DNA from: Asparagopsis taxiformis
Taxonomy: Eukaryota > Rhodophyta > Florideophyceae > Bonnemaisoniales > Bonnemaisoniaceae
NCBI GenBank assembly: GCA_030407315.1
Contig: JALQPE010003117.1
Span: 1-64,000, forward strand
Reading direction: 5' to 3'
Length of the DNA: 64,000 nt
Below the pieces are notes generated by a model. The model worked only from the letters and a program-made list of their open reading frames with translations. It made no database searches and was not told where the DNA came from. Position numbers and translations under genes: made by a program. Shown one piece after another: positions 1-64,000 of the stretch; position 1 is the stretch's first letter, and each line of letters begins with the position of its first letter.

Positions 1-1201
1 ACATCGGAATCAACCACAACAGTCAGACCCGAAACCAACCTTCCTCGCTGCTTACTTTCAAAACTCGCACACTTACCTTACCCGTTCCATCCTGCACACA
101 ATACAAACCATAAGTCACGTAATCGTGTAGCCAAGAAAAGTAGTCAGCATTCCCATCTTCGCACAACCGGTCTGGGCGCCCAATGTGACTTACCTTCCGT
201 CACCACTATTCCTCCATCACCTACGCAACATAGGATTCAATCGCAACAGTCAGATTGAAAACCAACGTTTCCCTCGCTACATACCCTGAGAACTCGCAAA
301 TAATACCTCTCATCCATCCTACACACAATACAAACCATGATCCAAAAACCTTGCAATGAATAATAATCATAGTCAGCAGTCCATATCTTCGCAAAGCACA
401 TCTTGGCACCAATGAAACTTACCTTCCGTCATCAACATTCCTGCATCATCTACACAACATCGGAATCAACCACAAAAGTCAGACTCAAAACCAACCTTCC
501 CTCGCAGCATACTTTCAAAACTTCACGTACCTCTCTTCCATCCTCCGCTCAATACACACACACCATGAGTCAACAGGCTTCCAATGAAAATATCGCATCA
601 ACGGAAAATAGTCAGACTCAAAACCCACGCTTCCCTCAATGGATACCCTAGAGGGTAGAGGATGGAACGAAGGTACGTGCGCGAATCTTGATCAAGATTC
701 GCGCACGTAACTTCATTCCATCCTTACACTAAACAAAGCAAAGGCGGTCAAAGAATCTCAGTCGGTGATGAGGGCGGAGTGGAGCCTGCGGCGTCGACCG
801 GACAGCTTTCAGCGTCCGCTTAAGTCTTGCTGTGCATACTCGAAATCATCGCCGGCAGTGAGATTGAGTATGGACCAAGCCATGGTCTCTGAATCCCGAA
901 CAATGAGATCCGGATCGAGAAAAAACAACGAATATAAACATATAATCAATATATATGAAATCCATTTGCTTTCCTTACATGATCCGTGGCATATCCGCTG
1001 TAAAGCACATTCAGATTCCACGAAGTTCGGAAATAAAAAAGTTTATTATTACAAATGAATTAATTGAAAATTCATCTCCCAGGGCAGTCGTTCGTCCTTC
1101 CATGCACACGTTGCCAGCACGCAATGTGAATGTAACAGTTGGAAATGATTGAACTCTCGGTTAAATCCACCGTTGGGATGTCAGCTGGAGTGAGGCACAA
1201 A
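1..1201 (+). repeat. Left arm of long inverted repeat (IR-L)
   Basis: This stretch reappears in reverse complement at about 31768-32850, with scattered substitutions and small indels. The best-matching core is 730-1201, paired with 31768-32225. The first 650 bases are degenerate tandem monomers of roughly 100-220 bp, each holding a block resembling CAACAGTCAGACTCAAAACC (near 25, 250, 470 and 605). The arm continues beyond the window start, so its outer end is unseen. Matching stops at about 1201 here and about 31768 on the right. No credible gene lies in it; the short ORFs are by-products of the monomers. It may be the terminal or subterminal repeat of a large DNA transposon whose transposase begins about 260 bp inward once element A is removed. 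Confidence 0.85.
660..723. repeat. 64-bp near-perfect palindrome in IR-L
   Basis: Arms 660-691 and 692-723 are reverse complements with 2 mismatches in 32 and no spacer; the centre is CTTGATCAAG. The matching place in the right arm (about 32230-32265) has only one half of it, so the inverted half was gained or lost in one copy. Confidence 0.85.
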
Positions 1202-1459
1202 ACTACTACCCACAAAACTACGAACACGTTACATTCCAAGTCTCGAAAGCACCCAAAAAAAATTGGTCGCATCTGGACGGCACAGTCTCCCTGTTCAGCT
1301 CGCAATCCTCCCTTTTGCGTCAAAACTCGACATGGAATGCAAGTATGGGGTGTCTTCTCTACTGCGTAGATGCTTATGCGCTCGCGCTGCATGAGCGAAC
1401 GTGTCGCTACCGTTTCAACAACCCCTCTCCCCAACATTTCAAAACGCTCGTGTCCCTGC
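1202..1459 (+). other. Upstream flank of the transposase gene, cut off by element A
   Basis: Before element A inserted, this 258-bp stretch joined directly to 13558. Joined in the frame of the downstream transposase, it stays open back to a TGA at 1392-1394, without an in-frame ATG. An ATG at 1391 is one base out of frame. It is therefore probably the 5' UTR or first codons of the transposase, or holds a spliced start. No other gene is seen. Confidence 0.4.
1455..1459. repeat. Target site duplication of element A, left copy (CCTGC)
   Basis: CCTGC lies directly before the TG that opens the LTR and is repeated directly after the closing CA of the other LTR (13553-13557). Five bases is the usual duplication for Ty3/gypsy integrases. 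Confidence 0.95.
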
Positions 1460-2110
1460 TGTATAGGTAGAAAATCCGCAAAGCGGCAAAACCACCACAC
1501 AGGTTCCCGAGCCTCGTAGTGTGGTAGGCAAGCGAATCTTGCGTCAACCGCAATAACGAGTATACCCCGAAAGGTCTGCCGAATACCGGGTGAAGGTTGG
1601 CGGGGTGCTCACGCACGAAGTGCGTATTGATGGAGCGAAAGACGTAACCCGTCGAGCTGTATAGCTAAAGCTAATTCGTCCTAGAAGGATAGAAAAGAGC
1701 GATGCAAACACTGTTCAGTGGAGTCGTAAATTCCACGTGAGTTTACGTTACCTCTAAAGGTTAAGCACTCTGGCTTAATCCAGAGGCATTTTATACTAAA
1801 CTAAGTTACTGTAAACAGTTAGGGTAGGTAGACAGTTAGGAATAAATATCCTTATGTGCACCAATCGATCCCTGATTATGGCGACTGCGGAGCCCGCGAG
1901 ATCACCGACTGTTAGTGTTACAGTGTAAAGTTAGCTGAGTCAGCTTAGTTTAAAATTTGCCCCTTGTAGGGTCTTTAGTTGTCCCAATGGTCCCTCTCCC
2001 TCACTGGTCTGAGGTACAGCGAGGCTGTTTCCATTGGTTATTCCCGAACCGGGGTCGTCCAATAGGATGTCGACACGACCCCCCAGGCCAGACCACTCCG
2101 TGGTATGACA
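1460..2110 (-). repeat. Element A 3' LTR (in element orientation)
   Basis: This 651-bp LTR is collinear with 12893-13552. The differences are about ten 1-2 base indels and only about three substitutions. A plus-strand AATAAA lies near 1840. Confidence 0.95.
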
Positions 2111-2122
2111 TCGCCCCCTCCT
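2111..2122 (-). promoter_or_regulatory. Polypurine tract of element A
   Basis: Read on the minus strand this is AGGAGGGGGCGA, directly against the 3' LTR. That is the expected place for the primer of plus-strand DNA synthesis. Confidence 0.8.
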
Positions 2123-2246
2123 AAGCCAATTGTCGTCCCGAATATTAAAATTCCAAAAATCCGTTGATTTTAAATTCCCAAATAATTTCCACCGCCGTGG
2201 CCGGCCAGCCGGGTAAAAATTTTGCGCGCCAAAAATTGGCTGTTAT

Positions 2247-2262
2247 ATTATATACCCGTGCA
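2247..2262 (+). promoter_or_regulatory. Candidate TATA box for the antisense gene of element A
   Basis: The stretch TTATATTATATACC stands in a GC-rich surround about 340 bp before the ATG at 2601. It faces opposite to gag-pol and precedes a long plus-strand reading region, so it may drive an antisense transcript. Confidence 0.45.
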
Positions 2263-2600
2263 CACGGTTCCACCCCCGAGCCTCGCTCATCCATCTGACT
2301 CACGACCCTTCGGGTTTTTCCATCCTCTTCACCGGCACTGCCGTGTTTTCCAGCCCGCCGTTCCGGATTGCGAAGCGATCGCCTGCCTGGCGATTTGAAT
2401 TCCGTACCTTTCGGTAGCTTGCTTGCGTGATACGCGACCTTTCTTGCGTTAAGGGTAACACCCGCTTTGCGTATTTTAGGTGTTCCTTTCCGGTTTCAAG
2501 AAAAGGCTCACGCCTGCTGCGACCGTACGGCTTGTCCGTTGACTTCCTCTTTGGCGATCACTAACTCCAGTGGAGTGTATAAGGGCGGAAGATCATCAGC

Positions 2601-5600
2601 ATGGCTGCACACGGTAACAGCCCACAAGGCAACATGCCTCCTCCTCGTTCAACCCGGGCGTCTTCTCGCCGACCAACAACACGCCACCAGGCGTCGCGCG
2701 CGCGAATGCGACTCCGGCTACGCCGTCAACAAACCCTTCGGCATCTGCCGCTGCAGCCCCTCTTCTGCGCAGCCGCCGGCTACCGGCTCTCAAGTCCCGC
2801 CCTCTTCAGGAATGTTCAAGCACAGGCTCCGTCGCCGTCATCCACTCGCCTTTCCACGGAACCCTCGCAGAAGGGGACGCCTCTCAGGCAAAGTCAAGTC
2901 ATCCGGCTACGCCGTCGAAGGCAATTGCTTCTTCTGCCAGTGACCCTCGCCGGAGGTAGATCTACCTCTTCTTCGAAGAAGTGGAGTCCAACGGAACACT
3001 CCGCGTTCGCCGCCAATCGACAAGCAGGGTTCTCCCCGTTCGCCTCGCCAGACGCCGGACCCGGAAGAGATTGTTGTTGATGCCCCTGCTGCTTCGCAGC
3101 CTGTTCCGACCCCCACGACTGCCGTCGCTCCTGCCACCACAGGTCGTACCATCGTTCCCCGACCCTCGGAGTATCCGGATCCATATGCGCGGAAGCCCGC
3201 TACGGCTGGCCGGTCGCGTCCAGGAATCCTTACGAAGACATGTACAGCCGTAATCGGCAATTGTTCTTGATGCTCGTAATCGCCAAGCGACCGAAGAAGT
3301 TAACCGCGGGGCTGTGGCCAGCAACTCAACGCTAGCGGCGTATGCTTATGGTGGAAGCGGGACGGCACAGCCGCAAGATACAAGCTTGGGTAGAGGTCCT
3401 CTTGTGGATCCATATCAATTTTCCGTTCCCGTGGGGAGTTCGGCGGCACCGACTCACTCTTCCCCAAAAAGGGTACCGGCTCCTTCGCCGACTGGCGTCG
3501 CGAGGGCGAATTTTATCCTTCGAATGCTTCGGAACTCATGGTCTTTGACTCACACGAGTTGCCTTTTGCAAGGTATTTGCGAGCTCCTTGGGAGTATTAT
3601 CCCTTCGCCCGTCTACCCCTCCGGAGTTCGTGAACGAGAACCACACCGACTTGCGTCGAGATCTTCGTCTGATGGTGGAGGCGTCAAACGCCGTAATCCC
3701 CATGCGCTGCCAAACAGCTGGTCAGCTTACGCTCAACTTCCTTCTTGTCGGCCGATGCGGCATTTTCGTGTTCCTCACACTTTGCAGTGTGACCGCACTT
3801 TTCTTCTTCACCCAGGCGATGCCTTGTATGTTGAGCGGATGACCCGTCGGCTGTTCGAGCCTCATTCGAACCAGGGAAGTATTCCGGATTTACCTATCAC
3901 TAGGTCAAGGTGGTTTGCGTATCCACCCCGCCCGGATACCGGTATGTTGGAATGTTATATGCGTGTACACGCCCGATACCTGACTCGGTCCACAAGCTTG
4001 CAAGTGTCGTCACTTGACTACCGAGTGTTCGGTTATCGCGCGAACCGCAACATCAATAACCGGACGGCGAACTTGGCTGTGCCGACAGCGGAGTTGAACG
4101 CGACACTTGAAGATTCCCGCTGGGAAGGCGAGAACTCGCCGCCCTTATGCTTGCCTATTGGGGATACACCAGCGATGCTGTACTTCTACAGTGTGGTCGA
4201 AGCCGATCCCCGTCCTTGGGTGAAGTCTCGGTTCCTGGACTACGTCCTTCTGGAGCGTGAACTCCTTATTGGGTTGGAGATGGCGCGTCTCGTGGAGACG
4301 AGGGGATTCATTCCGGTATTAACCAAGCACTTGGCTGCGTCGGCCGCCACTACCTGGAAGGCTTTCCATGAGGTACCGTTATCACCGGTTGTACCGAGGA
4401 CGCGTAGCGTGGATGCGAAGGTCATTGTCGACCTCCTCGAGGCTTCCTACAAGACCACCGAAGGTATCGAGGAGATTTCTTGTGCGATTGAAGGCGTGTC
4501 GCCGGAGAAGATCATTCCGTACTCGCATCCGAGCCTCCCGTTCAAGCCGGCTAAGCTGACAGCTTATTCTACCCGAGACGGGGTGGTGGTGGAGACGCCT
4601 CCCTTCCGTCGCGATGGCGAGTTCGCCGATGACGGTTATTACGCGGAAGAGCCTGCAAGTTACTCCGACGGAGATTTGGAGGATTACTTATACAAGCCCG
4701 AACGGGAGATGCATGTACCACGCCCTGGGCGTTCTACTTCGGCTGGATATCGACACGCTGATCCCGGCTTCTCGCCTCACCCGACTGTGACAGTCGCGCC
4801 CGCTTCATACGAACCTGGGGTTCCACAATCAAGTGTTCATCCGCCAGTCCCGCGGGGCTTGGCACACACCTACCCGTCAGGGCTCTTCGTCTCCTTCGGA
4901 AGCTCCGTTTCTGTCGCCCGATCGTCGATCGGGTCAGTCCGTGGATCGTGACGGCCAGGCCGGTCGTTCTACCGCTCCTGCGGATGTACTTGGGTCCCTT
5001 TAACTTCAGCGGAGCTGTTCTCGGTTACGAAGGTGCGTGAATTGGCGGAGACTCTTGGTGATGGCCAACTTTCGTCGGTATTTCCTCCGCGGGTTAGCGG
5101 TTACCCCGTTCGTGGAGCGTTGAATACCTTGGCAATGACGTGTATCACGTTGGGTACCCGGTACAAGGCTAGTCGCGAGCGACGAGATGCTGCCGAAACG
5201 CGCTATCGTGCAGAACGTGCGGGTCGCCGCTTAGCGGAAGAGAAGAACTCTCGATGGGAGCAAGATGCAGCTGCGAGGCAGAAGGTGTTTGACGAACTAC
5301 AGACACGAGTCCAGGAATTGGAAGAGGAGTTGCGCCTGGCGCGGCGTCGTATACCGCATGAGCGAGGAGGGATACGCCTAGCGCTCTGGGAACTCCAGCC
5401 AGTCTTCAACCTCAAGGAGGGACTTCCGGGCGTCGCCGGGATAGGTCACCCTCTGGTCGAGATGATGGTCGAAATGTTCGCGCTAGGCGCTCCTCAATGG
5501 TTGATGCTGATACGCCGCTGCTACAGCTTGTTGAGACGCCTGACCCTCCCAGGGCGGATTCACCTTCGGTATCCGATGATGTGGCTATCCCATCCCCGAT

Positions 5601-5802
5601 GGCATCGGTTCCTTCAGTTCCCACTGCGTCTTTACATCGCCCTCCGGCTCGGTTGCCTACTTCCCATAGGGATTCTGGTCGTGTGCGTCCTCGTGACACT
5701 CGCCGGTCCACGGCTCAGCATCCGACCAACCGGTCCTTAAGGCCATCCCCTTCCTATCCTTCGCATCAGCGTCCTCGTCCTTCCGACAACTTCCGTCGTT
5801 AA
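2601..5802 (+). pseudogene. Antisense accessory gene of element A, frameshifted, unknown function
   Basis: This gene lies between the end of pol and the 3' LTR, on the strand opposite to gag-pol. Reading from the ATG at 2601, coding character moves between frames: a basic Pro/Ser/Ala-rich N-terminus (2601-3250), an ORF at 3314-4951 whose most protein-like part starts near 3780, a coiled-coil segment rich in Arg, Glu and Ala (5033-5390), and a Pro/Ser/Arg-rich tail ending at 5802. At least three or four frameshifts or stops separate these pieces. No catalytic motif or known domain is recognised. Position and orientation recall the extra antisense ORFs of some plant LTR elements. It could be a captured host gene or a structural protein. 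The interruptions could be decay, sequence errors or introns. Confidence 0.5.
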
Positions 5803-6134
5803 CGTCTTCCTTCCCTAACCGGGTTATCTTCTTATACGCTTGTGCGTCTTGTCTTCAGGTTAGATCGTTCATCCATGCGCCGTGTGCGGCTTGATCATGT
5901 TTACCATTAAAAGGTTGGAATGTTTTTGTTTTTGTGGAATTTTTCTTTGGCCAGTTGGCGTCGTACTTCTACCGAGTCCGGTGTTTGGTGTTTGGCCAAC
6001 CCACCGGGTGCTTCTCGTGGTACCTTACCATCTCTTCTTCGTGCTCCCCAGCAGTGACGCTGCAATCACTAGCCGTTCTACTTGACGCTTCTGCGTACAA
6101 TCAGCGTAGCTGTGGGGCAACCCTATATCTTCAC
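5803..6134. other. Spacer between the antisense gene and the pol end
   Basis: This 332-bp convergent spacer separates the antisense gene (plus) from the chromodomain end of pol (minus). It is T-rich on the plus strand and shows no supported gene. Confidence 0.5.
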
Positions 6135-9100
6135 TTATCGGCGCTTCTTAGCCGTTCGTCTTTTAGACGTTTTCTTAGCCGCTTGGCGGTTCCGCTTACG
6201 GAAGTATCGGGAGATTTGTTCGTCAGGCACGTTGTGCCGTTGCGTCCACGTGGGGTCACGGTACCCGTACCACCTTACGAGGAACCACTCCTCATTATCG
6301 TCGTCGACGACATGGTCGATCAAGTCGTCTATGGCGAATTCCTGTTCTTCAGGTGGTTCTAGGTTCTGGGAGATAGCTCCCTGTTCGGTTGGAACATCTT
6401 GACTCGACGAGCGTCGTCTTCTTCCGGTGTTAGCCGTGTCACCCGTAGGGTTAAGCGGCTCAGCCGAAGTGGCTTCTTGGGATATTTCCATGCCGTGCTG
6501 CCGGCTTCTTGCTTGTCGATGAGGGCGACTATTGTTCTTCGGGCTTGTTCCGGTTGGTTCCTTCTGGGTAGATCGGCGCAGCCGGGAGAACGTCTTGTTG
6601 GCGTCTTGGGAAGCAGGTTCCTGCATTTTGTCAAGAGTTTCATCCTCGGGGAGGTCAAGTTGAGTGGACATCGGCTGTGAAGCAGCATTATCCTGACGAT
6701 GAATATCGGCCTGGGCCCCCTCCTTAAAGACGGTTCGTCTCGGACCGATACTCGGTATGTCGGTTAAAGGTTCACCCTCAACCGCGGAGCGGAATGACAA
6801 AGGCTTGGTTACAGGGTGACCTGGGGGTTGTTCGGTTGGAAGAGGTACGCGCTGCGGGCTTGATGCATCACGATGTAGGCACTCTTCCGCCATACTCGGC
6901 ACCGTGTTGGCGGTTTGGTCGTCGGTTCCCACCGCAGGTGCGGATGCTCCGTTAGAAGTTAACCGTGAGTGCGGTGTTTCCTGTTCAGGTTGTGGCGCAT
7001 ACGTCACGCGGTCGTGGCTAACTTGTTCGACAAGTCCATCCCGTTCTATGTGAACGGTTCGCCTACCGGCTTTCACGACCTTGAAAGGTCCTTGCGCTAG
7101 TGGCGTTAACTTGTTTCGTTCCCGTACCTCGGGGTTGTCAAGGTAGACGTAGTCGCCCTCCTGGAGGAGTCGTTTGGTCTCTTCCGGACTCTCCGGTCAA
7201 AGTCTCGCTTATAACGCGCTTGCGTGGCGTGTAGCCTTTGACCGGCCTTCTCAATTGCTTGAGCAATCCGTTGCAGGAAGTCCTGTTTCAAGAAAGCGTC
7301 CGGTTTTTGCCGTGTTCTTGTCGAGTGATGAAGGGAATAAGGGGGTGGTGGTCTACTTAGGATAAGGTCAAAGGGTGTCGTCCCTGTCGTGCGATGCACG
7401 TGCGTATTGTACGCGTACGTCAACGCTGGTGCGTACACGTCCCAGTCATTCTGGTTTTCGTTTACGTAGTTGCGTAACATGTTCAACAACGTACGGTTAT
7501 ACCGTTCCACCTGACCGTTGGTCTGTGGGTGGTAGGTTGTTGTGAACAAGTTCTTTGTTCCAAGTTGCAGGCAAACAGCCTGGAAAAGTTTGGAAGCAAA
7601 CTGAGGTCCGTTATCGGAGAGCAACGTCCTAGGGGGACCGTACTTGAAAATCCAGTGGGTGCAGAAGGCGACAGCCACATGGTAAGCAGTGATACTGCGT
7701 AATGGTACAACCTGTGTAAGCTTCGTGAAGCGACAGGTAATTACTAAGAGGTGAAGGTTACCCTTCTTTGTTTTAGGCAGAGGGCCTAGTAAGTCTATAG
7801 AGACTTCTTCCAGCGGTGCTGAAGCTGGGAATAGTTTCAAGGTATTAGCGTGTCTACGCAACTTGAGTCGGTTCCTGGCGCAAGCCTGACAACGTTCAAC
7901 CGTAGCGGTGATATCCGCGGCCATGGCCGGCCAGTAGTACGAGAGACGCATGGTCTCATACATACGGTTTTGTCCGGGGTGACCCGCGAGTACATCGTGA
8001 TGACACATCTTCAACAGGCGGGGCCTGAGTGTTCTTGGTACAACCACCTGGTGGGAATTGTCAAGGGTGGATTTACGTCGCAAGACACCTTTGTCATCTT
8101 CGAAGAAGACAGTGTCAGACTTCTGACTTGTCAATACTTGTTGACAAAAGTCATCAGAGCGTTGCTCCTCGATCCACTCGTTGAGTGTGATTGGTTCGGA
8201 ACCTTCTGTCTGAGGATGTGTCGTCATGACAGCTTGGTTTTCCTCCATCAGGGGGGTGTCAGCGGAAGTTCGCGCGATGAGTACATCAAAGAACCACGGG
8301 TTCATCTCTTCGGTAACAGGTATTTCCTGGTGAAGGTCATACGCGAAGAGCGTGGGTATTTCGTCATCCACTGGATGGGGGTCTGCCCCTTCCGTTTCGA
8401 CACGCGATAACGCGTCTGGTACCTGATGAACCCTGCCAGGACGATAGACTATGGTGTAGTCAAACTCCGACAGACGGAGTCGCCAACGACACAGGCGCCC
8501 TGACGGGTCAGTGATATTCATCAACCAACGCAACGCGTTATGATCGGACCTCACCACAAACTTCGTTTGTTCAAGGTACGGCCTAAGGGTAGTGACTGCC
8601 CATACTACGGCGAGACACTCGCGCTCCGTCGGAGAATATCCCCGTTCAGGTTTGGTCAAGGTCCGCGACCAATATCCTACAGGACGATAGTCGTCGTCAT
8701 CCTGCTGTTGCAACAGCGCACACCCTATCTGATACGCAGAGGCGTCTGTATCTACGATGTAGGGTTTACCCACCCTGGGCAAAGCCAGTATCGGTGGTTG
8801 CACCAGAGATTCTTTAAGTTTATCGAACGCGTGGCGTTGTTCCGCCGTTGGAGGACTTGAACCGAAGCTCGGTAGTTTGTCTTTGGTCAACATCGCGTTG
8901 AGGGGGTGGGAGATATCCGCATACCCTTTGACGAAACGGCGGAAGACACCGCAGCTCCCCAGGAAGGAACGCATTTGCGTGGGGGTGGTTGGAAAAGTTG
9001 CTTTCGCGATAGCATCCGTTGCAGTTTGGGCGACCGCCAGCCTACCTGGCATAACAACATGTCCGAGGTAGTCTACCTTAGATTCGAAGAAGTGGCACTT

Positions 9101-10842
9101 GGCCAGCTTGAGGGTTACCCCTGCAGTCTTCAACAGTGTGAGTACCTGATCCACTTGGTGGAGGTGTTCTTCCTCACTACGTGAGAAGACGATGACGTCG
9201 TCAAGATAGATGAGGCATGTTTGCCAGCGTACGCTGCTTAGGATAATGTCAATCGCTCGTTGGAACGTGGCTGGTGCATTCTTCAGCCCGAAGGGCAGTC
9301 GTTTAAACCGATACGTTCCAAGATGCGACGTGAAAGCCGTCTTATCCCGATTCTCGGAGGCAACGGGTATTTGCCAATAGCCTGAGTTGCAATCAAGCGT
9401 GGTGAACACGCGTGCATCTCCTAAGGAGTCTATGCAATCGTCCATACGGGGTAACGGATAAGCATCCGAGATGGTGATGTCGTTGAGACGTCGGTAGTCA
9501 ACGCAGAAGCGTAATTTACCATCCTTCTTGGGTACCAGGACCACTGGGCTAGCCCACTCGGAGTTCGAGGGTTCGATGACTCCTTTCTCTAGCATGGAGA
9601 TGATCTCCTTACTTGCTAGCTCCCTTCTCAAGGGTCCCATTCGGTATGGTTGTTGTCGACGTGGTCGACTTCCTTCGATTATATCAATCCGATGCTCGGT
9701 TGCTTTAATGTCTCCAAGAGACCCGTCCCACATGGACTCATGTTGCGATAGCATCGCTATAATTTTCTCCTTCAACTGTGGTTGTTGAAGGTGCTCCAAG
9801 GATACATCCTCCCGCCATTGCGGATTCTCTTTCTCCTTGGTTCCCGTCATCGGGTTGGTTAGACTGATGATACGGTTTGAGCCGGAAGAGGATAACTCAC
9901 TAGGGAGCTTTTGATCGGCTGGGCTGGGTGCTCGACGGGCAATACCGACAACCGTCCCCTTCGGGAGGTATCTTTCGGTCGAACCAAAATTGGTGAGAAT
10001 GACAGTGAAGACTGTACGAGGAATGATTTCAGCAATGCCGTTCGGCATTGAGATCCGCTGTCGGTGGAATAGTTTTTCCTTCGCCTCGAGGAGGCTTAGT
10101 CCGCCCCCAGCACAGACAACCGATGCGGTTACTTGATTCATAGGGGGAATTGTGATTTCTCTTGCTAGCCGGATCCGGTTTGACTGGTGGTCCAGATCAG
10201 TACCCTGCGAAGGGTTTGGTTCATGTACATAGCAAGAAGAAGAGTTGTTCAATTTACTCACGTTTTGCATCAGCAGGATGGCGATCGATCCACCATCGTG
10301 TACATCAATGCGCTGAGCGCGGCATCGAATTGCATCTACATGTGAGTTCATGATACTTGTTCCCAGGATAACTGGTACTGCCAGCTTAGGTGCTACAAAG
10401 AATTCTGCGTCCAGAACCTTACGTCCTAGCTGTATTAGCAGCTTGATTCTTCCTGTTATCCTGAGAGGATTACCATTGGCGTCTGCCAGTTGAGGGATGT
10501 TCCCGGTTTGCGCGGCATAGGTCTTCCATCCTTTGGGAAAGGTTGATTCTTGGACGACAGAAGGGCCTGAACCTGTGTCCATAACCATACGCATAGGCGT
10601 TAGAAGTGTCTCGGATATTCCGATGGAACCTAAAACCACGTAGTGGGCTGCCTTCAAAAGACATGCAGCCTTTGGCTGAGAGGGGAGGGGATAAGGGATA
10701 TCCCCGGTTGGTGTCTGGGTAGGACGGTTCAACCGCGTTGGTATCTCCGTTCCACCCTGTGGAGGTGTGGATGGTGAGATGTCCACCTTACAGCTAAGCT
10801 GTTCCACCTCCTGGCGGGAGCGCGACACCTCACTCCCCCCGG
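6135..10842 (-). CDS. pol: Element A pol: protease, RT, RNase H, integrase, chromodomain (one frameshift)
   Basis: This is the polyprotein that copies and integrates the element. On the minus strand, the aspartic protease motif MDTGSG is near 10575. Reverse transcriptase runs about 9700-9100 with [16 protein letters not shown] and the catalytic IYLDDVIVFS near 9200. RNase H has DTDASAYQIG near 8740. The integrase zinc module (HH..CQAC) is near 7870-8000, and the catalytic core has SIDLLG (near 7795), SDNGPQF (near 7612) and NGQVERYNR (near 7505). The GPF/Y module lies near 7085-7100 and a chromodomain (EEWFLVRWYGYRDPTW) near 6190-6330. The frame is open from the gag end to about 7190, then shifts by one base into the frame ending at 6135. 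Pol is in a different frame from gag and its open frame overlaps the gag end, which suggests programmed frameshifting. The first ATG is not meaningful. Confidence 0.95.
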
Positions 10843-12675
10843 TTAGTTTTCCGACGAAGTGTCGGATGATTCATCTGAAGATGCCAGGGCATCAACTGCG
10901 GTTTCCGCCGAGAGAGACGAACCTATACTCCGTTGAAGTCCGGAAACCGGATTGGCTTGGTCAGCGACGGGGTCGTCCTCGGCAAACGCGACCATGCGTG
11001 GAAACGGTTTCTGCCGTTGGATAATCGTCTTTGCAGGGACCTGCTTCTTCTTGAACTTGTCAAATTGCCGTTGCTGTCGGCGCATGACTTGTTCCGGTTC
11101 TTGCTGGTATGCATAGTTCGCGAAAGCAAAATACATTCCTACGGAACGGGAGAGGTACGGGCATGTGTACAGCACGTGACCGGGTTGCCGGCATCCGGAG
11201 CAACGCCAATTGACCGCACCCTTCGGGATCATGGACTCGGCAAGATTCACATGATCCTCGGTGAGGGGTGGTACTTCCATCGGCGGTGCCTCCGCGTTCG
11301 GACCCACAGTCAGTGGTTGTAACGTCTGCGACGTAGTTGCTTCTCTCCTCGTTCCGAGGTCTTCTCTAGCCATGGTGGCTAGTAACGCTTTGCGTCTCCG
11401 TTCGGCGAGTTCCCTACTAGGGTACATCTTGGGCTTAGCCGTGTCGGCTGTGGTGGCTCTTAGGGAATCCCCGAGTCCTTTTGCCAGATTGCGCACAGCA
11501 AGGAAATCTTCGCCGTCTCGGCCAACGGTGACCTTCACGGTGTCTTTTACCCCCGGGCGTAGCCCTTTGAGGTAGTAGTTTACCAAGTCTCTTTCAGAGA
11601 AAACATTAGCACACAACAGTGCGGCCTCTTGCAGTCTGTCGGCGTATTCTGCCTCATCTTCGTGAGGTTCTTGTTTAATACGCGTGACCGCGTCGTAGGC
11701 GTCAGCCAAAACTGTATCCGTTGCATAACGAGAAAGTAAAGCATGGACGGCCTGTGGCCACGTTATCTGCTGGTGCAGTTGATTTAGCAACTTCCTTTTC
11801 CGAGATTCGGACGCGATGAATCGTTGCGCATCTCCTTCAAGGAAATAACGTAGCAACTTTGTTGCTATTCCTTCTGATACTCCGCAGGAGTCACAAGCAT
11901 CTTGGTACTCGGCGAGGAATCGAAGTATATCGATGGGTTGCGTTCCATCGAACGGCGTCAAGGACGCATTGAAGTTCCGAATCTTTTCCGTTATCTTGTA
12001 GAGACTTCTACTCTTTCCGTTCGGAGCTTCTGTCGATGACGACTTGTCTTGTAACCGGTAATACCGGTAGGATACTACACGATCGAACGCGGGTTCGCGG
12101 GCTCTTAAAGGAGTTAAGCCTGGTTCCAAGGGTCCTTCTTCTGTTTCGAATGGATTCGAAGGTGTATCACCAAACCCAAAGACTGGGTCACCCACGTTGG
12201 GATTTCGACTTGTTACCGGACGGGCGAGAGACTCGCTGAGTAAGTCCACTCGATCTGATAAACGTCTGGTGACGTCCACGACCTTGTCGAGCTTCTCGGC
12301 TTCCACAGCTACGCTGTTCTCGGCAGTGCCGTCTTGTTGGTTCCAAAGCCCTTGGTGCTGATGATCGCCGGAAGAAGAGCTAGCGTAGCTTCTCCTTTGT
12401 AGGTCAGTGACCTTCTTCTCCAGCCGGATAACCCGTTGTAGAAAATCCACACGGATAGACTTCCACGTTCCCGAAAAGACTTCTACTTCTTTCTCATCTA
12501 CCACTTCGTGGCAAATGGCTTTCAGCTTGGGTGCAAGCAAATCAATCGTGTTATCCACGAGAGTTGAGACGAGATCGCCGTGTCGGTCATCGAGGGTGTC
12601 CTGAACAGCTTGGCTGATCTCATCACGCATCTCTTTCAATTTATCATTGAGAATCTTGTCTGCATATTCATGCAT
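10843..12675 (-). CDS. gag: Element A gag (nucleocapsid with CCHC zinc knuckle)
   Basis: This 610-aa structural protein starts with ATG at 12675. It has a heptad-rich N-terminal third, a retrotransposon-gag region (around the residues reading FDGTQPIDILRFL and YFLEGDAQRF), and near the C-terminus a zinc knuckle CSGCRQPGHVLYTC of the CX2CX4HX4C type that binds nucleic acid. An acidic serine-rich tail follows. Upstream, another ATG (about 12774) opens a Ser/Asp-rich stretch that runs in a different frame to this start. The true N-terminus may therefore be longer, joined by a one-base change. Gag of element B (38587-40992) has the same plan. Confidence 0.92.
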   Translation of the reverse strand: MHEYADKILNDKLKEMRDEISQAVQDTLDDRHGDLVSTLVDNTIDLLAPKLKAICHEVVDEKEVEVFSGTWKSIRVDFLQRVIRLEKKVTDLQRRSYASSSSGDHQHQGLWNQQDGTAENSVAVEAEKLDKVVDVTRRLSDRVDLLSESLARPVTSRNPNVGDPVFGFGDTPSNPFETEEGPLEPGLTPLRAREPAFDRVVSYRYYRLQDKSSSTEAPNGKSRSLYKITEKIRNFNASLTPFDGTQPIDILRFLAEYQDACDSCGVSEGIATKLLRYFLEGDAQRFIASESRKRKLLNQLHQQITWPQAVHALLSRYATDTVLADAYDAVTRIKQEPHEDEAEYADRLQEAALLCANVFSERDLVNYYLKGLRPGVKDTVKVTVGRDGEDFLAVRNLAKGLGDSLRATTADTAKPKMYPSRELAERRRKALLATMAREDLGTRREATTSQTLQPLTVGPNAEAPPMEVPPLTEDHVNLAESMIPKGAVNWRCSGCRQPGHVLYTCPYLSRSVGMYFAFANYAYQQEPEQVMRRQQRQFDKFKKKQVPAKTIIQRQKPFPRMVAFAEDDPVADQANPVSGLQRSIGSSLSAETAVDALASSDESSDTSSEN

Positions 12676-12873
12676 AAGTCGGTAGACTCCTTCCTCAGTG
12701 ACGAATTCTTGGTTGAACCTCCCCCGATGGGGTCTGACTCGGAGTCAGAATGTTCCGGAGACTTGTCCGATGGCATCACTTCTACTCTTGTTCAATGAGC
12801 TCACGTCTAACGACGAGTTTACTCTTCTTGGGTGGTTTCGGTGTGTCGCCGGTCGGCTAGGATGTCGGTAAGA

Positions 12874-12891
12874 TTCTAGGTCGAGAGACCA
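12874..12891 (-). promoter_or_regulatory. Primer binding site of element A
   Basis: The minus strand reads TGGTCTCTCGACCTAGAA, one base inside the 5' LTR. The same 18 bases follow the LTRs at 34240-34257 (minus), 36987-37004 and 38491-38508. Its complement fits the last 18 nt of a tRNA: CCA, discriminator A, 7-nt acceptor strand, and T-stem beginning with the conserved C61. Confidence 0.9.
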
Positions 12892-12892
12892 A

Positions 12893-13552
12893 TGTAGTAG
12901 GTAGAAAATCCGCAAAGCGGCAAAACCACCCTACAGGTGTCCCGAGCCTCGGTAGTGTGGTAGAGCAAGCGAATCTTGCGTCAACCGCCAATAACGAGTA
13001 TACCCCGAAAGGTCTGCCGGTAATACCGGGTGAAGGTTGGCGGGGTGCTCACGCACGAAGTGCGTATTGATGGAGCGAAAGACGTAACCCGTCGAGCTGT
13101 ATAGCTAAAGCTAATTCGTCCTAGAAGGATAGAAAAGAGCGATGCAAACACTGTTCAGTGGAGTCGTAAATTCCACGTGAGTTTACGTTACCTCTAAAGG
13201 TTAAGCACTCTGGCTAATCCAGAGGCATTTTATACTAAACTAAGTTACTGTAAACAGTTAGGGTAGGTAGACAGTTAGGAATAAATATCCTTATGTGCAC
13301 CAATCAGATCCCTGATTATGGCGACTGCGGGAGCCCGCGAGATCACCGACTGTTAGTGTTACAGTGTAAAGTTAGCTGAGTCAGCTTAGTTAAAATTTGC
13401 CCCTTGTAGGGTCTTTAGTTGTCCCAATGGGTCCCTCTCCCTCACTGGTCTGAGGTACAGCGAGGCTGTTTCCATTGGTTATTCCCGAACCGGGGTCGTC
13501 CAATAGGATGTCGACACGACCCCACCAGGCCAGACCACTCCGTGGTATGACA
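12893..13552 (-). repeat. Element A 5' LTR (in element orientation)
   Basis: This 660-bp LTR matches 1460-2110. It ends with CA at 13552, directly before the second CCTGC target duplication. Confidence 0.95.
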
Positions 13553-13557
13553 CCTGC
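13553..13557. repeat. Target site duplication of element A, right copy (CCTGC)
   Basis: Identical to 1455-1459 and directly after the LTR end. Confidence 0.95.
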
Positions 13558-16472
13558 CGTCACCCATGAGCCTGCTCGAAACGGCGACCATGATTCCCCG
13601 CAACCCAGCTCCCCAGACCCAGAATCTGGTCGTGCTTCCTCCAGCGACTCACCCTGTGACGCTCCACTGCCACCAACCTCAACCCCCTCCCGCGCAGACC
13701 TCCTCGTGCAATCCCTCGCCGCCAGTCTCACAACCCTCGAGTACAAGGCCGGCGCTGGCCGCGTGAGCGAAGTCATGACCATCCTACAAGACCCCGCATT
13801 CTCCCTAGAAAAGTTCAACAGCGCCGTTCGCACCGTAGAAGAATGTCGCCACGTTACCGCTTCCATGGTCGAAACACATTTCCGCACCGAAGGTTACAAG
13901 AGCCACATCATTCCAGACAAAACTGGTAAGTACTCGGCACAGCTGTACCTCCGCGACCCAGTGTACATGCTCCGCAGGCAGTTAGCACTGGCTAACGACC
14001 AAAATACTCTCTTCCACCCCTCCCCACAGACCGCCCCAGACGGCACCGCAATATTTTCTCATCCCCTACACACAGAATTCGCGAAAACGCTGCACCAGGT
14101 TACTAGACAGCGCGTGCAGCTCTCGGAAGATCCACAGGTCGTATGGGCAGAGGAAACTGATCCCACACCTTCCTCCTTTGCCGGCCTCCTCCAAGTGTAC
14201 TCCGACAAGAGCAGCACAAGCCTCAAGAGCTCCGCAATCGTCGCATACCCCATACACGTCACACTGCTCAACTTCTCCGCCCCCCCTCCGTCGCCACTGC
14301 ATCCGTACCGGCCTCACCATCGTCGGGTATCTTCCGTACATTGTTAACCCTTCGTCCAACGCCTTGTTCGGTGATGAAATGCCGACAACCTCTAGTTCTG
14401 CTAGTCGCGCTCGCAAAATTGATATTCTTCATAAAGCACTCGAAAAAGTGTTTTCGTCCCTATCCACCGCGTTCTCTTCCGGGTTCCCCTGCACGGACTC
14501 CACTGCAACTGCCCGCCAATGCTTTCCCATCCTAGCCAATTATTGCTGCGACTTTCCAGAGGCCAAAGAGCTGTCATGCACTCGCAACAGCACTACCACC
14601 ACACATCCCTGCCACCGCTGCTACATCCCCGCCACTCAACTTGAATCCACCGCGCCACACCAGCCCCGCTCCCTCGATGATACACGATCTGCACGCCAAG
14701 AGAGCGCTCAGGAGCATACAACTGCTCCGCTCGAAGCTCTCTCCCTCCTCGAACAACACTCTGTCATCGAATCGACCGCTCTTTTACCCACCAACAGTCC
14801 CCTAGACCCCTACAACATTTTCTCCTTCGAGCCTCTGCACAATCTCCACCTCGGCATCTCAAAGCTCATCAAACAGTGCATTGTCCACCGCCTCAGCTCC
14901 CCAGACCTCACCACCACCACTGCCTCCCATTCCGGGACACCTCGCACCTTCAAGAAGGTGAAAAAATCCATCCTCGCCGGCTCAAACAGCATTCTGTCCG
15001 CTATCGAACGCGACTACTACATCACCGGTCTTCATGTCGACTTCTCCAAGGGTGAGAAGGGCACCAATTTGAACGGCCTCTTCACGGAGGACGGCATACG
15101 CGGCATGCTCGCAGCCAAAGACTATCACCATGTCGACATGGTGTTCCCTTTCATCGCAGCATTCATTGACACACGCTGTGACGAAGTAGAGACAGCCACC
15201 CTCACTTCCATCTGCACGCAATACACTGACCTCGTCGCATGGGTCATGAAACGCGGTCGCATCAAGCACTGGACTGCCGCCGAACTAGAAAGCCTCCAGA
15301 ACTCCATTTCCTATTTCAAACAATCAATGCTCTCCACCCTCGGCCCATTTCACACCACAGGTCTCAAAACTTTCAAGTTCCATCTTCTTGACCATCTTCC
15401 CGGTGACTTGCAGAGATATGGCGCCCTGGAACACATTGATGCAGGCCCCTACGAACACTCGCATCTTCTGTTCAAACAGAGTTATAGGAAAACCTCTCGA
15501 AGGCGCTCCACAGCCATGGAAGAGACTATTCGCCCCATGGAATTCTCCTTGGCCACTCCAACTGGTCATACCCCATCGAACACATTGGGAAACGCACGCA
15601 TGATATCGCCCACAGACGGTGCAGTACTCGTTCGCGACGGATTCACCGTTGCACTGCACGACTTTGCCTCCCTGCTGCCCGATGCAACCCTCCTCGTTGC
15701 AGATATCGACGGACAGCCCGATCCTGCCACTCTTCTGCCTCTCCACAACTCCTCGTTCCCGTCTGGCACCATAACGCTATTCCAGCAACTCGGTGACACA
15801 GCTGCACAAGCGTTCCTCACCCTCGCTAGACTGCGCGCCACGGCAGAAGGCCCTCCAATACATGACATGGACATTTCCGTCACCGTGGTAAAGTCCGCCT
15901 ACGTCATGGGAGGGTACGTCCCAGATGCCGACGACTTTGACCCGCACAGTGGCATGCTTCGCCCCAAAAACGTGTCGAGGCACAAGCAGCAGCGCGTCTT
16001 TGCAACTTCATCATTCGGCCCCGCAAAGAGATCGCAGTACTCCTTTGTCGTCATCTCCGGAACTGCAGATGACTACAGAACCATATGGGTAGGGCGCGTC
16101 CTGGCACTGGTACGCCTGCAGTCTCCAAACCTGTTTCAACCTGTAGAACTCGCTTTCGTTCAGTATATGACCTGCTTTGCCCCAAAAACCGCTGTGGAAA
16201 AATCACTTGGGTGCATTTGTTTAAAGTGGTCCACATGGGACCCGGACAACGGATCCGTTGACAGCAATGACACTGCATCCCACAGTGCAGGTGGTCCTTG
16301 GTTTGACCTCATTCCTGCATCTACTATATCTGGCACCGTGCACATCGTACGAAGTAACTTTCCAGTCAAGCCATTTACGAAACAAATGCACTGGTCGGAC
16401 CACCGTTTCTATCTCAACCGCTTCTACACCAACACTGATTACCAGTTCACAGATGATAATGAAGAAGAATAA
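13558..16472 (+). pseudogene. KDZ/Plavaka-type (CACTA-related) DDE transposase, split by element A and frameshifted
   Basis: This is predicted to cut and join DNA for a large DNA transposon. The N-terminal frame (13558-14280) contains SFAGLLQVYSDKSST, matching the first catalytic Asp region of KDZ/Plavaka transposases. It is followed by YPIHVTLLNFS. After a frameshift in a run of seven C (14280-14286) the frame to 16472 continues with TIVGYLP, the Asp-containing CCDFPEAKE, the zinc-like HPCHRC, the characteristic FSFEPLHNLHLGISK, and YEHSHLLFKQSYRK, matching the terminal Glu segment (E..H...K). About 960 residues are visible, a normal length for this group. The LTR element inserted at its 5' end, so the true start is uncertain. 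The C-run shift could be a sequencing error. It is convergent with the next gene, with 77 bp between stops. Confidence 0.82.
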
Positions 16473-16473
16473 A
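16468..16473 (+). terminator. AATAAA polyadenylation signal overlapping the transposase stop
   Basis: The stop codon TAA (16470-16472) lies inside AATAAA. The gap to the convergent neighbour is only 77 bp, so the two transcripts must end close together or overlap. Confidence 0.5.
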
Positions 16474-16549
16474 TCTAAATCGCAGCACTCTATTCATAAT
16501 TTACTACATGATAAGCCTTCTAGTCAACGTCACATTTACTGCACTAATT

Positions 16550-18845
16550 TCAACCATCCTCCATTACGCCAAAACCGTTATCAGCAGTGGCTGCATGGCG
16601 CCGCTCCATGCCCCCATACTGTGGGGCATTGATTTCGACATTCAGGTTTGCACTCAGGTGTCCAGCATATGGGTCAACGACGAAAAGTTCTGCGCCAATT
16701 AGTCCTTGCGCAATCACACAATCCATTACAGCACCGAGGTTTGACGTAATATGCGATTGAATCCAATCCTCGGACACTAGAACAAGTGATGAGCAACGGT
16801 TTACATCATCAACGACATGAACAATTCCAGACCCCTCTCCGCTTTGCCACACTTCAACAGCCTCTCTCGTCACAGTACGGCTTGCAAACACATGCCGTGA
16901 CTGTGCACTAGTCCGCTGTTCGCTCTCGACAACGTCCGTTTCTTCCCTTGCTTGCGAGCCTTGGAGACAAGACATGCAGTACACCACCATACCAACTAAT
17001 TGCTGAAAAGCTACCCCCACATATTGACTGTACCGCCTTGTAAACTCCTTCTGCCGTGCACCTCCTTTCCCCTTCGGTTCATCCAAACACTCCACAGTAG
17101 TCACTAGCCAAGCATCCAGGCGCGCCAGCGTTAGTATGCTCGTCTCTATGTCCATTACTTGTTCTGGTCGTATCGAATAACCCCTGAAGATGTCCAGCAC
17201 ATTCACAGCTACTCGGTTGTTAAACCATGCATCACCATTCACTTCCATTTCGAAGCTGTCGTCAGGAACCATGCCTTTGCTGTATCGCAGCTCTGAGAAC
17301 GGTGCCGTTCGCCACCTCCCCATATCCAAATCACCGTTGCTTTCCCGTTTCAAAAGCTTCTCAGACGCTTCGCGCTTTTGATCCTCTCGCTCGTCCATCT
17401 CAGCTCGCGTCGTCAGCATCGTGCATCTAGACATTAATTTCGTGTACCCCAGCGAACCGAACAATCTGTCCCTCGCATTACGCTTCCGTGCACTCATCAC
17501 GTCGGACAGTTTCTGCGTCACCTTCACTTTCAATTCCTTGCTCCCCGCCACAGCCTCTTGACAGCACACACGCTGCTCCTCATCGGAAAACACATCACAC
17601 CACGGACTTTGACGCAGTACGTGTCGCACCAAGTCATTCAGCAGATCACTCTCGTCCCTGTACGAAGGTGTATACCACTGCAGATTCTTGATGATATAGC
17701 CCGGAGGGGTAGCAATATATCCTACACCGTTTTCGCTCCAAAGTGTCCCTTCTACCGGCTCTACCTCGATGGTACGTCCAGTCCAACGTCTCTGCGTTTG
17801 TTCCGCTATAGGGTCCAGCTCCATAGTCTCGTTCTTGCACCACTTTGGCACTTTGTCAGGTTTTCCTCAACCGCCCTAAGAACTCCAAGGTATTTCACAG
17901 GAATGGCTTTCTGTATTTTCGACTTACCGCCACCGTGATCACTGATTCTACCTGTTCTCGCAATTGCAGTAAGGCTGGCATTTTCCGCCTGCAGAGTCTT
18001 CACCTTAGCCTCCAACGCAACTATCTCCGTGGTGAGCGCCTTGTTTGCTATGTCCTGGCTAAACACTTTTTTTCCAGCTCCGCGATCTTCTTCTTCTGCG
18101 CATTGATGCGACTCGCCATTAAATCGATGGATTCCGGCGGATGCAACCTCTCTGCCCTCACCGTCCCCCCATCTCGCACGCTATCGGGAATATGATGTCC
18201 TCCATCGGCAATAGCCTGACGTCGCGGGGGCGTTACGCGCATATTTGGCACCAATGACAGTCTGTTGTGACGAGGCCCGCACTCCGGCTGCTCTCTCCCC
18301 TCAGTACCACCTGACCGCCGATGATAGTTGGCATCCTGTGAACGTTGCTCAGAAACAACATCCCTTGCCGCTATCCTCGGGTCCCTGACTGCATTACCTG
18401 CTGGGGCTGATGTACTCGGCATAGTTGGCGCAGTGGGGGTCACAGCCTCCAGTGTCTCGGGAACCCCCGGCTGGGACTCCGTCTGCAGCACCTCCGCATC
18501 TGCCAACCCGGGAGGAACTACCTTTGCCATAGCACTCTGCCGCAATTCCAACATGTTTTGAGCCACTATCATGTCATCATCATGATGTTCACTGTCCCTG
18601 CGAGCACGCTTGCCTCGGTCAAGCCCCATCTCTCTCCGCGCCGTTCCTCCTTCCTCACTTTCTCGCTGCGGATCCCCAGTTCTGCGCCGGTCCGTCTTGC
18701 GACTACCGGACCGCGGTTCAATGCTGCCGGTAGGCCCAGACCGCTTCTTCGCACGGGATTGTCGGGCACTCGATACAGCAGCTGCTGACCGGGTTTTCTG
18801 GAGGCCCGGAGGCTTTGGAGCTTTCTTCGCAATACGCGGCGGCAT
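16550..18845 (-). pseudogene. Coiled-coil protein of unknown function (three joined frames)
   Basis: ATG is at 18845. Frame one (18845-18048) gives a very basic, Lys/Arg/Ser-rich N-terminus, a nuclear-localisation-like stretch, and the start of a coiled coil (NAQKKKIAELEKK). In a run of seven A the coding sense moves to a second frame (to about 17850) that continues the coiled coil (ALTTEIVALEAKVKTLQAEN). It then shifts again into the frame 17851-16550, with no ATG at its start, which adds about 430 residues containing a helical WCDVFSDEEQRVCCQEAV segment and a RKRNARDRLFGSLGY motif. I recognise no enzyme family. The basic head, coiled coil and helical body suggest a DNA-binding oligomer. The 591-aa protein of element D (44846-46621) has the same plan, so this may be an accessory transposition protein. 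The shifts may be consensus errors. Confidence 0.55.
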
Positions 18846-19499
18846 AATGAAGCTTTCCCGGAAGCGATGGAAGGATTGAGTTGCACGAGATACAAAAAAG
18901 ATTGCTGTATAGTGTCGGTAACCACAACGGTCTGCGATGAACGTTCAGGTCATGTACCGGAGAATACGCCAACAGCCCAGATTGTATACGGTAGGCAGTC
19001 ATCAACAGTATTTAATGAGGTACAATTACAGCTGTCGAGCTAGGCCGCGAGCACCCCTATGTCCGGAAGACGTCCTGATTTGAATTAAAATTTGGGCTAT
19101 TCTCAAAAACATGCACATGTGAACATGTTTTTGAGATGGGGGTGTGCCGTACGGCACAATCGACCCGCTGAAATCGATGTTTTTTGCAATATTTTTTCTG
19201 CCCTGAATTGTAGAATTTCTGGGCTGGACAGCAATGCAACTGAGCTGGACATCCACCGGGCGTCCATTTCAACTTGGTCGTGTATTTTGCATCTGCACGC
19301 ATAACAGCATCCAAGCAGTCAGGTTCACTGCTCGGACGAAGTGCACCTGGAGTGTGAACGATTGGTTTTTGACAGGCGAGTACTGCCGAATAGGTTTCAC
19401 CCTGGACTAATGGTGGCTGGACATGCTGCATTATATGATATACTTCAACTCTGGAACGTAGCTTTATTTGTAGTCGAAATGAAAACATCTTTCGTGACC
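18846..19499. other. Intergenic region with one palindromic repeat copy
   Basis: Between the coiled-coil gene and the methyltransferase-SET gene (both minus). Apart from the palindromic repeat at 19075-19274 I see no gene or clear signal. Confidence 0.5.
19075..19274 (-). repeat. Palindrome-rich interspersed repeat PR1, copy 1
   Basis: This copy has the family's three landmarks: a 14-bp perfect palindrome GTGCCGTACGGCAC, a hairpin with 12-bp arms CTCAAAAACATG/CATGTTTTTGAG, and an AGAAATTCTACAATTTC-like inverted segment. Other copies are at 23035, 24451, 24915, 29645 and 30031. ORFs predicted across the copies look alike only because the DNA repeats. Confidence 0.9.
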
Positions 19500-22400
19500 C
19501 TAATTCCATGCTCTAAACGCTGTCCCATAATGAACGTAGAGCTCCTGCCCTGGACGGATATCGCGGATTGCACGTACTACGATGATCTTCGGATTTTCTA
19601 GGTCCTTCGCCTTGAGCTTCTTCCCCGTCGAACCGCTGCTGTAGTTCTCGACAAACTCGACGTTGGCCATCCGCCTGGTGTCTTCCGCCGGAGTGTCCTC
19701 ACCTCGCAAATACCGCGGGTCGTTGATGAACTGCGCCGAACAGAACGGAGCCGGAACAATCCAAATTGGATGCTCGATGTTTTCGTCGTCCTCCGCTGTT
19801 GCATACAGCTTGATGGCATACATCAAGAATGTTTCCTTCGTTATCGCCATGTGACCCTCTCCGTACGCGAACCTCATCGACTCCTTGCTCATATCAGAGT
19901 ACACAACAGTTCCGTAGTATGCACATACTTCGTCGCCAACATTAAATGTCTGTTCAGCGAAGAGCCCTCTTCCTGCATTTGGATGCTTAATCAGCGATGG
20001 TCGAACGCTCAATTTTTTCGCAACACAATCGTGTGCCCGCATCACGCGAGGGTTTTCAGTTTGCAACCAGCGGCGCAGGGAAGGTGGCCAATAATGTACC
20101 GGTTTTTCCATGTGCTCGTGCGACGCAATCGACTCTGGGCACAGCTGCCAGAGGTACTGCCGAATATATTTCGGGAACCTCTGGTACAGGGGAAGGCCAG
20201 GTGGGGGTTCGATGATCCTGCGTTCCCTCTGTGTACGCATCGTGACAGAGGGGGACGCCAAGAACTTCTCAGCACTCTGTTTCGCTTCTGTCGTGACCCT
20301 CATGTCAGTGTTGTTTGAAAGAATTACACGTGACATGACTGCACACAGCTTTGGAAGCGATCGTGCCACACACAATTTGTCCATGTCACTGCCGACGAAA
20401 ACACGGTGCTCAGGCAAGCTCATAGCTGCTTTTCCCGTTGCGAAAGTGCCAGAGAATGGATCGACAACAATATCACCAGGCTGTGAATGCTGGCTGATCA
20501 ACTCCATCATGAGAGCGACGCTCTTCTGCTCTGCACGAACTCTGACCGTAGCACCGGTTGTGCTCCTTGTTCGCCACACCATCTCATTCGAATCGATGGC
20601 GGGCATATTGATGGTGACGTTGCACCACGCCGGGTACGTGCCGTCCATGTATCCGTGGTTCCTATAGGCCACCATCTCGCTTCCGGTCTTGAACGGAACA
20701 CCTCGCTTCCAGAAGTGGATAGCGACCTCTGCCATGTTCATGCGTTGGTACCTCTTCCGCCCCGGCATTTGATAGAGGTGCCCAGGTAGTCGGACAAACA
20801 ACAGAGGTACCTCGTCAACGAAGAAAACTGAATTCCGAACGACGTCCTCCTCCTCCTCGTCCTCCTCCTCATCCGCACTTTCTTCGCCACTGTGCTGCGA
20901 TGCTTCGGAGTCCGAATTCATGGACGTAACCTCTTCTTCATCCGACCCGTCATCACTGGCAGCAGCATCGGTTGGGCCTTCTGACTGCGGTCCTTTGTAC
21001 GTTTCCAAGTAATGGAACCATTCGTAGAACTGCAAAACGGAGCAGAACACGATGCCGTGGCCACCGGGGCGCAACAGCTCGTCAAACACTTCGATGCTAG
21101 CCTGCATATCTTCTGCAGTTAGCCTGTCGTACGAAGAGTTGGAATCGTTCCTCTTACGACGAACATTGTAGGGCGGATCAGTCAGAATGAGCTGAACGTT
21201 GCCCGTGATGGGCACGTGTTCTCGGCTCTCGTCGGCACTGACCAAATCTTCGAAAGGGACGTCGTACACCCGGCAATACTGACTCATTTTCGAAAGAAAG
21301 TCCTTTGCGAGAGCCTGCCCTTCACTTTCCTGCTCTTCTGTCGCATGGGGTGACGGTGACGGGGGAGACGGCCCTTGGGCAGTAAGACTGGTCCTCCCAG
21401 GTCCAAGTTGAAGCCTGGTTGTGTGTCTTGTCGACGGAACCAAACCTCTCCCTCCTGTGTTGCGACGAGTGGGAGTGTCATCAACCGGCTTGGGGACCTT
21501 TTCTGCGTCCGCGGCTTGTGGTGCCGGGCGGAGGACAGCCATAACGTCTTCGTCGAGGGTGTCAAAGTACGCTGGCAGCTTGTCCGGATTTCCGCTTGAC
21601 AAGTATATTTCCAGCGCCCCCCAGCGGTCGGACTCCGGCCAGGTGTACAGGTCCGGGTTGACGATAAGAAACTGCAACCGGTCGAAGAACTTCCTCACAA
21701 GGTCCCTAAATGCACTGTGCTGCGCACTGGTTCTTGTCTCTACTTTTCCACCATATCCATCAGGATGAGATAGGGGAGCTTTGTCGTGGTAGAGATCTAG
21801 CTTCTGCTCCATCGGTGCGAATAGACCTTCATCGAGCACGTCAAACCAATGCTCACTGCTGTCGAAAATGATGTACGGCGCCATCAACTCTTCGAAGCTG
21901 GAAAACTTTGCGGCGAAGGCCACATCGGTCCAAGCATGGTATAAAACTTGAACCACGTAACAAGCTCGATTAGTGCTTTTCCGATGGGCTGGGACGCGTG
22001 CGGCTTCGTTCCCCTCTTCGGCCGCGTCGCCTATTCGGCGACGCGGCAGGTTCTTGTTGTGATTTCGGATGATAGACAACGCTTGGAAATACATCAATAC
22101 CTCGAACGTTTCCGGTGGAGCAAGAACGAAGGCGCTTGGTTCCCCGCGCTGCGGCGCCTGTAGTGGCGAAGGAAGCATGTTACATCCAATAAGGAAGGTC
22201 TGCGGCACGATCCCAGAAAGGATGCAGTGCTCAACCCATTGCCCGATACGCTCATCCTGTCTTGAAAACTCGGCAATGGGTAATGCCAGACGAACAATCT
22301 GCTTGGCTCGCTCAACGTTCATCTCTGCCATGACGATTTCGGCAACATCCGCCTCGACTCCAGCATTCTTCGAACGACCGCTGAAGGCCATGCTGAGTCG

Positions 22401-22697
22401 ACCTTGCAGCGCCAGAAATTGTTCTTCCGTGCCCTGCGCAACCCAAGCGCCAAGGTCCGCGTATGTGAAACCTCCCGGCTTGTCCGTCAAGTCTGCGAAA
22501 CTTGAGTGGGCGAACAAATCCAGCAAGAGGCGGAGGAAGTCTTTGCCAGCGAGAGTAGTTTCGCGGGCGGCGCGACCTACGTTTCGACGTGTACCCATGT
22601 CACTAGAATCCTCCCAAGGGCTAGCGGGTTCGCGCAGAATTGGCACGGTTGCGTCGTCAACGATCGGATTGCTGTTGCGCCTGCGCTTATTCGTCAT
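19500..22697 (-). CDS. DNA amino-methyltransferase (beta class) fused to a SET domain
   Basis: This intact 1,065-aa single-exon ORF starts with ATG at 22697. Residues 1-400 are a helical region of unknown family with a basic N-terminus. The methyltransferase has motif IV DPPYN at residues 507-511, a GG..GIVFCS strand after it, then a long Asp/Glu/Ser insert, the segment QKSVALMMELI, and motif I DPFSGT at about 746. Motif IV before motif I is the beta-class order seen in M.RsrI/CcrM-type enzymes, and DPPY favours N6-adenine over N4-cytosine. The SET domain fills the C-terminus (about 895-1063): NAGRGLFAE, FINDP in place of the usual NHSC, NVEFV, and GQELYVHYG. The expected roles are methylation of DNA and of protein (probably histone) lysine. 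It is divergent from the ParB-dioxygenase gene. The fusion is unusual, and its origin could be a prokaryotic or phage methyltransferase captured by a transposon. Confidence 0.88.
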   Translation of the reverse strand: MTNKRRRNSNPIVDDATVPILREPASPWEDSSDMGTRRNVGRAARETTLAGKDFLRLLLDLFAHSSFADLTDKPGGFTYADLGAWVAQGTEEQFLALQGRLSMAFSGRSKNAGVEADVAEIVMAEMNVERAKQIVRLALPIAEFSRQDERIGQWVEHCILSGIVPQTFLIGCNMLPSPLQAPQRGEPSAFVLAPPETFEVLMYFQALSIIRNHNKNLPRRRIGDAAEEGNEAARVPAHRKSTNRACYVVQVLYHAWTDVAFAAKFSSFEELMAPYIIFDSSEHWFDVLDEGLFAPMEQKLDLYHDKAPLSHPDGYGGKVETRTSAQHSAFRDLVRKFFDRLQFLIVNPDLYTWPESDRWGALEIYLSSGNPDKLPAYFDTLDEDVMAVLRPAPQAADAEKVPKPVDDTPTRRNTGGRGLVPSTRHTTRLQLGPGRTSLTAQGPSPPSPSPHATEEQESEGQALAKDFLSKMSQYCRVYDVPFEDLVSADESREHVPITGNVQLILTDPPYNVRRKRNDSNSSYDRLTAEDMQASIEVFDELLRPGGHGIVFCSVLQFYEWFHYLETYKGPQSEGPTDAAASDDGSDEEEVTSMNSDSEASQHSGEESADEEEDEEEEDVVRNSVFFVDEVPLLFVRLPGHLYQMPGRKRYQRMNMAEVAIHFWKRGVPFKTGSEMVAYRNHGYMDGTYPAWCNVTINMPAIDSNEMVWRTRSTTGATVRVRAEQKSVALMMELISQHSQPGDIVVDPFSGTFATGKAAMSLPEHRVFVGSDMDKLCVARSLPKLCAVMSRVILSNNTDMRVTTEAKQSAEKFLASPSVTMRTQRERRIIEPPPGLPLYQRFPKYIRQYLWQLCPESIASHEHMEKPVHYWPPSLRRWLQTENPRVMRAHDCVAKKLSVRPSLIKHPNAGRGLFAEQTFNVGDEVCAYYGTVVYSDMSKESMRFAYGEGHMAITKETFLMYAIKLYATAEDDENIEHPIWIVPAPFCSAQFINDPRYLRGEDTPAEDTRRMANVEFVENYSSGSTGKKLKAKDLENPKIIVVRAIRDIRPGQELYVHYGTAFRAWN

Positions 22698-23034
22698 AAT
22701 GGAATGAGTGGAAATTCGGTACAGGATGGCGACCGCTCGGCGAGACAGTCAAATTTGACGACGTATCTCGTGACGTTTGCACTCTTTCGTGAGGAACACT
22801 GGTTGATATCGAACGGAACAGAGTATACGGGTACACAGCACTGGAAAGGTCTTGAAACCCGTAACCGGTGTAGGTAATAAGTTGTGACGGATACGTGGTA
22901 GAGAAAAATTTTAAAAAGATTGTGATTCCCTGTCTTTGAGTGTTGTACTGCACGGCCGCCATGGCGGCTGTGACTGCAGTCACATAGGTTGTCACAGGTG
23001 CATCACGCTTACCAGGTGAGCGACATCCGGACGG

Positions 23035-23225
23035 CCACTGGACATGGGGATGTCCAGCTCAGATGCATTGCTGGCCAGACCAGAAATTCTACAATTTCGG
23101 GCAGAAAAAATATTGCAAAAAACATCGATTTCGGCGGTCGATTGTGCCGTACGGCACATCCCCATCTCAAAAACATGTTCACATGTGCATGTTTTTGAGA
23201 ATAGCCCAAATTTTAATTCAAATCA
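23035..23225 (+). repeat. PR1 repeat, copy 2
   Basis: Carries GTCGATTGTGCCGTACGGCA, the CTCAAAAACATG hairpin and the closing CCCAAATTTTAATTCAAATC, in plus orientation. Confidence 0.9.
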
Positions 23226-23494
23226 GGATGCAGATATTCGTCTTCTAGCATTGTCAGAACACATTCGTATAACCACATTTGGAGAACCTGAGCCCAGAGC
23301 TATCGGTTTTGGCGGGAGCTAAGCCATATCTCATATAATCAGTAACTACTTCCCGCCAGCTGAGTGGTGGAACCCCTGCTATTTCTACCAACGAGACATA
23401 CGGGGTGTCAACTCGGCAATCGTATATGATTTGGGTGCTAAATTTATTCAAGAGACGAATGGGCTTCGAAAAGGAGCCCAACAACGTCTTCTTG

Positions 23495-23915
23495 TGATCC
23501 ATGGGTATAGGACTACTCTATTCTTCTCCAGGCTTCCACCATAGCCTCCTCCACCACCTCCGTTAATGGATCGAATATCCGAACCGCACCTCAACATGCT
23601 TTTCTTCTCATCCATGGGTACTGACATCTCACATGTTCTCCAGGCTTCCACCATAGCCTCCTCCACCTCCGTTAATGGAAATATCCGAACCGGACCTAAC
23701 ATGTTTCTTCTCATCCATGGGTACTGACATCGTTCTCCAGGCTTCCACCATAGCCTCCTCCACCTCCGTTAATGGAAATATCCGAACCGGACCTGAACAT
23801 GTGTTTCTTCTCATCCATGGGTACTGACATCTCACATGTTCTCAACATGTGAGATGTCAGTACCGGAGAAGTTCTCCAGGCTTCCTCCGTAGCCACCTCC
23901 TCCACCTCCGTCTGT
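23495..23915. repeat. Tandem array, about four units of 100-115 bp
   Basis: Units share CTCCAGGCTTCCACCATAGC, CCGTTAATGG and a run ending CTCATCCATGGGTACTGAC. They begin near 23500, 23611, 23713 and 23813. The last unit is rearranged by a 43-bp hairpin. Confidence 0.85.
23821..23863. repeat. Perfect hairpin, 20-bp arms with 3-nt loop
   Basis: GTACTGACATCTCACATGTT (23821-23840) and its exact reverse complement (23844-23863) flank CTC. It could form a cruciform; the tandem unit seems to have been folded back on itself here. Confidence 0.9.
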
Positions 23916-24450
23916 GGGAATCAACACAACATCACCACTGCGTCTTACCTCACATCCACATCTCTCCGGGATGAAAACGGACGGACGACATAGGGTTTGT
24001 AGACGTTTAGAATCTTGTTAGAAAAAAGTAAACGAAAGAGAACTTCTCTTTCATTGAATGATATCTCGTCCCTGTCGCAATATGTTCCATTTTCAATTTC
24101 TCGGGTTGCACACCCATCATGGGTGATCAAGGCCTGGATCGAACCCTCCGAGGGTCTTCGATCTTCGATGGATAGGACAGATAGTGGAAGGCTTTTAAGC
24201 CTGTGACCAAGCGGCTATTGATTGGTTGGAGGAAGGAAATTACAGAGGAAATATAGCTGAGTACGGTGCTCGCGATAGCTGTTAGGTTAAAGTCAAATAT
24301 GTTTTTCGATTATTTTTCGTACGGAAATGCCTTGCAAAAGACGATGCTTTGTCGTTCTCTTGGGGAGTCCGTTGCATTGCACTCAATTCGAGAGCATCGT
24401 CATGAAGGAGAGGATTCTTTCTGCTTGTTAGAATCGGTTTAGAGCAGATA

Positions 24451-24618
24451 GCTAATGCATTACTGGCCAGCCCAGAAATTGTAGAATTTCGGGCAGCAAA
24501 AATATTGTAAAAAACCTTGATTTGGGCGGGTCGATTGTGCCGTACGGCACACCCCCATCTCAAAAACATGTTCACATGTGCATGTTTTTGAGAATAGCCC
24601 AAATTTTAATTCAAATCA
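24451..24618 (+). repeat. PR1 repeat, copy 3
   Basis: Shares the family landmarks but lacks the outer GGACGTCC edge. About 100 bp after it (24619-24725, from GGTGTCTAATTTGGCCACAA) match 29845-29950 after copy 5, so copies 3 and 5 come from one longer duplicated segment. Confidence 0.88.
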
Positions 24619-24914
24619 TGGTGTCTAATTTGGCCACAACGGCCCCAGGCACCGGCCGCCGCCCCGAGCGGGGTCATCACTGGCTTCTGTAAGCACTAAC
24701 TGTGAGGCTAAATGGCGCCGAAAGATGGGTCGATTCCAGGCTTCAAGCCTAAGTTATGCTAGGGAGAAATCTTCTTCCGTGTTTCATAATGGTCCCGCCT
24801 TACTCCCTCAACACAAACACTACTCACCCATCACGTCATATTCCGTGCACTTTATATTAGTAGTGAACCGCCTGCTTAGTTGCTGCAATGCGTGGATGTA
24901 GGCAGCACACGACC

Positions 24915-25110
24915 TGAAATGGACGTCCGGTGGATGTCCAGCTCGATTGCACTGCTGGCCAGCCCAGAAATTCTAAAATTTCGGGCACAAAAAATCTTGC
25001 AAAAATCAACGATTTGGGCGGGTCGATTGTGCCGTACGGCACACCCCCATCTCAAAAACATGTTCACATGTGCATGTTTTTGAGAATAGCCCAAATTTTA
25101 ACTCAAATCA
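24915..25110 (+). repeat. PR1 repeat, copy 4
   Basis: A complete copy from GAAATGGACGTCCGGTGGAT to CCCAAATTTTAACTCAAATC, including the GTGCCGTACGGCAC palindrome. Confidence 0.9.
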
Positions 25111-25458
25111 GGGTGTTCCCCGGATAAAGGGGTGCTCGCAGCCGCCCCAAAAGCCGCCTAGCTTGACAGCTGTAATTTTAACACATTACACATCAAGGAC
25201 ACTGCCTGCTTCACGCCACCTCGTCAGGTTTCGAGAGCCCGACTCGGGCCCGTTCCGAACGGACACTCACATCTCGATTGCCTGTCTTGCATTCCAGCGG
25301 TCACGATAGGTGTGTACCTAACAAAATTTCGGTTGTATTGTGTTATTATTTCCAGCGATTGGCGTTCACGACCATTCTTCAACAACGTGAAACCTACCAT
25401 CCACATCACTCGAATACGTCAACGTCAACCATCTCTTTTCCTTTCCAACTCAACAACC

Positions 25459-28400
25459 ATGGCGGATACGCATTTCAGCAGTTTGTTTTCAACGGTTTGC
25501 GGCGATCAAGTGAGCGCGTCAGCGGAGTCGCGCGGACTCAAGCGCGGCGTCGATGTCAATTTGTTTGCGGACGTGGACGGTGCGGCTGTGCATATTGGGA
25601 CGGCTTCGGTGAGCACTGCTGGTGGCGATGTTGGCCTTCCGCGCACGCTGCACAACCACAAGCTGCCGGAAACCGACGAGGCGGACTATATCGTCGTGCG
25701 CAACATTGCGACTAAGGACAAGTTCAAGGACCTCCCGTTCCCGTACATGTTTGATGGCGCCGAGGGACCGCCGGAGACGATGGGTGGAGCATACGCCGCG
25801 GCGTTTTACCCTTGGGATACTCGGATGATGCGCCCCGCTGCGGAGGATGGCCCTAGCGACATTCGTACCCCTGCTGCAGCGTCAAACTTCAACGCAGCGA
25901 CGAACCAGGCCAGCTCGGGACGGATGCCCAGTACCGGTCCGGCAGGCGAAATCACTGGTTCGGGGGGTACGAAGCATCCAGCACGCTCCGTCCCGGTTTC
26001 GGGAGGCACGAAGCACCCTGCTCGCTCCAACGTCACCGAAGCTACTACGCAGGACGTAACCGAGGTGGACGACGAACCGGAGGTGGCGGAAAGCATTCGT
26101 GAGCAGCAGGGGACGCAAATTACGGTGCCCAAGTTTGTGACGTCGGATTACGTCGGAGAAGGAGCGACTGTGTTGGTGAGGCAGCTAGTGGAACCGGCCG
26201 TGACCCTTCGGGATGTGAAAGAAGACCACGTGGAGGACCTGCGCAACAATATGTTGGCTGTGGGGTATGTGAGCTCTTCGCGTATCACTGTGACGGTGCT
26301 GAGGTCGCAGAACACGCATCTGCCCGCCGACACGCGTCTGTTCCAGAATGGCAAATTCCATGCCAATGCGAACGTGACCGTGATCGACGGACTGCATCGT
26401 CTCAATGCTATGCATAGCATTGCGGATGACTTCACGCGCCTCACCCGTATGCACAGAACCAAGCTGCCACAGGACGCAAACCGCTTGCGCTGGGTTACTC
26501 AGCCTCTGGATGTGTACTACCTTCGCCGCAAGGACGACAGTGATCTTCAGCCTCATGAGATCATCCACAAGAGTGCAGAGTCGAACCATACGACTGGGAC
26601 GCAACTGACGGAGCGCTCCCTGGTTCGAATCTTGTCGTCCATCCAGCAGTTCATCCGTACGATTGCTGTTGCAAATAACGTGGAAAACGCTGGCGACTTG
26701 CGTGAGTCTGATGTCATCCGAACATTGTTCGAGGCGCAGTTCATGGGGATGATGAATTCAACGAACACGGCCCGGCGGTGGACGCGTTTGGCTATAGCAA
26801 CGCTGAAGCATCCTGTTCTCGACGAAGTGTTGCGTGAGCTGAACAATTCTGAGCGCCGCAACGAGATTGGGATAACGCACCTGGACCACAAGATAGTGCG
26901 CGAGTTGCTGGAAGAAAACTTTGTCTTCGTCTTGCGTGGTCTTTCGGAGTACTTGAACCCTGCTCATGGTGGACGTCCGGATGGACGCTTTGACGTGAAC
27001 GACTTCTATACATACGTCCGTCGCGTGACTGCAATAGCAAATTCTCTGTACGCTGCGTTTGGGCGCCCAAAGAGTATTATGCGCAAGTCATTTCTGAGCA
27101 CAGAGATGGCAATTGGGTCGGTTAAGCAGCCGAAGGAGTTGCAATGGCATCTCACCAATGCCATTGCAATGTATAGAGGGGACCGGAGCAGTGAGGTTCG
27201 AATGCGACGGAGAACCACGCGTTTACAGGATTTGGAAACGAACTTGAAAGAGTTTTTCAATCCGACATTGAAGAAGAAGACTAAGGCTCGACGCAAACGC
27301 CGCCCTTCTGCTGCCAATGTGAGACTCACTCACAAGAAGCAGCGGAATGTCGAACATGAGCCTGCTTCGCATGGCATCCGCCGCCGTTCACAGCGACTTC
27401 GCTCGACGGGGAGCACACGCCTCGAGGAAGAAGAGCCGGTTGTGGTACAACAATCCGCCGGGGAAGAAGAGCAGGCCGTTGTTGATAAACCCACCGATCA
27501 ACAACAAGCCACTGCTTCCGGTGATGAGGTTGACGAAGACTCCGCCCGTTCCCCCGATTCTGCCGTTGAGATTGTCCCCCAAGATAACCAACGTGCTGGT
27601 GCGACTCCCTCCAACCAAGAATCTGTCCATACCGCTTCGGACGAGGAAGACAAAAACGGTGCAGACGAGGGCCAAGTCGAAAGCAAGGGGGTCCGCGAAG
27701 TGACAATTACATTCACTGTTCCGGAAGGAGTGGAAGTCGATGAAGACGGTTACATCGTTCGTGACTCTCCTTCTGAACACGACCTCCTGTTCGACGACCG
27801 TATGCCATCTCTTCCTGACGATTTCGAAGTCAAAGACCGAGCCGAAGGGCATCATCTGGCGCAGCGTCCCGCGGACGTCATCGCATCGGTGAGGGTTGGC
27901 TGTCTGCCCCCGATTGAGCTCAGGTTGTTATTGGAGAGTGTGGAAATCGATGAGGAGGGCAGAGAGGTGAGGTATTTGAAGCAAGTGGCGATGGACCCTG
28001 TGTTTGAGGGGCTGCATATTCCGGAACAACATCGGGCTCGTCATCTTGTTTTGGAGATCGACACCATCTATCCGATGTTTTTCGCAGCGTGGAAGATGGC
28101 TGCCAAGGCGATGTGTGAGCCTACATCGACGTTTCTACCCTCGAGGCTGGACTTCGCCCAGGTTGCGCGAATGTCTACAAGCTGGAAGGATTCGTATGAG
28201 GCCGGCACTGGTATGGCGTACTTCCACAATTGCCGAACGGAAATCAACGAGCGAGGGTATACGGTGATGCACAATTTCGCGGATGTAAGCTACCTCGATG
28301 CGTCGGACAAGTTCCCATTTGACTTGGGTCTCATGGAAGAAATTCCTAACCAGGAATTGTTTCGGTACTTCTTGGGAACATGGGAGGGGGAGGAGGTGCA

Positions 28401-29373
28401 CAAGGACCCTGGGAACCGGCAGCTGTGGAGTCCCATTGTCAATACGGGGGACGATGAAACAGATGAGAAGAACCGGAATGAGGGGAGGGCTCGCTTCACG
28501 TCTACGCGCCACTGCCTGGTTGACTATGCCGAGAACGATGAGACGCATATCGACCGGTTCAAGTTTGTGACGCGGCGAGCCCTGCTGGATGTGTGGTTGG
28601 GAATCCTTGTCCGGCTGATAGGGCTGGAGGAGTGCGGTTTACCGGGAGAAAAACTTGTCATGCCGGCATCTGGGGGACGGTTTTTGATAACGGGAAAGGG
28701 GTGTCCTCGGCAGGTCCCACACAATGATTTCCCTGTTCCTCCTCGCGACCGCAAAGATCAACTTCCGGGTTACTTTGTTATTGCCAACGGAGATGACCCA
28801 TTCCCTATCTGGGTGTGTCCAGGGTCCCACAAGTACGTCTTTTCCAAAGCGCTGGAATTAGATATGTACGCCAAGACGATGAAGCTGAAGAAGGTAATCG
28901 TTCCGCCACGTTCAGTCTTCATCGGTCACGGCCATGTACAACATGCCGGGGCAGGGCATGTCGACAGAGTTGTGTCACACACGACAACGAGGTATCACAC
29001 GTATTTCAGGAATGCGTCGTATCCGATTCCCGACAATGTTTCGTTTGGTTTCATCAGGCGGTTGGGATTCGAAGAAGAAGTAATCGCCAATGCTCCGCGC
29101 CGGTCTGCCAGGCAAAGTCAACCGGCACCTGTCAATGTTCGCCACAAGACAGTTGTTCCCATCCCGGTCAAGAAAGATCGTAGGCCGAAGACAGGGCAGC
29201 TCGGAATCATGCGGATGAAGACGACAGAAGCTCCCAAGAAGAGAACCCTCACAGCGGGTGAAGAATTCATCTTGAGCAGATCAACTCCACAGTTGCCGAT
29301 AACGCCTATTCTGCCGGGAGATCCTGAATATAGTGGGGACGAAGAGGAAGAACAATTTCCGACGGCTAGATAG
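25459..29373 (+). CDS. ParB-like domain fused to a 2-oxoglutarate/Fe(II) dioxygenase
   Basis: This intact 1,304-aa ORF uses the ATG at 25459 in a good context (CAACCATGG); the open frame extends upstream without another ATG. Residues 175-190 contain two GGTKHPARS repeats. Residues about 225-330 resemble the ParB/sulfiredoxin N-terminal fold and end in VTVIDGLHRLNAM, the family's conserved G.HR segment at about 308. A helical middle, a basic KKKTKARRKRR stretch and an acidic low-complexity linker follow. The C-terminal part (about 900-1200) looks like a PhyH-type dioxygenase: PHND (H1088, D1090) as the HxD metal pair, CPGSHK, the distal His in GHVQHAGAG (about 1162) and R1178 in TTTRYHTYF for 2-oxoglutarate. 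ParB folds on dioxygenase-type proteins hint at DNA or nucleotide modification. The substrate is unknown; TET/JBP membership is possible but not shown. Confidence 0.78.
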   Translation: MADTHFSSLFSTVCGDQVSASAESRGLKRGVDVNLFADVDGAAVHIGTASVSTAGGDVGLPRTLHNHKLPETDEADYIVVRNIATKDKFKDLPFPYMFDGAEGPPETMGGAYAAAFYPWDTRMMRPAAEDGPSDIRTPAAASNFNAATNQASSGRMPSTGPAGEITGSGGTKHPARSVPVSGGTKHPARSNVTEATTQDVTEVDDEPEVAESIREQQGTQITVPKFVTSDYVGEGATVLVRQLVEPAVTLRDVKEDHVEDLRNNMLAVGYVSSSRITVTVLRSQNTHLPADTRLFQNGKFHANANVTVIDGLHRLNAMHSIADDFTRLTRMHRTKLPQDANRLRWVTQPLDVYYLRRKDDSDLQPHEIIHKSAESNHTTGTQLTERSLVRILSSIQQFIRTIAVANNVENAGDLRESDVIRTLFEAQFMGMMNSTNTARRWTRLAIATLKHPVLDEVLRELNNSERRNEIGITHLDHKIVRELLEENFVFVLRGLSEYLNPAHGGRPDGRFDVNDFYTYVRRVTAIANSLYAAFGRPKSIMRKSFLSTEMAIGSVKQPKELQWHLTNAIAMYRGDRSSEVRMRRRTTRLQDLETNLKEFFNPTLKKKTKARRKRRPSAANVRLTHKKQRNVEHEPASHGIRRRSQRLRSTGSTRLEEEEPVVVQQSAGEEEQAVVDKPTDQQQATASGDEVDEDSARSPDSAVEIVPQDNQRAGATPSNQESVHTASDEEDKNGADEGQVESKGVREVTITFTVPEGVEVDEDGYIVRDSPSEHDLLFDDRMPSLPDDFEVKDRAEGHHLAQRPADVIASVRVGCLPPIELRLLLESVEIDEEGREVRYLKQVAMDPVFEGLHIPEQHRARHLVLEIDTIYPMFFAAWKMAAKAMCEPTSTFLPSRLDFAQVARMSTSWKDSYEAGTGMAYFHNCRTEINERGYTVMHNFADVSYLDASDKFPFDLGLMEEIPNQELFRYFLGTWEGEEVHKDPGNRQLWSPIVNTGDDETDEKNRNEGRARFTSTRHCLVDYAENDETHIDRFKFVTRRALLDVWLGILVRLIGLEECGLPGEKLVMPASGGRFLITGKGCPRQVPHNDFPVPPRDRKDQLPGYFVIANGDDPFPIWVCPGSHKYVFSKALELDMYAKTMKLKKVIVPPRSVFIGHGHVQHAGAGHVDRVVSHTTTRYHTYFRNASYPIPDNVSFGFIRRLGFEEEVIANAPRRSARQSQPAPVNVRHKTVVPIPVKKDRRPKTGQLGIMRMKTTEAPKKRTLTAGEEFILSRSTPQLPITPILPGDPEYSGDEEEEQFPTAR

Positions 29374-29644
29374 CTTAACAACTACTACTTTAGGAAACAA
29401 TTATCGAGAATATAATCATCTCCTTTATCACTTTCAATCTATGAACCTAGTATAATGTACTTCCGTTCCATGCTTTCAAACTAGATTGTCCATTCCCTCG
29501 TGGGTTGGAGCATGATTTCCAGGACGATTCCCTCACATCTCTAGACTCGATGGTCTATGCTAGAAATAGCAGAACAATTGGGTTTGTACGTGCTTCATCG
29601 CCTACTTGCTTCCGGTAATGTGTGGACGTGCACGATACACGATC

Positions 29645-29844
29645 AACCTGAAATGGACGTCCGGTGGATGTCCAGCTCAGATGCATTGCTGGCCAGCCCA
29701 GAAATTCTACAATTTCGGGCACAAAAAAATATTGCAAAAAACATCGATTTGGGGGGTCGATTGTGCCGTACGGCACACCCCCATCTCAAAAACATGTTCA
29801 CATGTGCATGTTTTTGAGAATAGCCCAAATTTTAATTCTAATCA
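29645..29844 (+). repeat. PR1 repeat, copy 5
   Basis: A full copy from the GGACGTCC edge to AGCCCAAATTTTAATTC, followed by the segment shared with copy 3. Confidence 0.9.
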
Positions 29845-30030
29845 AGGTGTCTAATTTGGCCACAACGGCCCCAGGAACCGGCCGCCGCCCCGAGTGGGGT
29901 TGTCACTGGCTTCTGTAAGCACTAACTGTAAGGCTAAATGGCGCCTAATGACTGGTCGATTTCCGGCTCAACACGTCAGGGACAGGTCTTGGTCCTTGTT
30001 CCATCATGGTCCCGCCTCACTCTCTCACGA

Positions 30031-30105
30031 CCAACCTGAAATGGACGTCGGGTGGATGTCCAGCTCGATTGCACTGCTGGCCAGCCCAGAAATTCTAAAA
30101 TTTCC
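30031..30105 (+). repeat. PR1 repeat, copy 6 (truncated)
   Basis: Only the first 75 bp remain (CAACCTGAAATGGACGTC through AGCCCAGAAATTCTAAAATT). The palindromic core is missing. Confidence 0.85.
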
Positions 30106-30433
30106 GAAAAATCAATTTGGTGGCCCAGCATCTCCTGTGCCGAAAATTCCCGCAGTCACTTCTGATATACTATATCGTAGTAGTAGTAGTAGTCTAGACG
30201 TGTTTCGCACTTGTACGCATCAGGGAAGGCTGCACGGAAGGTTGAGACTACGCTACTTGTGTACCGCGTCGTCTGAAATAGCGAGTAGTGTTTGTTGTAT
30301 AGTTGTGGAGTATGCGTCTAGTGGTTTGTAAAGCTTGCAGAACGGGATAGGGATGTGGGTGGCCCTATTTTATGAGTACATGAGTACCAATATTCAGGGT
30401 TGACAAAGCGGAAAGTCATAGGCTCGTACATGT

Positions 30434-31098
30434 TTGAGATTGCATAGTGGAGAAAATATTTACATCGAAATTTACATGGAGCAGATGGAGGTTTTAAGGA
30501 TGAGGTATGAGAGGAAGAAAATTCTTCTGTGGTATGAGGATGTGTTCTGTGGAGGGATGGAATCTTGGGATGGTACAGGGGGAGGTGGAAATGTACGGAG
30601 TGCGGGTTTAGATTGGAGTGTGATTCGGAGAGGAGTGCCGACAAGCATATTATGGGGATTGGGGAGACGCTGCGGGGTGTTGGGGTAGTGAGGGCGGAGG
30701 AGGTGTTTAGGTGGGACCGTAGGAGGGTGCGGTTGAACGCCCCGAGAGGAGGGGTTTTTAGGAAAGTGAGGAGAAAGAGGGGGAGGGGGTGGCGTCTGTT
30801 CTGGCTGTGGTGAGTGGGGATGTGATGGAGAAGAAGGGGGTTATTGTATTTGGGGAGGGAGGGGAGTGGGAGGATGGGTGCGAAGTGGGGGGTTGATATG
30901 TGTTTCAGAGCGGGGAGGTTTCTGGGGAGACGGCGGGGGAGCGGGAGCGTGGGCCGGTGGTGGTGGTGTATACGGTATCGAAGATGCGGATGGCGTGGGG
31001 GCATGGAGCAGGTGAGGGAGGGAGGGGTGGAGCAGGTCGGGTACGGGATGGGGAGTGAGAGGTTTTGGAAGAGTAAGCTGCAGGGGAAGTTTGTGTAG
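30434..31098 (+). pseudogene. Possible decayed zinc-finger-like reading region
   Basis: The plus strand is strongly purine-rich. One frame (30565-30813) reads KCTECGFRLECDSERSADKH, which resembles the start of a Cys-Cys zinc finger, followed by a basic Arg-rich stretch. Open segments in other frames follow to 31098. The competing minus-strand ORF (31178-30318) is Pro/Leu/His-rich and looks like an artefact of base composition. No family is recognised and frames change several times, so this is a weak candidate. Confidence 0.22.
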
Positions 31099-31439
31099 AG
31101 GGCGAAGGAGAGGGGTTGAGGGTAGAGGAGAGAGGGTATTGAAGAACAATACGTTGCAAAGGTGATGGGGGAGAGCATGGTCGAGGAGATAGGGGGTGTT
31201 TTTCCCTATTCTGAGGTAGTATGAGGACTGGTTATACGAAATCTGTACGGTAGAGCAGAACAGTAGGTATGGAATGGAGGTGTGCACCGTGGAAGCGGGG
31301 ATAGGTAGCTGAAAATGCGTGCTAGAGTGGTATTGGGGGTGTTTGAGGTACAGTACGGGGGAGGTGAGCACCAACTGGAAGGCGGTGTGAGCGAGAGGAT
31401 GAAAAAATTAAAGACAAAATTGGAGTCCACCGACAAGGA

Positions 31440-31755
31440 AAAATAGAGTGGTCGCCGTGATGGATGCGGACATCCAAGTCGAGCACGGCGGCAGAAATTT
31501 CTGGGGTCGAAATTTTTGAATTTCTGAACCGGCGCCCGTCCTAGGTGGACATAGACATGGCGGAAGTCCATCCCGAGGGGGACATCCGTGGTACTAGAAA
31601 CAATGAATGTCGCCCTAGTAATACTAGACGTACTAGACCGCATGGACGTCCGGTTCTAGGCGGACATCCAAAAATACTGGAGAACATGGACGTCCGCCTA
31701 GTAATACTAGGTGTACTAGAGGTTGTGGACGTCCGCGTCCATTTCCGAGAACACA
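31440..31755. repeat. GGACGTCC-type palindromic repeat E, copy 1
   Basis: Contains repeated GGACGTCC boxes, the palindrome CCTAGTAATACTAGG, and the end sequence GTGGACGTCCGCGTCCA then CGAGAACACAGACG, which meets the inner edge of the right inverted-repeat arm. The last 150 bp match 33300-33475. Confidence 0.75.
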
Positions 31756-31767
31756 GACGTTTGTGCT

Positions 31768-32850
31768 CACTCCAGCTGACATCCCAACGGTGGAATTTAA
31801 CCGAGAGTTCAATCATTTCCAACTGTTACATCACATTGCGTGCTGGCAACGTGTGCATGGAAGGACGAACGACCGCCCTGGGAGATGAATTTTCAATTAA
31901 TTCATTTGTAATAATAAACTTTTTTATTTCCGAACTTCGTGGAATCTGAATATGCTTTACAGCGGATATGCCACGGATCATGTAAGGAAAGCAAATGGAT
32001 TCTCATATATATGATTATATGTTTATATTCGTTGTTCTCGATCCGGATCTCATTGTTCGGGGATTCAGAGACCATGGCTTGGGCCATACTCAATCTCACT
32101 GCCGGCGATGATTTCGAGTATGCACAGCAAGACTTAAGCGGACGCTGAAAGCTGTCCGGTCGATGCCGCAGGCTCCACTCCGCCCTCATCACCGACTGAG
32201 ATTCTTTGACCGCCTTTGCTTTGTTTAGTGTAGAGGATGGACGAAGGTACGTGCGCGAATCTTGAGGGTATGCATTGAGGGAAGCGTGGGTTTTGAGTCT
32301 GACTATTTCCGTTGATGCGATATTTTCCATTAGAAGCCTGTTGACTCATGGTGTGTATTGAGCGGAGGATGGAAGAGAGGTACGTGAAGTTTTGAAAGTA
32401 TGCTGCGAGGGAAAGTTGGTTCTGAGTCTGACTGTTGTGGTTGATTCCGATGTTGTGTAGATGATGCAGGAATGTTGATGACGGAAGGTAAGTTTCATTG
32501 AGTGGCAAGATGTGGTTTGCGAAGATATGGATTGCTGACTTTGATTATTCATTGCAAGGTTTTTGGATCATGGTTTGTATTGTGTGTAGGATGGATGAGA
32601 GGTAAGTAAGGGATTTTCCTAGGATATCTGTCGTGGTAAGCGTTGGTTTTGAATCTGACTGTTGGGGTTGATGTTGTGTATGTGATGCAGGAGTGGTGAA
32701 GCAGGAACGGCAGGACTGAAGGAGAGTGAAGAAGGGATCTAGGAAGATGGGGAATGAAGCTGTGAGGTGTTTCTGGTATGTGTATATTTTCGGGCATACG
32801 ATAGAAGTGAGAGTGGGTTTGAAGTGGTGTAAGATTTTGCTGACCATGTT
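31768..32850 (-). repeat. Right arm of long inverted repeat (IR-R)
   Basis: Reverse complement of 1-1201. It begins at GCTCACTCCAGCTGACATCC and runs outward through the same monomers to about 32850. The full 64-bp palindrome of the left arm is absent. Element E abuts its inner edge. Confidence 0.85.
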
Positions 32851-33044
32851 CGTGTTTGATGTCTTGATGATTTAATGGGCTGGGGTGGTGTCGAGGAAAG
32901 CGGGGATGGTATTGGGAAGGAGCGTATTTTTTATAATCTAGGTCGTGAGGGTTCTTGAAGTATGTGCGGATGGTGGTGTATGGCGTTCGGATGGTAGGGA
33001 GAACGCGATAGTGAGGGAGATGGGTGATCGACGATATGCTGACA

Positions 33045-33186
33045 GGTATTTTGTATTCTGGCTGGATACGAATTTCGTATTCTGGCTGGATACATATTCC
33101 GTATTCTGGCTGGATACGTATTTCCTATTCTAACCGGGTATTTATTTCCTATTCTGACCAGATATGTATTCCCTATTCTAGAGAGA
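33045..33186. repeat. Tandem repeat, 24-bp unit, about six copies
   Basis: Units such as GTATTCTGGCTGGATACGTA repeat every 24 bp and drift in the last three copies (CTATTCTAACCGGGTATTTA and later). The period is a multiple of 3, which leaves frames open without meaning. Confidence 0.9.
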
Positions 33187-33299
33187 CGTATTGTATACGA
33201 GCAGTTTCGTAAATGAGAGAATAAAATACGGTCCGATATGGGCCCTGAATTTACCATCCGCTGTAATTTCTTCCCTCCCGGTTTTCGCTGATATATTGT

Positions 33300-33475
33300 A
33301 TACTGGATGTCGGGTCCTAGTATTCCGCCATATGTACTAGAGAAAGTGGACGTCCGCATCCAAAATTTTTTTATTTTTTTTGGACGCGGACGTTCATTTG
33401 TTCTAGTAAATCTCGGGGCCGACTAGGACCCGTACTAGAGAGACTGGACGTCCGCGTCCACTTCCGAAAACACAG
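33300..33475. repeat. GGACGTCC-type palindromic repeat E, copy 2
   Basis: Contains an inverted pair, TGGACGTCCGCATCCAAAA and its near complement, around an A/T run (33347-33396). It ends in GGACGTCCGCGTCCAC and CGAAAACACAGACG exactly where the truncated B copy begins. Confidence 0.8.
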
Positions 33476-34169
33476 ACGGTATCGTGAAAACGTAATTGCC
33501 TTCGTGGCGTCTCGTCGGGGTTCGCGATGGCTCGTTGCACTGTCGCCCCCCTTCCGTACGTTGTCGGGGTCGTCGGACCGGGTGTTGAGGGGTATCCTCC
33601 CGGAACGGCCGGGGAGGATTGCGAGTTATAGGCGCGCGAGCCTTCTTCGTAATTCGGATCGGTTCCGCTCGGCGGAGCGGAACGTCCGGCGACGATTTCG
33701 TTGAATACTACGACAAACGAGTCGAGTCTTCCCTCCACGGCGGAGAGGCGGTTTCGTAAACTTTCGTTTTCCCGTTCGAGGGTCGCTGAGCGTTCACATA
33801 ACGCAGCAGCCTCGCGCTCCGAGACTCCGAGTCTCTTCCTTACGGCTTCGTCGACGGCCGCGTCGCTCGCCCTTTCGATGTGACCTCGAAGGTCTTCGTA
33901 CACTACACGTAGTGCCGTGGGAGTCACGTTCCCTTGCTCGAGCTGACCGCGCGTTGCGGGGTCCATACTCAAGGACTCAAACGGGCTTACCGTACGTGGT
34001 AGCTGGCCGATCGCCTCGATATCCGGCGGGATAGATCGATCGGTCGCGAAGATCGCTTCTGCTGACAACTTGCCTTGAAGGCCACGTCGGCTTCGGCGGC
34101 CGCTGACGTTGGCAACGGTTGCCTGGGCGACTCGCTGGGATTCGACACAGCGTAATTCATAGATCGTAG
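33476..34169 (-). pseudogene. gag: Partial gag of element B2
   Basis: The reading frame matches gag of element B from SAEAIFATDRSIPPDIEAIG to the RRQLRF segment, including a coiled coil (ATLERENESLRNRLSAVEGR) and a Gly/Pro/Thr-rich hinge. Near 34070 it has a 13-base insertion relative to B that shifts the N-terminal codons. It then runs into repeat E, so it lacks the capsid and zinc-knuckle parts. Confidence 0.88.
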
Positions 34170-34239
34170 TCTGTAGCACGTAGCTTTCGTTAACGTAAAA
34201 GAGCTCAACCTCGTTGGCTGTCGTTATGCTCGTAGCAAC

Positions 34240-34257
34240 TTCTAGGTCGAGAGACCA
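34240..34257 (-). promoter_or_regulatory. Primer binding site of element B2
   Basis: The minus strand reads TGGTCTCTCGACCTAGAA, next to the LTR end. Confidence 0.9.
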
Positions 34258-34258
34258 G

Positions 34259-34916
34259 TGTGGAACGACGGTTCGTTAGAAGTAGCTGGTACGAGCTAGT
34301 GGACACGCTGTCCTTACGAAACGAAACGAACGAACAGTGCCACCCGCTGGTGTTTTACTGTATTGGTAGAACGGTAGAAGGTAGAGGTTAGCGAGTAGGC
34401 ACGAGCGTCACGACGCAACAATCCACGCGAGGATTACGTTCGGTAAACGAGGTGGCACGTCACCGGAGGCGCTCTCAACCAAGCCCGTAGGCACTACACG
34501 CGATCAGCCTCACGTGCGGCGATGGGTGGGGAGTACGCAGCTCGACGGAGACGAAGCCTTGTTAGGCGAAAACGTAAACGTAGAAGTCAGTCGTAGACTA
34601 GAGCCGTTGCTCGTTCGATGATTGTCCCCTTTCCCTCCCGGCACGATGCCAATACCTATATAGCCACGATGGCATCGCTTTACAGTGTAAACACTGCTCG
34701 TAACGTCCCCGAATGGGAAAGGACCTTGTGGGTCGCACGTAGGGACCCGTTGGTCCGTTGGCCGTTGCCACTACGTTCGTTTCACACGTGTGCCGGTTGC
34801 GCGCGCGCATGCGCCAGCAATGTTCGTGCATTGCTGTCGCCGGTCGTGTCCGCCGAAATTCGAATTTCGCGGAAATCGTAAATATTTGCAATTTCGGAAT
34901 TGCCACGTATACTACA
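34259..34916 (-). repeat. LTR of element B2
   Basis: 658 bp, reverse complement of the LTR at 37830-38489; starts TGTAGTATACGTGG and ends CCACA in element orientation. Confidence 0.93.
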
Positions 34917-35708
34917 CTAAGGCCTGAAAGCTTCAGGCATCGTTGTCCGTGCTACATAAAATTTTGACGTCCTTTTAGATCACACTTGGTTATCCCTACA
35001 CCTTTCCATGAAGACCACCGAGAGGGATACTCCATTCTGCCCGACATTTCGTACCTGGATGCCTGAACATGCGGCTGGAATGGCATTTCCACCTGATTCT
35101 ATCGTCCTGAACATCAATTTTAGGCACTAGAAAGTATTAACCTAGGCATCATATTTTACTACTTTCCCGTTCTGTCCGAGTCAGTACCGCCGGACACTAG
35201 AATTTACTAGTTCAGTTTAAACTTCTTGGCAGTAAATTGTACTGTCTCAAGCACTACTTCCAGGCAGTGAAATGTACTGCCACAGGTAGTACTTCCAGGT
35301 AGTACACTGCACTGACACAGGCATAACTGGTACTGTCCTATGCCCCTGCCGAGGACAACACTACCAGACAGTACTTTACACTGATTTGGACAGCTCTATA
35401 ATACATCAAAATCTACTACTTTTCGTAGTGCTGTGGGGCAGCAATTTGTACACCTCCAAGCAGCAATGCACGGCAAAACTTGGCAAATACCCAAGGAGCA
35501 CAGTGCGGTAGCAATTCACACATCCTGAAACAGTACAGCGTGGCAGTGATTTACACATGTCATGCATTCTTAACTCAGCGACCTACAATTCAAACGGACC
35601 GCGCATTACATTTACAGCTCATACTGCATCGCGCATTTGCACTGCTTAGGGCGCTGCCATTTAAGATACTCCCTAATTTAGAAACAGACCACTCTTCAAC
35701 GTGATTCC
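34917..35708. other. Intergenic region with degenerate short repeats
   Basis: Between two LTR elements. Between about 35210 and 35345, loosely repeated blocks such as GGCAGTGAAATGTACTGCC and GGTAGTACACTGCACTG recur about every 35-40 bp. They recall subterminal repeats of DNA transposons. No gene is supported. Confidence 0.5.
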
Positions 35709-36984
35709 TGTGGGACTCGTCCCGTATTGCGCTGCGAGCGGTCGCGGGAGGGACAATTCCAGGCGTCTGGAATGGGCGCCAGGAGGGGTCGCTTAAGCGG
35801 TACGCTCGAGAGCGTGAGTGGGTACTCGATAGGGAATCAGCGGCGAAGAGCCGCGTTAGGGATCACTAGCCGCGGTGACGTGGCAAGGCAATTGTCGCCC
35901 AAGGGCGAATGGGCGCGTGCCGCCTTGCATTGGCACCGGGCCACATTGCTTGCGCAGGACCCTTCGGCGAGCGTGCAACGTGTAGCGATATAGGCGCGAT
36001 TAGTCACACACGTGTGCGAGCGGGAGGATTCTCCCGTTACAGTTGTGCACGTTTACGTTACGGCTAGCCGTTTCTATTAGTTTACACGTAGCAACGTAAC
36101 AGCTTACTCTGTAAGGCCCCTGGGCCACATAAACACCCCACAAGGTCCATTGGACGCCGGACCGGGACCATTGGTCCTGGTCCGGTCCCGGCAGTCTCGT
36201 TGACCATTTAAGGTCAACGGATTGACCACTAAGCTACAATAAAGGCAGATCGTCTCGGTTCCAAATCTTTCGACCGTGGTCGTTTAACTTACAACTAAAC
36301 GGCGGCGGCAATTCCTTCGCAGGATAGCAGCCGCTCCGTTTCGATCTCCAATTGGGGATCGCTCGCACATTTCCCCAATTGCCCGTCGCGAGCCCCCTCC
36401 GGCGGGAGTGCACGTGGATTGCCCTAGGGCATTTCGTCTCCGCGGTAGTGGACCACCTTCCCGCTTCTTTTAACGCCGTCAGGCGACCGGGAGTGGCCTT
36501 CCGCCCACCGGGACAAGGCTACCGACTGGGAGCGCTGTCGGTTCGGCACTCCCAGCCGGTCAACCGAGCTAACGCCCGTGGGCTTCTCAATCGGTCTCGA
36601 TCGCAGCCGCCGGCGGTATCACAGTTGCGGAATCCGTCGTGTGGGCAGCCACGCGTGGAGGCGACCACAATTCCCCGCGGGGATCCATCGCGCTAAGTGC
36701 CTAGTTAACCCTTGAGTGGGTTGAGGACGGCCAAGGCCGATAGATCCCTCCGGCAGGTTAGATCCAGCAGTCCCGGACCCCGCTCTACCACCCGCTACCG
36801 GGTTGGGAGACAGGTGTCCGGGCTCCGAGGGATCGGCCCACCCGACACAGCCCTCGGGCTACTAGGATCGCACCAGGCACCAGCCTCGTGGAATCGGCGC
36901 TCTCACTCGTGAGTTCGAAGCCTTATCCCTATCCTCTAATCCTCCTCGGAGGTATAATCCATCTACAAGGGCTAAGGTCCTACA
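35709..36984 (+). repeat. Candidate 5' LTR of element C
   Basis: The right end is fixed by the primer site two bases later. The left end is inferred from the inverted pair TGTGGGAC (35709) and GTCCTACA (ending at 36984). At 1,276 bp it is about twice the size of the LTRs of A and B. The partner LTR is outside the window. Confidence 0.6.
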
Positions 36985-36986
36985 TT

Positions 36987-37004
36987 TGGTCTCTCGACCT
37001 AGAA
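36987..37004 (+). promoter_or_regulatory. Primer binding site of element C
   Basis: TGGTCTCTCGACCTAGAA, identical to the sites of A and B although the LTRs differ. Confidence 0.88.
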
Positions 37005-37286
37005 GCGTTCGGGACGCTGTTGATCAACCTAGGTTGCTAAAACATCTCCGCTGGTGAGCATCGTACACCGCTTTGTCAGCGTCAAAAACTAGGAAAGTAA
37101 CAAAGGAAAGGAGAGTATACCGTACGCGAGGTACGAAGAAAGTCAGAACGGGTACGCCCGGAGCTGCAGGCCCTGTAAATCGACGAAGATTCGTGTGAGG
37201 TAACCGTCGACAGACGTTAAACACCGTAGCTCGGAGGAGCATAATCTCAACCAAATTATTTATATTCATTTCGGTGAGCGAACAGA

Positions 37287-37829
37287 ATGGCCCCCGGCAT
37301 CGATGAGCCGACGGCCAGCTCACTAGCCAAGGAGCGAAAATCCTTGGCCACTACGACTACTAGTCGTAGAAAAGGGAGGGCAGCAAGCGTTCCGCGAAGC
37401 TCCCCTCCCCGAACTCGCGCAAACGCGCGAAAGAAGACTGCCTCGGCAGTTTCAGCGGCGAAACCTCCAAAGTCGCCGCCCCCGGCGGAAAATGTCCACT
37501 CGCTGTCAAGCGTGGACTCAGGGATGGGCGCTAGGCCACTTACACTTCCTGCAGTGGCGCCTACCCCTAGAGGTTATGAATTATCGGTGGCTCAAGAGCC
37601 GACGCCTGCTGCAGCGAACAGCAGAAGCGAGGGGAAGAGAGTGCTTCGCGAGCCCTCTATCCATATTGACCCGCTTCCCAGCCTCGGCTTGACCACATTG
37701 CCATCCACGGGACTGTTTTCGGACAGGCCCCCACGGATGCCAAGCACGGCCACTGCCCCTGCCAGTGCGGCTTTGAAGCAGCCGCCTGCCACGGCAGTTG
37801 CCCCGCAGGAGATCCGGGCTATCGCACGG
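37287..37829 (+). pseudogene. gag: N-terminal part of element C gag, cut by element B
   Basis: ATG at 37287 opens 181 codons of a basic, Ala/Pro/Ser/Thr-rich protein (RRKGRAASVPRSSPPRTRAN and similar), then the frame runs into the LTR of element B. Its position after the primer site and leader identifies it as gag. No capsid or zinc-knuckle part is present because those would follow the insertion. Confidence 0.7.
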
Positions 37830-38489
37830 TGTAGTATACGTGGCAATTCCGAAATTGCAAATATTTACGTTTTCCGCGGAATTCGAATTTCGGCGGACAC
37901 GACCGGCGACAGCAATGCACGAACATTGCTGGCGCGTGCGCGCGCGCAACCGGCACACGTGTGCAACGAATGTACTGGCAACGGCCAACGGACCAACGGG
38001 TCCCTACGTGCGACCCACAAGGTCCTTTCCCATTCGGGGACGTTACGAGCAGTGTTTACACTGTAAAGCGATGCCATCGTGGCTATATAGGTATTGGCAT
38101 CGTGCCGGGAGGGAAAGGGGACAATCATCGAACGAGCAACGGCTCTAGTCTACGACTGACTTCTACGTTTACGTTTACGTTTTGCCTAGCGAGGCTTCGT
38201 ATCCGTCGAGCTGCGTACTCCCTACCCATCGCCGCACGTAAGGCTGATCGCGTGTAGTGCCTCCGGGCTTGGTTGAGAGCGCCTCCGGTGACGTACCACC
38301 TCGTTTGCTAACGTAATCCTCGCGTGGATTGTTGCGTCGTGACGCTCGTGTCTACTCGCTAACCTATCTCTACCGTTCTACCTAACATACAGTCAAAACA
38401 CCAGCGGGTGGACTGTTCGTTCGTTTCGTCGTAAGGACAGCGTGTCCACTAGCTCGTACCAGCTACTTCTAACGAACCGTCGTTCCACA
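37830..38489 (+). repeat. 5' LTR of element B
   Basis: 660 bp, from TGTAGTATACGTGG to TTCCACA, matching 34259-34916 inverted. The five bases before it are CACGG, the predicted target duplication. Confidence 0.93.
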
Positions 38490-38490
38490 C

Positions 38491-38508
38491 TGGTCTCTCG
38501 ACCTAGAA
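38491..38508 (+). promoter_or_regulatory. Primer binding site of element B
   Basis: TGGTCTCTCGACCTAGAA, one base after the LTR. Confidence 0.9.
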
Positions 38509-38586
38509 GTTGCTACGAGCATAACGACAACCAACGAGGTTGAGCTCTTTTACGTTAACGAAAAGCTACGCTACAGACGACGGTCT

Positions 38587-40992
38587 ATGAATTACGCTGT
38601 GTCGAATTCCAGCGCGTCGCCCAGGCAACCGTTGCCAACGTCAGCGGACGCCGAAGCCGACGTGGCCTTGTCAGCAGAAGCGATCTTCGCGACTGATCGA
38701 TCTATCCCGCCGGATATCGAGGCGATCGGCCAGCTACCACGTACGGTAAGCCCGTTTGAGTCCGTGAGTATGGACCCCGCAACGCGCGGTCAACTCAACG
38801 AAGGGAACGTGACTCCCACGGCACTACGCGTAGTGTACGAAGACCTTCGAGGTCACATCGAAAGGGCGAGCGACGCAGCCGTCGACGAAGCCGTAAGGCA
38901 GAGACTCGGAGTCTCGGAGCGCGAAGCTCGTGCGTTACGTGAACGCTCAGCGACCCTCGAACGGGAAAACGAAGATTTACGAAACCGCCTCTCCGCCGTG
39001 GAGGGAAGACTCGACTCGTTTGTCGTAGTATTCAACGAAATCGTCGCCGGACGTTCCGCTCCGCCGAGCGGAAGCGATCCGAAATACGAAGAAGGCTCGC
39101 GCGCCTATAACTCGCAATCCTCCCCGGCCGTTCCGGGAGGATACCCACCAACACCCGGTCCGACGACCCCGACAACGTACGGAAGGGGGGCGACAGTGCA
39201 ACGAGCCATCGCCAACCCCAACGAGACGCCACGAAGGCAATTGCGTTTTAACGATACGCCAGACCACGCGCGGTCGGCGGACGCAGCACGAGCTGCGCAA
39301 TTCGATACGAGAGCTCCCCCGCCACGTGAAACGTACATTCCGTGACTGGGTACGTTCGGCACGACGGACACGCGAGTCCACGAAAACGAACGTGCCGACG
39401 CGGTACGCTTACCAGGGAACGCCCTCGGACCCGTTTGCCACGCGTTGGCAGAGCACACGACAATGCTCGACGCATTTGCGAACGTGGTGTCGTACCGCAT
39501 GTACCGACTTAACGATGTACGTGAACATCTCTACGTGAACGAGAGTCAAAGCGTACATAAGCTCAAACGTGAGCTGGAGGGACTTTTCCCTACGTTAAAG
39601 CCGTTCTCCGGCCGGAATCCGATTACGTTGCTCGGATTCCTCGCCCAAATACGTGATGGGTTCAGCACACTCGGAGTGTGCGAGGGAGTGGCAGTACGTG
39701 CGCTGCACTTCTTCCTCGAAGGGGACGCCCGACGGTTCTACGATTCCCAGTGTACGACTGGTGTGATCACGACTGATCCGACGAAGAGGTTCTCGTGGCC
39801 TCACGTGATCAACGCGTTGATCAAACGATACCTGCAAGACGACGTGCTGCAGGACGCCTACGAAAAGGTCACGATGATCACGCAGAGTCCTAACGAGGAC
39901 GAGAATCAGTACGCTGATAGACTCGACACCGCCACGCGGGCGTGCAACTACGTGTTTACGGACCGACTCCTCGTTCACCACTACGTACGTGGTTTACTGC
40001 CCTCGACGCGGGCAGCCGTGACGGAACGACTCCGGTCACTCCCCGAACGAGAGAGGAACGACCTCACCGTTGTGAGACGATTGGCGACGGCCGAAGGAAC
40101 GACCTTCCGTGCACGTACGGCAGCTGTCGCGTCAGCCGCGAAACCGAAAGTGCGGTTTCCGGTGAAGCCTACGTTGGCTATTTCCGACCACGAGTCGAGG
40201 AAGTTCGCGGACTACGATGAGTCCGCGTACTTACGTAATGAACAGGCTAGCGAGCCCAGTTACCACGATGGTAACCCGAACATCCCCGCGAGGGACGATG
40301 ACGACGTGTCGCTCGCTGCGGCTCACGTTGCCGAGAACTTAGAGGCGATCCTCTTCACGAACGGGCCGCCGCCCAACGATACGAAAACGGCAAACGAAAC
40401 GCCGGACGAGCTCGAAGCTCGATTGAACCGTCCATGCGAGGACGTGCCGAAGCTCACGAGCGAGCAGACGCAATTGGCGCACTCCGTAATCCCGAAAGAT
40501 TACTGGACGCTGTCGTGTTGGTCATGCCGCGAAGATGGCCACTCGACGTTTACGTGTCCGCGTCTGACGCCAGATCAACGGATCTTTTTCGCGTACAAGT
40601 ACTACCTCTTCCACGTGAAGAGCAACCCACGTCAGGCTGAGTACTTCCGCCAACGAATGGCTAAACGTAACCAGGAACGACCTGGCGAGCGAGGGAACGT
40701 GACCCCGCGGAGGTACGGCACGCCGCCTACGATACTCCGAAACCCCAATCGTGACGGGGGAAGGCCCTTCGACAGGCGCCGCAGCGACTTCCGTAATGAT
40801 CGACGTGATCCTCGCCCGTGGGCGAACGAACGAAATGGCCAGCGTAACGGCCGCAGCGGAGTCTACGTGACGACTTCCGCTGACGAAACACCACTCGAGG
40901 TGGAAACGAGTCACGATGACGAACGAGCTTCGTGGGCTCACGACGACGACGTGTCGAACGGCCCCGCGCCGGAAAACGACCAGGCGATGTAG
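38587..40992 (+). pseudogene. gag: Element B gag with one in-frame stop
   Basis: ATG at 38587. The frame runs to a TGA at 39343-39345 and then continues in the same frame to 40992, giving about 800 codons in all. The N-terminal part has a coiled coil (ATLERENEDLRNRLSAVEGR) and a Pro/Thr-rich hinge. The capsid-like part has the residues LKPFSGRNPITLLGFLAQIR and FFLEGDARRFYD, also seen in gag of element A. The zinc knuckle CWSCREDGHSTFTC (CX2CX4HX4C) lies near 40517-40560. A basic Arg-rich tail and an acidic end follow. The single stop could be a mutation, a sequence error or a readthrough site. Pol follows in another frame. Confidence 0.9.
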
Positions 40993-41053
40993 GTCACGAG
41001 CCACCCACATCGCCTGAACCCTTACGTGAAAGGGGGACGACCGACGTCGATGA

Positions 41054-42492
41054 TTGGTCCTCCGCAGGCTCACCGATGAACGAGAGTTACGTAAAGCTCA
41101 CGGCCGCGAAGGCCAACTCGAGTCACACGACACCCGACGTGGGAGGGAAACGAAGTCCGACGGGACAAACGAACCTCACACGAAGAGGAAGCCTCGCAGA
41201 CGAGCGAGACGCGCTACCCGGAAGCGCGACGCTTCCGAGCGCGAGAAAGCCAAGCACGCGGCTTATGCGAAGCGTGTCGACGCAAAAGAAGCCCTACGGG
41301 CTCATACGGTGAAGCAACGAACCGTCAACGGAGACGGAGACCGCGCGCCGGTCAGAACCGAACCGTTGGTCCTCGACGGGCATACGTGCCTACTTGCGTC
41401 GAAGCATTATATCGTGTCCGGAACGATCGGACTAGACCTCAACGTGATGAGGGCGATTACCATCGCGATGGATACGTGCAGCGGCTACAACTTGATACGA
41501 ACAAGTTTACTACCCTACGACTGGGTCGACCGCTGTCTACGTGACCGCTGTCTACGTGACGAAGAGCTACCGAAGCTCGGAGACGCCAACGGGCGACGTT
41601 TGCCTATCGAAGGCGCCATCCTGCTTCGCGTCAGGTTGGGGAACTCGCTGTTCCGCGTAAAATTCTTCGTAGCCAACACGCTGGCTGTCCCCGTCATAAT
41701 GGGTACGTCGTTCATGTCGAAACATGTCGATGCTATACGCTGTCGAGCGCAGACAATCGAACTCCATCGGGGAGATACGATACCCATTATCGCGGAAGGC
41801 GATACGACGACTCCGTACGAGGAGGGGGAAGAGACGAATCCAAACGTGGAGCCCCCGAAACGCCGCGAGCGTAACGCGGCCTCGAATAGGCCAAGCCGAA
41901 CGTTCTCGGTTCGCCTGACGAAGTACACGCGTGTACCGGCGATGTCGCAACGGACCGTCAACGTGACGACGGATGCGACCGGACTCGTGTTCCTCGAACC
42001 GAAAGCGTCGGTGCAATTCCGGCATGGGCTTCGTATAGCCAACGGAGTGGTCGACGTAGGACCCAGAGAGACGTTCTCTATTATCGTATCTAACTTCACG
42101 AAGAAGGACCGCGAGCTGCCGAAAGGCGCGACGATTGCGTACGCGGTACGCTCCCCGTTGGGAATCGTCCCACTCAAGCGTGAGGGCGGCGAAGCCCTCG
42201 CGAAGGTTTTGAACCTACCGCTAGTCGACGCGACGACGCGGACGAATACGAACGGGTTGGGCGACGAAACGCCAGACCCGTTGGTCAACGAAAAGGGGAA
42301 CGACCCCGCCACGGATTGGCAGTCGACAATCGATTTGTCGCACCTCGACGACGAGGATTTACGAAAGCGCATCAACGAGATGCTAGCTACACATTCGGCA
42401 ATGTGGACGAGCGGACGCCTCGGCGAAATCAATGCTACGGAGCATCGGATCGAACTCGAACCGGGCACGCGGCCCATACGTTCAATGCCCTA
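41054..42492 (+). CDS. pol: Element B pol, N-terminal part: protease and start of RT
   Basis: The open frame has no ATG start (TTG at 41054) and is probably reached by frameshifting from gag. The protease region reads AMDTCSGYN near 41470, with Cys where the retroviral-type motif DTG has Gly; element A has DTGSG at the same place. A 15-bp unit CGCTGTCTACGTGAC is duplicated in tandem at 41531-41560, adding DRCLR twice. The segment before RT (EHRIELEPGTRPIRSMPY) matches that of element A. The frame is then broken by element D within the codon for the Tyr of PYR. Confidence 0.9.
42491..42492. repeat. TA target duplication of element D, left
   Basis: TA directly before CACTAGGA; the partner is 62147-62148. 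Confidence 0.85.
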
Positions 42493-42509
42493 CACTAGGA
42501 GGGCTTGAA
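42493..42509 (+). repeat. Left terminal inverted repeat of element D
   Basis: CACTAGGAGGGCTTGAA; pairs with 62130-62146. Confidence 0.9.
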
Positions 42510-42860
42510 GGTTCCAGAACAGTAAAAATAGTGTTTCAGAACAGTATTTCTAGTGTTCTTCAGAAGAAACAGTAACAACATCGTCTCAGGACAGTGTGTA
42601 GTGCGCCATGAACAGTGAATGCACTGTTCTTCCTCCAAATACACTGATTTGAGAGCGGTATATATTGTTCTGGAGATTTGAATGTACTGATCTACGAAAG
42701 AACAGTAAATAGTGTCCTGAGAAACGGTGAAAATAGTATTCATTGAACATAGAACGGTAAATGTGGTAACCGAGATGGTGAACTACTCACATACGGAACA
42801 GTGTAAACCGTTCCAAAGATTTAAATCAGTGTTGTTCCGGGTCAATGCTACTACGAATTG
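42510..42860. repeat. Left subterminal repeats of element D
   Basis: Short boxes such as CCAGAACAGT (42514), TCAGAACAGT (42536), AGGACAGTG (near 42588), AAAGAACAGTAAAT (near 42697) and GGAACAGTG (near 42797) occur in both orientations every 20-60 bp. In CACTA elements such arrays bind the element's own protein. Confidence 0.8.
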
Positions 42861-42884
42861 ATCGGTCTAAACCGAACTCAGTCT

Positions 42885-43520
42885 AAAGCACGAACTGAAA
42901 TTTCTGGATGAAGCTCTGGTCACTGGTGTGGCAACCAGAGGAGAGCAGTCGAAGAGATAGTTGATGCGATTGTAGAGGCGAAGAAGCGGATGGACAGCGA
43001 AGGAGGAACTGGGCTTAGCCGTGCGAAGGTGGAAGATATGGGGTAAAGACAATACAGGAGGTAAAGTAGTGCTGAAGATTTGAGTATCACACGGCCAAGA
43101 ACAAACAAGACCCCTTTTAATCGATCTCAGTTTCTTTTACTACCGGGACACAGCGGCATGGAGGGATACTCATTGAAGATGTGGCGCTTCGCCAGTGAGA
43201 CTGTACCAAAGTTAGATGCGATGATGCAGAAGAGGTTAATCTGGAAACGGTGAGCTGAAATGCCACAAAGATTAAGTCGGCCTACAACCGACTCGCCACT
43301 TGGGACAACAATTTGCGCGAGGAGCATGCTGAACTGCAGAACAAAAATCCTGGTACCGCTTCCAATACCCGTAACCTCCCAGATGACGTTTCCAACACTC
43401 ATGAAACGGACAACGCCGCTCTCCAGAAGGAACGTGACCAAATTCAAGCCCAGCTTCAGCGTTAACGCGCAGACCGCTATGATTTGCATTCGCGCAGCCT
43501 TCAGAGAGACAAAAGATGGT
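42885..43520 (+). pseudogene. Relic coiled-coil gene in element D
   Basis: Three open segments with coiled-coil character follow one another in different frames: one reading LKHELKFLDEALVTGVATR (near 42885-42945), one reading RRAVEEIVDAIVEAKKRMDS (to about 43048, ending at a possible splice donor GGTAAAG), and one reading IKSAYNRLATWDNNLREEHA to LQKERDQIQAQLQR (43268-43466). They may be exons or remnants of one small protein. No family is recognised. Confidence 0.35.
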
Positions 43521-44845
43521 AGGAAAAGATAGCATGCATCGAGGAAGCTTGGTAGCATCCGCACGCACTCCGACGCGGTACTGGTCTCGCGCTGGGCGCA
43601 AGTATATTTTCGGCATGTGGAACAAACAATAGTTGAGAAACAGGAGGTTGTTGTGAGGATGAGACTGCTACACGAAATGTATGCGCTGTCTGCATGTGCC
43701 AGTTGATAATTGTGAACTCATCAACGAAATGTTGGATGATGGAAGTTCGCACGGCGATTCAGTGCGGCGTGCACACTCACCGCAAGCTGCGACATGACTC
43801 GCGTGCGATCGATGCAGTTGCCGATATGTGATCCGCGGCGTTGTGGCGATGGACGACACTGCGATACTAGCGCAGTATCGTCTATCGCTAGTAGTCGTCA
43901 TCTGCAAGAAGGTTGTGGGTGGTCGTGGTAGTGGGTGCCCGCTTCCTGCATGTACGCAGGAAGAGAGCGTGCGTGTGTGCACATTGGAATAGTTTTCCGA
44001 GCCGTCGCGTGGATTGCATACCAACTTTTTGTACGCGATAACTTCGCCGAGGCGAAATGTTTGGAACATTTGTTCTGGCAAGGAGTGCATCTCAGTGCGC
44101 GCACCGGTTGCGTCACATGATCGAATGTGACGGTTGTGGCCGCTGAGTGTTGATGTCATTGTGCCGCTGCAGTGCGACATGTGCGATTGTGCGGTGTATT
44201 ACACGCTGTACTGTCTATGACATCAACTCACTGTTATGTTGTACCGAAGGTCGTGCGGCCGATGACCACACGTGGAGCCAGGACACAGTATACTACTCGT
44301 GTTATGGTCAGCGGTAGTGAAACCAGTGACAGCAATGGCTCACTGATGAACTGGCTGCAGAGATCGCACTACGGCCACCAGAAAATATGGGAGAAATTTT
44401 GATTTAGGGCTTCTCCCTGCGCTGGCAGCCAAACCATCGACATGACCGTTTTACAGCACGACATAACAGCGGTCAGTGGTTATGCGACTGATGTGTTGCT
44501 GAACTACTGACAGAATGACATAAGGTGGTCACTAGTCATGCGACCGATGATTAGGAAGATGTAGGGGGCGAAACGAGTGGCAGGTAGGGTGAGGTGGAGC
44601 TGAAGTCGTGTCTAGTTGGCCTTATAAATCACTGTATAGGAAAAGCCTTATTTGTGATGCAGTATTGTAGTGGTTCCACGACGGATAGGTGAGGATCACG
44701 ATTTTTAGGCGTTGATAATTGCTGAGAGGCACAGAGGTTCATAGTTTTGCACCGGTCTCCAGTGATCCTGAAGGCAGCGAAACGCCGATCCTGGATCGCT
44801 ACGACAAACCTTGCCTGGTAGTATCACACTGTTCCAAGGTGCATT
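43521..44845. other. Noncoding interval of element D with internal repeat
   Basis: No supported gene. At 44253-44350 is a partial copy of the repeat found twice at 55137-55390 (GTCGTGCGGCCGATGACCAC, then GTAGTGAAACCAGTGAC). Confidence 0.5.
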
Positions 44846-46621
44846 ATGCAGCGATCCAATATACGACGCAGAGTCACCAACCGAAACCAAGAGCCATTGG
44901 GCAAGAAACTGAAAAGGCCAAGCAGCGGCAGACGTTCAAGTGGTCCTCGTAGAGATGATAATGGTGACATTGAATCGTCTCCAGTAATACAAATGAGGGA
45001 ACCAGATACAGTCCAAGCAGAAGAGAACCCGTCTCAAGAAGAAGCTACAGCGGAGCCTTCCGTAGCCTACTCTGAAAGCATCCGGGTGATGCTGTCTGCT
45101 GCAGTGGAAAGTATGAAGAAGGAATTCCAAAGCCACATGCGCAGAACAGAAGAACAACTAGCCACACTTCATGGGCAAGTGAGCGAGCTCCATGATAGTT
45201 TGAAGCGTTTCAATGGAGATGTTCACGTTACCATGGCAGCAAACAATGCAAGGACGCCAGTAAGTTTGAGGAAGAATTCGTCTGCTCCCAAACAGGTAAT
45301 GCGCTCCGTAGAATGCTCCAATCCGACATTGCGGACAGAACTGGACGCTGTATTCCATGTTCAAAACATTTCTACCGTGACCATGGAGGCTGTCTGCACA
45401 TTCTTCAGGACTGCCTCCAGAGGAAAGGAGAATGAAAACTTCTACTCCAAGTTGATTTGCATAATCATGTATGGGCTTCGTGGGAACATGGCTAAGAGTA
45501 ATTTGCGGAAGGGTCTTGGTTTGGCACATTGTAACTTTCGCTTTTTCTTGGTGAAGAAGATCGTTGCGTACTGTGAAGATTTATATGGTGTAAATAGAAA
45601 TGGAGGAAGGCCCTGCACACAGACTGGAACTGGGAACTCGGAGGCTGCAACAAGACACGTCCCAGAATGGCTGAGGCAAGGATATATAAACTCGAAATGT
45701 ATGAAGTACGCGAGGCAATATGCGGAGAATACTCGCAAGTCGAGCACTTCCGAGGAACTAGAGGGGAACGATGGCGTTGCTATGTTTTTGTCATCAGGAC
45801 TTTACAGCCGCGTTACAGAATTCTTGCGAAAAGCCAGGGATCGGTCCAAATGTCAATTCTTTGAGGATATCGGATTCCTTCTTTCTCCCTGGACATGTTG
45901 TGAGTGGTTGCAAGGGTCTTATAACAAACCAAAAATTGAGCTGAAGTTCCCGGAAGAATGTATAATGTGTCCATCCAACGTGCCGGAAACGAGAGTGGGA
46001 CGCAGTGTCCAGGAATGCGCTGAGAACAAAACAACAGCAGCACATTTCATGCGATCACGTAAGGAATGCCATCTCTCTGTATCATATGATGTGAAAGTTG
46101 CCGAATGCGCAGGAATGAAAGTGAAGAAAGATGCCGAACTGAAGGATGCTACAATGACTAGAACGGTGAACATAATGGAAGTTGCTTTCAATTTTCTCGT
46201 AGCATACGTACAAGGACAAAGGAAGGAAGATTTCCTGGGTTCTTCTCCGATGGCTCTCCAGACAACCTATTCGGTAGCGCTGGTGTTTCGCCACATGATC
46301 ATGGAGCTCGTTATGACCAATGAATGGTCTGGGGAGAACGTTGAACCAAGTAGCTCAACGCCAGTTGCAGAGAACGTTGGAGATAGTGGTTCAATGGCAC
46401 AGATTAGAGTGTCAGATCTCATTCCTGGAGAGTACACCAGGAAAAATACTTTGGAGCGCGTATTGCGGATGACTTCACTCCAATTCAAGAACCTCATGGA
46501 CAATGATGATAGTGGAATTGAATCATATAACTCGGACAGCGGAGAAGACCCCGAGTCATTCACTATCCACGGTCACAACTCTGTAGACGACATCGATGTC
46601 TGCCAGATCGAGTCACTGTAG
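44846..46621 (+). CDS. 591-aa coiled-coil protein of element D, unknown function
   Basis: Intact ORF from ATG at 44846. The first 40 residues are very basic (RRRVTNRNQEPLGKKLKRPS), then comes an acidic stretch and a coiled coil at about residues 75-125 (MRRTEEQLATLHGQVSELHD). A helical middle contains ICIIMYGLRGNMAKSNLRKG. Several Cys residues (EECIMCPSN) occur later, and the tail is acidic (YNSDSGEDPESF). I recognise no domain. The arrangement of basic head, coiled coil and helical body resembles the minus-strand gene at 16550-18845 next to the other transposase. Both have an N-rich-basic segment ending in L-G (SNLRKGLG and RDRLFGSLG), but this resemblance is weak. A DNA-binding partner of the transposase, like TNPA of En/Spm, is a reasonable guess. 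Confidence 0.7.
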   Translation: MQRSNIRRRVTNRNQEPLGKKLKRPSSGRRSSGPRRDDNGDIESSPVIQMREPDTVQAEENPSQEEATAEPSVAYSESIRVMLSAAVESMKKEFQSHMRRTEEQLATLHGQVSELHDSLKRFNGDVHVTMAANNARTPVSLRKNSSAPKQVMRSVECSNPTLRTELDAVFHVQNISTVTMEAVCTFFRTASRGKENENFYSKLICIIMYGLRGNMAKSNLRKGLGLAHCNFRFFLVKKIVAYCEDLYGVNRNGGRPCTQTGTGNSEAATRHVPEWLRQGYINSKCMKYARQYAENTRKSSTSEELEGNDGVAMFLSSGLYSRVTEFLRKARDRSKCQFFEDIGFLLSPWTCCEWLQGSYNKPKIELKFPEECIMCPSNVPETRVGRSVQECAENKTTAAHFMRSRKECHLSVSYDVKVAECAGMKVKKDAELKDATMTRTVNIMEVAFNFLVAYVQGQRKEDFLGSSPMALQTTYSVALVFRHMIMELVMTNEWSGENVEPSSSTPVAENVGDSGSMAQIRVSDLIPGEYTRKNTLERVLRMTSLQFKNLMDNDDSGIESYNSDSGEDPESFTIHGHNSVDDIDVCQIESL

Positions 46622-47214
46622 ATGATTGGTAGTGATATGTGGGTAATGAGCCGTCAGCGAAGAGTGAATATCTTTCTGTTGTGTGCTTATTGATGTAGAA
46701 CCTGTGCATGCAAAGGTATTGTATCGCTCGTCATCCGTTATGCAACCGAGAAGGTTGGAAAATACCGGTCATGCACCCGTTTAAATCACAAATCACAGGC
46801 TATACAACCTGTGACGCCAGGGATAGTAGGGCTCACAACCAGGGACCAAAATCGCGGAATAGAATTTGTTGTACCGCTCGCCAGTGGTAATAAAACCAAT
46901 GACACCACGACAGGTACCGTACAGAGGCATTGATCTTATTGGCAGTAGATTCTAGGACTAGTGACCTATCATTCACTGGTAGTACTGCTTACAAAAACGT
47001 CTTGAGCAGTAGCGGCAATGTTCGTATACCTGCTCACGAGCATGTCAGTAGGTAAGCAACTAGTGCTCGTTCCAGTAGTATGGTATGCAACCATTAAGCA
47101 GTGTGCGAACAAGCGGTCGCTTGTTCGGAAATTGCCGGCAATTTGTAAAACTGGGCACCCAACGTTGAGGCGAGGATGCGATGTGCATTGGTCGGAGAGG
47201 TCAAACGGTCATGT
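46622..47214. other. Convergent spacer in element D
   Basis: Between the stops of the 591-aa and 456-aa genes. A plus-strand AATAAA occurs near 46888, followed by no ORF of note. Confidence 0.5.
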
Positions 47215-48585
47215 TTACTGGACGAGGGAACTAGAAGAATGGATCGGTAGGGCGTCAATGACTTCATTGTAGGAGTGTGCGCCGAAAAACGTCATGTATG
47301 GCAAATTAAGCTCCAGGGTTCCTAGGCTGTTCACGTTAGTGGAAATATCGCGGGACCATAGGCGCATTCTAGGGAACTCAGTTCTGTTCCAAGTCATGTT
47401 GAAAGAGTGTCCTGGATGAACAGGAACTGAAGCAGAATCATGGCCGGGTGGCGTCGGCCGTAAGGCATGGAAAATATCACGGACAGGCATGCTCCGATGG
47501 ACGAGGACGTTCTTATACATCATATTCGGTATGTCGAAGTCCAGGGATTTTCTGAAGAGCACGGGGAGAATGGAATGATCGATTGTACGATCATTGCATT
47601 TGTCGAAGTGGAATGGGTCACTTCTGGCGAGGGCAAAAATGAATGGTTCTCTACACGGATCTGTGCCACGCAGTAGAGTACCGAGCAAGCGCACGTATGA
47701 ATTGTCGGCAGCATTGATATTTTTGGGACCCCTTGCAGTTCTGAAGAGCCGGATTCGATCGGAGACTGCAGTCAAAGATATGGACTTGCACATGTCTGAA
47801 TATGAAGGGAAGAAGACGCTGAATTTGTTTGTATCGATTGGTGGCATCTGGGTCAGGGAGAAAGAAGGTTGAAATTCTGCACCCGGGCAGGTGGACCGCA
47901 CTGATCTCGCAATTATTTCGAAGTCCCGGATGGTACAGTCCGTGGTTATGGATATGAAACCCGTGGTAACTGTATCAATGCCATGATTAGATTCAGGAGT
48001 TCTTTTCCTAGATAATGGCCGTTCCCTGTGCTGTGCTAGTTTTAGTCTGAAGTAACCAAATATGCGATGGAGGACAGCATCTGATTCATTGACATGACCC
48101 ATTGTACTACCAAGACCGTGATGGAGAATCCATGCACGCTCCATGTTCTGCAAACGAGCGTGAAGGTCAGAAACTTTTTCGACCAATGCGGATTGCCCGG
48201 GACTAGAAGATCCCTCACCGGAGTCTGAAGAAGAAGCAGAAGGTGAATAAAAATGACAAACTCTCCACTGCAGCCTGCGTCTGAGACGAGTAGGGCGTGT
48301 TGTAGCAGAATCTACAGGGCTGAAAGGAATTTCTTCCAGATATCCCTTGAAGATACTTACATCAACAGAGGTTTCGGGATGGCCTAACATCGCCAAATAT
48401 GTCAGCGTGGCAGAACGGGGGATTCCTCGTCGAGTCAACCTGGCTACCTTTGCCTTCCACCAAACCCTGTTTGCGGAGTGTCTTGTCCGCCGGTTACACG
48501 TACCACTCGTATTCACGTTCCAGAGTACCTCAATGGCGATACCATCATGTAGAATGGACGGATGATCTATGGACGGATGATCCAT
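47215..48585 (-). CDS. 456-aa protein of element D with Tudor-like N-terminus
   Basis: Intact ORF; ATG chosen at 48585 (an upstream TTG at 48615 is in frame). Residues about 10-75 contain AIEVLWN, VWWKAKVARL and TLTYLAMLG, a pattern like the Tudor/SH3-like barrels that bind methylated protein tails. A Ser-rich, acidic stretch follows, then a short coiled coil (ALVEKVSDLHARLQNMERAW) and about 300 residues with no recognised family. It is transcribed towards the 591-aa gene and away from the minisatellite and helicase. If the Tudor-like call is right, it may link the element to chromatin. It could instead be an unrelated structural or regulatory protein. Confidence 0.6.
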   Translation of the reverse strand: MDHPSIDHPSILHDGIAIEVLWNVNTSGTCNRRTRHSANRVWWKAKVARLTRRGIPRSATLTYLAMLGHPETSVDVSIFKGYLEEIPFSPVDSATTRPTRLRRRLQWRVCHFYSPSASSSDSGEGSSSPGQSALVEKVSDLHARLQNMERAWILHHGLGSTMGHVNESDAVLHRIFGYFRLKLAQHRERPLSRKRTPESNHGIDTVTTGFISITTDCTIRDFEIIARSVRSTCPGAEFQPSFSLTQMPPIDTNKFSVFFPSYSDMCKSISLTAVSDRIRLFRTARGPKNINAADNSYVRLLGTLLRGTDPCREPFIFALARSDPFHFDKCNDRTIDHSILPVLFRKSLDFDIPNMMYKNVLVHRSMPVRDIFHALRPTPPGHDSASVPVHPGHSFNMTWNRTEFPRMRLWSRDISTNVNSLGTLELNLPYMTFFGAHSYNEVIDALPIHSSSSLVQ

Positions 48586-48730
48586 CGACAAACGATTGAG
48601 ATGTATCGTTCCCAAACAAGAATAGTATTATTTCAGTACTATTGTACGAACGTTCATGGTCGGTCGTGGAAGTAGGGACGACATGGACACGTGTCTAGAC
48701 TTGCAGTTCATCCACGGTCATGAAGTCAGT

Positions 48731-48764
48731 GAGGAGCAGGACAGCTGCAGCTGCCCTGCTCCTC
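48731..48764. repeat. 34-bp near-perfect palindrome
   Basis: GAGGAGCAGGACAGCTG and its reverse complement differ at one position and meet without a spacer. It lies at the edge of the 57-bp minisatellite, between the start of the 456-aa gene and the array. Confidence 0.85.
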
Positions 48765-48773
48765 ACCACATGT

Positions 48774-49806
48774 GGTTGTGCAACCGGTGACGAAGTGCAC
48801 ACGTGTGTAGTTATGCAGCTAGTTCTAGGCAGTTGTGAAGGCAGTGACGAGGTGCACACGTGTGTAGTTGTGCAAATGGTTGTCCGTGGTTTTGAAACCG
48901 GTGACGAAGTGCACACATGTGTAGTTGTGCAAATGGTTGTCCGTGGTTGTGAAACCGGTGACGGAGCGCACACGTGTGCGAGCATGCAGCTTGTTCCAGG
49001 CAGTTGTGAAGGCAGTGACGAGGTGGACACGTGTGTAGTTGTGCAAATGGTTGTCCTTGGTTTTGAAACCGGTGACGGAGCGCACACGTGTGTAGTTGTG
49101 CAAATGGTTGTCCGTGGTTGTGAAACCGGTGACGAGGTGCACACGTGTGTAGTTGTGCAAATGGTTGTCCGTGGTTGAAACCGGTGACGAGGTGCACACG
49201 TGTGTAGTTGTGCAAATGGTTGTCCGTGGTTGTGAAACCGGTGACGAGGTGCACACATGTGTAGTTGTGCAAATGGTTGTCCGTGGTTGTGAAACCGTGA
49301 CGAGGTGCACACGTGTGTAGTTGTGCAAATGGTTGTCCGTGGTTGTGAAACCGGTGACGAGGTGCACACGTGTGTAGTTGTGCAAATGGTTGTCCGTGGT
49401 TGTGAAACCGGTGACGAGGTGCACACATGTGTAGTTGTGCAAATGGTTGTCCGTGGTTGTGAAACCGGTGACGAGGTGCACACGTGTGTAGTTGTGCAAA
49501 TGGTTGTCCGTGGTTGTGAAACCGGTGACGGAGCGCACACGTGTGTAGTTGTGCAAATGGTTGTCCGTGGTTGTGAAACCGATGACGAGGTGCACACGTG
49601 TGTAGTCGTGCAAATGGTTGTCCGTGGTTGTGAAGGCAGTGACGAGGTGCACACGTGTGTAGTTGTGCAAATGGTTGTCCGTGGTTGTGAAACCGGTGAC
49701 GGAGCGCACACGTGTGCGAGCATGCAGCTTGTTGCAGGCAGTTGTGAAGGCAGTGACGAGGTGCACACGTGTGTAGTTGTGCAAATGGTTGTCCGTGGTT
49801 TGGTTG
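48774..49806. repeat. Minisatellite, 57-bp unit, about 18 copies
   Basis: The unit holds GTGACGAGGTGCACACGTGT, AGTTGTGCAAATGG and TTGTCCGTGG. Each unit includes the palindrome CACACGTGTG and a GTGAAACCGGTGAC box. Variants with a GCGAGCATGCAGCTTGTT segment occur near 48977 and 49717, which shows higher-order order. Because 57 is 19 codons, several frames on both strands stay open for up to 440 codons; I do not regard these as genes. Confidence 0.95.
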
Positions 49807-50560
49807 TGACACTGGTGAGAAGTGGACGGCTTGGTCTTGTTTCGGAAAGAGATGTACAGCGACTGGAGCGGACCATTATTGCCGAATTCAACAAGGAAGG
49901 ACTAAACTTGGTTCCGGTCTCGAGACTTAGAAGATTCCAGTAAGTCTGCAAAGTTTGTTGGAATAATGGCACCTTGCCATACCGTTTCCAATTGAATAGG
50001 GGAAATTTCTTAAGAACATGTCCCATGGCGATATAATTAGATTACGATGGCTCATAATTATTGGATGGTTCTGTACTTTCCTGCTATTCCCGTGTTTATA
50101 TGAAACGTTGGATCTGTGGACGGAGTGGATGAAACTCACCACTTAACCGCAAAGGGTGTGAATATTCCATTTCAATTCAAACCACCGTGAGGAAGATTCA
50201 GGGATATTTCATCACATCGGGGCGGCTTGTGTTGACATTATGAAGCTTCATAATGTCCTAGGATGGCTGCAACGAACGCAATGAAACCGCGGTTTCAGGG
50301 CACGATTCCGCACCGTTGGAATGGTCGCGAACATTCGTAATTAATTATAAAATTTGATGGTAGGAACGGTAGCAAAACCGCTTACAATAGAGATGAGAAC
50401 GTAAATTGATATTGAACCTATTACTAGGACAAGGATTTGTGAGGAGTGAAGAGCTCTTGACTTCTACAAGTATTGCACACAAACAGTGCACTCTGTTTAT
50501 CAGCTCCGCAGAATCGAAGTTCACAGAGATCCACTGCACACAAGAAACGAAAGATTGAAG
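49807..50560. other. Spacer upstream of the helicase gene
   Basis: No supported gene. The last 150 bp are AT-rich and should hold the helicase promoter and leader, but no clear TATA box is seen. Confidence 0.5.
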
Positions 50561-53500
50561 ATGCCGCCAGCACCGAGGAGACAGACACCGTACTCGTCTC
50601 CCACGGATGTGTTCGCTTCTATTAAACAATATATCCAAGGACGGCCACCTGTTGGTGATAACACTTCGGCTTCGCAGTGGGCTGCATGGGAAAGACAAGT
50701 AACGCGCGATGCACAAGAGTTCGTCAACAGTTCGGAGTGTAATCTATATATTGGGAACGGGACCCGCCCTACCCCGCCCGCTCACGTTGTCACCAGAGTC
50801 GTCCAACGGGCATGCGTGTTCTATACAGAGCAATGTCTGAATACTTTGCGTCTATATCCGAGAGGCGTGTTTGGTGATATGAATGGTTTCGTGATACCCT
50901 TTACGTCGAAGAAAAAAGTGTTGAAAAATGTTCTAACAGCTCTGGATTTCAGGAACGTCCTTTCGAAGATCGAGTCGTGGATGTCTGATGAGTGGATATA
51001 CGCTGTAGCTATGCAAAAGGCCAAGCTACATAATTATCCATCTCATAGTTTTACTTGGAGCATTAGCCAAGAAGGTCGGTCGTGGATGCTATCATGGTAT
51101 ATTCATACAATGTCATGGGTGTGTCTGCTAATAACGAAAGTCCAGGACAGGAACTCTGACCGTGGGATACCGGAAGTGCTAGATTCTTGTTGCGCTCCGG
51201 TCGAGTACGACGTGCCGCTTGAAAATTATGGCATGGTTCGTGATGTACATGCAATCATTTCACAAGCCATTTTCGGTGGCCTCAGATTTGTTGCCGAACG
51301 GAAAATACGAGCCGCAACCCCGGAGCAGTGCACATTCGTGACCGGAAACCGTGGAGTGAGGAGAAAGGTGTTGAAGAAGGAGAACCTGGTTAGTGCCAAT
51401 GCTATGTTCAAGTATGTAATGGACGCCGAAGAAGACAGGAGTGTGGTACCGAAACTGTATGCCGTTGTAATGCACGTTCTCGTCGGAATGGAAGCGCTAC
51501 CGGCGAATATCGCGTATGGTCAGCGATATGATGATGCTCTGAGATCATCATTGGAAAATTTCATGTCTCGCATGCTGTCCGCTATAGACAGTGATGCAGA
51601 GAACATTAGCAGTTCCATACGCGAATCATCCCAACAACGCAGACAAGCTCGCATTCGGACATGGCTGACCGCATTCATAGAGAATAGTACAAGAATTAAC
51701 CAGGTTGACGTGGTGAGACCATTGGAGGGAGCAACAAATACAGGACGGCGTAAAAATCACGAAAGAAACGTACAGAGTGCTGGTGGCTCACCTCCCGAAC
51801 GGCCGCCAGTGCCGGAGGCCAACGTGCAGGAGGAAAGAGATGGACAACTAGAACATACCGTCGCAGGGAATGATGAAGCGAACGGTGACCGAAATGAAGA
51901 AGATGAGATCGTACCAACAGAACGAACTGCTATGGACGAGCGGACCGCTCGTGCGAGACGTCGTAGTGCCGTGCGACGTCGGCAGGTTGCACAAACCGAG
52001 GATGGTCCTGTCGAAGAAGACTCGCAGCGCGGTGGAGAAGAAGGCCCAGAAACCAGTGGTGCAGGAAGCGTGCAACCTGCTGTGGAGCCCGGACAGGATC
52101 GTGCGTCGAAGAAACCTCGGCATGCGGAAGTATGTCCTACATGCGAACAACCATGGCCGCAGACAGTGGAATCACCGAACACTGCAAATACCACACCGGA
52201 AAAAAATCTGGGTCAGAAATTGACCAACTCGTCACAGGTTGTTCGACCGGAGCACACTTCTATTTCAGTGGATTTACCACCAGTATCGTCACATGTTTTG
52301 CGACCAGAGCGAAATTCAATTGCAGTGGATGTACCACCACTGGTGGCACTATCGTCACAACGGCCCAAGCCAAAATCTTCTTCGTTGTCGATAACTGCTG
52401 GACCCGCACTATCAGTGGATGTGCAGCCAGCACCACCACCCTCACCCGTCTGGGATCCACCACCAATACCGCAGGAGGCAGTCCAGCAACAGGCAGTCCA
52501 GCAACAGCGCCATAAACCGCGGGTACCTGTACAGCGAGCTGCACGCAAAGGGTATCACTACGACGATGTCCCGATACAAATAGAAGGTATATCCTTGAAC
52601 ACAAATCTCTCACCCAATGCAATACTGGCGAACTGGTCTTCGAATGCCTCTTTCTCGTTTCCGCGACGGGGATTCGAGAGTAGCTGGGTACGAAATCGTG
52701 TCATATTTCGTGGTCAGAATCCTCGTCTGGCTCCGAACTTCATGTACTTCTCGTGGTATGACTTCTTGTCAACCAGTTTCACACTTTGTATTTACAAGAT
52801 GGTTTTGGAACTAGCGGAAGTTGCACAGAAGCATGAGACCTGGTATCCAGCTACACAAAGAGACCCATTGCTCGATAACGATTACGACCTCTATAGGCTA
52901 GATTCCGACGCATCAGGCAACGGGAATAGTAGGAGGTTCGAAGCTTCACGAACTGCACCGTCGACCCGAGACAGCGTATCATTCAGAAGCTGGGATGTCG
53001 TCACCGTCGATGTCATAGACCGCAGCCGACAGACGGAACCACTGGAATGTTGCTTAGGTGTTGTTGAAGATTTCACTACGAACAAAACCCGTGCCCAAAC
53101 CCGCCTCTCTTTGACAATTATCGCCTTGGGTTCTGTGCGACATGCGCGATATTCGCAGGGTACGGAGGGGCTTGCAATAGTCGTTCGCAGATCAGGCTAT
53201 CTCGGAACAGAAGGTATGCAATGTGAAGCAATACGAAACCTTCCTGCGATACATCCTGGATGGCATGAGCTGTTCCTAGGCACTTCAAGGGCGGCCACAT
53301 CTAACCAGCGATGGCTACAGCAGGATGGTTCCTTAGTTCGAGAAGAATACGAAAAGCTTCTCGCGCACTGTTTGCCCGGTGCTGTTCTAGTACCATCTGG
53401 AAGCACTAACACTCAGAAATACATGCTTGAGATGACAGACCTAAACGGAGCAGATGTGCATCACGATGGTCCGCCGAAAATGAATAGATCTCAAGCAGCT

Positions 53501-55009
53501 GCAGTGTTGGAATGTCTGATATCGTCGGAGCTGTCAGAACGAAAGCCAAGGGGGCTTCTTGATCGAGTATGCTGTGTGGTCGGTCCAGCAGCAACTGGGA
53601 AGACGAGTACAATTATGCATTACATTTCTGCTCTTCTGAACAAGGTGGCCTACGACATGGTAGAAGCTGAGGCGGCACGAGTCAGAGTGGCTGGTGGTAG
53701 CGTGCACGCGACAGCTATTTCTGCTCTTAACAGACCTGGGACAAAGGTACGCATTCTAGTCGTGTCTGTATCGAATACCGCCGTGGATGTCATCGAATCC
53801 AAACTTCTTGACGGTATTTTCATGGTCCAGTCGCGTTCTACAGTTCCCACACTTGTGCGACCTCCTTTCGAGCGGAAAACAGCTCGAGATACAAGCGGCG
53901 GTAGTGAACGTGCAGTCACGAACAGGGGAAGGAAGCGCATATTATTTGGTGCAGCCAGTGGGGAACTGTCATCTCCATGCATTGTATTGAGCACTTTCGG
54001 TTCGTTGTGGCGGTTATTTAGAGACAATCCAACGGCAAAGTTCGATGCAATCGTTGTTGATGAGGCTTCTCAAGCTGCCGACGTTGATTACCTTCCCCTC
54101 GTACAATTTCTGGCTGAAAATTTTAAGGTTGAGGACGCGCCTCCTTTGTCTCTCTTCGGAGATCCCATGCAACAGAGCCCTGTCCTGCGTGGACCGCGAA
54201 ACATCATGTCCTCTATCTATACAATGTCTTGGCTGGATAGGCTTGCTCGTAACGAATCATCGCATCTTCGTCACTCAAATATAGTACGCTGCGTCTGTCT
54301 TCAAGAGCAATATCGCATGCATCCGGAGATTAACAGAGTTTCCAATGTCATAGCGCACAGGAATGTGGCCGACCATCACTCTTGTGTTCCAACCAGTGAT
54401 ACTTATACCAAGTGGTTGATCCCTTACGTTTATGGGAACGGTGCTCGTGTCCCGATCTACACGAGTGAGGCGAAGGATATCAGCCTTACCGACCTGTCCC
54501 ATCCCGTCCGCCTCTTCGATCCTTATTTCAGGCGAAGGAACAATCATTTTCCATATGGGGAAATATCAATGCAAACAAGCTATGACACGAGCGTTCCGGA
54601 GGCGATATTAATATCCGAATTGGTCCGAATCCTCCTCACCGTTCCAAATATGCGCCAGGAAGATATTCTCATCTTGACTGTATACAACAAGCAACGGTCC
54701 TGTATCCTTGCACATCTTGCTGCGATGTTCGCGAACGTCTACGAACATGAGCCCTGCACCATAACTGTTTCTACTATTGCCGCTGCGCAGGGTAGCGAAA
54801 GTCCAGTAGTGATATACAGTGCGACAAGAAATGGGAGAAGAACGTCTAGCAGCAGTACTCATGACAGCCTCGGTTTAGTTGATGACGTTCGCGGTATTTA
54901 TGTGATGGTCACACGGGCTATGCGTCATCTATACATAGTGGGGGAATTCGATTTCTTGGTATCAAAGAGTGCTGACTGGACGAGGGTTGTGAAAGAAACT
55001 TCACCATAG
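50561..55009 (+). CDS. SF1 (UPF1/SEN1-like) helicase carried by element D
   Basis: Intact 1,482-aa ORF from ATG at 50561; the frame is open upstream only with non-ATG codons. Residues 1-400 form a helical domain I do not recognise. Residues about 400-690 are acidic then Pro/Ser-rich. The C-terminal part (about 960-1475) has every SF1 motif: Walker A GPAATGKTS (K1014), motif II VVDEASQ (D1167, E1168), motif III LFGDPMQQ (1199-1205), motif IV QYRMHP (1250-1255), motif V AAAQGSE (Q1410) and motif VI MVTRAMRHLYIVG (R1452). DEAS and QYRMHP are typical of the UPF1/SEN1/DNA2 branch. It should unwind RNA or DNA in an ATP-dependent way. Inside a CACTA-type element it may serve replication, repair or transcript control of the transposon. 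Capture from a host helicase is likely. Confidence 0.93.
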   Translation: MPPAPRRQTPYSSPTDVFASIKQYIQGRPPVGDNTSASQWAAWERQVTRDAQEFVNSSECNLYIGNGTRPTPPAHVVTRVVQRACVFYTEQCLNTLRLYPRGVFGDMNGFVIPFTSKKKVLKNVLTALDFRNVLSKIESWMSDEWIYAVAMQKAKLHNYPSHSFTWSISQEGRSWMLSWYIHTMSWVCLLITKVQDRNSDRGIPEVLDSCCAPVEYDVPLENYGMVRDVHAIISQAIFGGLRFVAERKIRAATPEQCTFVTGNRGVRRKVLKKENLVSANAMFKYVMDAEEDRSVVPKLYAVVMHVLVGMEALPANIAYGQRYDDALRSSLENFMSRMLSAIDSDAENISSSIRESSQQRRQARIRTWLTAFIENSTRINQVDVVRPLEGATNTGRRKNHERNVQSAGGSPPERPPVPEANVQEERDGQLEHTVAGNDEANGDRNEEDEIVPTERTAMDERTARARRRSAVRRRQVAQTEDGPVEEDSQRGGEEGPETSGAGSVQPAVEPGQDRASKKPRHAEVCPTCEQPWPQTVESPNTANTTPEKNLGQKLTNSSQVVRPEHTSISVDLPPVSSHVLRPERNSIAVDVPPLVALSSQRPKPKSSSLSITAGPALSVDVQPAPPPSPVWDPPPIPQEAVQQQAVQQQRHKPRVPVQRAARKGYHYDDVPIQIEGISLNTNLSPNAILANWSSNASFSFPRRGFESSWVRNRVIFRGQNPRLAPNFMYFSWYDFLSTSFTLCIYKMVLELAEVAQKHETWYPATQRDPLLDNDYDLYRLDSDASGNGNSRRFEASRTAPSTRDSVSFRSWDVVTVDVIDRSRQTEPLECCLGVVEDFTTNKTRAQTRLSLTIIALGSVRHARYSQGTEGLAIVVRRSGYLGTEGMQCEAIRNLPAIHPGWHELFLGTSRAATSNQRWLQQDGSLVREEYEKLLAHCLPGAVLVPSGSTNTQKYMLEMTDLNGADVHHDGPPKMNRSQAAAVLECLISSELSERKPRGLLDRVCCVVGPAATGKTSTIMHYISALLNKVAYDMVEAEAARVRVAGGSVHATAISALNRPGTKVRILVVSVSNTAVDVIESKLLDGIFMVQSRSTVPTLVRPPFERKTARDTSGGSERAVTNRGRKRILFGAASGELSSPCIVLSTFGSLWRLFRDNPTAKFDAIVVDEASQAADVDYLPLVQFLAENFKVEDAPPLSLFGDPMQQSPVLRGPRNIMSSIYTMSWLDRLARNESSHLRHSNIVRCVCLQEQYRMHPEINRVSNVIAHRNVADHHSCVPTSDTYTKWLIPYVYGNGARVPIYTSEAKDISLTDLSHPVRLFDPYFRRRNNHFPYGEISMQTSYDTSVPEAILISELVRILLTVPNMRQEDILILTVYNKQRSCILAHLAAMFANVYEHEPCTITVSTIAAAQGSESPVVIYSATRNGRRTSSSSTHDSLGLVDDVRGIYVMVTRAMRHLYIVGEFDFLVSKSADWTRVVKETSP

Positions 55010-55055
55010 CTTCCTACAACTCCCTTTCCTTTCAACTATAGTTGGCCTCCCTTCC

Positions 55056-55061
55056 AATAAA
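55056..55061 (+). terminator. AATAAA polyadenylation signal after the helicase gene
   Basis: AATAAA about 50 bp after the helicase stop, in a good position for 3' end formation. Confidence 0.5.
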
Positions 55062-55136
55062 CTTGATTTTTTCAAATACCAACGTTCTGGTCAGCAGTTG
55101 TGCAGCCAGGGACATGGATTTTTTCAAATACCAACG

Positions 55137-55390
55137 TTCTGGTCAGCGGTTGTGCAACCACGGACATGGATGGCTCATTGAGGAACCAAAATGGGGGTGT
55201 TCAGCAGAGGTCGTGCGGCCGATGACCACACGTGTAGCCTGGATACGTTGTGCTACACGTGTTCTGGTCAGCGGTTGTGCAACCAGGGACATGGATGGCT
55301 CACTGAGGAACCAAAATGGGGGTGTTCGGCAGAGGTCGTGCGGCCGATGACCACACGTGTAGCCAGGACACATCACGCTACACTTCTGCT
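55137..55390 (+). repeat. Tandem pair of about 125-bp repeats in element D
   Basis: Each copy has GGTCAGCGGTTGTGCAACCA, GACATGGATGGCTCA, AACCAAAATGGGGGTGTTC, GGTCGTGCGGCCGATGACCA and CACACGTGTAGCC. A partial third copy is at 44253-44350, and part of a fourth precedes it near 55085. Confidence 0.85.
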
Positions 55391-55910
55391 GGTCAGGGGT
55401 AGTGAAACCAGTGACACAAACGCACTCATTGATTGTGCAATGTGGTCTGGAATACTTATGCGGGGTGGCGTGAACTGTGGCGAGTATGTTCACTACGTTG
55501 TTGAAACGTGATATCGCTAACCCCTGCCACTGCGAATTGAGATGTTGATTAATCAACATTTCAAAACAAAACAATTGTTTTGTTCTCGTCCGTGGCAGAG
55601 ATGCAAGTGACACGTTCATGCATGATACTGTCATCGTCGTATCAACGATGATAACTCGTATGGTCCTGGCTCTGCGGATGGGTAACATATCTCAATTGCG
55701 CCGTAACCTCGAGGTTCTGGATCCGGTGTGTTTTAAGGGCCATTTTTGATCTGTACATAGGTGATAAATAAAAGTACATTGGGAATATCAAATTTCGCCT
55801 AGTTCTATTACCGAGGTCAACTGGTTCGTTCTCTGCACCTCGCAGTTCATTGTACCACTGCTCGTCTGGTATCGTGGTATTGATCTCTCTCGTTGGTAAC
55901 CAGCCTGGAG
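55391..55910. other. Spacer between helicase repeats and transposase
   Basis: No gene seen; it should include the transposase promoter. Confidence 0.45.
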
Positions 55911-58900
55911 ATGGTTCGGCGCAGACTTCTACGTTCTGGAACACATTACAGGCTGCGAAAAGATCGATTCAGATCTTGGTCAACCCTTGGAAACGCAACT
56001 GCAATAGCATGTGTTCCACGTACGACGGAAAGTCTTCCCAACCGGACTAGCTTCACGGACGGTGTTCTGGATGAAGATGTTGATGCTGTAATCGACAGGA
56101 TACTCAGCAACCTCGAAGAGGATGACGAGTCCGATACCGAAAACGGCGAGGAATACTCTTTCCACTTTACATGGCAATCTCTGATCGCTGTTATGTCCGT
56201 GACTGGATCAGTGCGTTTCTCAGTCGATCAGTACACATTTTTTGTTACCTGTGTGAACTGGCTTGTCGAGTACTCCAACTGCGGATTATCTCCGTTCCCA
56301 TCTTATTCCACTCTGCAAAGATACATTCTCCCTCATGTCGTCAGTTCTTCACTCCCCAGGTCAAAACAGGTCCTGCTTCCCCTCGACATCTCCAAGTCCG
56401 GTGCATCTGTGCATCAAAGTATCCAATCACGGAAATCGAGAAACATAGGCCCTATCACAGGGGGCCTACGATACCAGTTTCAATCGTCCTGCCCTCATCA
56501 TGGGCGAGACATGATGTTTCTTTCAAGCCTTTATGGGAACAGATGAAAACTACCTCCACAGGTGCCGTAAGTAATACACCGGGAGCGACTATTCATGAGA
56601 CCATAGAGGATATCCCTATGATTACTGATAGAGACCATATCCTCGATCCAATCTGTACTGCTCCACGGCCCTCCCATTCCCAGGGTGTGCCTCCAATTCA
56701 GGAAGACATTCGTCTATACCATGGTATGAATCTCAAATTGACTTTGCGCGCTCCTTCCAAGAACATCATGGACCTACTGAGTTCATTTCGGTTTGAGCAC
56801 AGCCCTTCGGGCTCTACCGTATTGTACGCTAAAGGAACGCAGTCTTTCCTTGTCCGGAGGCCACCGCCAGATATCAACTTCTCTACTAATGAAACTGCAT
56901 GGTTTGCATACGAGTCGGTGGCGTCGAAACTGAAGAACCTCTGGAGAGCTGGTGATATTTGCACACTTCTGAAAACTACAAAACTGTCTTCTTCAGTTCC
57001 AGCGTCTTCTGGCTTTGCACACCTCATTGTTCACCGTCATCTCCGCTTACGAAACAGTTATTCCCCTTATCTATTAGCGATTGTTCCAGAAACCTCTGCT
57101 GCAGATCTCTCTGCTGCTTATCGTTCCTTCTCTGCTACAGTTCTTTCTGTTGAGGCATCTCCACCGCAACATACAATGCGTTCGAACCCCAGATCCACGA
57201 ACGCCACCAAGTCCTTCGGCACTCTACATGATGGTACCCCGTACTTCATTTACAGAATCCTGTTGTACTGCGACGGGTTCTCCCAGTACAACGAAAGGAA
57301 GGGGTCAGCCGGTGGCGTGTACATGATTCCTTTGAATCTGCCATGTCATGTTCGATCTTCCAGGCGAGGTGTCAGAACTATTTCTCTTGCACCGCCAGGT
57401 GTTTCTACTAATGCAATCCTCCACGAAATCATCGGAGACATCGTACATCATTCTACACATGGCCTGAGTATGCTCGACGCCGACGGTAATCACATCCGAG
57501 TTTTTTTAGATCTTGTCGCCTTCATTGGAGATTATCCAGAAATCACGAACGTTCTAGATTTATTGGGACACAACTCCGCCTGTCCCTGTCATCTTTGTTC
57601 CTTCAAACGAATTCCAAATCATATGACTGAGGCAAGTAGATACTGTTCTACCATTGCAGTGCATAGCCTCGACCCTGCGTTCATGCGAACTGCGGACAGG
57701 ACCTTGGTCATCCGTGACTCAAATATTTCCTCAGAAGAGTCCAAATCAATTGGAATGAAAGATGCATCCACTGACACAAAGAAAAGCCCCTTGTTTTCCC
57801 TTCATTCCGCCCTCAACGAGGCGTTCAGAACTACTCCACGACCGTTCTTTTCAGACGGCTCAATTCTTCCCTACCCCCATTTTGATCCCTACCGTTCCTG
57901 CCTCGTTGCTCCCGATCATCTCCTATCCGGAATTGCGAAGAATGTACTTAACATGGCGTTCGTTCTTTTGCCGAGAGAATATCAAGTACTTGCTGATATT
58001 CACATCTGCAATGCTCTCCGAACAAACGGTCTCGTGGCACAACATCGTATCTTCTCTCCTGCAGCATGCAGTATGTATAGTATGAGCATATCAGGATTAT
58101 TTTCCACACTATCAATTGCTCCAGAGGTGTTCACTGATCTTTGCTATACAATCCGTGCAAATACAAATTCGAATTCTTCTGATGCTCATCCTACCACAGC
58201 TTTATCGTTCGACAGTGCTGCCATCCACGAGAAAGGAACTGCTGTTTTATCGACCTACCGCCAGCTTGTGGCAAACACTTACTGGTATCCCTCCCTACAA
58301 ACCGATGGTGTTGGCTGTGTTCAAATGTACAATGAAAACGCTGGCGAGTATTGGCAACATGCTCTGCTGCGTACCGCGGAAGACTTCTTGACAAAATCGG
58401 ACATGCTATGCCGCCTTTCACCACTCTGTCGTCAGCATTTGGATAAGCCAAACTCCCACAGACTAATAGAGTTATATAGGCACACCATACCTGCTATGGG
58501 ACATGTACGCCATTTTGGCGAGCTTGTCTTTGAAAGTGCACATCAGCCATTGAAGAGAATTATATCGAAGTCTAACCATCAGCACCCACACCTACAAGCA
58601 GTTTCCCATGCCCTCTTCGACGATTGGAAGCATAGAATATCAACAGTTATGAAATATGGTGACGGACATGAACAATTGCCCTTGTCCGGAAGATCTCCAC
58701 TTTTGCCCGCACTGAATGATACTGTAAACGCCTCGCATGAAACCATAGGAGAAGTCGGAAGTGACAGGCGTTCAACAGAGCCCCAAATCAAGCTTGTCAC
58801 GAACTTACTTTCTCATACTCCTACATTAACGCTTCCAACCATCTATTCTACCCATTGGGTTTTGAAAGACAAGTGGGTATCTCATTCCACCGATCAGGAG

Positions 58901-59494
58901 ATTCCTCTAAATGATAGATATTCCATTGAAAAGCTGCTGCTCTCTGCCTTCGCGGAAGAGCCCCGGGAGGGAAAACTTTTTTCATATTACAAATCCGCCA
59001 TCCGCGGGAAGACAACTGGTAACCTTCCCCCTTATTCAGTATTTCAACAAAGCTCAGTTCACATCCTGAGAAGGGGTACTGCACTCCAATCACTGATTTT
59101 CGGGGACGTGTCGGCGCCCTTGCTGTGCCAGCCGTACGTGGAATCCGACCGACACTTCTTCTTCGACATAAGCAAGGCATACACCTTCCTGGTCTGCGCA
59201 ATTTTGAGTGTTCACGTAGAGGGTGGAACTGCTGAGCCGTTCGCAGCTGTGTGGCCCTTACCCCGCATCCTTTCCAAAGGTTCCATGGTTATACATGCTA
59301 GGAAATCTGGCTTACAGCTTTTACGCCTCACTTCTTCCGTGATTCGAGTTGCAACTATACATGCATGTTCCACAGAACACAAATGCTCTGCAAACACTAC
59401 CCTCCACCAGGTCAGCCACTCTTCGGCACTCCTGGATGGCGGTTCACATTACGTCGTCGATAGATCCCTGGGTTACCCTCCTAGAACGGCATAA
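55911..59494 (+). pseudogene. CACTA/KDZ-type DDE transposase of element D (one frameshift)
   Basis: This is predicted to cut both ends of element D and join them to a TA target. ATG at 55911 opens a frame with an acidic region and SFHFTWQSLIAVMSVT. After a one-base loss in the G run 56460-56464 the frame to 59494 continues with PVSIVLPSSWARHDVSF, typical of Plavaka-like proteins. Landmarks: YCDGFSQY (candidate catalytic Asp, codon at 57272), GDYPE (Asp codon at 57530), zinc-like CPCHLC (57581-57598), VAPDHLLSGIAKNVL (like the D..H..LGI.K motif), and FGELVFESAHQPLKR (Glu codon at 58532). About 1,195 residues in all. With no intron the frameshift would inactivate it unless it is a consensus error. 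It is clearly different in sequence from the transposase at 13558-16472. Confidence 0.8.
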
Positions 59495-61229
59495 ACTGTA
59501 CTGATCCACAACCCGAAATATACAATTCCTTTCGGCAGTCACCGGTTTCGAAACCTGTTTCATTGTCACCGGTTTCGAAACCTGTTTCTCCTTCACTGTC
59601 ACCGGTTTCAAAACCTGTTTCTGCTTGTGTGTGTTCGTCACTGTTTTCGAAACAACTGCCATTGTTCTATTACAATAATTTGGTTACATTAGGCAGTCCT
59701 TCCACATTTTGCCGCTCTTCTATTCTCGCGTGAAAGCTGCAGCTTTCTGCTGCATGCAGCTTTCTTCCTTTCATGCATTTCATGAAATGCAAGTGCACTT
59801 CAGAAGGACAGCCTCCGACGTCTGCGGCTTTCCCTCTCCAGTTCAATGCTACATTTCCGCTAAATCACTGCCCTCGGCTGTCAGTGGTTGTGCAACCCAT
59901 GGTCTCTTCAACACCTGCTGCCCTCCATCTCATGTTCCACTACTGTGCATACCCATCATTATACCGACAAACACACATGCCTGTCAGAGGTTCTCCAACC
60001 GATGACATCCTCCGTCCTGGGTTTTCACACAATACCTCTTACGGGCCACATCACACCTCCCAAGGCGTATCTCTAGCCGTCATCACAAACTTCTAAATCA
60101 CTTGGCATTAATGTTCCCAGACTGTGCCAGGTCATTGCTTCAACAGGGCGTCAGAGTGGTTATTTCGTCCTTTCTACGATGATTCTATTTTTAATATTCA
60201 ACCATGATTGTATTGCCAGGCCAGTCTGCTCAAATACATTGACATATGATTGATTTCCGCCGTTCACAGCTGTGACTTGGCAAGCGATACTATCCGCTGG
60301 CAAGTAGTACGTCGCAATTCACATTGTGTCTTCCGGGCCAGTGACCAACAAGCTTGCCAAATCACTCAGCCCACGAACCTAGGTTTTTCTCTACTCCTGA
60401 CACCAGCCGCAAGTTGCCAATTATGCTCCTAGACGATCTCCCACTCCTTGCCTCATATAAATACAGAGAGAACTCAATAACATCTCTCCAGGAAAATCTC
60501 GCTCATGCAATTTTCTCACACTATCGTTCCGAACACCTCATCCCTGTTGCACGCTTCTTCACTATCGTTCCGAACACCTCATACCTTTTCCACGCTTCTT
60601 GGAAGGTTCATTTTGCTCATCTATTGTCTACTTCACGTATCATCTTCGTCATTGTATGATTTTGCCGACTCACATTTATCCCAACTCCGAATGGCCTTCT
60701 TCGACAATGGAGACAGCACTACTTTCAAACTATCTCGCACCCTTCAAGTCACCATGTTTCGTTGGTTTGTACTCACCATTTTCAACCGCTCATAATCCTG
60801 CCAGTGGTTGTGCAACCGGTGTTTCCTGAAATCACTCTCCGTTATCATTACCCAGGTTGTGCAACCGGTGTTTTCTGATATCACTCTACACTATCATTGC
60901 CCGGGCTTACCACTTCTTTTTCTTTCCTTGTACATTTCTTCTTTCTTTGCACAGTCTGTACATCAATCACACTCCTCCATCTCAAAATTCAAATACCACG
61001 AGCCGGATACTGTTTTGGTGATGCATCTATCAATCTTCATTATCGTTAATATAGCTCTGTCCTTTCCTTCCAAATAAATATTGCTTCAGAGCATCTGTTG
61101 CCTTCACACCTACACTACTTTACCATATCTGTCTTCAATACATCCCAAAATCTAGTGTTCCCGGAGCACATTATGGCATTTCTGGTTTGAAAATTAGGTT
61201 TCAATTTACACCGTTATGGTATTTCTGGT
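59495..61229. other. Noncoding 3' part of element D with palindromic boxes
   Basis: No supported gene. Perfect GGTTTCGAAACC palindromes lie at 59544-59555 and 59571-59582, with a GGTTTCAAAACC variant at 59604-59615. GGTTGTGCAACC-type boxes occur near 59885, 60805 and 60858. Confidence 0.6.
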
Positions 61230-62129
61230 TCGGTAATTTAGAGCTCCTAGAACGGTGTACAGCATCCATGTCTTTTAGTTATAGTGATCCCAGAACAATT
61301 TATGACGTTCCTGTTTTCGAATCGCATTGTTCCTAGAACGGTATATACTGTTCATGAATTGAACTTTCACTATTCGCAGAACGCTCTCTACTGTTCCCCG
61401 TTTCGATGTTCACTGTTCCTGGAACATCCCTCATCGTCTCCATGTTCCTACTTTAGTATTCCAAGAACAGGCTGTGATGATCCAGGCCGCCTTTTTTGCT
61501 CTTCCCAGGACAGTACATGGTGTCCTTGTTCGTTGGATTCATTGTTCCCAGGACTTCCAACAGTGTTCCTGGTTTCTATGCATACTGGCTCCGGATCAAT
61601 CTTCGGTGATCCCAGTCTCCATCTATATCACTTCAGGGACTGTCTTTACTGTTTTGTCGCGTTCCATGTCTGTACTCCTAGAACAGTCCTTGTCGTTCCT
61701 GCTTCCAAATTCACTGTTCAGCGAACGCTATGTTCCGTTTTCCTCCTCTCACTACATTGCTCCAAAGAACGGTTTGTATTGTTTGCAGTTCCGATATTAT
61801 GTCAGTCTACACCGTTCATTTGGTGTTGTTTGTATAGTTCCTGGAGTATTCGAAGCTGTTCTGGGTACTCCACCACGCTGTTCCCAGAACAATGATTACT
61901 GTCCCAGAATGTCAACATAGTGTTCCCAGAACAGTAAGATTGCTTCCTGGAAGTCTAATACAGTGTTCTCAGGAACGTTCTTCATCGTTCTCATGTTTGA
62001 AATACCGTTCTATGAATTGTCCATACTGTTCTCGGTTTTAAATATACTGTTCTCCGGACAGTACTCTTCTTGTTCCATGAACAGTGTTTGGTGACACAAT
62101 AAAACACTGTTTCACTGTTCTCAGTGCAT
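61230..62129. repeat. Right subterminal repeats of element D
   Basis: About 900 bp with dozens of GAACAGT/ACTGTTC-type boxes in both orientations, such as CCTAGAACAGTCC (near 61678), TTCCCAGAACA (near 61880) and TTCCCAGAACAGT (61923-61935). They match the left subterminal boxes. Confidence 0.82.
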
Positions 62130-62146
62130 TTCGTGCCTTCCTAGTG
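62130..62146 (-). repeat. Right terminal inverted repeat of element D
   Basis: The plus strand ends TTCGTGCCTTCCTAGTG; its complement CACTAGGAAGGCACGAA pairs with 42493-42509. Confidence 0.9.
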
Positions 62147-62148
62147 TA
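62147..62148. repeat. TA target duplication of element D, right
   Basis: TA directly after CCTAGTG; partner of 42491-42492. Confidence 0.85.
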
Positions 62149-64000
62149 TCGCAGGGTCCGCTCTGCGTACGATAGCCGAGGAGCAGATCACGAGGATGCT
62201 CAACGAAGGGGATCGAACCCGCGTTCAGCGAATGGGCGTCACCAATCGAGTTGGTGCCGAAGAAGGACGGATCCTTACGTTTCTGTGTCGATACAGGCGT
62301 TTTGAACACGAAAAGATCGCTGATTCGTACCCGCTTCCTCGTATGGAAGATTGCCTCGATTCGCTTGGCGAACGCCGCCATCTCCGACACTCGATTGTAA
62401 CGCCGGTTCTGGCAAGTGCCCGTCTCCGCCGAGGACGTGATAAGACAAACGTTTACGTCTTTCATGGGAACGTATCGCTACGTGCGAATGCCATTTCGGC
62501 TACGAAATGCCCCCGCTACGTTTCAGCGGACGTTGGACATAATCCTCTCCGGAGTACGTTGGCAATCGTGCCTTGTCTACTTAGACGACGTAATCGTCTT
62601 TTCGAAAGACCTCGAGTCTCACCTGGGTCACGTTGACCAGGTACTTCCCTGCTACGCGCAGCGGGAATAACGTTAAAGCTCACGAAGTGCTCGTTCTTTC
62701 AACCACGCGTTGACTACCTGGGGCACGTGATCACCCAGGGAAGCTGCACGTCGCAGCACGGAACAAGGAAGCCTTCGTACGGCTACGTTCCCGCGGGACA
62801 AGACGCAATGTCGATCGTTTTGGGCGCGGCCAACGTTTACCGCCGTTTCGTAAAGGCGTATGCCGAGATCGCTCGGCCACTCAACACGATGTTGAAGAAG
62901 GACGCTTCCCCCGATTGGACGAACCCAACGGACGCGCAAACGAATGCGTTCGAAACGTTGAAGACAATACTGGTGTCGCCACCAGTCTTGCACCTTCCGA
63001 AGGCGGGACGTCCGTTCATGATCGATACCGACGCGTCGGCGTATCAGCTGGGAGCTACGTTGCTCCAGCAGCAAACGAGGATAAGCCCAACGAATGGGTG
63101 CCGATTGGGTACTGGTCGAAGACCCTTAACGAAACCGAACGTGGTTACTCGGCGACCGAGCGCGAGTGCTACTCCGTCGTTTGGGCGATAACGTCGCTCC
63201 GACCCTACGTAGAGGGTCAACGATTTACCGTACGTACGGACCACGAAGCCTTACGTTGGCTGATGACGTTGACGGACGCGTCCGGACGACTACTACGATG
63301 GAGGCTACGCGTTGCCGAATTCGATTTCGAAGTTACGTACAGGCCTGGGCGCGTGCACCAGGTACCTGACGCTTTATCACGTGTGATATCTACGTATGAC
63401 GACGGTCGACCCGTCGACGATGACGTACCATCGTACGGGGACGCGGTCCTCGTGACGACTCGCAGTCGTCGACAACGCACACGAAATGGGCAAGGACGAA
63501 CGACGTCCGTACGTAAAAAGGCGACGAATGCCGGGGTCACGACGACCCGTCGAACGAGACTCGTGACGAACGAACACCAGCCGCGACGGCTGGCAACGAT
63601 GAACTCGAGTTCAATCACGATGCGTCGCTCGATGACGTTCTTGACGAGGAACCGGATTTCCTCGACGAGCAGCGCGCTGCTGAAGACGATTCGGCACGCG
63701 TGCCACCAGCTGACGTTCAGCTCCCCATTACGAGGGACGAGCTTATCGAAGCTCAACGCGAGGACGCGTTCTGTCAAACGATACTGACACGACAGTCTGA
63801 CACGCAGGACGCTGCATTCTTCGAAGGCCACGATGGCCTACTCCGACGCCGGAACCCTCACGATGAGGAACGTACACAAATCGTTGTGCCGGTTTCGTTA
63901 CGGCCGCGGCTGCTGGAGTTTAACGCACCACCACGTCCTCGCTGGACATCCCGGACAAACGCGTATGTACTATACCCTACGGAGGACGTACTACTGGCCC
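62147..64000 (+). pseudogene. pol: Element B pol, C-terminal part: RT, RNase H, integrase start (many frameshifts)
   Basis: This continues the polyprotein broken at 42492. In order, moving between frames: [14 protein letters not shown] (RT start), SEWASPI and [29 protein letters not shown], then GTYRYVRMPF, NAPATFQRTLDIIL and the catalytic CLVYLDDVIVFSKD (62416-62670). RNase H has MIDTDASAYQLG (near 63020) and TERGYSATERECYSVVW, and ends with GRVHQVPDALSR (near 63380). The integrase zinc module begins THHHVLAGHPGQ (near 63930) and runs off the window. At least six small indels break the frame in 1.85 kb, whereas the part left of element D is open. That contrast points to local decay or poor consensus. 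Confidence 0.9.

Follow-up and report, generated by a model that had tools for sequence, protein, structure and literature searches.

In the account given in PMC4158355, CACTA/EnSpm transposons encode a DDE transposase with a CxxC motif between the second D and the E, and carry a second gene, ORF2. Giant EnSpm families of 16-20 kb with 4-5 ORFs are cited for Chondrus crispus (Kojima, Bao, Jurka 2013, Repbase Rep. 13:2577, as cited in PMC6431247), and giant EnSpm elements with accessory genes are briefly described for Bostrychia moritziana (Petroll et al. 2025, via PMC12477816). As summarised in PMC12730594, Plavaka elements make 2-3 bp duplications and have the termini TGT..ACA or CATCA..TGATG, KDZ (Zisupton) elements are defined by an 8-bp target site duplication and Helitrons are mobile DNA elements that encode a helicase. 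Kolobok lineages with a RecQ helicase are listed in PMC9587614, namely KolobokH and Kolobok-1_CCri of a rhodophyte.

Here, we analysed a stretch of 64,000 nucleotides (the window) from a contig of Asparagopsis taxiformis, in which a DNA transposon of 19,654 bp occupies the positions 42493-62146. The genome contains a plastid contig with phycobiliprotein genes, in line with a red-algal host. The element belongs, as a full-length copy, to a family of giant transposons that was amplified recently, and its four genes are inherited together in this family. Our results suggest that one of them, a helicase, has long been kept as a functional component of the element rather than being carried along by chance. 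To our knowledge, DDE transposases of the cut-and-paste type are not commonly regarded as dependent on a helicase of their own. The following features were found.

42491..42492, unstranded: left target site duplication, TA here, from matching 2-bp flanks
42493..42509, plus strand: 5' terminal inverted repeat CACTAGGAGGGCTTGAA, 14 of 17 bp matching the 3' end
42493..42992, unstranded: 5' subterminal repeat zone, GAACAGT (9) exceeding ACTGTTC (5)
44822..46621, plus strand: P0001, a 599-aa frame in which a coiled-coil-like segment was seen by eye, supported by dN/dS and a C1745 homologue
47215..48627, minus strand: P0002, a 470-aa frame without Pfam match, supported by dN/dS
48772..49800, unstranded: 57-bp tandem array of 18 copies, varying among element copies
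50561..55009, plus strand: Upf1/Sen1-type SF1 helicase, 1,482 aa from the first Met, from Pfam, motifs and solved relatives
56126..59494, plus strand: DDE transposase, EnSpm/Plavaka-like, its frame offset near 56460 when compared with C2664 and with the 17 rows described below
60747..62146, unstranded: 3' subterminal repeat zone, ACTGTTC (23) exceeding GAACAGT (13)
62130..62146, minus strand: 3' terminal inverted repeat ...TTCGTGCCTTCCTAGTG, 14 of 17 bp matching the 5' end
62147..62148, unstranded: right target site duplication, TA here, from matching 2-bp flanks

Ends, target site and class of the element

The element ends in CACTAGGA...TCCTAGTG with CACTA...TAGTG termini, and the comparison of the 17 terminal bp, inverted-complementary at 14, confirmed the ends that the first-pass annotation had placed at 42493 and 62146. 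At up to 3 mismatches, the 5' 23-mer had 79 and the 3' 25-mer 78 matches in the genome, and the reversed-pattern controls had 0. Subterminal repeats are typical of CACTA/EnSpm. When GAACAGT/ACTGTTC was counted with at most 1 mismatch, 14 were found in the left 500 bp (mean 1.4 and maximum 5 in 200 mononucleotide shuffles) and 36 in the right 1,400 bp (mean 4.1, maximum 12), so that the subterminal repeats noticed earlier lie well above the shuffle counts at both ends. The 15 kb of the element interior contained 56 (mean 40 and maximum 50 in 7 shuffles).

The flanks of 16 copies were compared. A 2-bp duplication of varied sequence (TA, TG, CA, CG, CC, TT, AC, AA, GT) was observed in 13, and C2514, C2838 and C1833 showed no matching duplication. 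A 3-bp duplication was not found in the window copy and in C2664, where the third base differs between the flanks. The TA described earlier, and expected at each copy, is therefore correct for the flanks of the window copy but is not a target preference. When the window flanks were joined, they read by eye ...Ser-Met-Pro-Tyr-Arg... of a Ty3-type reverse transcriptase, in agreement with the previous claim that excision restores its codons, and the same stretch is unbroken in a 952-aa open frame of C2936. Soon after the insertion site the window copy diverges by eye from the C2936 frame, showing that this reverse transcriptase copy is decayed.

The transposase frame of the window is one base off near residue 109, differing by one homopolymer G from C2664; a 1203-aa frame was obtained in 17 rows of the genome search with the transposase. 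D383, D469 and E803 were assigned by eye as DDE candidates, together with C488xxC491, the C(2)C feature of the CMC group between the second D and the E, and are kept in the related C3064. No H(3-4)H was observed between the second D and the E (468-803), where of the spacings 2-7 tested only 2, 6 and 7 occurred. Plavaka PF18759 was matched with 19.9 bits (E 4.8e-4) by the transposase and with 21.4 bits (E 1.6e-4) by its core, below the cut-off of 26.3 bits. KDZ gave no Pfam match among the element frames searched, and no relative of the transposase was found in the PDB at E 1. The DDE transposase and the CACTA ends of the first reading were retained, and its KDZ landmark was given up; the duplications are also of 2 bp and not of 8 bp. 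The nine different dinucleotides at the copies also depart from the TA duplication of ESTA. A second Plavaka-type transposase in the window was rejected as a relative because it did not align to that of the element (BLASTP E 0.92), and Pfam recognised nothing in a diverged fragment of a transposase in L027. Taken together, the element is a CACTA-ended member of the EnSpm/Plavaka (CMC) group of a red alga.

The helicase, its selection and its possible substrate

The motifs GPAATGKT, DEAS, GDPMQ, QYRMHP, AQGSE and VTRAM were read in the helicase, and Pfam matched AAA_11 with 53.1 bits and AAA_12 with 82.3 bits, both above the cut-offs of 27. This bears out the earlier description of a 1,482-aa protein with all SF1 motifs. 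The nearest solved structures by sequence are Sen1, a 5'-3' RNA helicase-like protein and UPF1; NCBIfam helicase names were reached below the cut-off only (best IGHMBP2, 55.2 bits against 348.9 needed). By its sequence the protein is a Upf1/Sen1-type SF1 helicase, for which ATP-driven 5'-3' unwinding is predicted. A structure of the C-terminal 779 aa predicted without alignment had a mean pLDDT of 29.6 and was not used. Scanning viral contigs with the helicase gave 9 pattern matches and 0 relatives, and no HUH/Rep domain was matched by Pfam in the five element frames searched.

For dN/dS, codons with gaps or stops were excluded. The helicase showed 0.50-0.53 against three older copies, with bootstrap upper limits of 0.63-0.67, and 0.46 (0.37-0.59) for the changes common to C112 and C3061; five other frames gave 0.67-1.64. 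Between C112 and C3061, both decayed, the value was 1.5, as if selection had ended with activity. In the linker (431-740) it was 0.64 (0.42-1.00), where selection is not clear. These substitutions indicate purifying selection on the helicase frame, and the previous proposal that the helicase takes part in the life of the element is supported to that extent. Selection for an element function is probable.

P0001 had a dN/dS of 0.50 (bootstrap 0.34-0.83) with one stop in C1650, and a homologue of 25-31% identity lies upstream of the 42% identical transposase in C1745; we infer that P0001 is a candidate for the ORF2/TnpA-like partner of CACTA elements. P0002 had 0.34 (0.20-0.56) with one 1-bp indel in C1650. 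P0003, an antisense frame of the 57-bp array, was dropped as a gene, and its TM_HPP Pfam match (27.3 bits against a cut-off of 27.2) was taken as a repeat artefact.

The best explanation as a whole, with a probability of about 0.6, is a resident, selected helicase that would serve as a trans-acting motor on element DNA. The ends would be cut and joined by the DDE transposase, with P0001 perhaps acting on the subterminal repeats. The helicase, driven by ATP, would help the 20-kb element in excision, strand transfer or gap repair. For a function on DNA, in transposition or repair, taken by itself, we would give not quite even odds. Since Upf1-type helicases have RNA and DNA as substrates, the step served by the helicase may lie on either nucleic acid. 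Action of the resident helicase on RNA or R-loops, against small-RNA or chromatin silencing and not in cut-and-paste, is rather unlikely. The solved structures named above would fit it, and SDE3, MOV10 and Armitage, relatives of this helicase branch, have roles in RNA silencing. DNA transposons with silencing or chromatin genes are among those summarised in PMC12730594 (Vandal regulators, SET, TET/JBP). However, Pfam recognised no RNA-binding domain in the helicase, and RNA and DNA substrates are not separable by sequence.

Copies and relatives in the genome

Ends were paired up to a distance of 31 kb, and the copy comparison used BLASTN pieces longer than 150 bp. By coordinates, a helicase match lies inside 13 of the 50 paired-end copies, including a 12.7-kb deletion copy and one nested 29-kb case; its start is 7.2-8.1 kb away from the 5' end in 11 of these copies. 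This is the recurrence between CACTAGGA ends that had been proposed as a check, and the flanks, read for eight of the 13 copies, were different in all eight. Full-length matches with 100% identity made up 17 of the 32 helicase matches, and since 31 of the 104 candidates were scored, helicase copies are undercounted. Among 33 helicase rows, 14 lay between paired ends, 17 had one correctly oriented end on the contig (in part of the rows some 14-25 kb away) and 2 had neither. Long pieces of the C2664 copy aligned to the window at 98.9-100%; this copy is inserted elsewhere, between flanking TG dinucleotides. The gene order of the window was also found in the diverged copy C1650, to which C112 is 99.96% identical and hence not independent. 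We regard it as very likely that the helicase gene is resident in the element. The adjoining contigs C1551/C1552, C2867/C2868 and C2183/C2184 resemble duplicate assemblies.

Copies without the helicase had been named beforehand as a sign of chance capture. Literally, they are the majority, as 37 of the 50 paired copies have no helicase match, but 35 of these are only 9.8-14.4 kb long, and in seven of the eight read inside (C147, C356, C1980, C2196, C2183, inner C2184, C2936) the transposase core is missing as well, as in deletion derivatives. In the outer C2184 copy, the helicase is gone but the transposase residues 109-891 are kept. As judged by the 37 copies, the helicase is not needed in cis. 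The 19.7-kb element of C2936 was rejected as a helicase-free full-length copy, since it is a short derivative in which a Ty3 element is nested, and C1550 was rejected as helicase-free, having the gene at 99.9% DNA identity with pieces in several frames.

In the sister C3064, the transposase is 59-61% identical and the helicase 38% in the N part and 54% in the core, with the motifs kept and a dN/dS of 0.14-0.17 at saturated synonymous sites. Gene order and strand are those of the window element and the 3' end is in CCTAGTG; the helicase is decayed by two stops and one frame break. The contig stops before the 5' terminus and 15.7 kb separate helicase and transposase (Sel1-like frames in the 4 kb read), so that one common element is likely only. 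In the C1745 family, reading 4 kb upstream revealed no helicase, and its contig had no match to AAA_12; a transposase of this kind may thus do without one.

Capture by chance, followed by recent amplification of one copy, is very improbable. Any passenger would have been carried along in the young copies, given their near identity, and the helicase-free copies and C1745 would agree with chance capture, but older copies with 12-14% divergence of the helicase protein have kept the gene at a dN/dS below 1. This selection and the sister homologue largely refute it. Service of the helicase to the alga, with the transposon as a mere vehicle, has nothing specific in its favour and is more improbable still: in the AAA_12 genome search (55 of 55 candidates scored) 8 stronger host-like rows stand apart from 38 weaker ones, and only the 2 rows mentioned above are without an element end. 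Least probable is a misassembly, or a chimera of transposon and helicase gene, which the duplicate-like contigs, the array and homopolymer differences among copies and the three copies without duplication might suggest, but which is contradicted by the different flanks of the eight copies and the recurring gene order in C1650.

Comparison with known systems

Among the titles, opening lines of abstracts and passages listed in the literature searches, no helicase is described in a CACTA/EnSpm/Plavaka element; an earlier description, for instance in the Repbase Reports or for Bostrychia, is possible. Tentatively, a CACTA-ended lineage may have split from two-gene relatives like C1745 and taken up the Upf1/Sen1-type helicase, as an essential motor for moving elements of at least 20 kb or as a transcript shield against silencing, which would be the first SF1 helicase with a CMC-group transposase. 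Such an element with a selected helicase offers a tractable case for the limits on transposon size, for the repair of large elements after excision or for countering RNA-based silencing in red algae, with natural controls in the same genome, the helicase-free derivatives and an apparently helicase-free relative.

With CACTA/EnSpm as characterised in the cited account, the element shares the CACTA...TAGTG ends, the DDE transposase with CxxC and a second gene. Subterminal repeats are a further common feature. It differs by duplications of 2 bp instead of 3 bp, by the missing H(3-4)H spacing, by its length of 20 kb and by its four genes, one of which encodes an SF1 helicase. By their citing description, the Chondrus crispus giant EnSpm families, also of a red alga, are similar in size and ORF number, and the element may belong to or neighbour them. 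The Bostrychia moritziana elements, as briefly described, are likewise giant EnSpm elements of a red alga with accessory genes. Plavaka is approached by the weak PF18759 match and, according to the summary, by 2-3 bp duplications, but the match is below the Pfam cut-off and the ends CACTAGGA..TCCTAGTG are unlike TGT..ACA or CATCA..TGATG. Helitrons, as outlined there, are mobile elements with their own helicase, whereas here no HUH/Rep domain was found and the ends and duplications are those of a DDE element. RecQ is an SF2 helicase. The nearest precedent in the sources covered is the RecQ of Kolobok, a DDE transposon with an encoded helicase, in one case in a red alga; the transposase there is of another superfamily, and the element described here carries a Upf1/Sen1-type SF1 helicase instead.

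Structure and insertion site of the element

The element spans positions 42493 to 62146 of the window (19,654 bp). Its terminal inverted repeats, CACTAGGAGGGCTTGAA and TTCGTGCCTTCCTAGTG, agree at 14 of 17 positions and TA flanks it on the left and on the right, as the first-pass annotation had described. With up to one mismatch allowed, GAACAGT/ACTGTTC motifs occurred 14 times in the left 500 bp (shuffle mean 1.4) and 36 times in the right 1,400 bp (shuffle mean 4.1). The claim that removal of the element rejoins a reverse transcriptase also held. The target is of the Ty3 type, its flanks are continuous over the junction when compared by eye, and the uninterrupted protein was seen as an open frame in contig C2936. 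The protein frames of the element are:

44822-46621, + strand: P0001, a further protein frame
47215-48627, - strand: P0002, a further protein frame
50561-55009, + strand: helicase, passing the Pfam AAA_11 and AAA_12 cut-offs
56126-59494, + strand: DDE transposase, with a Plavaka match below cut-off

The SF1 motif series is present in the helicase, and the closest solved structures are Sen1, a 5'-3' RNA helicase-like protein and UPF1. Its residues 1 to about 1,000 matched no Pfam family. The transposase frame lacks one G of a homopolymer near 56460 relative to the copy in C2664. A 1203-aa transposase frame, found in 17 rows of the genome search, agrees with the window from residue 109 onward, and the first 120 residues of the window frame showed no constraint (dN/dS 1.3). 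Possibly the window copy is defective, or it contains a base-calling error; C776 apparently shares its frame across residues 1-481. A 57-bp tandem array (18 copies, 48772-49800) varies among element copies, and its antisense frame gave a probably spurious TM_HPP match.

Copies of the element in the genome

The 141-Mb assembly (3,156 contigs, window included) was searched with both ends. At up to 3 mismatches the 5' 23-mer matched 79 times and the 3' 25-mer 78 times, and the reversed-pattern controls of both probes gave 0 genome matches. Pairing of 5' and 3' ends up to 31 kb apart yielded 50 elements and left 29 5' and 28 3' ends unpaired. A helicase match was found in 13 of the 50, C1550 being included after its DNA comparison. 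Eleven of these measure 19.3-21.0 kb; the exceptions are C2057 (nested, 29 kb) and C1957 (deletion, 12.7 kb). Several full-length copies bearing the helicase, the proposed check for a resident gene, were thus found. The flanks were read for eight of the 13 (window, C2664, C1877, C1952, C2162, C2514, C2838 and C1650) and are all distinct. Some adjoining contigs look like duplicate assemblies, so that the 13 copies are not 13 proven sites.

Helicase-free copies, named beforehand as a sign of chance capture, do exist (37 of the 50). However, seven of the eight whose interiors were read look like deletion derivatives mobilised in trans. In C147, C356, C1980, C2196, C2183 and the inner C2184 copy the helicase is absent, and of the transposase frame roughly 45 residues remain at the start and 55 at the end; C2936 contains neither protein. 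In the outer C2184 copy, which retains transposase residues 109-891, the helicase was lost by deletion, since the tandem array runs straight to the transposase start. The helicase-free copies measure 9.8-14.4 kb in 35 of 37 cases; nested insertions add length to C2936 (19.7 kb) and outer C2184 (23.7 kb).

Other frames of the window recur near family members. Copies of a 1,403-aa frame (25162-29370, +), without match in Pfam and NCBIfam searches, flank elements at C178 and C285, which therefore inserted into it. Fragments related to a 1,082-aa frame (19503-22748, -), in which a bacterial-type DNA N6/N4 methyltransferase domain (PF01555) is fused to a SET domain, adjoin element ends at C2183 and C2184; it is possibly an epigenetic gene of a different giant transposon. 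A second Plavaka-type transposase (13986-16469, +; PF18759, E 1.2e-16) has a close copy in C1980 and gave no BLASTP alignment with the element's transposase. Gag and pol domains mark a Ty3/gypsy-type retrotransposon at 7109-12744 (-).

Elsewhere in the assembly, the plastid-like contig C469 (224 kb) holds 11 of the 13 phycobilisome-family matches, and 10 light-harvesting protein matches lie on other contigs. Three of its stretches contain phycocyanin-, phycoerythrin- and allophycocyanin-like pairs (named by eye). The nearest chains to the phycoerythrin alpha chain are named R-phycoerythrin or 'fluorescent protein', and those to the phycocyanin alpha chain are phycocyanins. One phycobiliprotein match recurs 177 kb away at the same score, as would happen if a circle had been read beyond its start. 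Provided that C469 comes from the organism of the window, these proteins point to a red alga as host, probably a florideophyte.

Residence and origin of the helicase

We conclude that the helicase is a gene of the element (probability about 0.93), because of its identical copies, the dN/dS of older copies, a homologue in the sister element on C3064 and a survey of AAA_12 domains. At least 17 of 32 helicase matches cover the full length without a difference; scoring extended to 31 of the 104 candidates, so that copy counts are lower bounds. Among 33 helicase rows, 14 lay inside paired ends, 2 had neither end and 17 had one, correctly oriented on the same contig and in some cases 14-25 kb off.

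The older copies C112, C1650 and C3061 are decayed, with stops and with 1-bp indels in the transposase and P0002; the helicase indels listed are 24, 24 and 9 bp. Their helicase dN/dS was 0.50-0.53, that of the transposase 0.30-0.32 (C112, C1650), and in C1650 P0001 gave 0.50 and P0002 0.34. C112 and C1650 are not independent, as their helicases are 99.96% identical. Helicase changes common to C112 and C3061 gave 0.46 (0.37-0.59), and by region 0.32, 0.64 (linker 431-740, range 0.42-1.00), 0.45 and 0.45; C112 against C3061 gave 1.5. The five other reading frames gave 0.67-1.64. In the AAA_12 survey all 55 candidates were scored and 46 matched: a host-like group of 8 with strong scores of 101-207 bits, and 38 more that scored 30-89 bits. 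The comparison with the helicase protein covered these 38 except C729, C724, C2351 and C3062.

The C3064 homologue shows 38% identity in residues 38-954 and 54% in residues 964-1518. It lies in the same order and strand relative to a transposase of 59-61% identity. The end 3' of this transposase terminates in CCTAGTG and aligns at 73.6% to the element's final 72 bp. The helicase core gave a dN/dS of about 0.14, with synonymous sites saturated. Counting against C3064 as ground are its decay (one frame break and two stops in the helicase), the 15.7-kb gap between helicase and transposase, and the missing 5' terminus up to the contig end. In the 4 kb read of this gap (29588-33587) two frames resemble Sel1-type repeats, and may be an insertion or an additional accessory gene.

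The more distant transposase on C1745 (42% identity) has an upstream P0001 homologue (25-31%). The 4 kb read there (13203-17202) contain no helicase, and the whole contig lacks an AAA_12 match. CACTAGT stands about 140 bp ahead of the transposase frame, and the stretch is a possible compact two-gene relative. In the simplest reading a P0001-like and transposase core came first, and the helicase was gained before the split from C3064; possibly C1745 once had a helicase and lost it. The two-gene core is like plant CACTA elements, which carry a transposase plus ORF2 (PMC4158355).

Proposed role and comparison with known transposons

The helicase combines a complete SF1 motif series with selection and co-inheritance with the transposase. 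The transposase would cleave at the CACTA ends and the helicase would work in trans on nucleic acid of the element; the subterminal repeats may be the binding sites of P0001. Sequence by itself is compatible with a helicase role on DNA and with one on RNA or against silencing. We tentatively prefer the role on DNA, in which the helicase would help to excise the 20-kb element, transfer its strands or repair the gap; the role on RNA or against silencing is somewhat less likely.

TA duplications at each copy, as earlier predicted, were not borne out. The 2-bp flanks were identical in 13 of the 16 copies compared (chance expectation 1 in 16 under even base use) and comprised nine dinucleotides (TA, TG, CA, CG, CC, TT, AC, AA, GT); C2514, C2838 and C1833 had no duplication. 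The duplication is therefore 2 bp long and has no fixed sequence. Classical CACTA elements make 3 bp and Zisupton 8 bp, and the element scores below the Plavaka profile cut-off and lacks Plavaka-type ends. It was therefore filed as a separate lineage within the CMC group.

Among the literature matches listed, which do not extend to the primary giant-EnSpm reports, no CACTA, EnSpm or Plavaka element had a helicase. Giant EnSpm families with 4-5 ORFs have been described in Chondrus crispus (PMC6431247) and giant EnSpm elements bearing accessory genes in red algae (PMC12477816). PMC9587614 reports RecQ in KolobokH and in a rhodophyte Kolobok, a precedent for a helicase within a DDE transposon.
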